This document shows, piece after piece, positions 1-32,218 of a DNA stretch of 32,218 bases (the first letter of the stretch is position 1; each line of letters begins with the position of its first letter). Source of the stretch: Parabacteroides goldsteinii (GTDB taxonomy: Bacteria > Bacteroidota > Bacteroidia > Bacteroidales > Tannerellaceae). The notes below the pieces were generated by a model. The model saw nothing but the letters and a program-made list of their open reading frames with translations. It had not been told where the DNA came from and did not search any database. The position numbers and the translations under genes are program-made. The stretch covers positions 1 through 32,218 of the forward strand of contig NZ_JADNBB010000050.1 in NCBI RefSeq assembly GCF_015550595.1. The letters run 5' to 3'.

Positions 1-1680
1 ATTAAATATACTGTATGCCATTTTACCACCTTTAATCTTTGAGTGGATATTATCAAAAGCAGTGTCTCCCCCAAAAGTTGTCTTTATTTGGTCGGAGGTG
101 CTAGAGTTTGTCAATTCTAAAACGGCGAAAGGTATTTCAACAAAGTCACTACCACCTACTTCTTTATAGGTACCGTCGTTGGATTTGAACTTATTCCCAT
201 CGCCAGTGTTTATTGATTGATTTAAACTGACGCCAGTTAAAACCGATTTGTCAGCTTTAGTTATTCTGAAATTATAAACTACAATTTGAATATCATTATT
301 CAATACTGTTGAAAGATTATTGCTAATAGTGAAAAAGTTGACAATAATATTATATGTCGTTTCATCCGATAGAATACTCATACTGGCAGCATCTCCTTCT
401 ATAATAGCAATTCCAGCATGATTAACATATGCTGTTTCAACTTGTGCCAAAAATTCATCGGTAGTCGTTGTAATAGGATTACCTTCGGCATCAAGCAAAG
501 GTGACAGGTCAAGATACTGTGCACCCCCTCCTAACTCACTCAACTTCTTCCCAGCAAGGGTGAGCTCGTTATCAGCATCAACCGCGAACGCCTCCTTCCC
601 TTCGAATAGTAACTTGCCTGCATCGGTATATTCAACCTTCTTCCCGGTTACATCGTTAGACAGATAGGATGGGTTCAATTTTTCCAGTTTTTGAAACTGG
701 TCAGCAGACATGAGACCAGAGGAGTCGGCGGTGGCGTTACCCGGCTTATTAAGTATAGCCCCCTTTCCTTCTGTTGCGTCCCAGTCGGGTTGCACCTGCT
801 CGGGGATTTCTGGCGCTACATACTCGACAAAAGTACCAGCAGTACTGTCGTCCGCATCAGGGACAAACAGATACTTTTTGCCGATCACAAGACCGGTCGC
901 GTCAACAAGAACGTTCCCCGTTCCTGTGCCCGCGGGGCCTGCTGGCCCGCGAGGAATAAAGAAGTTCAAGAGGTACTTCGGGTTGCCTTCGGGTGTCAAA
1001 CCGTTCTCCACAACTTCAACTCTGGCCTCTTCTGAGGGATTGAGTGTTGTTGTTGTGCCTTGTTCGAAAATAGCAGGCTGACCGTCTTGGCCTTTAGGCA
1101 AAGTTAGGTCAAGGATGTATTTCGGGTTACCGGACTCATCAAATCCATCCTCTGTAAAATTACCAGATGCCGTTTCGCCCGATTTTGCACTAACGGATGC
1201 CAGTACGGGAGTCTTGCCGTTATCACCTGTATCCCCTTTTCCTCCCGGTACAAGCACTAAGTTTAACTTATAATTAGGTGCTTCTCCTGTAATTGTTGCA
1301 GAAGGCGCATCACCAGAAGTCACTTCGCCGATTTCCATATTTGCAGCTGCCCCAGGATCACCTTTCAGATCAGCCTTTGAAAATAGATCGTACCAAATGT
1401 CTGTACCTTCAAGTGACCACTGAAGCATGTCACCACTCATTCTTAACTCTATATTCTTCCCGTTTACACCCTGCAAAAGAGCTATTGAAACTCTTCCGAG
1501 ATTGTATGAAGCATCAAAGCAGGGAATGCTGGTTAAACCGTCTAAACGCTCAAACGAAGGGTATTGGGATGGATCTTTCGCCGTAGAACCAAGCTTTTCC
1601 TCTATCAAGGGGAGCAGTCTCTCCAAATCCGCCGGCGTTACGACCGTTCCGTCTTCAAATATAATGTCACCTGTTGCCAT
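1..1680 (-). CDS. Collagen-like phage tail fibre, C-terminus outside the window
   Basis: The minus frame is open without a stop from the ATG at 1680 to the window edge (560 codons), so this is the 5' part of a longer gene. It probably acts in host recognition at the tail tip. The N-terminal third carries repeated modules ending in GNPKYxL followed by a hydrophobic strand and P(K/R)G, then a short GPAGPAGTGTG stretch, which is the layout of collagen-like fibre shafts in Bacteroidales phages. A segment near residue 300 (KGAILNKPGNATADSSGLMSADQ) resembles modules common in phage tail fibres. The remaining 200 residues are rich in Asn, Thr and Ser and look like beta-structured receptor-binding sequence. 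It lies 8 bases downstream of a 93-residue gene and is the last gene seen of the tail operon. Fibre identity is inferred from composition and context. Confidence 0.75.
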   Translation of the reverse strand, partial: MATGDIIFEDGTVVTPADLERLLPLIEEKLGSTAKDPSQYPSFERLDGLTSIPCFDASYNLGRVSIALLQGVNGKNIELRMSGDMLQWSLEGTDIWYDLFSKADLKGDPGAAANMEIGEVTSGDAPSATITGEAPNYKLNLVLVPGGKGDTGDNGKTPVLASVSAKSGETASGNFTEDGFDESGNPKYILDLTLPKGQDGQPAIFEQGTTTTLNPSEEARVEVVENGLTPEGNPKYLLNFFIPRGPAGPAGTGTGNVLVDATGLVIGKKYLFVPDADDSTAGTFVEYVAPEIPEQVQPDWDATEGKGAILNKPGNATADSSGLMSADQFQKLEKLNPSYLSNDVTGKKVEYTDAGKLLFEGKEAFAVDADNELTLAGKKLSELGGGAQYLDLSPLLDAEGNPITTTTDEFLAQVETAYVNHAGIAIIEGDAASMSILSDETTYNIIVNFFTISNNLSTVLNNDIQIVVYNFRITKADKSVLTGVSLNQSINTGDGNKFKSNDGTYKEVGGSDFVEIPFAVLELTNSSTSDQIKTTFGGDTAFDNIHSKIKGGKMAYSIFN

Positions 1681-1688
1681 AATACAAT

Positions 1689-1970
1689 TTATTCTATTGT
1701 TTCATCACTAAAATATTTATGAGCGTCGCTAAGAGCAGTGGTAATTACAGCTTCCTGGTCGTTATAACTCGTCAAAACATCGCTTTTATCAAATGAGATG
1801 TACAATTTCCCGTTTCGTTCAATTGTTATTCCCCCAATTCGGCTTTCGTTTTGCAATAAATCTATACGAACTTGCTCCACTGGAGAACCATAGTTGTTTT
1901 CAACTGTATAATTCAAGCGAACTCCAGCGACTTCTTTTGAATTTGTTCGAATTCGTTTATCAACACCCAT
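1689..1970 (-). CDS. Small unknown protein of the tail operon (93 aa)
   Basis: I do not recognise the family. The start is placed at ATG 1970 because a strong Shine-Dalgarno sequence (AAGGAGG) lies 8 bases upstream, overlapping the end of the preceding gene; a start at 1988 is possible but would overlap that gene by 17 bases. A good Shine-Dalgarno is rare in this window, so the two genes are probably translationally coupled. The protein is soluble and acidic, with alternating strands (RLNYTVEN, VRIDLLQN, GKLYISFD) and a final helix, suggesting a small alpha/beta fold. The position between two tail proteins suggests a role in tail-tip or fibre assembly, which is inference only. Confidence 0.8.
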   Translation of the reverse strand: MGVDKRIRTNSKEVAGVRLNYTVENNYGSPVEQVRIDLLQNESRIGGITIERNGKLYISFDKSDVLTSYNDQEAVITTALSDAHKYFSDETIE

Positions 1971-1971
1971 A

Positions 1972-2301
1972 TTATTTCCCTCCTTCAATTAGTTCTACCA
2001 CTTGCCCATAGGCGCCAGCAGTCAGATATTTATCGCATACTTTTTTGATAAGCGTTCCTTCTTCTGATGATATTTCAATATCTTCGACAGAAGGAATAAT
2101 ACGCAGAGTTAATGTGTAAGAGAGGTATTTTTCTTCCTGAGTAAGACCTTCACCACAAGTGTACAAGGATTGACAAACAAAATCCTTAATCAATTGCGGT
2201 TGTTTTTCGACCTCTTTTTTACCATCTTTGATCACTTCTACATTTTTGTAGACTTCATCACCTTTATAGTCTTTTAAGACCTTGTTGAAATTAACTTTCA
2301 T
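1972..2301 (-). CDS. Small unknown protein of the tail operon (109 aa)
   Basis: Function unknown. The N-terminus (MKVNFNKVLKDYKGDEV) is followed by a charged region rich in Lys and Glu and then a helical C-terminal half (EEGTLIKKVCDKYLTAGAYGQVVELIEGGK). No membrane segment or signal peptide is visible. It follows the large tail-tip gene by 21 bases and its last codons form the ribosome site of the next gene. Small proteins placed between a tail-tip protein and a fibre are often assembly factors or structural adaptors; nothing in the sequence decides this. Confidence 0.8.
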   Translation of the reverse strand: MKVNFNKVLKDYKGDEVYKNVEVIKDGKKEVEKQPQLIKDFVCQSLYTCGEGLTQEEKYLSYTLTLRIIPSVEDIEISSEEGTLIKKVCDKYLTAGAYGQVVELIEGGK

Positions 2302-2322
2302 AACTGATTTATTTTAATTAAA

Positions 2323-5300
2323 CTATATGCAAAACAAGCCTGTTGCCGAATCCCATTTTACATTGTATTTTGTTCCGGAGCTACTTTCTGTATTTACTTG
2401 ACTTTCTGCAGGCATAAAAGACATTCTAAGGCAAGTTCTGTAGATCCATGAATCATCATTTGCAAAATGTTTGATACTCATTTCTATATTTCGTTGTGAC
2501 GCTCCATTATATGCTGAACATTTAAAAAATATAATTGGACTCGAACCACTTTCTGCTTCCATATCTAAAAATGTTGGACTATCTGTTTCAAATGACCTCA
2601 ATTTTATAAAACTTGCTTCTGGATAATTTTTTGAAATCACCATCTTCTTTCTTATATATAAAGACGTTTGTCCTATTGAGTTTCCACTTGTGTTATATTG
2701 GGTAGTAGGAGCTAATATGTATGCTATTTTACTATTTCCTGTATAAGAAATTGCCCCCGTAGAAGAATCAATAGTCATTGTTGAGTACCCATAATCCTCA
2801 CCCAAATAAACGGAACTGTATATTTGATTACTAGAAATATTAAAATTAGCTATTTTACCTCTGACTGCAGCCAAACTAGTTACCCATATTTCATCCGCAT
2901 TGATTAAATTTGCTTGTATATACCCTCCTGCTATTAATGTTTGACCGTTGATTATTACGGAAGCCAACTTATTACCCGAGATTGTCGAACTCCCGGTAAG
3001 CTTATTTGTTATCTCTGTCTGTAGAGCACTTGCTAAATCGCTTTTACTTATTGGATTTCCTGTTGCAAATGCATAGTTCCTAAGAGCACCAGGACTTACT
3101 TTGTTCGCTATTTCTTGAGATAGAGCATACGATAAGTCGCCAGATGAGACAGAGTCTTTCCACGCCAAATCACCCATATCACTTTCTTCCAGTTTGCTAT
3201 TAATCTTGTTGGTAAGACTTGGGTCAAACATCTGAAACGAAACAGCTCCATAAAGATTAACTCTACTTGCTGAAATAGTCGTGGTTGTTGCCGTTTGATT
3301 TATATATGATATAATCTTATTACCATCTTCTAACTGCTTAGAAGCAAACAAAGTATTACCATCAGCTTTTGTTATCCACCCTGCTGTATCAATCGTATTG
3401 TTGATATTATCAACTTTGGTAGAAATACCGGATATCTGTTCAGCGGTAACTGTAAATTTACTATCGTATTGAATATATATTTGCTTAGTTACTTCATCTA
3501 CGTAGTCTTTCGTGGCTGACAATTCTATTTTCTCTGCATTTTGCGTAATTTGCGTCTGTAACTTAATCACTGCATCCGAAAGCGCATCGTTAAATAAAGA
3601 GACGCCGTATAGCAGGATTTCTCCGGTGAAACTTATTGAGAAATCACCTGTGCCATTCCAATCCGCCACCTTGGAAATTTTTTGGTAGCTATCCGAAGGA
3701 GTCATCTGCTGTTGCAAAAACAACTCAGACCCTTGTATGCCGGCCGTAAGTGTTCCAGGCTTTATCACTTTCGCGAAAAACGAAAAAGAATAGGTTCCTT
3801 CCTGCTTTTCTCCATTCATGACGTTGTTCGACTGCCTGATCGTAGTGTTTAGTATACGCAATACGTTTTTACTACCATCGCGGTAGATGTCGGCAACTGC
3901 ATCTTTTTCGACGTAAAACGACCCGTCTAGCCACAGGAATTTACCACCTACATTGATAAAATGAACGGTATTATCCGCCCTCCAATAGTTCAGATTTTCT
4001 GAGAATGAAGAGTTACGGAGAATGTTCCCGGCTTCCAGGGACATATCATTTTTCAATCCTTCGATAGCACTCTCAAATTTTCCATTCATGACTATGAAGT
4101 TTTGTTCAACAGTCATTCCGTTATCAAGATAAATCTGGCTGTTTTCTAATACGGCACCCTGAGCGTAAAAACCTACAACTCCGGTAAGATCCACATTGTT
4201 TTTGGTCCGAATTCCGGAAAGATCTCCCATCCGAGCCTTTGTTGCATTCATAGGATCTGTTTTCAATCCATAGATGCAATCAATATAAGGACTTCCTATT
4301 TCATCGATTGTTGTGATTTTTACAATCCCTTTTCTTGTCGAATCCAATACTGAATCCACACGGGTTAAGACATCGCCAACAACTATATCTGATAGTTCTC
4401 CTACAAAATTTGAGAATTTAATCCAATCCAAACGGTTTTCACCATCCGTCAGGCTTCCGACTCCTGCTTCTGTAACTTGAAGCTCATACTGTTTTATTAC
4501 ATTATATTTATTACCAGCAGATGGCATGCCTCCAAAACGCTGAACCATCAATATATCACCGGCCCTGAAAGGATTATATAGAAGTCCTTTGTCTGTATCC
4601 AGATAAAGACGCTTTGTCGTTTGATCATAAAAGGCAACCTTCATCATTCCTGCGAAAATAACATTGTCATTTTCGCCGCGAAGTTGGGAAATGATCATTT
4701 CAAACACTCTGAGTTTTCCGCGAACTATCAGATCATCCAGTTCTAATCTGTATTTTGTTTCTTCTACCTCTGCGGCATTGAAACGTTTATAAGGTCCTAG
4801 ATCCCATCCCCATCCATTTAGAAACCCGGAAGCAAAAGTAGGGGAGCCAACATGTCCATTAATAAAAGCATTTGTCCGGATATAAGCTGAATCTAGCCAT
4901 GCCGTCCCATTCTCTTTTATTTCCCAACCTTTCCCATCGTATCCATCCAGAAAATAAGTGCTTTTTATATTTTTGTCAAAAGAAATAATGCCATGCGCAA
5001 CATCATCAATGTCCTTACGTAAAAACATTTCGTCTGCTTCTTTTAACAAATTATCCGTTGCATCTTCGATCTCCTTTAATGTACGCAAAGCTGAGAATAC
5101 ATTTGTATCCGAAGGTATTGTAAGATCATTCAGTTTAATGATATCGACATTTAGTCCTCCACCTCCCTGAATAGGATTCATATCCAGACCATCTAATTGC
5201 CGAACCAGATCAGCTAATATGGTATCATGTATTGCGCCAGTTGTCGTTGTCCCCCACACCTCGGTATGTGGCTCTTGCACAGGAAGCAAAAGGTCCGGAG

Positions 5301-6411
5301 AAAGAGTAGGCTTAGGAAATTCAGCTAGACGTGGGGGTAAAAAAAAAGTGTCTCCCGTCGGTATCGGTATCACGAGGTTCTCCGGAAGATCAGTTCTGCG
5401 CTGGATATCCATATACGGACGGGTGTCAGCAAACCGATAGGTAAATGTATATGAATTAGGAAGGTTTGCACTGTCTGTATTGGCCTGACCGTCTGTAAAT
5501 ACAATCCGGTAAAGACCGCTGATCGTATATTTGTACTTCCTGAGAGAAGAATACATATCCTGTAGCCATTGCGCTTCTTCCGGAGTCAGATAACCGGTAT
5601 TACGCGTATGAAGCCGTTCCATATCTACCCGGTATTCTTCGCTCAGGTAACCGGTGTCGGCCATATTGTAATCGTAGGAAGGTTCATCTTTCAAAGAACC
5701 ATAGGCACGTAGACTATCGAGTCCTCCCAATGAGTTTTCAAATAAATACCAATTTTCATCTTCGCTCTGCTTTTCACTTGCAACGTAACGCTGTACATAT
5801 GACAAACGGGTTCCGCTTGCATCTTCCACCCACACATCATAATACATCGGGCGTTTGGCAGAGAACTTACCGCTTACTGCTGCATATTGCAAATTCAATG
5901 TGTAGCAACTTCCCGCCGAAGCCGACACGAGTGTGATCGTTGTATTCGTCTTATTTTCCCAGTAGGCTTTTAAACGTACAGAACAGGGTTGTGCAGCATA
6001 ATAAGTTAGCCATTCCGGACTATAATAAGTAACAGGCTTACAATTTGGCTGCCAGGTGAGAAAATTTCCGGCAAGAAAGCTGGTAGGAGATTCGGTCAGG
6101 TTTAACTTACCGGACTGGATACACCGGAATGTATTGGTGACGGAACCATAAGTAATAGTAAAATCCTTAACCAGTGAAGGTTGCATGAATACGTCAGACG
6201 AAGGAAGAGTAAACGATAGATTGGTCTTTACCACATCCGTAAAGTCCACCTGTATCAGGTTCCCGTTACCGGGATAATAAGTTTCATCCAATAATGTAAC
6301 GCCACCTGTAAGCAGCTTGACCTCTACCGGGTCGGGACTCTGCAAGATCAGCTCTTTCAGGTTACCGCTCATAGAGAGGCTGTCGGGTGTCTGTACGGTT
6401 ACTATTGCCAT
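2323..6411 (-). CDS. Tail-tip / central fibre protein (1362 aa)
   Basis: A very large structural protein of the distal tail. Residues 1-330 are beta-rich with many aromatic residues and look like a globular baseplate-type domain. A Pro-rich linker (about 340-380) leads to a GGGGLNVDIIKLNDL segment and a shaft with fibre-like modules, for example MFLRKDIDDVAHGIISFDK near residue 470. From about residue 960 there are helical stretches with repeated ALxxEIxNK patterns (ALSQEIANK, ALQTEITNK), suggesting a trimeric coiled-coil shaft. The last 200 residues are Ser/Asn/Tyr-rich and end in NVKWDSATGLFCI, a fibre-tip composition. An ACTAACCCT motif 12 bases upstream of the ATG is shared with four other late starts. 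A promoter box lies at 6463-6470. It is inferred to combine tail-tip and fibre functions; no tape-measure gene precedes it, which is unusual. Confidence 0.75.
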   Translation of the reverse strand: MAIVTVQTPDSLSMSGNLKELILQSPDPVEVKLLTGGVTLLDETYYPGNGNLIQVDFTDVVKTNLSFTLPSSDVFMQPSLVKDFTITYGSVTNTFRCIQSGKLNLTESPTSFLAGNFLTWQPNCKPVTYYSPEWLTYYAAQPCSVRLKAYWENKTNTTITLVSASAGSCYTLNLQYAAVSGKFSAKRPMYYDVWVEDASGTRLSYVQRYVASEKQSEDENWYLFENSLGGLDSLRAYGSLKDEPSYDYNMADTGYLSEEYRVDMERLHTRNTGYLTPEEAQWLQDMYSSLRKYKYTISGLYRIVFTDGQANTDSANLPNSYTFTYRFADTRPYMDIQRRTDLPENLVIPIPTGDTFFLPPRLAEFPKPTLSPDLLLPVQEPHTEVWGTTTTGAIHDTILADLVRQLDGLDMNPIQGGGGLNVDIIKLNDLTIPSDTNVFSALRTLKEIEDATDNLLKEADEMFLRKDIDDVAHGIISFDKNIKSTYFLDGYDGKGWEIKENGTAWLDSAYIRTNAFINGHVGSPTFASGFLNGWGWDLGPYKRFNAAEVEETKYRLELDDLIVRGKLRVFEMIISQLRGENDNVIFAGMMKVAFYDQTTKRLYLDTDKGLLYNPFRAGDILMVQRFGGMPSAGNKYNVIKQYELQVTEAGVGSLTDGENRLDWIKFSNFVGELSDIVVGDVLTRVDSVLDSTRKGIVKITTIDEIGSPYIDCIYGLKTDPMNATKARMGDLSGIRTKNNVDLTGVVGFYAQGAVLENSQIYLDNGMTVEQNFIVMNGKFESAIEGLKNDMSLEAGNILRNSSFSENLNYWRADNTVHFINVGGKFLWLDGSFYVEKDAVADIYRDGSKNVLRILNTTIRQSNNVMNGEKQEGTYSFSFFAKVIKPGTLTAGIQGSELFLQQQMTPSDSYQKISKVADWNGTGDFSISFTGEILLYGVSLFNDALSDAVIKLQTQITQNAEKIELSATKDYVDEVTKQIYIQYDSKFTVTAEQISGISTKVDNINNTIDTAGWITKADGNTLFASKQLEDGNKIISYINQTATTTTISASRVNLYGAVSFQMFDPSLTNKINSKLEESDMGDLAWKDSVSSGDLSYALSQEIANKVSPGALRNYAFATGNPISKSDLASALQTEITNKLTGSSTISGNKLASVIINGQTLIAGGYIQANLINADEIWVTSLAAVRGKIANFNISSNQIYSSVYLGEDYGYSTMTIDSSTGAISYTGNSKIAYILAPTTQYNTSGNSIGQTSLYIRKKMVISKNYPEASFIKLRSFETDSPTFLDMEAESGSSPIIFFKCSAYNGASQRNIEMSIKHFANDDSWIYRTCLRMSFMPAESQVNTESSSGTKYNVKWDSATGLFCI

Positions 6412-6462
6412 ATTGGTAAAGTCAGGGTTAGTGCTTGTTCTACTTTTTTATTTGATGCATTA

Positions 6463-6470
6463 CAAATTTA
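6463..6470 (-). promoter_or_regulatory. -7 promoter box of the tail operon
   Basis: The minus strand reads TAAATTTG, a perfect Bacteroidales -7 box (TAnnTTTG), 52 bases upstream of the 1362-residue tail gene. A TTTG lies 26 bases further upstream, too far for the usual 19-20 base spacing, so the -33 element is weak or absent. Because a terminator closes the preceding gene at 6828-6880, the tail genes need a promoter here. Confidence 0.5.
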
Positions 6471-6479
6471 GGTCATCCA

Positions 6480-6827
6480 TTTGGGGATATTAAGGACAAA
6501 ACCGGACCGGATCGCTCGCATGAGCTTTCATCTACAGACGTCAGCGTCGAAAGGTGGAAGTGAAGGAGGGGGAGCGGGGGACGACGACCGTCTGGTGATC
6601 GAGTAAGCCGGATGTCCCTAAAATCCCCATGCGTGTAGTTTTACAGAATTGGCTATCCGGTACAACTCGCATCTCTGTGTAAAGAACTGTAGACGAATGT
6701 TGTTCGAATGGATAGAGTATAACATGCCTCTTAGTGCCGAATTTGGCACTACCGGCTGGAACCGGAAAAACAGGATGCTCACCCCTATGCAGGTAAGTAT
6801 CATTTACCGTTTTTTGGGGTGAACCTT
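6480..6827. other. Gene-free, hairpin-rich interval
   Basis: No convincing ORF is present on either strand. The stretch holds several compact inverted repeats: CCGGAT (6611) with ATCCGG (about 6655), AGTGCC with GGCACT at 6733-6750, CCGG-N6-CCGG at 6752-6765, and CACCCC (about 6780) with GGGGTG (about 6816) enclosing GGTAA/TTACC. It lies between the terminator of the accessory genes and the tail promoter, so it is either an untranslated upstream region, a structured RNA of unknown role, or the remains of a lost gene. Confidence 0.5.
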
Positions 6828-6880
6828 GAAAAATCCGTGATATCCCGGAAGGTTAATAGGCCTATCCGGGTATATCACGG
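6828..6880 (-). terminator. Intrinsic terminator of the 6906-8205 genes
   Basis: An inverted repeat pairs CCGTGATATCCCGGA (6835-6849) with TCCGGGTATATCACGG (6865-6880), leaving a 15-base loop. Read on the minus strand the hairpin is followed by ATTTTTC. It lies 25 bases after the stop of the 148-residue gene, where a terminator is expected. Confidence 0.75.
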
Positions 6881-6905
6881 CCCCTCGGATCGTGGTGGCG
6901 ACCGA

Positions 6906-7352
6906 TTATTCTATCTGATAGATCTGACCCAAACGTATTCCTAACATATTACGACAAAAAATGGGGTAGGAGGCGTATATGGAATAGATAATCCGCTCAT
7001 TTACTGCCGGAGTAAATTCGGAAAGCAACATAGCTGCATTTGCTACTTCTGTTGCCGGATCTTTCGACCGGATACTTGAATTAAAATGAATTTCGGGATG
7101 TTCTTTCCTGATCTTTTCCAGATCGCGCAAGGCACAGTTGGCTATGCATATAGTACGTTGGCAGTTTGTAATCATGTTTTCAAAAATAGAACTGATATCG
7201 TAGGACCCGAGTATTTTGTCCCGGAAATCTTCTACCCTTTCCTGTATAGTCATATCTGTCGGTTTTTCCATTTCCAATATTTTCTGTACATAATACAGGT
7301 TATCTTCTATTTCATGATAATTTTCTTCAAGTACATATTTATTCTTTTCCAT
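6906..7352 (-). CDS. Unknown helical protein (148 aa)
   Basis: I do not recognise the family. The ATG at 7352 (MEKNKYVLEENYHE) is preferred to a TTG three codons upstream. The protein is mostly helical, with an acidic N-terminal half containing a likely amphipathic helix (residues 10-35) and a Cys-containing centre (ITNCQRTICIANCALRDLEKI). The C-terminal part is hydrophobic (IIYSIYASYPIFCRNMLGIRL) but interrupted by charges, so membrane insertion is uncertain. It is the last gene of a short accessory unit beginning at the structured leader at 8.2 kb, and is followed by a terminator. Accessory position and lack of phage structural features suggest a moron-type gene. Confidence 0.7.
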   Translation of the reverse strand: MEKNKYVLEENYHEIEDNLYYVQKILEMEKPTDMTIQERVEDFRDKILGSYDISSIFENMITNCQRTICIANCALRDLEKIRKEHPEIHFNSSIRSKDPATEVANAAMLLSEFTPAVNERIIYSIYASYPIFCRNMLGIRLGQIYQIE

Positions 7353-7413
7353 GATAATCAAAATTTAAAATGTTGGTAAAAATCTGTGATATTTCAGAGG
7401 GTCCATAGGTAGC

Positions 7414-7866
7414 TCAGACCGCAACTCCCATATCATTTAGATACTGGTTGTCTATTTTGCGAACTTCTACTATAGAACGAATACCCCTGAACTCAATTGC
7501 ATAAACAAGCAGGAACTCTGCCCCGGTATATTGGTCTGGATGGTTTTTATAAAAATCCTCCAACATGAATATGGGGTCTTCCGGTTGTTCTATTATACAA
7601 TCATCTATCAGTTCTCCGTCAGCAGATACAATATAAGCAAGATAGAAAGGAACCGGGACGGCTTCCATTATTTGTAAGTCTTTCGAATTCTTCGGATTAA
7701 GGAAAAATTCAATGGCATTTTCTTCCGGAAGGTTAGATATACCTATTAACGAACGTTTGTCTCCACATCCATCGTATACAAGTAACCGAAGACGGGTTTT
7801 ATTACCTACGTTGCTTGATAAATGCAAGTTAATCAGGTGTTTATTGTTTATTGAATTCATATCCAT
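7414..7866 (-). CDS. Unknown accessory protein (150 aa)
   Basis: Function unknown. Two ATG codons (7866, 7860) are possible; a further upstream TTG at 7932 would add residues with no protein-like character. The sequence is rich in short beta strands (LHLSSNV, RLRLLVYDG, FYLAYIVSADGE, GAEFLLVYAIEF), suggesting a small soluble beta or alpha/beta fold. It begins 66 bases after the membrane-protein gene at 7933-8205 and ends 61 bases before the next gene, so it is probably cotranscribed from the promoter at 8423-8453. Its base composition is like its accessory neighbours. Confidence 0.7.
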   Translation of the reverse strand: MDMNSINNKHLINLHLSSNVGNKTRLRLLVYDGCGDKRSLIGISNLPEENAIEFFLNPKNSKDLQIMEAVPVPFYLAYIVSADGELIDDCIIEQPEDPIFMLEDFYKNHPDQYTGAEFLLVYAIEFRGIRSIVEVRKIDNQYLNDMGVAV

Positions 7867-7932
7867 AAGTATACAGTACTCCTGTTTACCCCTAGGAGTA
7901 AGGGTAATAATTAATGATATCTGAATAAACAA

Positions 7933-8205
7933 TTAATTAAGTGATAGGTAATAATCTTTATTATCCTGATATTCCTTAACTATATCCTGGCGGGTCGCAC
8001 AATCGCCAAGCTTTAGCATAATTTCTTCAAATGCAATATCCGGAATAGAATAAAACTGATCGTCAGTATATTCAATTGTGCCGACAAAAGCCATTAGTCC
8101 TAAAAGAATAAAGATTGCGGCAACGCCTTTTAATAGGGTGGTAAAATAATGATCCGGCTTTACGGTAACGGCCTGGGAGACGGTTGCTTGGTTGTTTGTT
8201 TTCAT
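7933..8205 (-). CDS. Small single-pass membrane protein behind a structured leader (90 aa)
   Basis: The protein has a polar N-terminus (MKTNNQATVSQAVTVKPDHY), one clear transmembrane helix at about residues 25-43 (LLKGVAAIFILLGLMAFVG) and a charged C-terminal domain of about 45 residues. The topology is a single inner-membrane anchor; the side of the C-terminal domain cannot be set. It is the first gene after a 215-base leader with its own promoter, and the sequence just before its ATG (8210-8222) can pair with the loop of the leader's terminator hairpin. That makes it the likely target of leader control. A role at the cell envelope, such as superinfection exclusion or lysogenic conversion, is possible but unproven. 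Confidence 0.75.
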   Translation of the reverse strand: MKTNNQATVSQAVTVKPDHYFTTLLKGVAAIFILLGLMAFVGTIEYTDDQFYSIPDIAFEEIMLKLGDCATRQDIVKEYQDNKDYYLSLN

Positions 8206-8420
8206 AATTCACTTTGTTTAGCAGTTATGTGTAAAAAGAAAGACGGCTACACATTTCCCGTCGCTAAACAAAGTGATTATCATCTCCGAAGAGCAAAAAA
8301 TTCACTGGAAATGGCAGCCGCCAATATCATATAATATGGGCATAAAAAAAGCCCAACAATAAAATTGCGAGCGTTATCCGTCGCTCTTCGGTTTATGACT
8401 AAGTCATCTTTGTTTAGCAT
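8206..8420 (-). ncRNA. Structured leader RNA, copy 1 (terminator-hairpin with 5'-end complement)
   Basis: Reading the minus strand: segment 1 (8418-8383) is GCTAAACAAAG, a small hairpin, then CCGAAGAGC. Next is a GGGC/GCCC hairpin (8354-8338) with a T-rich loop, then a hairpin pairing GGCGGCT (8322-8316) with AGCCGTC (8248-8242), extended by CATTTCC/GGAAATG. T-rich sequence (TTTCTTTTT, 8241-8233) follows, so the hairpin looks like a terminator. Its loop contains segment 2 (8294-8263), GCTCTTCGG then CTTTGTTTAGC, complementary to both ends of segment 1 (9 and 11 bases). Segment 3 (8222-8210), GCTAAACAAAGTG, lies 4 bases before the ATG and can also pair with segment 2 over 13 bases. The layout suggests alternative pairings that control both termination and translation start. 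Confidence 0.6.
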
Positions 8421-8422
8421 TA

Positions 8423-8453
8423 CAAATATCGGGATAATATTTGTAATAGCAAA
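8423..8453 (-). promoter_or_regulatory. Promoter of structured leader copy 1
   Basis: The minus strand reads TTTG (8453-8450), 19 bases, then GATATTTG (8430-8423). This matches the Bacteroidales promoter TTTG-N19-TAnnTTTG except for the first base of the -7 box. Four bases separate the -7 box from leader segment 1, so transcription should begin at or just inside segment 1. Confidence 0.65.
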
Positions 8454-8493
8454 GAATATAAGCCATATTATCAAGTAAATTCAATTTATTTCT

Positions 8494-8605
8494 AAAAAAA
8501 AGAAAGACGGCTACACATTCCCCGTCGCGAAACAAGTGAGATGACCTCCGAAGAGTTAAAATCCACTGGAAATGGCAGCCGTCAATATCATTCAATTTGG
8601 GTATA
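8494..8605 (-). repeat. Partial second copy of the structured leader
   Basis: About 105 bases here closely resemble 8233-8340. The terminator-type hairpin is complete: GACGGCT (8583-8577) pairs with AGCCGTC (8512-8506), followed on the minus strand by TTTCTTTTTTTT. The loop keeps CTCTTCGGAGGTCATCT and TTGTTTCGC. Copy 1 has GGCGGCT where this copy has GACGGCT, so an A-U pair becomes G-U and the stem survives. No segment 1 and no promoter are visible upstream and no ORF follows directly, so this is probably a truncated duplicate. Confidence 0.65.
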
Positions 8606-8636
8606 AATTAAAGCCCCGAACCATAAGGAACGGGGC
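8604..8636 (-). terminator. Hairpin after hicB
   Basis: GCCCCG (8613-8618) pairs with CGGGGC (8631-8636), with inner pairs around CCATAAGG, and the minus strand continues with TTTAATTT. It lies about 50 bases downstream of the hicB stop and can end the hicAB transcript. It also occupies the place of the GGGC hairpin in the partial leader copy. Confidence 0.55.
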
Positions 8637-8688
8637 ATGCATTAATATAGCTCGGAATAAGACCAGAGCTTCACGGTTGGTTTATTTT

Positions 8689-9096
8689 CTAAATAGATGC
8701 AGACTCTAATTCTGCGCCTATTTCCTTGACTGTTTTAAGAATCTTTTTGGTTGTCGACTCAGATGCGAAAGCTAATCCCGCTTTATACTGACGCATTTTG
8801 GATTCGTTAATTCCCGCTTTCTTTGCGAACTGGCTGACATTAATCCAATCAAAATAGTTGAAGAAGGAGGGAATATCATACTTAAATGAAACCTCTATAT
8901 GACTATCTTTTTCTGGTATGACTTCTCCTCTTTCTGCAATAATCTCTTTCGCTTCATCAATACTTTTCAAAAAGTCTTCTTTTGCTTCTGATACGGAATA
9001 CCCGTATCCACCAAAACAACACCCCAGCAATTCTGCATCAGAACTGATCTGATAGTAGTTGTTGTCATTTCTCTCAATGATAGCTATTATTCTCAT
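8689..9096 (-). CDS. hicB: HicB-type antitoxin with C-terminal helix-turn-helix (135 aa)
   Basis: The N-terminal half (MRIIAIIERNDNNYYQISSDAELLGCCFGGYGYSVSEAKEDFLKSIDEAKE) has the partial RNase H-like HicB fold, including the GYGYSVxEA turn before the helix. The C-terminal 45 residues (NVSQFAKKAGINESKMRQYKAGLAF) form a Cro/CI-type helix-turn-helix. It should bind and neutralise the HicA mRNA interferase and repress the operon by binding the palindromes at 9376-9427. It starts 64 bases after hicA in the usual toxin-first order. A TA pair inside a phage late region could act in prophage maintenance or in defence against other phages. Confidence 0.85.
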   Translation of the reverse strand: MRIIAIIERNDNNYYQISSDAELLGCCFGGYGYSVSEAKEDFLKSIDEAKEIIAERGEVIPEKDSHIEVSFKYDIPSFFNYFDWINVSQFAKKAGINESKMRQYKAGLAFASESTTKKILKTVKEIGAELESASI

Positions 9097-9160
9097 GATC
9101 TATAATTTTAAATAAAGCCTTTGACCTATGTCTGTACCAAAGGAAAAGCGGAGCGGGGAA

Positions 9161-9343
9161 TCAAATCCCCGCTTTGCTCTTGATGCTTTCCAGCGTCTTA
9201 GGCTTTAGATCTTCCGTTTTGTGCCGCGATACCGGGAAGGTCTTGCCTGTGACAGGACTAATCCATATATCATGGTTTGCACCTCTTCGGTAGATCGAGC
9301 AGCCGGACGCTTTGAGCAATCTTACCAACTCTGATACTTTCAT
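9161..9343 (-). CDS. hicA: HicA mRNA interferase toxin (60 aa)
   Basis: The protein is a full-length HicA of typical size. It carries the short N-terminal helix (KVSELVRLLKASGCSIYRRGANHDIW) with the catalytic His in GANHDIW, followed by the strand segment GKTFPVSRHKTEDLKPKTLESIKSKAG typical of the double-stranded RNA-binding-like HicA fold. The enzyme cleaves mRNA and halts translation unless bound by HicB, encoded next. The start at ATG 9343 is preceded by no strong Shine-Dalgarno. The promoter box and two palindromes lie 28-84 bases upstream. Confidence 0.92.
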   Translation of the reverse strand: MKVSELVRLLKASGCSIYRRGANHDIWISPVTGKTFPVSRHKTEDLKPKTLESIKSKAGI

Positions 9344-9370
9344 ATTTCAAAGAGCTTTATTAATGCAATA

Positions 9371-9427
9371 CAAAAGTAACATAATTGTTACTATTAAGCA
9401 AGATGTTCGGTAACTATTTTGTTACCG
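9371..9427 (-). promoter_or_regulatory. hicAB promoter with two palindromic operators
   Basis: The minus strand has TACTTTTG (9378-9371), a perfect -7 box. Two inverted repeats with the same core lie here: GTAAC-N6-GTTAC at 9376-9391 and GGTAAC-N6-GTTACC at 9409-9426. Their centres are 34 bp apart, about three helical turns, so bound dimers would face the same side of the DNA. The first overlaps the -7 box and the second lies just upstream of the -33 region. This is the expected layout for HicB autorepression. Confidence 0.65.
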
Positions 9428-9730
9428 TTGGGATTAATTAACGTTCTTGCCTGACAAATAGAATCGAATTTCCATCATTCATTTGATTATCCGTCCGAAC
9501 GATTATCCCGACCATCGATCCGTCCGGCATATTTGCACCGGTCGGGGGAGCCCGTCCAGACAGCCTTCGATAGGGTGGCGCGGCATCTCGAGGGGGGATA
9601 GTGCATCGCTTTCTGTAACTGGGGGCTTTAATCATTTTTGCGTGAACTTATTGCCTATTTGCATGATTGCAAATGAATTGAGGTCCAATAAATAAAGTAT
9701 TCGTATAGATTAATTGACTAGTATATGCAT
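9428..9730. other. Intergenic stretch with a GC-rich core
   Basis: No convincing gene is seen. Positions about 9495-9625 are clearly more GC-rich than the surroundings and are open on both strands for about 65-70 codons, but neither reading has protein-like composition throughout. A perfect palindrome ATTTGCA-TGAT-TGCAAAT sits at about 9656-9673. The interval separates hicAB from the independent 108-residue gene and may be a remnant of an earlier insertion. Confidence 0.4.
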
Positions 9731-9731
9731 A

Positions 9732-9760
9732 AAAAAACTGCTACATTCACATGCAACAGT
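9732..9760 (-). terminator. Intrinsic terminator of the 108-residue gene
   Basis: On the minus strand ACTGTTGC pairs imperfectly with GTAGCAGT around a short loop and is followed by TTTTTTT. It lies about 60 bases after the stop of the gene at 9818-10144 and, with the promoter at 10168-10175, makes that gene an independent unit. Confidence 0.65.
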
Positions 9761-9817
9761 TATATTGAAATCTATAAATTCAATTAGCTTGAAAACCTAT
9801 ATCTTATAATAAAGTAT

Positions 9818-10144
9818 TTAATCATACTTGATGGTCCCTTTACTGAAAGAACCAACAATAAAACGCCCTTTGATATTAGTTCCTTCAACAGAAAAATGTA
9901 ATGTTGAATTATGACATTCTTTTCCTTCAGCTGCATTAGTAAAGTTTATATACCACAGAATATTGGTCAAGGCATTTCTTTCTGTTTTTTGGATCTGTTG
10001 AACTATCCAAATATTTTCTTTTACAGTGCATGAACATTTTTCCCGGTCTACACTGATTCCACCTTTTTCAACTAAACTATTGATTGCTGCATACTTATTA
10101 AGTGCGGCATTCATATCAGTCTTTTTATTAACTAACATTTTCAT
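9818..10144 (-). CDS. Independently expressed unknown protein, moron-type (108 aa)
   Basis: I do not recognise the family. The N-terminal half is helical (DMNAALNKYAAINSLVEKGG), followed by a Cys-containing segment (DREKCSCTVKENIW), a helix with IVQQIQKTERNALTNILWYI, and a C-terminal beta region (STLHFSVEGTNIKGRFIVGSFSKG). There is no membrane segment. A perfect -7 box lies 24 bases upstream of the ATG and a terminator 58 bases downstream, so the gene is transcribed on its own between the large terminase and hicAB. This is the classical architecture of a moron expressed from the prophage. Its next gene downstream is a TA system, and it may serve a similar host-related purpose. Confidence 0.75.
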   Translation of the reverse strand: MKMLVNKKTDMNAALNKYAAINSLVEKGGISVDREKCSCTVKENIWIVQQIQKTERNALTNILWYINFTNAAEGKECHNSTLHFSVEGTNIKGRFIVGSFSKGTIKYD

Positions 10145-10167
10145 GATTGATTGGTTTTATTATATTA

Positions 10168-10175
10168 CAAATATA
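10168..10175 (-). promoter_or_regulatory. -7 promoter box of the 108-residue gene
   Basis: The minus strand reads TATATTTG, a perfect TAnnTTTG box. TTTC lies 20 bases upstream, close to the TTTG -33 element. The gene starts 24 bases downstream, leaving a leader of about 17 bases. Confidence 0.65.
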
Positions 10176-10214
10176 GCATAATTGTTTAAATAACAGAAAT
10201 ATAAAACTATATAT

Positions 10215-11945
10215 TTATCTGACAGTAATACCAGGAAAACGCAAAGATCCTTCCTGATAAAAGTTATTCATTCCGATAAAAAGATCATCGAAAGCATCGG
10301 TTCCGTCTGTTCGTAGTTCGGCTCGGTCTTCGTCTGAGTCGGCTTTCTTTTCACCGGATTTATTCTTACCAAAGCCATCGTATTTGTCGCTGGTTTCTGT
10401 GTTCTCAATAGCCGCTATCAAATATTCGTTGTTATCCCGGTTCAGATAAGGGAATAGGTTCGGTTTTCCCTTCTTGGTATTGTAACGATGTTTGAATGCG
10501 TCGTCCAACAGATAAAACTTACTCATCTGAAGCATTGCTTCACCCATGTCTATTGCATTTACACTCCATCCACGAATACGCAAACAAGCTATAACAGTCT
10601 CATAGAAACGTTCATTCTTATCGTTGTTGGCATAACGCTTTTGTTTTGCCGTTTGATTATAATAAAAGTTTACGCGGTTATTGTTTATACGGTGTGGTTC
10701 ATAATAATTGGCCCAATCATCGCAAAGTTCGCGTAGCTTCCGTTCATCCTTTACAAACATGGAACTTAATACCATCATACATTCAACACCGTTGATATTA
10801 CCCTTCTGCCCGGTAACAACCCAGTTTATATTTGCATTATAGTCAAAAGCTATGTTAAGGCTCTGTTTGTGGTCGATATCCAGATCGAGAAAACAGGAAT
10901 GTTCTTGTAAACGCTTAAAATCGTATGTTTCAAAGGTGCTGCGGATACGGTTTCGTTCTGTAGGTTTTATTGTGATACGGAAATCTTCCATCTTATCGGC
11001 ACTTTCTACTACATAGGTGTGCTTGGTACTGTCGAAAGCGCTGTAGAAACCATCTGCGGCCTTTCTGACACGTTTGTTAAGGATGGATATATCAAATATC
11101 CGCTTTGGCAAAATGCGTTCCATATCCTTGATATAATCCAGTCCGACTACAGCTAAGTTTTGAAGGGTATTAAATTCCCGGTACAAATAACAATCCCGGC
11201 GTAGTTCGTTCATAAGGGTAAACTCTTTATCCAACCATTTTTGGGGATAGCCTGCCTTTTCCATAAATAGGTAACGGTCGATACTTTCTTTCAGTTGTTG
11301 TTCTATTTCGACTGTTACCTGCGATTCAAGATCGATCACCCATTGCCCTTCGCGTGTCAGTGGCCGGTCAGTAGTTATCCATATTGATTTTTTCAATGGG
11401 CAATCTTCGAAATGACCGGGAGTACCGGATATAGCCGGCATCAGTTCCTGGTCTACTTTTTCCTTTTTGATGATGCGGGCCTCGTCTATCAAGCCGCCAT
11501 CGAGCGTCAGGGAGTTGGCAGAAAATTTAATGTCCTGGCTAAGAATATGGGTCACATGCCCATTATACCAGTGTATGCAGTGTTCCCAATTGTATGGACG
11601 TACAATCGGATCATCAAATTGAGCGGATTTGGGAGCCTTACAGCCCACAAAGAAATGTACACCATGCTTCATGCCGGTAATATCTTCGATGGCGGCTATC
11701 GTTCCCGGAATAGTTCTTGTAAGACCTTGTTTCAAGGTGGCACAATAAATAAAGCTTTTCCCTCGCGGCATATAGGATACTATACGGATCAGATAAGGAC
11801 CCTGCAAACCGTGGGTTTTTCCAAAGCGTCGCGAGCAAATACCTACAAATCGGCGGGGCATCAGATTAAATACTTCAAACTGACCCTCGTTCAGCCAGAA
11901 TATTTTTTCCCGTTCGGATATTATTTCTTTTTCAGCTTCAATCAT
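10215..11945 (-). CDS. terL: Large terminase subunit (576 aa)
   Basis: This is the DNA-packaging motor, an ATPase plus nuclease. The ATPase has a Walker A-like CSRRFGKT at residues 37-44 and a Walker B with catalytic acid in LDGGLIDEAR (Asp154-Glu155). Position 186-195 (KSIWITTDRP) is a candidate coupling motif. The C-terminal RNase H-like nuclease shows the expected acidic residues: Asp368 in NIAFDYNANINWVV and the final acidic cluster TDAFDDLFIG about 20 residues from the end. Length suits TerL. Its first codons overlap the upstream TerS-like gene by 8 bases, indicating coupled translation. It is the last gene of the block that begins after the terminator at 14.0 kb. No portal gene follows, unlike in most phages. 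Confidence 0.9.
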   Translation of the reverse strand: MIEAEKEIISEREKIFWLNEGQFEVFNLMPRRFVGICSRRFGKTHGLQGPYLIRIVSYMPRGKSFIYCATLKQGLTRTIPGTIAAIEDITGMKHGVHFFVGCKAPKSAQFDDPIVRPYNWEHCIHWYNGHVTHILSQDIKFSANSLTLDGGLIDEARIIKKEKVDQELMPAISGTPGHFEDCPLKKSIWITTDRPLTREGQWVIDLESQVTVEIEQQLKESIDRYLFMEKAGYPQKWLDKEFTLMNELRRDCYLYREFNTLQNLAVVGLDYIKDMERILPKRIFDISILNKRVRKAADGFYSAFDSTKHTYVVESADKMEDFRITIKPTERNRIRSTFETYDFKRLQEHSCFLDLDIDHKQSLNIAFDYNANINWVVTGQKGNINGVECMMVLSSMFVKDERKLRELCDDWANYYEPHRINNNRVNFYYNQTAKQKRYANNDKNERFYETVIACLRIRGWSVNAIDMGEAMLQMSKFYLLDDAFKHRYNTKKGKPNLFPYLNRDNNEYLIAAIENTETSDKYDGFGKNKSGEKKADSDEDRAELRTDGTDAFDDLFIGMNNFYQEGSLRFPGITVR

Positions 11946-12594
11946 CGGTAGAACTGTTTAAGGTGAATGCTTTATCTATGTCCATTTTAGACCGGCTGAA
12001 AGGATCTGTTATAATCGGCCTTTCTTCTTCGAAATCCACATCTTCAACTAAACGTCTACCATACCGCTTCTCTGCATCTTCCTTCATCTTTTTGATAAAA
12101 TCAGGATCTTCAAATTTGGCAGACAAATATTTTTCATCCATCTGCGGACGGGCTGATAATGGAGTCAGATTCTTATCAACAGGTTCCGGATCGTCTTTGT
12201 CCAGGCGGTTGATCGACTTGTATTCTTTTGCCAGCCGCGCATATGAAGCCAGGTCTCCTTTGGTTTCCGCGAGTGCCATCATTTTTTTTAATCCTTCCGA
12301 CAATACCCGGCGTTCAAACTCTTTGTTCAAAGAAGAGAAAGTTCCGACAGCAACCCGTAGGTCAGCAAGATCGTAATAAGCCTGGCGTTCGGCAACTTTG
12401 TATTTGGAACGAAGCCATTTTACATGCTCGGTGTCCGGATGCATCGGATTATTGAGAACTTCGCGGTTAAGATCACGAAGACGCAGCACACGGGGTATTT
12501 CGGAAGCCGAGAAATTTTCATTCATTTCTTCTTCATTGGAAAAGAAATGCATGCATAATCGTTCCTGAAAAGATAATCTGTTAGCTCCTGGCAT
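11938..12594 (-). CDS. Probable small terminase subunit (218 aa)
   Basis: The identification is from position and character: it lies directly upstream of and overlaps the large terminase by 8 bases. The N-terminal half includes a helical region with DTEHVKWLRSKYKVAERQAYYDLADLRVAVG, plausible as a helix-turn-helix (WLRSKYKVAERQAYYDL), followed by a long helical segment (residues 85-135) suited to oligomerisation. The C-terminal 80 residues are acidic and Pro-containing and probably flexible, ending in a tail that may contact TerL. Length fits TerS. There is no catalytic motif. It overlaps the preceding gene by 14 bases. Confidence 0.6.
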   Translation of the reverse strand: MPGANRLSFQERLCMHFFSNEEEMNENFSASEIPRVLRLRDLNREVLNNPMHPDTEHVKWLRSKYKVAERQAYYDLADLRVAVGTFSSLNKEFERRVLSEGLKKMMALAETKGDLASYARLAKEYKSINRLDKDDPEPVDKNLTPLSARPQMDEKYLSAKFEDPDFIKKMKEDAEKRYGRRLVEDVDFEEERPIITDPFSRSKMDIDKAFTLNSSTDD

Positions 12595-13105
12595 AATTTA
12601 TTTGTTTACGAAAGGTTCTATATATGGTTTGACGTATCATATCCTGCTCCTGAGGTGTGTTATGCATGGTAAACATTTCCAGCCTATGACTGGGATAATC
12701 CTGCATGAAAACACCGGATATCGTAATATTGCGCTGCCCGTTGCCAGCCTGCAAAAGGAAAAAGTTTACTTCTGCATCAATAATATGGATGTGAGGATAA
12801 CATATTTCTTTCTGCCGTCCATTATGAATGGATTCCCTACAAAATACGGTTACTTCTTTCAAATTTTCATTCCGTTGCAGCTCGGCAATCAAATCCAGCA
12901 TATCAGGCAATAAAGAATAACAGCACACGGTGATATCTGCTCCATAAACGAGTTTGCTCATGGCACGAAGCAAACGCCCCAGAGTAAAATCACCATTACC
13001 GAAAAATACCGGTGAACCGGGCTGTTCGGAGAGTGTTTGCAGAGCATTCTCAAAACAACCCAGGCATGGTTCCAAGAAAGGATAGGAGTCTGGCAGCTTA
13101 TTCAT
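12581..13105 (-). CDS. Unknown alpha/beta protein of the late operon (174 aa)
   Basis: The start is set at ATG 13105, which overlaps the stop of the preceding gene (ATGAATAA); an upstream start at 13153 would overlap by 56 bases. The sequence alternates hydrophobic strands and helices: SPVFFGNGDFTLGRLL, GADITVCCYSLLPDMLDLIAEL, LKEVTVFCRES, HIHIIDAEVNFFLLQ, NITISGVFMQ. This pattern is that of a Rossmann-like or phospholipase-D-like core, but no HKD motif is present. It sits between a 291-residue unknown and the TerS-like gene, with overlaps on both sides, so it is coexpressed with the packaging genes. A packaging or head-completion role is a guess. Confidence 0.7.
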   Translation of the reverse strand: MNKLPDSYPFLEPCLGCFENALQTLSEQPGSPVFFGNGDFTLGRLLRAMSKLVYGADITVCCYSLLPDMLDLIAELQRNENLKEVTVFCRESIHNGRQKEICYPHIHIIDAEVNFFLLQAGNGQRNITISGVFMQDYPSHRLEMFTMHNTPQEQDMIRQTIYRTFRKQINYARS

Positions 13106-13973
13106 CTTCCGGATCGGTTTCGTCATCCGTGGAGTCTGGTTGCGGTACCTCATAACCCCATTCTCTCAATTCCCGCTGGCGTAACTCTAACTCTTCCTGG
13201 TTTTTGGGGCGTGACAAATCTCTACGGGTAATGAATTTCATATTTGCTTCCCGGCGTTTTTCCTGGCATAAAGCGGCGAATACCGGATTTTCGGCACGAA
13301 TGGCTTCAATCTCGTCTTTGGTAAATCTACCGGTTGGCTTCGTCTCGTCCAGAGGTCTTTTGGAAGCTTCTTGTGATGATTTGTCTTTCCCGGTCATATA
13401 AGCTTCGACGCGGTTAAAGAAATCGTCGATCTGGTCTTTGCGGGCATCCAGCTTGGCTACCGTTTTGGCTATTTCTTCTTTGGATACGCCGGTCTTAACC
13501 TGGTTCTTGGATAATTCGTGGAGACGTTTTAGATCAGCAAACCAGTTTGCTACATCTTCCTCTTTTTTCAATTCCGGAGATAATTTATCTCTATAGGACT
13601 CCACTCTCATATATCTGTCCCATGCGGGAGGTGTTTGGAAAGGTTCTATGGGTTCCGGGGTAGTAGTTCCCGGTATTTGTTTTTCCGGATGATAGGGAAC
13701 TTCCGCCATATATAAAGGTTTTGCCGGATTTTCTTTCGTGATCAGACGGGGATAGTTTGAAAGGCTTCTAACACGAGAAAGTACGTTTTTCAAACTGGAT
13801 ATATAACGGGATGGGTCTCCCCACTGGAATTGTTTCACGATAGAGCGGTCGGCCGAGGCTTCCATCAACAATGATACTCCGTGATTATACTCTTTTATGT
13901 CTGTCATTAAATAGGCATCTACACGGGCTTTCCAGTCCGTCCATTGTTCTTCTGTCATTGCATTATATATCAT
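13098..13973 (-). CDS. Unknown charged late protein (291 aa)
   Basis: Family not recognised. The N-terminal 100 residues are helical (EEQWTDWKARVDAYLMTDIKEYNHGVSLL), followed by a Pro-rich linker (PGTTTPEPIEPFQTPPAW, about 123-140). A long helical and highly charged region (about 155-270) has heptad-like character, and the C-terminus is extremely acidic (DSTDDETDPEDE). No membrane segment or enzymatic motif is visible. It is the first gene after the terminator at 13992-14036 and heads the tightly overlapping packaging block. An acidic disordered tail and charged helices suit a structural or assembly protein. Confidence 0.7.
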   Translation of the reverse strand: MIYNAMTEEQWTDWKARVDAYLMTDIKEYNHGVSLLMEASADRSIVKQFQWGDPSRYISSLKNVLSRVRSLSNYPRLITKENPAKPLYMAEVPYHPEKQIPGTTTPEPIEPFQTPPAWDRYMRVESYRDKLSPELKKEEDVANWFADLKRLHELSKNQVKTGVSKEEIAKTVAKLDARKDQIDDFFNRVEAYMTGKDKSSQEASKRPLDETKPTGRFTKDEIEAIRAENPVFAALCQEKRREANMKFITRRDLSRPKNQEELELRQRELREWGYEVPQPDSTDDETDPEDE

Positions 13974-13991
13974 AAAATATTTGTTTTAAAT

Positions 13992-14036
13992 AAAAGAAAA
14001 GGAGAAGCGCCGCGAATGGCTACGCTTTGCTTCTCC
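13992..14036 (-). terminator. Intrinsic terminator within the late operon
   Basis: GGAGAAGC (14001-14008) pairs with GCTTCTCC (14029-14036); the minus strand continues TTTTCTTTT. It lies between the 197-residue gene and the packaging block. No promoter box is obvious downstream, so it may act as a partial terminator that makes capsid-side transcripts more abundant than packaging transcripts. Confidence 0.7.
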
Positions 14037-14064
14037 CTGAATATATATAAGGAAACCAATCGTA

Positions 14065-14658
14065 TCAGGATTCCGCTGCCGGTTCAGTGGATACAGTACC
14101 ATAATAATACGTTTTCGGCAAACGCGTAGGTAAGGTTACTGTAACTGTCGTACCGGAGTCGTCGCCGGCTGCCTTACCAGAGTCGTAAGCGATACCACCA
14201 TCAGCAATATTCACGTTACGATCCGGATCATAAATAGCTACAAAATGATCGTCTTCCGGGAATAGGAAGAAGACATCCTTTCGGTTGTTAAGATTACGCA
14301 TAAGAGCGGATAGTTCTGCTGTCATGTTTTTCATAAGAAATGTGAAGGTCTGTACGAAACCTTTCTGTTGTCCCGAACTGGAGGATGTTAATTGACCACT
14401 TTCTGTGTCAAATTCCCATTTGTAAAAGTGTTTTCCTGGTTTGAAAACAAAGCCGGGGGTGTCGCTGATTTTTGCATATTCTTCTAATGCAAACTCAGTG
14501 GCGTCTTTTCCTGGTAACATCAGTTTAGGATAATCACCTTTCAGGTCATTTTTGAAACTGATATAAACAGTTGTTGCTGTACCTGAAAGAGCCTCTCCGC
14601 AGCTGGTTGCTGCGGTCTGGTCTGCAAAATCACATAATGTGTTTATAACTCCTGCCAT
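14065..14658 (-). CDS. Putative structural protein, possibly tail tube (197 aa)
   Basis: Start at ATG 14658, one base after the capsid stop at 14661-14663; a TTG two codons upstream is less likely. The protein is beta-rich with an N-terminal hydrophobic segment (GVINTLCDFADQTAATSCGEALSG), a central sandwich-like pattern (HFYKWEFDTESGQLTSSSSGQQKGFVQTFTFLM) and a C-terminal stretch with KAAGDDSGTTVTVTLPTRLPKTYYYG. Length, beta content and the small repeating turn sequences suit a tail tube or head-decoration protein. It immediately follows the capsid gene and precedes a terminator, so it should be made at capsid-like levels, which a tube or decoration protein needs. Confidence 0.6.
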   Translation of the reverse strand: MAGVINTLCDFADQTAATSCGEALSGTATTVYISFKNDLKGDYPKLMLPGKDATEFALEEYAKISDTPGFVFKPGKHFYKWEFDTESGQLTSSSSGQQKGFVQTFTFLMKNMTAELSALMRNLNNRKDVFFLFPEDDHFVAIYDPDRNVNIADGGIAYDSGKAAGDDSGTTVTVTLPTRLPKTYYYGTVSTEPAAES

Positions 14659-14660
14659 AA

Positions 14661-15920
14661 TCAAGATTGTGATTTAAAGGTTGCTGATAAATTGATATTA
14701 CCCTTAACCAATATGCGGCGGGTAGCGTCAAGAGAATTGTCACTCCATTTTTCGAATACATAACCGTCATTCGGTTTTGCAACAAGAGTAACAATGTCAC
14801 CCAAAGAATACTTTTCTTTAGTAGGTGTAACTTCTACTGTGCCATTTGTCGGAGTAGAAACAGTAACAGTGTATTTTCCAGCACCATTATAATCTCCGGC
14901 ATAAGCAACAGGAGTAAGAACACCGCCGCTTGTCATGAAGAACTTGCGATGGAAGGAACGGATAGCTGTGCCGTATTCAGCACCGATATTATAGGTGATA
15001 ATCTGATCATCATCGTCGATCTGGCGGGCACGGATGAATGGTTTGTCAAACTGGGTATCATAACCAAGCTGGAAAATATCTCCTTTTGACAGAATCATAC
15101 GATCCCCGTATCCCATCATTTTGTTTACGTTCAGCACTACTTCATCTTCGTATCCCGGAATAACATAACGCCCGTAGTCATCGGCTGGCATTGTAAAGCG
15201 GAATTTATTGAAAGTTGCAGCCCGGATAGCACGTGCCGTTTCTTTGGTAACGTTCAGGATTGCACCACCTTCAATAGATGAATGACTCAAGAACTCGTCA
15301 ACGATATCATAAGCAGTAGTATCTTTTTCGTCTACCGGCATAGTGATAGCTGCTGAGAGTTTATACTGGTTACCTTCGGCTTCAGATATTTCGCCGGTGC
15401 CCTCTGCATCGCGCATGAGCTTTTCGTATCCGTCAAACAGATCGTATTTCGTGGTACCATCGTCGTTTCTGACTGCATGGAAGAGGGCATCTTTCAAATC
15501 TTCTCCCCAGGTTGCGCCATAGGAATAGAATATCTGAGGATCGGCAGGGTTTTTGCCTGATACCTCGTCACGTCCCAGATTTGTTCCTACTACATCTACC
15601 GGACGATAATTTTGGATATTATCCTTTTCGATACCGGCTGCACGATAGACCTTGAACTCGTTCTGTTTGAATTTTCCCAGTTCTTCGGTAGAAGCACTCA
15701 TGCCCTGTTTGTAAGGGCGCATAATACCACCACGGCGCAGGAAAGTATAATCCACATACTTATTCTGAATACCGGGCACTAACAATACCCCCATCTTGTT
15801 TAATGCATCAACGGCATACGAGAGGGGAGCGTACTTGATATCGCGATTGTATTTAATCGCTGTTTCGTTCAATTGATTGATTAGGGCCAATGACTGAACA
15901 CCTGTAATTTTATCTGGCAT
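14661..15920 (-). CDS. Major capsid protein with C-terminal InlB-type repeat domain (419 aa)
   Basis: Identified as the major capsid from size, position after the protease-scaffold gene and a fold-like pattern: an N-terminal arm, long strands and helices, and the RSFHRKFFMTSGG segment near residue 330. Residues 348-419 form a separate module: GKYTVTVSTPTNGTVEV, KEKYSLGDIVTLVAKPNDGYVFEKWSD and a final NINLSATF strand. That is the signature of bacterial InlB B-repeat-like domains. Such a domain at the capsid C-terminus would be displayed on the head surface, where Ig-like domains of other phages bind mucus or carbohydrate. The start has the late motif ATAACCCT 14 bases upstream of the ATG, overlapping the stop of the protease gene. 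Confidence 0.8.
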   Translation of the reverse strand: MPDKITGVQSLALINQLNETAIKYNRDIKYAPLSYAVDALNKMGVLLVPGIQNKYVDYTFLRRGGIMRPYKQGMSASTEELGKFKQNEFKVYRAAGIEKDNIQNYRPVDVVGTNLGRDEVSGKNPADPQIFYSYGATWGEDLKDALFHAVRNDDGTTKYDLFDGYEKLMRDAEGTGEISEAEGNQYKLSAAITMPVDEKDTTAYDIVDEFLSHSSIEGGAILNVTKETARAIRAATFNKFRFTMPADDYGRYVIPGYEDEVVLNVNKMMGYGDRMILSKGDIFQLGYDTQFDKPFIRARQIDDDDQIITYNIGAEYGTAIRSFHRKFFMTSGGVLTPVAYAGDYNGAGKYTVTVSTPTNGTVEVTPTKEKYSLGDIVTLVAKPNDGYVFEKWSDNSLDATRRILVKGNINLSATFKSQS

Positions 15921-15938
15921 ATCAATGGTTTTTAAGGG

Positions 15939-16319
15939 TTATGAAATCAGTCCATGTTGAGACATGTATTCGCGCATCTTGTTTATGTTGTCATAATGTG
16001 ATGCATTTTCACTTGTAACAAGTTTTACCTTGTTTGCTGATTGTTCAACAGCGTTGTCATTGACCGGAGCCGGTTGCTGAATAGGCTTACCGGTAGCTTG
16101 GGCCAATTCCTGGATCGCACCTTCTTTTTCAGATAGCTGCTGTTGCAGTCCGATGATTGTTTCCTGCTGGGTATTGGCTAGCTTCATAGCGGCATTACCT
16201 TTCTGTAGGTGAGCATTCAGCACCTCATACTGCTCGGCCGTCAAAGAGGCATTCCCTGAGTCGTCAACTGCCACTGAACCCATGCCAGGAATAGCTTCTA
16301 AAAATTCTTTATTCGCCAT
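15939..16319 (-). CDS. Nested scaffold protein from an internal start (126 aa)
   Basis: The scaffold module of the protease gene can be translated alone from the in-frame ATG at 16319 (MANKEFLEAIPG). The support is a copy of the late-gene motif ACTAACCCT ending 21 bases upstream of this ATG, inside the protease coding sequence; the same motif precedes the starts of the protease, capsid, 148-residue and tail-tip genes. Many tailed phages make excess free scaffold from an internal start of the protease gene. Independent translation is inferred. Confidence 0.5.
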   Translation of the reverse strand: MANKEFLEAIPGMGSVAVDDSGNASLTAEQYEVLNAHLQKGNAAMKLANTQQETIIGLQQQLSEKEGAIQELAQATGKPIQQPAPVNDNAVEQSANKVKLVTSENASHYDNINKMREYMSQHGLIS

Positions 16320-17387
16320 AATAGGGATGATTAATGTTTGAGGGTTAGTATTATTAGTCTGTACCGGCTCCTCGGTTCCGGTGGCAGATTGGGTTGTTTC
16401 GTCGGAATCGTCCGGTTCGGGATGGTTGCCGTCGTCGATCACTTCTCCGGTTGCCAGAACTCCATCAGGTGTAATTATACCGGATTCCATTCTTTTCACT
16501 CCAGCAAGTTCAAAAACCATATTGACAGCTTCGTCGTAACTTTTGATACCGTCTACCAATTCTCCTATCACTTCAGAAGCCTTATACATGCGTCCGGTTA
16601 GTTTGTCATCCGCAACATTCGGCCAGCGATTTTTTACTACTGAACGAAATTCTTCGTCCAGCTTATTCAGTTCCTCGATGGCCGGTTTCAAATTGTCATT
16701 CTCAATAGCTTCACGAACTTCACCGTTTTTATGGATGGAATTATCAGCATATACTTGGTAGGAAACAATATTATCACGGTTTACTCCGTTTCTCATTCCT
16801 CGAATATTCCACATTGCACCGATACAACCAATTTCTACATCCGGTCGTTCGGCAAAAACATAGGGTATAAAAGAAGAAATCCAAACACCTTTACTAGCGT
16901 TCATACCACGGATAAGACCGACAACCGGTTTACGGGCATTACTAAAAGCCGCATCCAGATCATTTGCTATGGCCTCACCCCCCGGTGTATCTAAAATAAC
17001 CAGATGACCGACTACATTCGGATGATTATCGGCATATAAAAAACGGTCGGCCATATCGCGTGTTCCATAAGCACACGGAGCACCGCCATGAGTAATCGGT
17101 CCCGATACAGGTAAAACATGAATTACCTGATCTGACGAGGTTATACCGGGCCAGTCTTCAGTACGAAAAACATCATTTGTCTGGATAACCTTTTCTTCCG
17201 GAGTTGCTACTCCTTCGCGATAAACCAAAAGTTTGCTGTTTTCTCTTTTCTCAGCCCAATCAGTTTGTATTCCGGGAATGGAAATAGCATTCAGAATAAC
17301 TTCCTGATACATATTAAAAGTATCAGGATGCATCATCCATTTGCCATTTCTTGCTATCTCGGATAGATAGGAATAGTTTCCATTCAT
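15939..17387 (-). CDS. S49/ClpP-type head maturation protease fused to scaffold (482 aa)
   Basis: Residues 85-290 form an S49 (SppA-like) protease: VILDTPGGEA at 131-139, nucleophile region GMNASKGVWISSF with Ser165, and EIGCIGAMWN at 185-194. The enzyme should cleave scaffold and capsid precursors during head maturation. A linker rich in Glu, Thr and Pro (about 310-350) leads to a second module from Met357 (MANKEFLEAIPGMG), with a coiled coil at about 395-425 (QQETIIGLQQQLSEKEGAIQEL) and a helical C-terminus, typical of a scaffolding protein. The protease-scaffold fusion resembles the lambda C/Nu3 arrangement. The ACTAACCCT motif is 14 bases before its ATG. The capsid gene follows after 18 bases. 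Confidence 0.85.
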   Translation of the reverse strand: MNGNYSYLSEIARNGKWMMHPDTFNMYQEVILNAISIPGIQTDWAEKRENSKLLVYREGVATPEEKVIQTNDVFRTEDWPGITSSDQVIHVLPVSGPITHGGAPCAYGTRDMADRFLYADNHPNVVGHLVILDTPGGEAIANDLDAAFSNARKPVVGLIRGMNASKGVWISSFIPYVFAERPDVEIGCIGAMWNIRGMRNGVNRDNIVSYQVYADNSIHKNGEVREAIENDNLKPAIEELNKLDEEFRSVVKNRWPNVADDKLTGRMYKASEVIGELVDGIKSYDEAVNMVFELAGVKRMESGIITPDGVLATGEVIDDGNHPEPDDSDETTQSATGTEEPVQTNNTNPQTLIIPIMANKEFLEAIPGMGSVAVDDSGNASLTAEQYEVLNAHLQKGNAAMKLANTQQETIIGLQQQLSEKEGAIQELAQATGKPIQQPAPVNDNAVEQSANKVKLVTSENASHYDNINKMREYMSQHGLIS

Positions 17388-17450
17388 CGTGTCTCGTTAA
17401 AAGGGTTAGTGTTATTGTTGCAATTTCAATTCAGACACGAATATATATAT

Positions 17451-17483
17451 GTACGGGAAGCATCAGAAGGACACTCCCCGTAC
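17451..17483 (-). other. Intergenic hairpin before the protease gene
   Basis: GTACGGGAAG pairs with CTCCCCGTAC around a 13-base loop (one or two mismatches near the loop). The minus strand continues with an AT-rich ATATATATATTC, not a T run. It separates the 148-residue gene from the protease-scaffold gene and could be a weak terminator or an RNA processing or stability element. Confidence 0.5.
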
Positions 17484-17491
17484 AGACGGGC

Positions 17492-17938
17492 TTAAAGGAG
17501 GGTCAGGATAGGGATACGTCCGCTTACTTTAAAAGACATGCTGATAGTTTCTTCGCTTCCACTGATTGAGGCATCCGGCTTGGTGCGCCCGATACCGATC
17601 CAGTTATAGACCAATTTGCGTGTTCCATCGTAAGTGGTGATCAGGTAATGCTTGCGGGAAGCGGAAAGGGAGCCAACCTGTCGCAAAGTTTCCGGCAGAT
17701 TGTCATCAGTCTTCCAGGAAAGGGTATTTTCATACAGGTCTCCTGCATCGTTCGTGCTCAGGGTTGTCCGTGCTTCGGCCGAATTTTCTTTCATAGAAAC
17801 AACGACCGGGGTTCCGGAAAAACTGACGGAAGACGATTCGATTGCCATATCATGTGTGAAGGGAACAGAAAAAGTAATCTCCTTAAAATCGTATGCCTCG
17901 ATTTTAATTATATCGGTAATAAGTTCAAGACAGTTCAT
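17492..17938 (-). CDS. Unknown structural-type protein (148 aa)
   Basis: A beta-rich protein with a regular strand pattern (FKEITFSVPFTHD, SVSFSGTPVVVSMKEN, HYLITTYDGTRKLVYNWIGIG, TISMSFKVSGRIPILTLL). No catalytic motif, signal or membrane segment is seen. The start at 17938 carries the late motif CTAACCCT 17 bases upstream, as for the capsid, protease and tail-tip genes, so it is probably also a strongly expressed virion component. It lies first among the head genes, upstream of the protease. A head-tail connector or tail tube are possibilities but nothing decides. Confidence 0.7.
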   Translation of the reverse strand: MNCLELITDIIKIEAYDFKEITFSVPFTHDMAIESSSVSFSGTPVVVSMKENSAEARTTLSTNDAGDLYENTLSWKTDDNLPETLRQVGSLSASRKHYLITTYDGTRKLVYNWIGIGRTKPDASISGSEETISMSFKVSGRIPILTLL

Positions 17939-17979
17939 AATTGATTATTGTATAAAGGGTTAGCGAGTTAATGAAATAT

Positions 17980-18036
17980 AATCGGCTGTTTTACGCGTTA
18001 ACTGCGCACGCTTGCGCGCCAAACAGCCGATTTTTT
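17980..18036 (+). terminator. Plus-oriented terminator-like hairpin over a stop codon
   Basis: AATCGGCTGTTT (17980-17991) and AAACAGCCGATT (18021-18032) are a perfect 12-bp inverted repeat, with an inner GCGC/GCGC. The T run (18031-18036) follows on the plus strand, whereas all nearby genes are on the minus strand. It overlaps the last codons and stop of the 200-residue gene. It may end antisense transcription, or act on the minus RNA as a stability or processing hairpin. Confidence 0.5.
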
Positions 18037-18593
18037 GCGGAAAAGCCGCGATTATTTTCTTTCTCGTCGAACTTTTTTTTTACGCTATCGATAGCAAATA
18101 ATTTTTCCTGTCGGTCGAATGCACGCCGTATGGAATCCTCTTCCGCATAGGTAAGATTGTAATCATTGCAAAATTCCCGGTAAGCTTTATTGCGTAATGC
18201 TCTTTCCCGGGGGAAACAGCGTTTCTGATATGAAAGGTGTTCGTTTACGTATTCGTAAGCTATCACACAAAACATGTTGTAGATACATTTGGCAATAGTA
18301 GCTTGCGCGTCCGGTGAAAGATAGGTGCGCAATTCATCATGTTTGACTAAAGGATCTGGTTCGAAAGTAACTTCCAGGTAATTGTCGCGATCTTTCCGGT
18401 TGGCAGGTTTGGCGGGGATACATCCCGGTCCCGGTTTGCGTCGCATACGGTCTACCAGCAAATGAAGCTTATCCTTTTTAGGAAACTGTACGGGTTCCGG
18501 CCCGTACAGTTTTTCTCCTTCTCTGCCCTCCAATGCTAGAATGAATTCTTTCAGATAGGGCTTCATCTTTATGTAAATGATAGGTTTTGCCAT
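17991..18593 (-). CDS. Unknown basic protein (200 aa)
   Basis: The N-terminus (MAKPIIYIKMKPYLKEFILAL) is strand-helix and is followed by a basic region (VDRMRRKPGPGCIPAKPANRKDRDNYLEV). The centre is helical with PDAQATIAKCIYNMFCVIAYEYVNEHLSY. The C-terminal part (YREFCNDYNLTYAEEDSIRRAFDRQEKLF) resembles a helix-turn-helix-like arrangement, so DNA binding is possible. It lies 14 bases after the SSB-like gene and is probably cotranscribed with it. A role in late gene control or replication is plausible but inferred. The gene contains an internal 11-bp hairpin with plus-strand T run at 18484-18515 and ends in another at 17980-18036. Confidence 0.7.
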   Translation of the reverse strand: MAKPIIYIKMKPYLKEFILALEGREGEKLYGPEPVQFPKKDKLHLLVDRMRRKPGPGCIPAKPANRKDRDNYLEVTFEPDPLVKHDELRTYLSPDAQATIAKCIYNMFCVIAYEYVNEHLSYQKRCFPRERALRNKAYREFCNDYNLTYAEEDSIRRAFDRQEKLFAIDSVKKKFDEKENNRGFSAKNRLFGAQACAVNA

Positions 18594-18607
18594 AAGAAGA
18601 TTGTTTT

Positions 18608-19009
18608 TTAGAATGGTAAATTATCTATCGAACCATGCGCCTGTTCTTCCGGAGCTGGTTGCGTAGCGTCATATTGTGTAGGAGTTGAGTAGCTTTCACC
18701 ATTTTTTGGAACAGCTTCTTTCGGTTTCTGTATTCCTCCCAGGATAGGAAGTGTGTTCTTTTCCTCTTCAGTCATAGCCTCCCGTCTTTCTTTACTGAAA
18801 GATTGTTTGACTATATGCGTCTGACCTTCTACTTTATCGTTCGGAAAAGCGATAAGATTCAGATAAACACCTTTGTCGATGGTATACAGGTCGTTGTCGT
18901 CGATAGGAATGATAAGACAGCGTTTCTTGGCACCACTTTTACCTTGCAGTTCTGTTATACCCGTGTTTTTTAGCTTGAATAAATTCAGATTGATTGATAC
19001 TCTTTCCAT
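18608..19009 (-). CDS. Single-stranded DNA-binding-like protein (133 aa)
   Basis: The C-terminal end is GSIDNLPF, close to the acidic DDxPF tip by which SSB proteins recruit partners, preceded by a Pro/Gln/Glu-rich disordered tail (about 95-128). The N-terminal 90 residues are beta-rich (RVSINLNLFKLKNTGITELQ, KKRCLIIPIDDNDLYTIDKGVYLNLIAFPNDK), consistent with a small OB-like domain. It should coat single-stranded DNA during phage replication. Its position next to the repeat array at 19.2-19.5 kb supports a replication role. The gene has a -7 promoter box 27-34 bases upstream. Confidence 0.65.
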   Translation of the reverse strand: MERVSINLNLFKLKNTGITELQGKSGAKKRCLIIPIDDNDLYTIDKGVYLNLIAFPNDKVEGQTHIVKQSFSKERREAMTEEEKNTLPILGGIQKPKEAVPKNGESYSTPTQYDATQPAPEEQAHGSIDNLPF

Positions 19010-19035
19010 GATTTTAAATGTTTGATTTCCAATAG

Positions 19036-19043
19036 CAAATATA
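19036..19043 (-). promoter_or_regulatory. -7 promoter box of the SSB/late block
   Basis: The minus strand reads TATATTTG, a perfect TAnnTTTG. No TTTG is found at the usual -33 spacing. A second perfect box, TACTTTTG, lies further upstream at about 19076-19083. Either can start the transcript that enters the SSB-like gene and the head genes beyond it. Confidence 0.5.
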
Positions 19044-19221
19044 CTTATTCTTTTATATCAAAATGTCAATATTGTTACAAAAGTATTATTAAAATATAGT
19101 TAAAATATTGCAGCGCCGATCTTTTTTATGATTTGTTTAATATTAAATAGTTAACAGAACTAAACTGTTTCTAAAAATTCCAGTCCAGATTCTGGACTAA
19201 AAAACACTAAATTCATTCTAC

Positions 19222-19521
19222 TTTTGACTTTTTCTTGACGGAGCTGACGGAGGGGGTGTTTTTGGTATTTAAATATTTGTTTATTAATAATATAGACTCC
19301 GTCAGAGAGTTTGACGGAGTCCTGACGGAGCCTTGACGGAGGCCCTTTTTTAACGGTATTTCACAAAAAACGACGTCAAAGAAAATCCTTGTTTGACGGA
19401 GGTTTGACGGAAGTTTGACGGAGTCTTGACGGAGCATGTTTTTTTATTAATTCTTCAATTATCAATTAATTATATATTACTTTTATATCTTTCCGTCAGC
19501 TCCGTCAAGAAAAAGTCAAAA
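19222..19521. repeat. TGACGGA repeat array bounded by a 30-bp inverted repeat
   Basis: Nine plus-oriented TGACGGA units start at 19236, 19245, 19312, 19323, 19334, 19394, 19405, 19416 and 19427 (one continues as AAG rather than G). Three inverse units lie at 19298, 19492 and 19501. Within the two inner clusters the spacing is exactly 11 bp. The outer units belong to a perfect 30-bp inverted repeat (19222-19251 and 19492-19521) that includes CTTGACGGAGCTGACGGA. The rest is AT-rich. There is no gene. The layout, in the interval between replication and late genes, resembles an iteron-type origin or a multi-site regulator or partition array. Confidence 0.75.
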
Positions 19522-19688
19522 AAAGTAATTTCAATTTTTTTTTTACGAAAAATCAAGCCTTTTTAAGTGTTAATATATATTGATATATTCGTTTTTGACG
19601 AATCGAATCAGTACAAGCCTGTAATACTGGGAAATGTATTGGAAAAGGGGAGGGGAAAAGGCGGCGGCCAAATTTAAAAAGGTATACA
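19522..19688. other. AT-rich then purine-rich spacer
   Basis: No gene is seen. The left part is AT-rich with a run of ten T and a TTCG/CGAA hairpin including another TTTGACGAA near 19595. The right part is a purine-rich GGAAAAGGGGAGGGGAAAAGG tract at about 19640-19662. AT-rich DNA next to iteron-like repeats is common at replication origins; this is suggestive only. Confidence 0.4.
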
Positions 19689-19731
19689 GAAAAAAACACC
19701 CGCAGAGGGCAAAACTTGCCGTGCGGGTGTT
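19689..19731 (-). terminator. Intrinsic terminator of the replication/early block
   Basis: AACACCCGC (19695-19703) pairs with GCGGGTGTT (19723-19731), with inner GGC/GCC pairs, and the minus strand continues with a T run. It lies 34 bases downstream of the last gene of the block and separates it from the repeat array. Confidence 0.85.
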
Positions 19732-19764
19732 GCGGATCTCACGATCGTGGTGGTGAAAATCCCG

Positions 19765-20199
19765 TTATCTGCATTCGTTGATGAACTCCTTCAGGGGAAC
19801 GTCTAAATAATCTCTTTCGAAAAGCTCGTGGCAATAGGTTACTGCCGTCTTGATGCGTTCTACTTTATAGCAATCGAGTTGAGACACAAGCATACCGACT
19901 TCAGCCATATAGGCCGGGGTAGGTTTGTCGCAATCGATTTCGGCAAGTAGCATATCTATCTCACGGTTACTATGTCTCATATTTTGCAAAGAGGATAAGA
20001 CGTAAGAGGCGATGTGCAAAGCATGGGTTCCTTTTTGAGATATTTCCCGGAGCAGGTTTATCACCTTGTTTACGCCATCCTGGTCTTTGCAGAACATATC
20101 GGCGTATTGATTGATATCGGCAGGCATCGTTTGTTGGAGAACGATCATGATCCCTTTTGCTTCTTCAAGGTCGTTCCAATAGGGGGCAGACTTTTTCAT
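19765..20199 (-). CDS. Unknown helical protein (144 aa)
   Basis: No family recognised. The protein is almost wholly helical, with regular amphipathic segments (LEEAKGIMIVLQQTM, DGVNKVINLLREISQKGTHALHIASYVLSSLQNM, EIDMLLAEIDCD, AEVGMLVSQLDCYKVERIKTAVTYCHELF). No membrane segment is present. Its ATG overlaps the stop of the 82-residue gene upstream (ATGA), so the two are translated together from the leader at 20.5 kb. It closes the early block, ahead of the terminator. Confidence 0.75.
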   Translation of the reverse strand: MKKSAPYWNDLEEAKGIMIVLQQTMPADINQYADMFCKDQDGVNKVINLLREISQKGTHALHIASYVLSSLQNMRHSNREIDMLLAEIDCDKPTPAYMAEVGMLVSQLDCYKVERIKTAVTYCHELFERDYLDVPLKEFINECR

Positions 20200-20444
20200 A
20201 ATAGGCCTCCTTTCATTATTGCATCGTAAAGACCGGCCATAATAAAAGCGGATAGTTCTATCAAAAGAAGCTTAACATATTGCTTTGCCTCGGCTTCGGT
20301 TTCACAATGACAGATTTCACCTGGGATAAGGTTGAAGAGATTGGCAATAATTGCCCATAAATGAAGATTACCCGTTTCGTGGGTTGACGCTGTTTGTTGG
20401 GTACTGTTATTCACCGGCAAACAATTGTTTGTGAGTTTGAGCAT
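20196..20444 (-). CDS. Small protein behind structured leader copy 2 (82 aa)
   Basis: The start is ATG 20444; an upstream TTG would run into the leader hairpin. The N-terminus contains NNSTQQTASTHETGN, which matches NNSTRRATSTHETR in the gene behind leader copy 3 although the remainder of the two proteins is unrelated. The body is helical (HLWAIIANLFNLIPGEI, EAEAKQYVKLLLIELSAFIMAGLYDAIM) with a CHCE segment in the middle. The hydrophobic C-terminal helix could touch membrane but is more likely a packing helix. It is coupled by a 4-base overlap to the 144-residue gene downstream. Function unknown. Confidence 0.7.
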   Translation of the reverse strand: MLKLTNNCLPVNNSTQQTASTHETGNLHLWAIIANLFNLIPGEICHCETEAEAKQYVKLLLIELSAFIMAGLYDAIMKGGLL

Positions 20445-20651
20445 AACTAAACATTGTTTGTATTTGAGGACGGGAAAAAACAAAAAACGGTTTCGCCTGT
20501 CCCTCTGCTCTACACCTCACATGGCAGTTACGGCCATTAAGCCGTATCGAGGGGGTACGAAACCGTATATATTATAATACGAAACGTATAGACATAAAAA
20601 ATGCCGATACAAATATGTTCGGTGGTTTACCCGCCATGTGAAATATAGAGC
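20445..20651 (-). ncRNA. Structured leader RNA, copy 2
   Basis: On the minus strand, segment 1 (20651-20633) is GCTCTAT...TCACATGGC, beginning 4 bases after the promoter box. A GGCATTTTTTATGTC stretch follows, as in the other copies. A large hairpin pairs ACGGTTTCG (20566-20558) with CGAAACCGT (20495-20487) and runs into TTTTTTGTTTTTT, a terminator. Its loop contains a small ACGG/CCGT hairpin and segment 2 (20525-20507), which is complementary to segment 1 over 9 plus 6 bases. A clear third segment near the ATG is not seen; only CTCACA in the coding start could pair. The sequence of arms and loop differs from the other copies while the pairing is kept. Confidence 0.6.
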
Positions 20652-20655
20652 ACTG

Positions 20656-20686
20656 CAAATATGGGGAAAAATGTTGGATTTGCAAT
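20656..20686 (-). promoter_or_regulatory. Promoter of structured leader copy 2
   Basis: The minus strand has ATTG (20686-20683), 19 bases, then CATATTTG (20663-20656). This is the same deviation from TAnnTTTG and the same spacing as in the promoter of leader copy 1, and the same 4-base distance to segment 1. Confidence 0.55.
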
Positions 20687-20719
20687 GATTGGGTGATTAT
20701 TTTTTTTCAAACTGCTAAT

Positions 20720-21145
20720 TTACTTTTCGTTAACATGGCAGTTACATTTATCACAAGGATGGCCTTCTTTTTTAATGTATTCTATAATTGCTTCACCCAT
20801 ATTTTCAAATGACAATTTATGCATTTCGTCAAGGAATTTTTCTAAATTAAAACTTGGAGCATATACTATTTGTGATCCGAACATTCGCTTGTTTGCTAAG
20901 TCCATGTCACAAGTATTTGATAATACTATCGCTTGGCAATCTTTCTTTTCCATCGTGTTAAAATTGATTGTCGGAAAACCTTTAATGCCATCGCCTTGAT
21001 ATATAATCTTTTCTTTAAGATAATCGGTATAAAATCGACTATCTAAATTCTCAGGGAAACATCTTAATCCCTCAATGAGCTCTTTGTAAGACTCTGCTGA
21101 TAAATACTTGGGTGAAAATTTCTTTATATTTTCTGTGTCAATCAT
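20720..21145 (-). CDS. Unknown protein with SNTCD motif and Cys-rich tail (141 aa)
   Basis: Start at ATG 21145, overlapping the stop of the upstream gene (ATGA) with a GGGAG ribosome site; ATG 21157 is an alternative. The N-terminal part is helical (IKKFSPKYLSAESYKELIEGLRCFPENLD). The centre has two strands around KKDCQAIVLSNTCDMD, where SNTCD looks like a conserved active or metal site. The C-terminus ends HPCDKCNCHVNEK, a compact Cys/His cluster that could bind zinc. I cannot name the family. It sits in an AT-rich group of small genes (20.7-22.0 kb) that looks like an accessory insert. Host-interaction functions are possible but not shown. Confidence 0.7.
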   Translation of the reverse strand: MIDTENIKKFSPKYLSAESYKELIEGLRCFPENLDSRFYTDYLKEKIIYQGDGIKGFPTINFNTMEKKDCQAIVLSNTCDMDLANKRMFGSQIVYAPSFNLEKFLDEMHKLSFENMGEAIIEYIKKEGHPCDKCNCHVNEK

Positions 21146-21354
21146 AGCATCTCCCAAAAATGATTATTAATAACTTCCTGTATCTCATCGTCAATATCCT
21201 TACTTTGGGATACTATACGCTGAGCAAATGAGGAAATAACTTCAAAATCATCTTTGTCACTATCTGTAGATACTTGAATATATGCCGGCTTTTCCATATC
21301 CCAGGGGTGTTTGTCTCCGCTGATTGATTGATATGTAGCTGTTGTTGTAGGCAT
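21142..21354 (-). CDS. Small acidic protein paired with the SNTCD gene (70 aa)
   Basis: Start at ATG 21354 (MPTTTATYQSISGDKH); a TTG at 21408 overlapping the previous gene is less likely. The protein is acidic, with a beta segment (PAYIQVSTDSDKDDF) and a C-terminal helical part (ISSFAQRIVSQSKDIDDEIQEVINNHFWEML). It is coupled to the next gene by a 4-base overlap, so the two products probably work together. A small acidic protein directly before a larger Cys-containing protein is compatible with a two-component pair such as a TA-like module, but no known family is recognised. Confidence 0.65.
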   Translation of the reverse strand: MPTTTATYQSISGDKHPWDMEKPAYIQVSTDSDKDDFEVISSFAQRIVSQSKDIDDEIQEVINNHFWEML

Positions 21355-21404
21355 AATAGTTTTATTATTGTCATGCAAAGATAATGATATCGATGAAATA
21401 GTAG

Positions 21405-21590
21405 TCAATAATTTATTATTTGATCTAAATCGTTTTGCTTAAAAAGTTTAGGTGTACCTTTATCATTAGTTTCTTGAGAGGAAAAAGAATATTTCTTAAA
21501 GCTATTTACTAAAGAATGAATATCCTTTTTATCCTGTTTATTTTCTGCTTCAAAATGCATTGTACCGTCATTGTCTATTGTTAGTTTCAT
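21405..21590 (-). CDS. Small hydrophilic protein (61 aa)
   Basis: Function unknown. The N-terminus (MKLTIDNDGTMHFEAENKQDKKDI) could form a short beta hairpin; the rest is polar with HSLVNSFKKYSFSSQETND. No membrane segment or motif. It lies 11 bases after the 65-residue basic gene, in the AT-rich group of small genes. Confidence 0.55.
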   Translation of the reverse strand: MKLTIDNDGTMHFEAENKQDKKDIHSLVNSFKKYSFSSQETNDKGTPKLFKQNDLDQIINY

Positions 21591-21601
21591 TACTTCATGT
21601 T

Positions 21602-21799
21602 TTAAGGATAAAAAATATTTTTACCATCTACAAAGAGTCTTGATCTTCTTAATCCACATACTAGTCTCACATATGAAATTTTAAAAGGATTGCTTTTCTC
21701 TCCATGACTATTTATCCAATAAGGAGTACAATACAGCCAGAGCTCTCTTTTAAATTTTCTACTCTTTCGTTTCTGGATTCTCTTCTTCCGCTTATTCAT
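21602..21799 (-). CDS. Small very basic protein (65 aa)
   Basis: The first 20 residues are almost all Lys and Arg (MNKRKKRIQKRKSRKFKREL), followed by an aromatic stretch (WLYCTPYWINSHGEK) and YVRLVCGLRRSRLFVDGKNIF. The charge suggests nucleic-acid binding. Start ATG 21799 has AGGAT six bases upstream. It follows the 59-residue gene by about 55 bases containing one copy of a 17-bp direct repeat. No family recognised. Confidence 0.6.
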   Translation of the reverse strand: MNKRKKRIQKRKSRKFKRELWLYCTPYWINSHGEKSNPFKISYVRLVCGLRRSRLFVDGKNIFYP

Positions 21800-21839
21800 A
21801 TCCTATCTGGGTTTTACAAAGCCGCCCAAGGCTCAGTTA

Positions 21840-21856
21840 TTGCGTGATTTGAGCTA
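21840..21856. repeat. 17-bp direct repeat, left copy
   Basis: TTGCGTGATTTGAGCTA occurs here and again at 31180-31196 in the same orientation. In both places its last three bases are the stop codon (TAG on the minus strand) of a gene. The copies are 9.34 kb apart and enclose the integrase and replication genes. Confidence 0.7.
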
Positions 21857-22033
21857 ATCTGTTTCATGGATATGTTTTTCAACCATCCTTTCGCTTATGG
21901 CTATGTTTCGGTTTCCTCCACGCCCTTCGAAACAATATCCAATCAGACGTTCACCGACATATACATATTCGCCCTCCCTGTTCGGATAGGTACATTTATA
22001 CAGTCGTCCTATCAGTAGCTTTTTAGTTTTCAT
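21854..22033 (-). CDS. Small unknown protein (59 aa)
   Basis: Read directly from the minus strand: starts MKTKKLLIGRLYKCTYPNR, continues EGEYVYVGERLIGYCFEGRG and ends MVEKHIHETD. The first 40 residues look like a small SH3-like or beta-barrel fold (RLYKCTY, EYVYVGERLIGY). It ends in the 17-bp direct repeat and is 8 bases downstream of the 86-residue gene, with which it forms an operon of small beta-rich proteins. Function unknown. Confidence 0.65.
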   Translation of the reverse strand: MKTKKLLIGRLYKCTYPNREGEYVYVGERLIGYCFEGRGGNRNIAISERMVEKHIHETD

Positions 22034-22041
22034 ATTTTTAA

Positions 22042-22302
22042 TTATTCTTCAAACATCCATTCTTCCCAGGACCACGTGTATAGGTCACCATCTCCAATTC
22101 CGTCATTATCTGTTAGAGAATATCTCCCATCCGGATCTATAGCCTTTACTGTAAGTTCTCGTCCACAATACAGTGACATACCAGAGCAAAACACATTACT
22201 TTCTTCAGCATCATTAATAATCAAGCCGTGCTCTTCTTTATTTTGATTATACCATTCGATGGATTTGATGCGGACTTTATCCCCTATATTGTATTTATTC
22301 AT
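22042..22302 (-). CDS. Small SH3-like protein (86 aa)
   Basis: The N-terminus MNKYNIGDKVRIKSIEWYNQNK has the GDKVRI turn typical of small SH3-like beta barrels, and later strands (GRELTVKAIDPDGRYSLTDNDG, DLYTWSWEEWMFEE) complete such a fold. Proteins of this kind are common in Bacteroidales phages and mobile elements, where they are mostly unstudied. Start ATG 22302 is 13 bases after the 55-residue gene. Confidence 0.7.
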   Translation of the reverse strand: MNKYNIGDKVRIKSIEWYNQNKEEHGLIINDAEESNVFCSGMSLYCGRELTVKAIDPDGRYSLTDNDGIGDGDLYTWSWEEWMFEE

Positions 22303-22315
22303 CTTTTTTTAGATG

Positions 22316-22483
22316 TTAATCATTTAAGGGATGATCTTGTATATCCCCCACTATCCATTCAATTGCCGCTTTAATACCTTGTTCGTAACTCATCCCTGGA
22401 TATTTGGATGCTCCCTCATTTTCAGCATCAGCGCACTGGTTGAGTAAATCCCATATTTCTTGCTCGTTTCTTATTATATTCAT
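22316..22483 (-). CDS. Small acidic helical protein (55 aa)
   Basis: Read directly from the minus strand: MNIIRNEQEIWDLLNQCAD, then a Glu-rich stretch, then YEQGIKAAIEWIVGDIQDHP and a short tail. Two helices with a central Gly/Pro-containing loop. The fit to neighbours is good (13 bases to the next gene, about 40 from the previous one), which supports it as a real gene despite its length. Function unknown. Confidence 0.65.
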   Translation of the reverse strand: MNIIRNEQEIWDLLNQCADAENEGASKYPGMSYEQGIKAAIEWIVGDIQDHPLND

Positions 22484-22524
22484 ACTTCTGTTCTATTTAA
22501 TTGTTATTTTACTTTTTCCACCTT

Positions 22525-23058
22525 CTAATTTTCAGCCACCTTATCGAAATAGCCAGTGTAATGCTGCATTTCGCGATCGGTGAATAGGTTTGATTTACGG
22601 ATGGCTAGTTCCATGTCGTTTGTCAGGTCGCCGGTTTGGGCGGCGGTCTTTTTGTCGAACATGGAAGTGTTGTAATTGCGGAAATCATTGATAGCTTTCC
22701 GGAGTTGGTCGTGGACGTGTTTCCATTCGCTGCGTTGCACGTAACCCATTTCTTTGAAATAGGACATGTACATGTCGAGGTGAATTACCGCCATGTCAAC
22801 GTCGGCAATCGTTAATGCCAGTAACTTCCCGGCAAAACTGCGGAGCGTTTTATCCTGTATGGAGGCTTTTTGCTCGAACTCAGCCAGTTTACGTTCTTCG
22901 TCTATCAAGTTGGCCAGCTGTTCTTCCAGACGTTTACGTTGATCGGTCAGGTATGCTACCAGGGCAAAGTTCTGCTTTTTAAGTGCTTTAGATATACGTT
23001 TCGCGTAATCGGCTATTGATTCACGAAGTTTAAATGTTGTGATTGTAGACTGTTGCAT
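22525..23058 (-). CDS. Coiled-coil protein of the replication block (177 aa)
   Basis: The first 75 residues form a long helix with heptad pattern (ADYAKRISKALKKQNFALVAYLTDQRKRLEEQLANLIDEERKLAEFEQK), followed by a second helical bundle (ADVDMAVIHLDMYMSYFKEMGY) and a C-terminal segment with LAIRKSNLFTDREMQHYTGYFDK. No enzymatic motif. It lies two bases after the 180-residue gene and should be expressed with the primase-helicase. It may be a replication accessory or oligomerisation factor; this is inferred from position alone. Confidence 0.75.
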   Translation of the reverse strand: MQQSTITTFKLRESIADYAKRISKALKKQNFALVAYLTDQRKRLEEQLANLIDEERKLAEFEQKASIQDKTLRSFAGKLLALTIADVDMAVIHLDMYMSYFKEMGYVQRSEWKHVHDQLRKAINDFRNYNTSMFDKKTAAQTGDLTNDMELAIRKSNLFTDREMQHYTGYFDKVAEN

Positions 23059-23060
23059 GA

Positions 23061-23603
23061 TTATTTGATATTATTCAGCCAATCTGCTTCGGGTTCCGGG
23101 AGATAGTCTGATTCGGTAAAACATTTCTTGTTATATTCCTGGCTTTCGAATGTGACGAAAACACCGTAGAAAGGAGCAGATGTGAGCGGACCGATCGTGT
23201 CGTAACGAACTTTCTCCAGTTTCATCATGGCTAACGGACTGGTGCGATCGGTTCGCTCCGCTTGTTGACGATCGAAGTCGAGCTTGATCAGAAAATCTTC
23301 GGCAATAGATTTACAGCGATATTTAACATCGGCTATGTTCAGGAAATCATTGGCTTTCACGCGCTGGAGAAACAGCAATACATATTCCGGATGATCCAGA
23401 CGTTTGCGGATATCAATTTCGCCTTCAAGATTGGTGCGTACACCGCAGATGGGATCGGCTATCTTCATGTAGTTTTGAAGAAATTCGTCATAATTCATTT
23501 CATCGTCGCATCGGAAGAAACGAGGGTTTTTCTTTGTATGGTGGATGCCCTTATAAAGAGCTGCCCACCGTTCCATGTAATTGTCTAATCTAAATTCTGA
23601 CAT
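23061..23603 (-). CDS. Unknown protein of the replication block (180 aa)
   Basis: Family not recognised. The sequence contains MERWAALYKGIHHTKKNPRFFRCDDE, a central EYVLLFLQRVKANDFLNIADVKYRCKSIAEDFLIKLDFDRQQAER and a C-terminal beta segment (APFYGVFVTFESQEYNKKCF). Tight spacing to the neighbouring genes on both sides (2 and 5 bases) shows cotranscription with the primase-helicase operon. The overall pattern is that of a soluble alpha/beta protein. Function unknown. Confidence 0.75.
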   Translation of the reverse strand: MSEFRLDNYMERWAALYKGIHHTKKNPRFFRCDDEMNYDEFLQNYMKIADPICGVRTNLEGEIDIRKRLDHPEYVLLFLQRVKANDFLNIADVKYRCKSIAEDFLIKLDFDRQQAERTDRTSPLAMMKLEKVRYDTIGPLTSAPFYGVFVTFESQEYNKKCFTESDYLPEPEADWLNNIK

Positions 23604-23608
23604 AGGTA

Positions 23609-23761
23609 TTATTTTTTAATGATTTTGCATCCGTTCTTTTTATGTTGTTGAAGGAAAGCCGGAAAAGTATAATATTCATTCCAGTTTTCGTTTTCAAATA
23701 GTTCCCGGAGTTCCTGTTCGGTAGCTTCGAGGATTAGATTGCGTTTCCGGTTTATTTTCAT
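23609..23761 (-). CDS. Small basic protein (50 aa)
   Basis: Read directly from the minus strand: MKINRKRNLILEATEQELRE, then LFENENWNEYYTFPAFLQQ and a Lys-rich end (HKKNGCKIIKK). It fills the gap between the genes at 23765 and 23603 with 3 and 5 bases of spacing, which is strong support for a real gene. Function unknown. Confidence 0.7.
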   Translation of the reverse strand: MKINRKRNLILEATEQELRELFENENWNEYYTFPAFLQQHKKNGCKIIKK

Positions 23762-23764
23762 GGG

Positions 23765-24046
23765 TTATTTATTATTAGATGATTGATACTCTTTCGGAAA
23801 TTCCTGTTTTATCATGTCACGTATTTCTCCGGCTTCCCGGTAATTTTCGTGTACAACGCAATCATTATAAACCATCTGCAGAAAATGCAGGCGGATGGGA
23901 TTTAACCGGTTTCTCTGGATACGATACAGCTTGTTTAATCCGGAGAACTGTTTTTGAAGGTTGAACATGACGTGTAATACCAGGATTGCGCCCAGAATAG
24001 CAATCACACTTAGAATGATTGCTATTATTGAAAGAATTGTATTCAT
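23765..24046 (-). CDS. Membrane-anchored protein with UVR-like C-terminus (93 aa)
   Basis: The start is ATG 24046, overlapping the previous stop as ATGA. Residues 3-28 (TILSIIAIILSVIAILGAILVLHVMF) are a single transmembrane helix. The cytoplasmic part has a basic linker (RIQRNRLNPIRLHF) and a helix CVVHENYREAGEIRDMIKQEF, which resembles the UVR motif of UvrB/C-like proteins (A/E...Y..A...RD.I). It is coupled to the membrane protein upstream, so the two probably form a membrane complex. Location in a replication operon suggests anchoring of the replisome or a signalling role; a holin is less likely because of the large soluble part. Confidence 0.7.
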   Translation of the reverse strand: MNTILSIIAIILSVIAILGAILVLHVMFNLQKQFSGLNKLYRIQRNRLNPIRLHFLQMVYNDCVVHENYREAGEIRDMIKQEFPKEYQSSNNK

Positions 24047-24399
24047 AAACATTGATATTTATTGAGTATTGCGAAAGAAAAAGCAATTACTGTCAACAGG
24101 CAGTCGAGACATGTGGCCCATGTACCCACGCGTTGAAAACGGGATATGGAAAGGGCAATTACAAAAACATATATAAACCACTGTGAACTGAACAATCCTA
24201 TAATCAGTATGATATATTCGGCATAATCGAGGTTTTCCACCCAATTAAGTACCGGGCTGTAATCAAGATACAGGTTCCGGTCTTGTTTGTTCATCCGGAA
24301 CAGTTTACGCCGTTCGGCATGCAAGGCGCGGCAGTTGAACATTTTTGCCAGTTCGTAAACGGCAAACAAAGCGGTCAGAAAATAAAAGATGTGTGACAT
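24043..24399 (-). CDS. Polytopic membrane protein (118 aa)
   Basis: Three or four hydrophobic helices are visible: residues 3-20 (HIFYFLTALFAVYELAKMF), 60-85 (AEYIILIIGLFSSQWFIYVFVIALSI) and 92-112 (GTWATCLDCLLTVIAFSFAIL). A basic cytoplasmic loop (HAERRKLFRMNKQDRN) follows the first helix, consistent with an inner-membrane topology. It lies 12 bases after the primase-helicase gene and overlaps the next membrane gene by 4 bases. Function unknown; a holin cannot be excluded but there is no endolysin nearby. Confidence 0.75.
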   Translation of the reverse strand: MSHIFYFLTALFAVYELAKMFNCRALHAERRKLFRMNKQDRNLYLDYSPVLNWVENLDYAEYIILIIGLFSSQWFIYVFVIALSISRFQRVGTWATCLDCLLTVIAFSFAILNKYQCL

Positions 24400-24411
24400 A
24401 ATATAAATTGT

Positions 24412-27400
24412 TTAGTTGTTAAAATGGTCTGTTCCGTCAATCTCATCGAGACTGTATTGTTTAGGTGTATTCACCGGTGGACGTGTGTCTCGTGGTGCGT
24501 AGGGTGACCGGTTGTCTGCCGGATCCTGGATCAGTTGAAGAGGTTCGACCGTCTTTTCAGCAAAATCGCGGATGGTAGCCTCAGTTATATCGCGGGTTTG
24601 GATATACCAGAAGAAATCATCTTTGCCATTACGGCTTTTCCTGTATTCTCCGCGGGTTTTCTCGCTTTCGCTGCGATACAGTTCCGGAGGGTTCAGCGTC
24701 CATCGTTTGAAATCGCAGAATTTTTGCAGCTTCTCGCGGAGGGTTGCAACTGTAATGCGATCCTGAAACGTACGGCTGTATATCTGCTTGAAATCTTCGA
24801 AGATGTCGTTGCGCCAGATAGCTACATTCAGTTTGTTTTGCATTTCGGCGGCTTCGTCGAAATAATCGTTCAGCCAATCGAATACATTCTGCGAAATACT
24901 GTTTATCAACATACCTTTCTCTACACGATCCATGACTGGCAAAACCATCTGGTTGACGTGCATATAAGTTTGGATACATTGGGCAAAGAAATAGTATAGT
25001 TTGTTCATTTCTTCCGGTGTATAATCGTCCACAATGTTCTTACCGAACTCAGTATTTGGTTTGCGTTCCGGTATTCCCTGGTTCGGGTCGGCCGGATGGT
25101 AATAGCTACTGAATGTACAGAACCAGGCGCGGCGACGTTTGGATTTGTCGATATCGGCCGGCTTATGGTTTGAGTTCAGTATGGTGATCGGACTCTCATG
25201 GAACGGGATCGTGATAGCGTCTCCAAAACGTTTACGGACGGTCATATCACCGGTGATCTGGTTGAATAACATGTTCAGTGGAAAACCTTTCTGTAAGTCA
25301 TCGAAATGAACGACATCGGTTTTACCGGGAACTACACCGAAGTATAACAGGTCACTGTCTTTTTTCGGGTCTACAAGCTGACCGTCGCGGTACCATACGT
25401 TACGTACCTGTCGTATAGGATAATAAAAAAGGGATTTACCAACGCCACCGTTGTGTTCGCCATTCTTATTGTTTTCATCTTCCACACACATCAACATATA
25501 GGCTTTATCCATCTCCTTATGACGGCGGCATGTATATCCCAATGCACATATTTTGCTGACAAAGTTAAGATCCGGTTCTTTTTGTTGGGAGGGTGTCAGT
25601 TCGATACCCAGTTCCTTTTCCCGCCAGAACACTTCCCCGGTGTTATAGATAAATTGGGCATAGCTGAAATCATTCCAGTTACGGCGCAAAATAAAGCGGT
25701 CTACGGCTGGAAAAGTCTTTTCGTTCGTACAGGTCAGATATTCCTCGCTGTATTCGGCATAGAAAAGAGGTTCTTTTTCCAGGTGGAAGTCTGCCTGAAT
25801 AATCTTGTCTTCGTATAAATTGAAGGGTAACGATTCAAGGGGAACCATATCCATTTCGTGTTCGGTAATACGCAGAGCTCCGTTCCGGAAGAAAAGATAT
25901 TCCTGATGCCGGGCATCATAAGTGAAATCCAACTTTACTTCAGATATGTTTTGCAGACTCTGTCCTTTCACCTGGTTACTCCGGTTAATAGCGTTCAACA
26001 ATTGTTTATCGAAATAGACCGGTGTGCGTTTGATAAAATCACGCAATATCTGATTGACAACGCCCGATATCTTTTTTTCTCCTATTTCTTCTACAATATT
26101 GTCTTTGATTTGAACGTATTTGAATTCTTCGTCGTTATAGGCATATTTGTGGATACCATAGGCCGACAGGAAGCGGAACAACTGTTCGTTGTCGATTTCT
26201 TTGCCGATCACCTTTATTTCTGAATTATCCTTATCTCCGGTTTCTTTGGTTTTATCCATCCAGAATTTAAGGGGTAGAGCGTTTTTGACGATATGGTCGA
26301 AGCGCTTGAACTTATCGAGATAGAAATAGTCTTGTCGCTTGTATCCGGTGCCTTCATCCGAATTCCATTTGATAAAATAGTCCTTGACATCCTTACAAGC
26401 TCCTTTTGTCTGATCGTACATTTCTTGCGGGAGCATGGCTAGTTTTATTTCCATGTACCGGATTGCCATCCGGTAGGCAAACTTTTTACCTGTATCATCC
26501 AAGTCATAAAGGACTGTTATGTTTTTAGCTATTTTGCGAAGCCGGTTTTCCTGCCACCAATCAAGTATATCTGTTTCACTGTTTAACCAGCAAACGTTGA
26601 AACCACCATTGAAGTAAGTATTGATTGCGTCGGAACCACCCGAAACGATCACTAGTTCTTTCAATTTCTGTTCTGACTCAATAGCCTCTCCCTTTTTTAC
26701 TCGGTTCAGGTAATTGGTCGTTTTGGTGTCTCCAAAAATAAAGTTTTGTTCTTTCACTCCGAAATAACTGAAACGATTACCTTTCTCGGCCTTGGGCTGG
26801 TATATTTTACCCCACTTGCTTCCGTCCGGACGCTGATAACACCAGTACATGATTGGAAATTCTTCCGTACTGCATACGCGCCAGGAAAAGTTATCACCTT
26901 CCTTGGCAGGACGTGTGAAACTTTTAAGGCTCCTGATCGGGAAAGCATTCTTTAATGCTTCGGAAGTGATCGTGTCCATTTCTTCGAAGGTTCCATCTTC
27001 TTTTTTGATGTTTCGGCGCATGTTGCCTAACAGGCGTAGTTCTTCTTCGGAAAAATCGTCTTTTTCCTCAAAGATATATTCGGTGACCGGATCGACCTTT
27101 TCAAGTACCGCCTTTAGTCCGTGTGACACTGATCCGAACATGGCTTCGAGTTCTGCCAGCGCCCGGTTGCGGTCAATGTTTTTCAGTCTCATGATAAATT
27201 GTAGTGCGCCGCCACGGGTTTCCAGTCCGCCATAGCATATCCAGCAACGTTTTGCCGGCCAGACGTAGAAACGGGTGTCTTCCTGAGTGAAAAAGGGACA
27301 TTTGGCCTGTTGTACTTTCCCTTTCTGCTGAAATTGGATGCCTTTGCAGAAGGTGCGTATAACGTCCATCAGGCGGTTGTCCGCTTTCTGAATTAATTCT

Positions 27401-27420
27401 TGTTCATTTAAGTATGCCAT
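24412..27420 (-). CDS. Primase-helicase: degenerate zinc finger, Toprim and SF3 helicase (1002 aa)
   Basis: Residues 35-95 are a CHC2-type zinc-finger region with Cys41, Cys59 and Cys62, but Phe-Phe replaces the usual His (CPFFTQ). Residues 100-250 match the C-terminal half of the neighbouring 247-residue primase (GDNFSWRV..FPIMYWCYQRPDG). Residues 255-345 form a Toprim domain with LYDLDDTGKKFA, while the usual acidic residue of the first motif is replaced (IVSGGSDAIN). Residues 620-780 form an SF3-type helicase: Walker A NGGVGKSLF at 657-665, Walker B VVHFDDL at 703-709, sensor ITILNSNH at 745-752 and basic DKSKRRR. The protein should initiate and unwind at the phage origin. It starts 11 bases after the short primase gene. 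Confidence 0.85.
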   Translation of the reverse strand: MAYLNEQELIQKADNRLMDVIRTFCKGIQFQQKGKVQQAKCPFFTQEDTRFYVWPAKRCWICYGGLETRGGALQFIMRLKNIDRNRALAELEAMFGSVSHGLKAVLEKVDPVTEYIFEEKDDFSEEELRLLGNMRRNIKKEDGTFEEMDTITSEALKNAFPIRSLKSFTRPAKEGDNFSWRVCSTEEFPIMYWCYQRPDGSKWGKIYQPKAEKGNRFSYFGVKEQNFIFGDTKTTNYLNRVKKGEAIESEQKLKELVIVSGGSDAINTYFNGGFNVCWLNSETDILDWWQENRLRKIAKNITVLYDLDDTGKKFAYRMAIRYMEIKLAMLPQEMYDQTKGACKDVKDYFIKWNSDEGTGYKRQDYFYLDKFKRFDHIVKNALPLKFWMDKTKETGDKDNSEIKVIGKEIDNEQLFRFLSAYGIHKYAYNDEEFKYVQIKDNIVEEIGEKKISGVVNQILRDFIKRTPVYFDKQLLNAINRSNQVKGQSLQNISEVKLDFTYDARHQEYLFFRNGALRITEHEMDMVPLESLPFNLYEDKIIQADFHLEKEPLFYAEYSEEYLTCTNEKTFPAVDRFILRRNWNDFSYAQFIYNTGEVFWREKELGIELTPSQQKEPDLNFVSKICALGYTCRRHKEMDKAYMLMCVEDENNKNGEHNGGVGKSLFYYPIRQVRNVWYRDGQLVDPKKDSDLLYFGVVPGKTDVVHFDDLQKGFPLNMLFNQITGDMTVRKRFGDAITIPFHESPITILNSNHKPADIDKSKRRRAWFCTFSSYYHPADPNQGIPERKPNTEFGKNIVDDYTPEEMNKLYYFFAQCIQTYMHVNQMVLPVMDRVEKGMLINSISQNVFDWLNDYFDEAAEMQNKLNVAIWRNDIFEDFKQIYSRTFQDRITVATLREKLQKFCDFKRWTLNPPELYRSESEKTRGEYRKSRNGKDDFFWYIQTRDITEATIRDFAEKTVEPLQLIQDPADNRSPYAPRDTRPPVNTPKQYSLDEIDGTDHFNN

Positions 27421-27431
27421 AATATAGTAAG

Positions 27432-28175
27432 CTAATTGTCTAATAGTCCTTTCAAGTCGATTTCATCAATCTCTCCATCGCGTAGCCGGTAAGCAAAGTC
27501 GCGTATCTTCTCGGTAAAAAAGGCTGCACCTGTACGGCGCGTACCGAAGTTGCGCAACTGGCGGTTTTTCACAGCTGCGGGTTGGAAGAGCGTTCCCCAT
27601 TCTGTTTTATCCGCATTCTTATAGCAAAACATCAGTATCGGGTACTGTGGTGCTTCCATGATTTTCCAGGAGAAGTCTTCTCCCTTACGGACCGGATTGG
27701 TTATGCTCCGAAGAGCAAATAATCCTAGTTTCATGGAGTAACGGTAGATTTCCATTTCATCCGTGACCGTTACGCCGCATAGTTCGAGATCCGATACGGA
27801 TAGTTCCCTGTATTCAAATTGCATGGAAGTTACGGGATTCACCTTGATAATTTGCGGACGTTTCGCGGTGTCCTGTTGTATTGGTATATTGATTATGCCG
27901 GCCACTTTCCGGATGGCTTCGATATAGGATAGGTTGTCTATTTTCATCGCGAACTGCACCGCGCCTCCCCCGGCCCCACACCCGAAGCACTTCCACATTT
28001 TTTTTGACGGAGACACATGGAAACTGGGTGTACGTTCGCCATGAAGCGGACAGCAAGTGACGTAGGATAGCCCTCGTCTTTCAAACTTACTTCCGGGACT
28101 GAGCTTTTGAATGACATTCAGCAGGTCATTATTGGCTGTCTCGATAATTCGGTCTATTGTTTCTTTTGGAATCAT
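27432..28175 (-). CDS. CHC2 zinc-finger primase, Toprim-less (247 aa)
   Basis: Start at ATG 28175 (MIPKETIDRIIETANNDLL); longer readings would run through the tRNA-like sequence upstream. The CHC2 zinc finger is intact: Cys41 or Cys42, His45 (CCPLHGERTPSF), Cys63 and Cys66 (WKCFGCGAGGGAVQF). Residues 130-235 (SVSDLELCG...GEDFSWKIMEAPQYPILMFCYKNADKTEWGTLF) match the paralogue downstream. The protein stops exactly where that paralogue enters its Toprim domain, so it cannot make primers alone in the DnaG manner. It may supply a functional zinc finger in trans to the larger protein, whose own finger lacks the His. It lies 11 bases upstream of that gene. Confidence 0.85.
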   Translation of the reverse strand: MIPKETIDRIIETANNDLLNVIQKLSPGSKFERRGLSYVTCCPLHGERTPSFHVSPSKKMWKCFGCGAGGGAVQFAMKIDNLSYIEAIRKVAGIINIPIQQDTAKRPQIIKVNPVTSMQFEYRELSVSDLELCGVTVTDEMEIYRYSMKLGLFALRSITNPVRKGEDFSWKIMEAPQYPILMFCYKNADKTEWGTLFQPAAVKNRQLRNFGTRRTGAAFFTEKIRDFAYRLRDGEIDEIDLKGLLDN

Positions 28176-28200
28176 ATGGATATAGGTTTTATTGTCTATG

Positions 28201-28274
28201 CGGCCCCGGAAGGATTCGAACCTTCCGCGAAGGATTGCCATTGAACGGCATTCGTGCCTCAATCATCCCAGGCC
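28201..28274 (-). tRNA. tRNA-like sequence, possible UCA anticodon
   Basis: A 74-base stretch on the minus strand has a perfect T-arm (GAAGG-TTCGAAT-CCTTC), an acceptor stem GGCCTGG with CGGGGCC (one G-G mismatch and one U-G pair) and a central hairpin TGCC-GTTCAAT-GGCA whose 7-base loop has U33 and A37 and reads UCA, which would decode UGA. The D-arm is poor (three A-T pairs, no A14) and position 8 is G, so it may be a degenerate or unusual tRNA. CCA is not encoded. It lies in the leader of the short primase gene. Confidence 0.4.
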
Positions 28275-28278
28275 ATTA

Positions 28279-28305
28279 GCGGGACGGCTTGTCTGTCCGT
28301 CCCGC
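28279..28305. terminator. Strong hairpin after the HU gene
   Basis: GCGGGACGG (28279-28287) and CCGTCCCGC (28297-28305) form a perfect 9-bp stem with a 9-base loop. No T run follows on either strand. It lies just downstream of the HU-like gene and directly upstream of the tRNA-like sequence, so it may end the HU transcript or act in RNA processing. Confidence 0.45.
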
Positions 28306-28336
28306 AGCTTACTAATCGGCTTACTAACTAGCTTAC

Positions 28337-28600
28337 CTACTTGTCGAGCTTGAACGAAGGTTTGAATTTGGCAACACGCTTTGCGGGAATGTCGATCATT
28401 TCGTCCTTATGGATATTACGGGCTTTGCGTGCTGCCCGTGTTTTGATAAGGAAAGAGCCGAAACCACGGCTGAATACTTCTTCTCCGCTTTGCAGGGTGT
28501 CAACGATTACGTCACGTTCAACGTTCAATACGTGTTCAACTGTTTTCTTGTCTACGCCGGAAATCTCGGCGATTCTGTTTGCTAAGTCTTGCTTTGTCAT
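28337..28600 (-). CDS. HU/IHF-family DNA-bending protein (87 aa)
   Basis: A full-length HU/IHF protein. The N-terminal helices (TKQDLANRIAEISGVDKKTVEHVLNVERDVIVDTLQSG) are followed by the saddle (EEVFSRGFGSFLIKTRAARKARN) and the arm segment IHKDEMIDIPAKRVAKFKPS, matching the PRxGRNPxTGExxxIPA region in a variant form. It bends DNA as a dimer. In phages such proteins assist integrase-mediated recombination, replication initiation or packaging. It lies between the antirepressor gene and the primases, so a role in assembling the integrase or origin complex is reasonable. Confidence 0.92.
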   Translation of the reverse strand: MTKQDLANRIAEISGVDKKTVEHVLNVERDVIVDTLQSGEEVFSRGFGSFLIKTRAARKARNIHKDEMIDIPAKRVAKFKPSFKLDK

Positions 28601-28662
28601 GATTGTTTAATATTAATTGGTGAATAAAAAATAGTTATTATATAGCTATCAATATTTCAACT

Positions 28663-29193
28663 TCAAAAATCAAATTTCAATTGCCTTCTTTCAGTATCAT
28701 AATCATCCATAGTGAGTGAGCGTAGCTTTTTCAATTTGGCTTCTGCTTCTGTTAATGTTCCTTTGGCTAATTTAAAGTTTTGCTTTGCATTCTCTAATAT
28801 TTCTAATTGTTTATCAATTTCTAATTGTTTTTGTTCTACAAATTGAGACTTTGCAGCAAAATACATGTACAATGCATGATAGCATTCTTTTTGATACATT
28901 ATTACCGCTTCTCTAGCCTTTTCGGCAACATTCATAGGATTAATAGTACAGAGCCAACCTAAAACAAATTCAAAAGGGAGACAATACATTTCTCTAGCTT
29001 TTCCATCCCCGGCAACTGAGGTGGTCAGCACCCCAGTTGAAGCAAGCAAAGGATGTTCTTGAATTTTGTTTCGTTGTACTTTTGGGTCAATACTTAATGC
29101 TTCGCAAATTGGTTTAATTGGTACTAATTTATCTACATCATTAGATACAAGGATGTCAACATTGTTGACTTTGGTTACAAGATTTGTTTCCAT
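28663..29193 (-). CDS. Phage antirepressor-like protein with P22_AR_N domain (176 aa)
   Basis: Residues 12-115 match the P22 antirepressor N-terminal domain: LVPIKPICEALSIDPKVQRNKIQEHPLL, VAGDGKAREMYCLPFEFVLGWLCTINP and the helix EKAREAVIMYQKECYHALYMYF. The C-terminal 60 residues form a coiled coil (QKQLEIDKQLEILENAKQNFKLAKGTLTEAEAKLKKL). Proteins of this family bind and inactivate repressors or act as regulators of the lytic switch. No CI-type repressor is seen in the window, so its partner is unknown. It lies 62 bases upstream of the HU gene. Confidence 0.8.
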   Translation of the reverse strand: METNLVTKVNNVDILVSNDVDKLVPIKPICEALSIDPKVQRNKIQEHPLLASTGVLTTSVAGDGKAREMYCLPFEFVLGWLCTINPMNVAEKAREAVIMYQKECYHALYMYFAAKSQFVEQKQLEIDKQLEILENAKQNFKLAKGTLTEAEAKLKKLRSLTMDDYDTERRQLKFDF

Positions 29194-29234
29194 AATAAAT
29201 AATTAATTATTAAATGTTTATGTATATCATCCTG

Positions 29235-29549
29235 TTAACAGGATGCTTTTATCCGACATTCGTATTCAAAGGCTTTATATAGATTTTGAAGGGAGAAGGC
29301 TCCGGCATGGAGACAACGTTTGCCGGCACGGGCTCGGGCAATAAACATCCGTCCGGTGTCTTTGATTTTAAGATCGCGGATTCCGGGATATTTATCCTGA
29401 AAGAAAAGAATAAGAGAAAGCCTTTCGGCTTGTGTTTGGGATGGTTTTCTACTTCGTTGGGTAGATCTGGATACACGCGTTTCGTGCGTAGACGTTGCTC
29501 TACGGGTACTATTATTCCCTGCATTGCAAATTTCAAAATCCTTGGTCAT
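29235..29549 (-). CDS. Basic protein behind structured leader copy 3 (104 aa)
   Basis: The ATG at 29549 is chosen; a longer reading from 29786 would run through the leader hairpin. The N-terminus carries NNSTRRATSTHETR, shared with the 82-residue protein behind leader copy 2. It is followed by a Ser/Arg/Gln-rich stretch and a folded C-terminal part (LSLILFFQDKYPGIRDLKIKDTGRMFIARARAGKRCLHAG and NLYKAFEYEC). The protein is strongly basic and may bind nucleic acid. Its first codons (ATGACCAAGGA) contain a 9-base sequence complementary to the leader loop, so translation start can be sequestered. It lies 41 bases upstream of the antirepressor gene. Function unknown. Confidence 0.65.
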   Translation of the reverse strand: MTKDFEICNAGNNSTRRATSTHETRVSRSTQRSRKPSQTQAERLSLILFFQDKYPGIRDLKIKDTGRMFIARARAGKRCLHAGAFSLQNLYKAFEYECRIKASC

Positions 29550-29741
29550 TTTGTTGTTTGAAATTTGAATAACAAAAAAGGCTGTTTGCCTCTCACTTCC
29601 GACCAAGGAAACCGCTACAATCGAAATTGTATGCAGCCAACGGAGAGTACAAACAGCCCTATATCTTTTAAGATACAAGTCTAAGTATAGACATAAAAAT
29701 AGCCCACACAAAAACGATAAATAAGCAAGTTTCCTTGGTCG
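29550..29741 (-). ncRNA. Structured leader RNA, copy 3
   Basis: On the minus strand, segment 1 (29741-29729) is CGACCAAGGAAAC. A GGGCTATTTTTATGTC stretch follows, as in the other copies. A hairpin pairs GGCTGTTTG (29658-29650) with CAAACAGCC (29588-29580) and continues into a T run (29579-29573), a terminator. Its loop holds segment 2 (29612-29600), GTTTCCTTGGTCG, a perfect 13-base complement of segment 1. The start of the following ORF (29547-29539, GACCAAGGA) is a third segment that can pair with segment 2 over 9 bases. The sequence of these segments is unrelated to the other copies although the arrangement is the same. Confidence 0.65.
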
Positions 29742-29752
29742 TGAAACTGTTG

Positions 29753-29760
29753 CAAACTTA
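29753..29760 (-). promoter_or_regulatory. -7 promoter box of structured leader copy 3
   Basis: The minus strand reads TAAGTTTG, a perfect TAnnTTTG, 11 bases before leader segment 1. No TTTG is visible 19-20 bases upstream. As in the other copies, the box places the RNA 5' end at or just before segment 1. Confidence 0.5.
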
Positions 29761-29821
29761 AACATAATATTTGGAACTTGTATCATAATTCGTTAATATT
29801 TTATCTTTTATCCCTTGTTGC

Positions 29822-30013
29822 TTATTCTTTCTCTCTGATAATCACTTCAAACTGATTTGCTTTTAATGCCGGTTGCTTCTCCGTCAAAGTACTCACGAAT
29901 ATATTAAGTGCTCTATGTTGATCCTTGGACAAGGCAAGGAGGGAGCAGTTACCCTGCTCATCGGTGTATATAAGTCCGACTTCGCCGGGCTCGGCGTAGG
30001 AAAATTTGCTCAT
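29822..30013 (-). CDS. Small acidic protein downstream of the integrase (63 aa)
   Basis: The sequence contains a small beta-rich N-terminal part (FSYAEPGEVGLIYTDEQGNCSLLAL) and a helix (DQHRALNIFVSTLTEKQPALK). It begins 13 bases after the integrase stop, so it is probably cotranscribed with it. Size and position are compatible with a recombination-directionality factor, but no winged-helix or basic motif supports that. Function unknown. Confidence 0.65.
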   Translation of the reverse strand: MSKFSYAEPGEVGLIYTDEQGNCSLLALSKDQHRALNIFVSTLTEKQPALKANQFEVIIREKE

Positions 30014-30026
30014 ATGTAATTGTTTT

Positions 30027-30989
30027 TTATGCCAGATAGCCGTTGCCTGCTAACGCTTTGGCATTTTCGACCAAGGTCATTCGGTCATATTTGTCAAAGC
30101 AAGCGGTTGATTTGTGGCCGGTACATTTTTTTACTTTGCTTGTGGGTACTCCGTCTTTTAGCATGTTTGATGCAAACGAGCGGCGTGCGGTATGAGAGGA
30201 TATCATTGCATATTTGGGCTTCTTTACCATGACTATGCGACCATGTTGTACTTCTTCGTAAACGATCAGATCGGTTAGTCCGACACGTCGGCAAATTTCT
30301 TTGATCGCTTTATTAAAGTATTGTATGCAGCGTGCCGGTGGTAAAGCTCCGTTGTATTTGGCAAAAATCTCACGTACGTAATCTGTCACGGGGACAACAG
30401 CCTTCTGCTTGGTTTTCTGTTGCAGGAAATGGATGTTGTCCCCCACGATATTGTCTACGGTAATGCGGGAGTAGTCGGAATATCGCTGGCCGGTCATGCA
30501 TCCGATGATGAAGAGGTCGCGTATTTCCTGTTGCTTCTTTGTTAATCCGTCATAGTAATAGATACGTGCTATTTCTTTCTCCTTAAGATAGATAAATGTG
30601 CCTTCGTATTCGCGGACTTTGGCATCGGAATAGGAATCATCGACAGCCCAACCGTTCAAATATGCTTTTTCGAGAAGGTATTTTAGCCTGGTAATCATGC
30701 ATTTGATAGTGGATGTTTTCAGTCCTTTTTCTATTTGCAAGTATTCGACAAAGCGATCTATTTCTTCCCGGCCGATATTGTTCGTTCGAAAGGTCATCTG
30801 TTCTTTTTCCTGAAATGCCAGAAAATGTTGCATCAGGTTCATAAACAAGCCGAAGTGTTTCCCTTTCTTTTTTATATTGATGAACAGAACAGCAAACTGG
30901 ATGAACGGACATGATGGCAAATTCCGGAAATAATCGCTTTGCAGTTGTGTCCCGCTATATTGACTAAAATCTAACTTAAGTGCTTCCAT
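30027..30989 (-). CDS. int: Tyrosine integrase (320 aa)
   Basis: All five catalytic positions of the tyrosine recombinase family are visible: Arg in CMTGQRYSDYSRI (about residue 168), Lys in QQKTKQKAVVPV (about 195), His and Arg in SSHTARRSFASNML (about 268 and 271), the GH dipeptide in KCTGHKS and the nucleophile Tyr in CFDKYDRM (about residue 300). The N-terminal 110 residues contain a SAM-like core-binding domain (EIDRFVEYLQIEKGLKTSTIKCMITRLKYLLEKA). The protein is full length for Bacteroidales phage and element integrases and should catalyse insertion and excision. Direct repeats at 31116-31156, just upstream, are suitable arm-type sites. The transcript continues into a 63-residue gene. 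Confidence 0.95.
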   Translation of the reverse strand: MEALKLDFSQYSGTQLQSDYFRNLPSCPFIQFAVLFINIKKKGKHFGLFMNLMQHFLAFQEKEQMTFRTNNIGREEIDRFVEYLQIEKGLKTSTIKCMITRLKYLLEKAYLNGWAVDDSYSDAKVREYEGTFIYLKEKEIARIYYYDGLTKKQQEIRDLFIIGCMTGQRYSDYSRITVDNIVGDNIHFLQQKTKQKAVVPVTDYVREIFAKYNGALPPARCIQYFNKAIKEICRRVGLTDLIVYEEVQHGRIVMVKKPKYAMISSHTARRSFASNMLKDGVPTSKVKKCTGHKSTACFDKYDRMTLVENAKALAGNGYLA

Positions 30990-31023
30990 TGCAGTATTTT
31001 TTTTATATTTAGGAAATTAGCAC

Positions 31024-31113
31024 TACATTTGCAGTGCAGTATTTTTTATCAGCGTAAGCTGGTGAGAGTTTACAAATCCGTTCGGTTGCCGCCGGGCGGC
31101 TTTGTTGTTTTTT
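31024..31113 (+). ncRNA. Candidate small RNA upstream of the integrase
   Basis: The plus strand has TTTT, 19 bases, then TACATTTG (31024-31031), a good promoter pointing away from the integrase gene. A small CAGC-GTAA-GCTG hairpin lies at about 31050-31061, and GCCGC-CGG-GCGGC (31088-31100), flanked by ACAAA/TTTGT, is followed by TTTGTTGTTTTTT, an intrinsic terminator. A transcript of about 75 bases without an ORF is predicted. It would be transcribed divergently from the integrase and may share regulation with it. Confidence 0.35.
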
Positions 31114-31115
31114 AT

Positions 31116-31156
31116 CAATTCGTTGAGTTCGACGACATGATCAGACCAATTCGTTG
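31116..31156. repeat. Direct repeats, possible integrase arm sites
   Basis: CAATTCGTTGA occurs at 31116-31126 and 31146-31156, 30 bp apart, and a degenerate third copy (TTGAGTTGATT) lies at about 31163-31173. They sit between the integrase start and the ASCH gene, where an attachment site of a tyrosine recombinase is expected. Other repeats in this interval are GCAGTATTTTTT at 30993 and 31036. Confidence 0.45.
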
Positions 31157-31179
31157 ATGTTATTGAGTTGATTCATTAT

Positions 31180-31196
31180 TTGCGTGATTTGAGCTA
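31180..31196. repeat. 17-bp direct repeat, right copy
   Basis: Second copy of TTGCGTGATTTGAGCTA, identical to 21840-21856. Its last bases form the stop codon of the ASCH gene. It lies about 190 bases upstream of the integrase start and next to the CAATTCGTTGA repeats, so it could be an attachment core. Confidence 0.7.
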
Positions 31197-31796
31197 TTTT
31201 ACTAATTCAAATTCATATACCCATACGAACGGGTTAGCACTCCAAGTACCCTTGCCAGAAACTTTATCTATCAAGGCTGAAAAGGCTTCACGAGGAGTAT
31301 TATATAGCCCGATATTTTTTTTATCAGAAGCACCAACGAAAGAATAAACAACGCCACCGCTCCCATTTGCAGAATCAAGCCTGTAAACACCTTCTTTCAA
31401 GCAATCTTCATCCGATATATCCTGTAACTGCTGTATTTTGACATTAGTCACTCGGATATGATGTTTGCAACCAGCAGCACGAACAAACATTTTATTATTC
31501 CAACCGGCTGAATCTTTCATGAACCCTTTTATCCCTAAGTCTTTAGGATCTCTATCAAGTGAGTCGGGATCATAACCAAGAACTTTATACGATTGTGCTA
31601 TTGCAATAACTTCGTCAACTTTATAGAGCGGTATATAGATACCACCATCTTCATCCTCGTACCAATCCTTATCAATATGACCTAATGATATCTGTTTATC
31701 AGTCGCAGGCTGTGCAATACGCCTTGTCATTGTCTTGCGACCATCTAATACAGATTTAGTCAAGCCGAAACGATCATTGAACATTATCTTTTTCAT
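31194..31796 (-). CDS. ASCH-domain phage protein (200 aa)
   Basis: The N-terminus MKKIMFNDRFGLTKSVLDGRKTMTRRI carries the GxKTMTRR segment characteristic of ASCH-domain proteins in phages, and the C-terminal strand WSANPFVWVYEFELVK closes the fold. Between them are IYIPLYKVDEVIAIAQSYK, a basic HHIRVTNVKIQQLQDISDEDCLKEGV segment typical of the family and a C-terminal helix (PREAFSALIDKVSGKGTW). ASCH domains bind RNA and are proposed to act on RNA or ribonucleotides. Starts at 31796, 31820 or 31784 are possible; 31796 is chosen because an A-rich AAGAAAATA precedes it. It is divergent from the 69-residue plus-strand gene. Confidence 0.85.
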   Translation of the reverse strand: MKKIMFNDRFGLTKSVLDGRKTMTRRIAQPATDKQISLGHIDKDWYEDEDGGIYIPLYKVDEVIAIAQSYKVLGYDPDSLDRDPKDLGIKGFMKDSAGWNNKMFVRAAGCKHHIRVTNVKIQQLQDISDEDCLKEGVYRLDSANGSGGVVYSFVGASDKKNIGLYNTPREAFSALIDKVSGKGTWSANPFVWVYEFELVK

Positions 31797-31891
31797 TATT
31801 TTCTTATTAGAATTAATCATGTTGTGTAATACGTTAATATTCAAATAATTGTATATCTTCAAATATTACATGCGTTTTGTAAAAAACTACT

Positions 31892-31899
31892 TACATTTG
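31892..31899 (+). promoter_or_regulatory. -7 promoter box of the 69-residue gene
   Basis: The plus strand reads TACATTTG followed by CAGTG, identical over 13 bases (TACATTTGCAGTG) to the box at 31024. The gene starts 47 bases downstream. No TTTG at -33 spacing is present. Confidence 0.5.
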
Positions 31900-31946
31900 C
31901 AGTGTTAGTTACTAATTATATTTTTTAAATTATTAATTTTTTCATC

Positions 31947-32156
31947 ATGAACATTTACAGATATAAAATTACTTACACCATCTATTACATGATAGGTAAT
32001 CAGGAAAATCATTTTGAGTTTACAGATAATCTATCACGTGATGACATTGGTTTTACGGAGATGGTAAAAGCGCGTATTGAAGCCCATATAAAAGGAAAAG
32101 ATATGCCGCTTGCAAATTATGAATATGTAATTGAAGAATTAGGGAGTGTAATTTAA
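31947..32156 (+). CDS. Small unknown protein on the plus strand (69 aa)
   Basis: The only convincing plus-strand gene of the window. The N-terminal half has two beta strands (YRYKITYTIYYMIGNQENHFEF), followed by a helix (GFTEMVKARIEAHIKG) and a final strand and helix (ANYEYVIEELG), a small alpha/beta fold. ATG 31947 follows an AT-rich leader with no Shine-Dalgarno. Its own promoter box lies at 31892. It is divergent from the ASCH gene, so this end of the element is a control region. Function unknown. Confidence 0.65.
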   Translation: MNIYRYKITYTIYYMIGNQENHFEFTDNLSRDDIGFTEMVKARIEAHIKGKDMPLANYEYVIEELGSVI

Positions 32157-32218
32157 ACTCTGTCTGGTTCATATTCTAGGAAAATCACTACAAATATAAT
32201 TTTTCTTTTTGGATTTAC

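Follow-up and report, generated by a model that had tools for sequence, protein, structure and literature searches.

A leader RNA family with hypervariable guides in Bacteroidota mobile elements, probably an antisense-RNA attenuator on a scaffold of its own

Three minus-strand leaders of a phage-like contig of Parabacteroides goldsteinii (the window, the whole stretch of 32,218 nt analyzed) share one plan, in which a segment at the RNA 5' end (seg1) is complementary to a guide (seg2) within a terminator hairpin (S), and the guide is also complementary to the start of the next gene (seg3). More than 100 related loci were found in the mobile DNA, phages included, of gut Bacteroides and relatives, the named hosts being Bacteroidota; their scaffold is conserved, their guides are hypervariable and their segments change together. 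These sequences suggest that the leaders are probably antisense-RNA attenuators of Bacteroidota mobile elements, resembling P4 CI and P1/P7 c4 on another scaffold. Support comes from the conserved scaffold, the covarying three-way complementarity, the promoter at seg1 and the exclusive predicted folds; trans action, termination, the sign of regulation and immunity are what we infer from them.

The initial annotation described a recurring leader arrangement in three full copies. All three are present on the minus strand, together with a further guide-only partial copy (1b) that the count of three had left out. The features are as follows.

8423..8453 (-): copy 1 promoter boxes, -33 TTTG at 8453-8450 and -7 GATATTTG at 8430-8423
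8383..8418 (-): copy 1 seg1 (a1 + b1), probable RNA 5' end and antiterminator strand
8369..8386 (-): copy 1 hairpin H1 (GAGCG...CGCTC), overlapping the seg1 3' end; read from the sequence
8335..8353 (-): copy 1 T-rich element (hairpin H2)
8242..8322 (-): copy 1 terminator hairpin S, arms 8322-8307 and 8259-8242, then a T-rich run
8294-8263 (-): copy 1 guide seg2, inside hairpin S
8203..8222 (-): copy 1 seg3 (a2), immediately before and into the ATG at 8205
7933..8205 (-): copy 1 cargo, a 90-aa protein without Pfam or PHROG match
8507..8616 (-): copy 1b, guide-only partial copy (E 1.2e-16)
20633..20652 (-): copy 2 seg1, with -7 box CATATTTG at 20663-20656
20621..20635 (-): copy 2 hairpin H1, which overlaps seg1 at its 3' GGC; read from the sequence
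20587..20605 (-): copy 2 T-rich element (hairpin H2)
20487..20566 (-): copy 2 terminator hairpin S, arms 20566-20549 and 20505-20487, then a T run
20525-20506 (-): copy 2 guide seg2, inside hairpin S
20430..20443 (-): copy 2 seg3, the two-part TGCTC-AAA-CTCAC, located at the start codon (ATG 20444) and codons 2-5
20196..20444 (-): copy 2 cargo, an 82-aa protein without Pfam or PHROG match
29725..29740 (-): copy 3 seg1, with -7 box TAAGTTTG at 29760-29753
29686..29704 (-): copy 3 T-rich element (H2)
29580..29659 (-): copy 3 terminator hairpin S, arms 29659-29643 and 29596-29580, then TTTTTT
29613-29601 (-): copy 3 guide seg2, inside hairpin S
29534..29549 (-): copy 3 seg3, beginning at the ATG (29549)
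29235..29549 (-): first ORF of copy 3 (104 aa), placed as icd is in P1; no match to Pfam (whole protein) or PHROG (last residues cut)
28663..29193 (-): P22_AR_N antirepressor (Ant-like; PF10547 1.2e-27, phrog_524 5.8e-31), in the position of P1 ant

The -33 and -7 boxes of copy 1 are named after the promoter consensus. Judged by these boxes, the RNA should start at seg1 or close to it, as had been proposed, with 4 nt between the -7 box and seg1 in copy 1 and 12 nt in copy 3, against 3-4 in copies 1 and 2 and most relatives. The core of the -7 box (TTTG) ended 3-4 nt upstream of seg1 in 48 of the 58 loci with a clear seg1.

The pairing of the window copies was compared with 2000 dinucleotide shuffles of the target stretch (~50-70 nt, placed around the segments, so that the comparison is conditional on the finding). 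No shuffle reached the seg1:seg2 pairing of copy 1, 2 or 3 (0/2000 each), confirming that seg1 is complementary to the terminator loop in each copy; the lengths first given (9+11, 9+6 and 13 bp) give way to those of the predicted folds, with 30 pairs in copy 1, 20 in copy 2 and 13 in copy 3. The seg2:seg3 pairing was reached by a single shuffle in copy 1 and in copy 3, in agreement with the third segment assigned to these two. The restriction to these two was not borne out, since copy 2 carries a bipartite seg3; because 876/2000 shuffles reach its pairing, this segment is not significant alone and rests on its relatives. The GGC-T-rich-ATG pattern has 3 matches in the window, where 0.12 would be expected; since it was drawn up from these same three copies, the count shows only that no further copy exists at that stringency.

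Relatives were collected in several ways. A scaffold pattern gave 99 matches, of which 90 were used (9 lacked flank) and, after merging 22 near-duplicates or shared guides, left 68 loci, two of them CRISPR spacers. A second set comprised 59 loci (60 minus one near-duplicate), with the boundaries of six 'type 3' rows set by hand. The scaffold-pattern loci and most of the 59 were chosen without reference to seg1 or seg3, the exceptions being the window copies, which had been picked out by their pairing, L001 and L002, which came from a query spanning the entire leader, and L012-L018, which were retrieved through the cargo protein (in type 2 its first codons contain seg3). Alignment A6 comprises 48 of the 68 loci. 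A pattern for the ORF-start motif returned 18 stretches, 11 of which were dropped as unrelated by eye. By DNA similarity to phage records copy 1 had two relatives, and copies 2 and 3 had none. Protein-based searches of viral contigs, with each of the three cargo ORFs as query, yielded no related locus, and the copy 3 ORF was present in 1 of 123 genomes, the window's own. No viral contig carried a start site matching the orphan guide of copy 1b under a narrow, exact pattern including ATGAAA.

In the 59-locus set the own seg1 was the best among all 59 targets for 41 guides and not for 18, and the own seg3 was best for 26 and not for 33; the observed sum of pairing was reached by 0/10000 re-pairings for either segment. 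In the 68-locus set the own seg1 was best in 56 loci and not in 12 (the two CRISPR spacers scored as misses), and the own seg3 was not best in 61/68, its match being only ~9-10 nt long. The summed scores were 2610.5 for seg1 and 1485.5 for seg3, compared with maxima of 1388 and 1216.5 over 10000 re-pairings. An exact 9-mer complement of the guide was found in the own seg1 region of 55/68 loci and in the own seg3 region of 39/68, compared with 3.0% and 2.4% of swapped pairs, respectively. Among 27 of the 68 loci, selected for ungapped pairing, 111 double-sided changes and no broken pair were counted at 11 variable positions, and five non-pairs fell at three nearly constant positions. The near-identical loci L031 and L037 differ at 9 sites over ~440 bp aligned around the module, and 6 of the 9 make up a concerted dinucleotide swap in seg1, seg2 and seg3. 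Often a single half of the guide pairs with the downstream site at the next ORF start. Seg3 can take in codons 2-5 of the cargo, and in type-2 relatives the cargo amino acids at positions 2-5 follow the RNA specificity. The initial annotation had held that complementarity is kept without sequence conservation, naming lack of covariation in homologues as its refutation; seg1-seg2 covariation in homologues is strong, which supports that interpretation at the level of sequence comparison. Every copy does hold an ordinary-looking terminator hairpin, but plain terminators with complementarity by chance are contradicted by the covariation, the swapped-pair tests and the shuffles, leaving that explanation a negligible probability.

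Folds were predicted for the 58 loci with a clear seg1 (own-seg1 pairing in 58/58 thus reflects selection). A T run follows S in 55 of them. Hairpin S was predicted to form in 53/58 when seg1 was blocked and in 272/290 trials with a foreign seg1, which itself paired in 13/290. The three window copies were predicted to fold like their relatives as far as the end of S. Seg1:guide pairing and terminator S are therefore predicted to be mutually exclusive under a model without pseudoknots; in a pseudoknot seg1:seg2 and S could coexist. The elements of a transcription attenuator, a terminator hairpin with a T run plus a competing strand upstream whose pairing prevents it, are seen in predicted folds only, and at that level agree with the RNA switch by alternative pairing first suggested. 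Two predictions count against the attenuator reading. In S-only RNA the guide was just about half unpaired, with a median fraction of 0.51 (at least 0.5 in 38/68 loci) and values of 0.35, 0.38 and 0.50 in the window copies. In a longer copy 1 RNA lacking seg1, guide:seg3 pairing (18 pairs) beat S in the predicted fold; copies 2 and 3 differed.

An internal promoter for a guide-only RNA was the role first considered for the T-rich element, and a leader peptide starting at its ATG was discarded by eye (reading frame not maintained, some GTG). As no conserved -7 box was visible by eye after the element and a hairpin with a T-rich loop and a stem of at least 4 could form in 53/58 loci (counted without shuffled control), the element was treated as structure. 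An internal promoter or processing site there is possible.

In the proposed mechanism transcription would initiate at seg1. With no free guide in the cell, seg1 would seize the emerging guide, preventing hairpin S, so that the polymerase reads through, seg3 is left uncovered and cargo is made. Terminated RNA with a free guide would bind in trans to seg1 of the next nascent transcript, allowing S to fold and transcription to stop, and the guide would additionally cover seg3 at the start codon of read-through mRNA. Silencing would be limited to elements sharing a guide, giving self-immunity, and copies with differing guides may coexist. The leader switch thus probably keeps the adjoining gene, sometimes a phage 'wake-up' protein or a toxin, off in a self-specific manner.

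A leader acting only in cis, with seg1 or seg3 of a single molecule competing for its seg2 in the manner of a riboswitch or of an attenuator controlled by processing, would account for the exclusive states, since intramolecular folding is already predicted to yield them. On the other hand, such a leader would not obviously require the dozens of different guides that the conserved scaffold carries; these hypervariable guides argue for trans recognition between RNA copies. Guide-only copies also exist whose seg1 pairing was not above background in the own-versus-swapped test (L056, L063 and L062, which is copy 1b), and the suggested check for Rfam overlap gave no window match to any Rfam 15 family at gathering score. 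We consider a cis-only switch unlikely.

Trans-acting attenuation was compared with known antisense-RNA systems. The C4 (RF01695), c4-a1b1 (RF03163) and IsrK (RF01394) models had no match in the window at gathering score or E<=5, nor in 13 related loci (gathering) or 6 (E<=10), and matched the controls (P4 C4 8.8e-13, P1 C4 1.4e-11, P1 c4-a1b1 2.9e-10, P4 IsrK 1.5e-10). The leader family is not a member of Rfam C4, c4-a1b1 or isrK. It shares C4-like features, a guide complementary to an upstream site (a1, b1) and to the next ORF start (a2, b2). The annotated order in the P1 record is a1, b1 (putative), C4, a2, b2, icd, ant, and window copy 3 likewise has an upstream target, the putative antisense RNA, a second target where a small ORF begins and, last, an antirepressor; as in P1/P7 c4, pairing is bipartite and the RNA forms part of the leader that it would target. 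Unlike P1/P7 c4, the scaffold is another one, the guide lies within the terminator hairpin, the 5' end of the RNA serves as upstream target and the downstream target may include codons 2-5. The family, moreover, occurs in Bacteroidota, in several differing copies per element and with varied cargo, whereas a table in PMC2864571 lists c4 for Proteobacteria and phages.

The CI RNA of satellite phage P4 causes premature termination as an antisense RNA that matches sites on either side of itself (PMC4825925). Its seqA-seqB-seqC order resembles the leaders in having an antisense guide with two such targets and proposed termination. P4 matches RF01695 and RF01394, unlike the leader loci, and an exclusive seqA/terminator fold does not form part of the P4 CI account in the relevant passages of PMC4825925. 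Those passages also describe Gifsy-1 IsrK, where one promoter yields a short terminated RNA and a read-through mRNA, with a small ORF and then the antirepressor gene anrP downstream; copy 3 has this gene order and, by prediction, the terminated/read-through logic. IsrK, a studied relative in kind, activates translation rather than repressing it (PMC4825925), and the short terminated RNA of the leaders might likewise activate the cargo by freeing the start of the read-through mRNA. Occlusion is predicted instead from the direct complementarity of the guide to seg3; we regard activation as quite improbable. PMC8040213 names a palindromic Bacteroidetes phage RNA candidate, HMP_4078. Among the best-ranked literature matches (titles and abstract openings, mostly non-subscription, hence weak evidence), no prior account of the leader family appeared.

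Repression by a guide RNA would act on varied cargo. Downstream ORFs numbered 98, 84 and 70, of which 96, 83 and 69 were scanned (omitting two from CRISPR arrays and two very long ones), in a set excluding copy 3. SymE-like proteins were found in 8 of the 96 first downstream ORFs, so that an antisense RNA may control a toxin, as in the SymE/SymR type I toxin-antitoxin system. SymR is an antisense RNA from the opposite strand, whereas the guide of the leader family lies upstream, on the same strand as the cargo. Antirepressor or KilA-type domains lay downstream at only a minority of loci, so that not every copy has an evident role in immunity; a small ORF followed by an antirepressor was seen at copy 3, and copies 1 and 2 have cargo without family match. 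No recombinase or nuclease family recurred among the scanned ORFs (single HNH and VRR-NUC matches). This, together with terminator T runs and a promoter position that suit an RNA, makes a DNA-level element, whether inverted repeats for promoter inversion or the guide RNA of a recombinase or nuclease, very improbable, even though seg1/seg2 are inverted repeats and seg1/seg3 direct repeats in the DNA. No inverted form was noticed, by search patterns that could overlook one.

A further, rather doubtful extension is a protein-free RNA memory, in which the silent state copies itself via RNA alone and mobile elements across the phylum carry an RNA-coded self/non-self identity. If so, a guide blocking the next seg1 would yield another terminated transcript with a free guide, each spent guide being renewed, and specificity would reside in ~11 changeable positions, with many versions across a bacterial phylum. 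If the attenuator itself is real, phage self-immunity by RNA of the c4/CI kind would exist on an unrelated scaffold in Bacteroidota, a dominant gut phylum. The family would offer a large natural collection of RNA switches whose specificity can be read, would predict which prophages exclude each other, and would link antirepressors and SymE-like toxins through one programmable regulator.

The window corresponds to the whole of contig C45 (32218 bases); the genome it belongs to totals 6.5 Mb over 85 contigs. ORF and family searches revealed phage-type genes in the window, namely an integrase, an S49 protease, a primase-type zinc finger protein and an antirepressor. A 419-aa protein encoded at 14661-15920 matches Flg_new_2, an InlB-type B-repeat domain, at its C-terminus (3.5e-12); from its position, our guess is that it may be a major capsid protein displaying this domain on the surface.

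Copies 1, 2 and 3 of the structured leader are all on the minus strand of the window and share the 5' to 3' order promoter, segment 1, T-rich element, long hairpin S followed by a T run, and small ORF with segment 3 at its start codon; segment 2, the guide, sits within hairpin S in each. Bacteroidetes promoters have the consensus TTTG at -33 and TAnnTTTG at -7, and the promoters of the three copies are of this type, that of copy 3 being without a clear -33 box. In copies 1 and 2 segment 1 begins 3-4 nt downstream of the -7 box, in copy 3 12 nt downstream of it, and in each copy it is expected to lie at or near the RNA start. A small hairpin overlaps the end of segment 1 in copies 1 and 2. The pairing of segments 1 and 2 was equalled in none of 2000 shuffles for each copy, and that of segments 2 and 3 in 1 of 2000 for copies 1 and 3 and in 876 of 2000 for copy 2. 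Copies 2 and 3 also have a common ORF-start motif, NNST...STHET (about 20380-20430 and 29490-29530; also seen in relatives), which is kept as DNA too (in copy 3 as AATAGTACCC ... CACGAAAC, which might form a small hairpin); the downstream proteins fused to it differ, one of them in the related locus L048 being Rha-like by eye. The regulatory element may include this motif as well.

Covariation of the guide with the other two segments was determined in two sets of loci by comparing own with swapped pairs, with near-duplicates removed and kinship ignored in the statistics (no tree). In the first (59 loci, a minority retrieved by queries containing segment 1 or 3), 41 guides had their own segment 1 as the best target out of 59, and 26 had their own segment 3 in that rank. 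The second comprised 68 distinct guides retrieved via the scaffold only, two of them CRISPR spacers; the own segment 1 was best in 56 of the 68, and the own segment 3 was best in 7 and within the top three in 31. An exact 9-mer complement of the guide occurred in the own segment 1 region in 55/68 loci versus 3.0% of swapped pairs, and in the own segment 3 region in 39/68 versus 2.4%. Covariation of segment 3 is clear but weaker than that of segment 1, because its match spans only about 9-10 nt. Among 27 loci selected for ungapped pairing, 111 double-sided changes and no broken pairs were counted at 11 variable positions, and 5 non-pairs at three nearly constant ones. The scaffold hairpin H3 (48/68 loci) showed 24 double-sided changes and none broken at two pairs not fixed by the search pattern.

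Concerted change was observed in relatives with segment 3 within the first codons of the ORF (type 2). Twelve such scaffolds have a mean column identity of 88%; variation is seen in one dinucleotide and in about 6 nt of the guide, with which segment 1 and ORF codons 2-5 change. All 13 rows, one identical pair (L031, L032) among them, follow one rule: a guide that ends in GAGCA goes with Leu (CTC) at residue 2, and a guide that ends in GGACA with Ser (TCC). The least perfect match is in L048. In L049 and L014 a simple pattern missed segment 1, and the pairing was apparent in a separate comparison. In the roughly 440 bp surrounding the module, L031 and L037 show 9 differences, and 6 of them make up a concerted swap across the three segments; outside this stretch the two loci diverge.

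Folding was analyzed in the three window copies and in the 58 loci with a clear segment 1, using energies that leave out pseudoknots and proteins. TTTG ends 3-4 nt upstream of segment 1 in 48/58, suggesting that segment 1 is probably the RNA 5' end, and a T run follows S in 55/58. In the minimum-energy fold of copies 1-3 from segment 1 to the end of S, segment 1 was paired with the guide and S was unformed; without segment 1, S formed. When the latter RNA was extended past the ATG, S still formed in copies 2 and 3, and copy 1 favoured pairing of guide and segment 3 in cis. Blocking segment 1 led to predicted formation of S in 53/58 loci; with a foreign segment 1 in place S formed in 272/290 trials, and the foreign segment paired with the guide in 13/290. 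These folds suggest that any occupant of segment 1 should cause termination. The natural occupant would be the guide from another copy of the same RNA, upon which S would fold and transcription terminate; on read-through mRNA the guide could in addition mask the start region. The chief argument for such trans action is guide diversity, since a switch acting only in cis has no evident need of so many versions.

Two relatives of copy 1 were obtained by DNA search and further ones from pattern scans of viral contigs. Two covariance models, covering the T-rich element through the end of S, matched in 10 and 11 of 393 genomes from the order of the window's host. Some genomes carry multiple copies (five places in contig G474:C2 with both models together), and in the window's genome the second model found two extra places besides contigs C45 and C3. 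With a scaffold-only pattern, viral contigs yielded 41 stretches and species genomes 56, the latter including Bacteroides, Parabacteroides, Alistipes, Barnesiella, Tannerella, Flavobacterium and Terrimonas, and one record labelled only 'uncultured bacterium'. Among the 56 there are at least two CRISPR spacers, each in an array of its own (L092:1249-1277 and L095:2651-2679, from MAGs of Paraprevotella and Bacteroides), which independently shows that the element has been met as foreign DNA by some hosts. Copy 2 shares its guide with L015, a locus in a different genome of the genus. The guide-only copy 1b (8507-8616) and loci L056, L063 and L081 have guide copies whose segment 1 pairing is no better than background, and these may have decayed or may act on other elements; no target of copy 1b turned up in a narrow search. 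Just upstream of copy 1b, the two ORFs at 8689-9096 and 9161-9343 resemble, by eye, a HicB-HicA-like candidate toxin-antitoxin pair.

Downstream ORFs were picked mechanically (ATG, at least 55 codons). The majority of first ORFs are small and without family match; among 96, matches were to SymE toxin (8), Rha (4), HigB toxin (1), AntA (1) and ANT (1), the last two probably being one protein, and up to 5/96 matched PHROGs anti-repressor families. Second ORFs (n=83) matched ANT (4), KilA-N (4) and Rha (1), and third ORFs (n=69) Bro-N, ANT and Rha once each. In the window, copy 3 is followed by a small ORF and then a P22_AR_N antirepressor. One unmatched cargo protein has 135 homologues, and the names among the 120 matches listed are only hypothetical. 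The SymE-like toxins, which stand behind the same guide-RNA leader, were assigned by eye to L090, L105, L111, L112, L116, L127, L137 and L138, several of them from Flavobacterium.

The layout matches that of c4-icd-ant in phage P1, whose record has the order a1 and b1 (putative), C4, a2, b2, icd and ant, and that told for seqA-CI-seqC of satellite phage P4 in PMC4825925. In control searches the Rfam family C4 was found in P1 and P4, c4-a1b1 in P1 and isrK in P4; none of the three matched in the window, in 13 related loci at the gathering threshold or in 6 at E<=10. PMC2864571 tabulates c4 for Proteobacteria and phages. We keep as an alternative that the guide RNA may activate the cargo rather than repress it, as the related arrangement of Gifsy-1 IsrK is capable of activation in place of repression. 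Given the shared layout and the absent Rfam matches, the leaders would, as far as sequence tells, work like c4 and CI, yet stand outside the C4, c4-a1b1 and isrK families.
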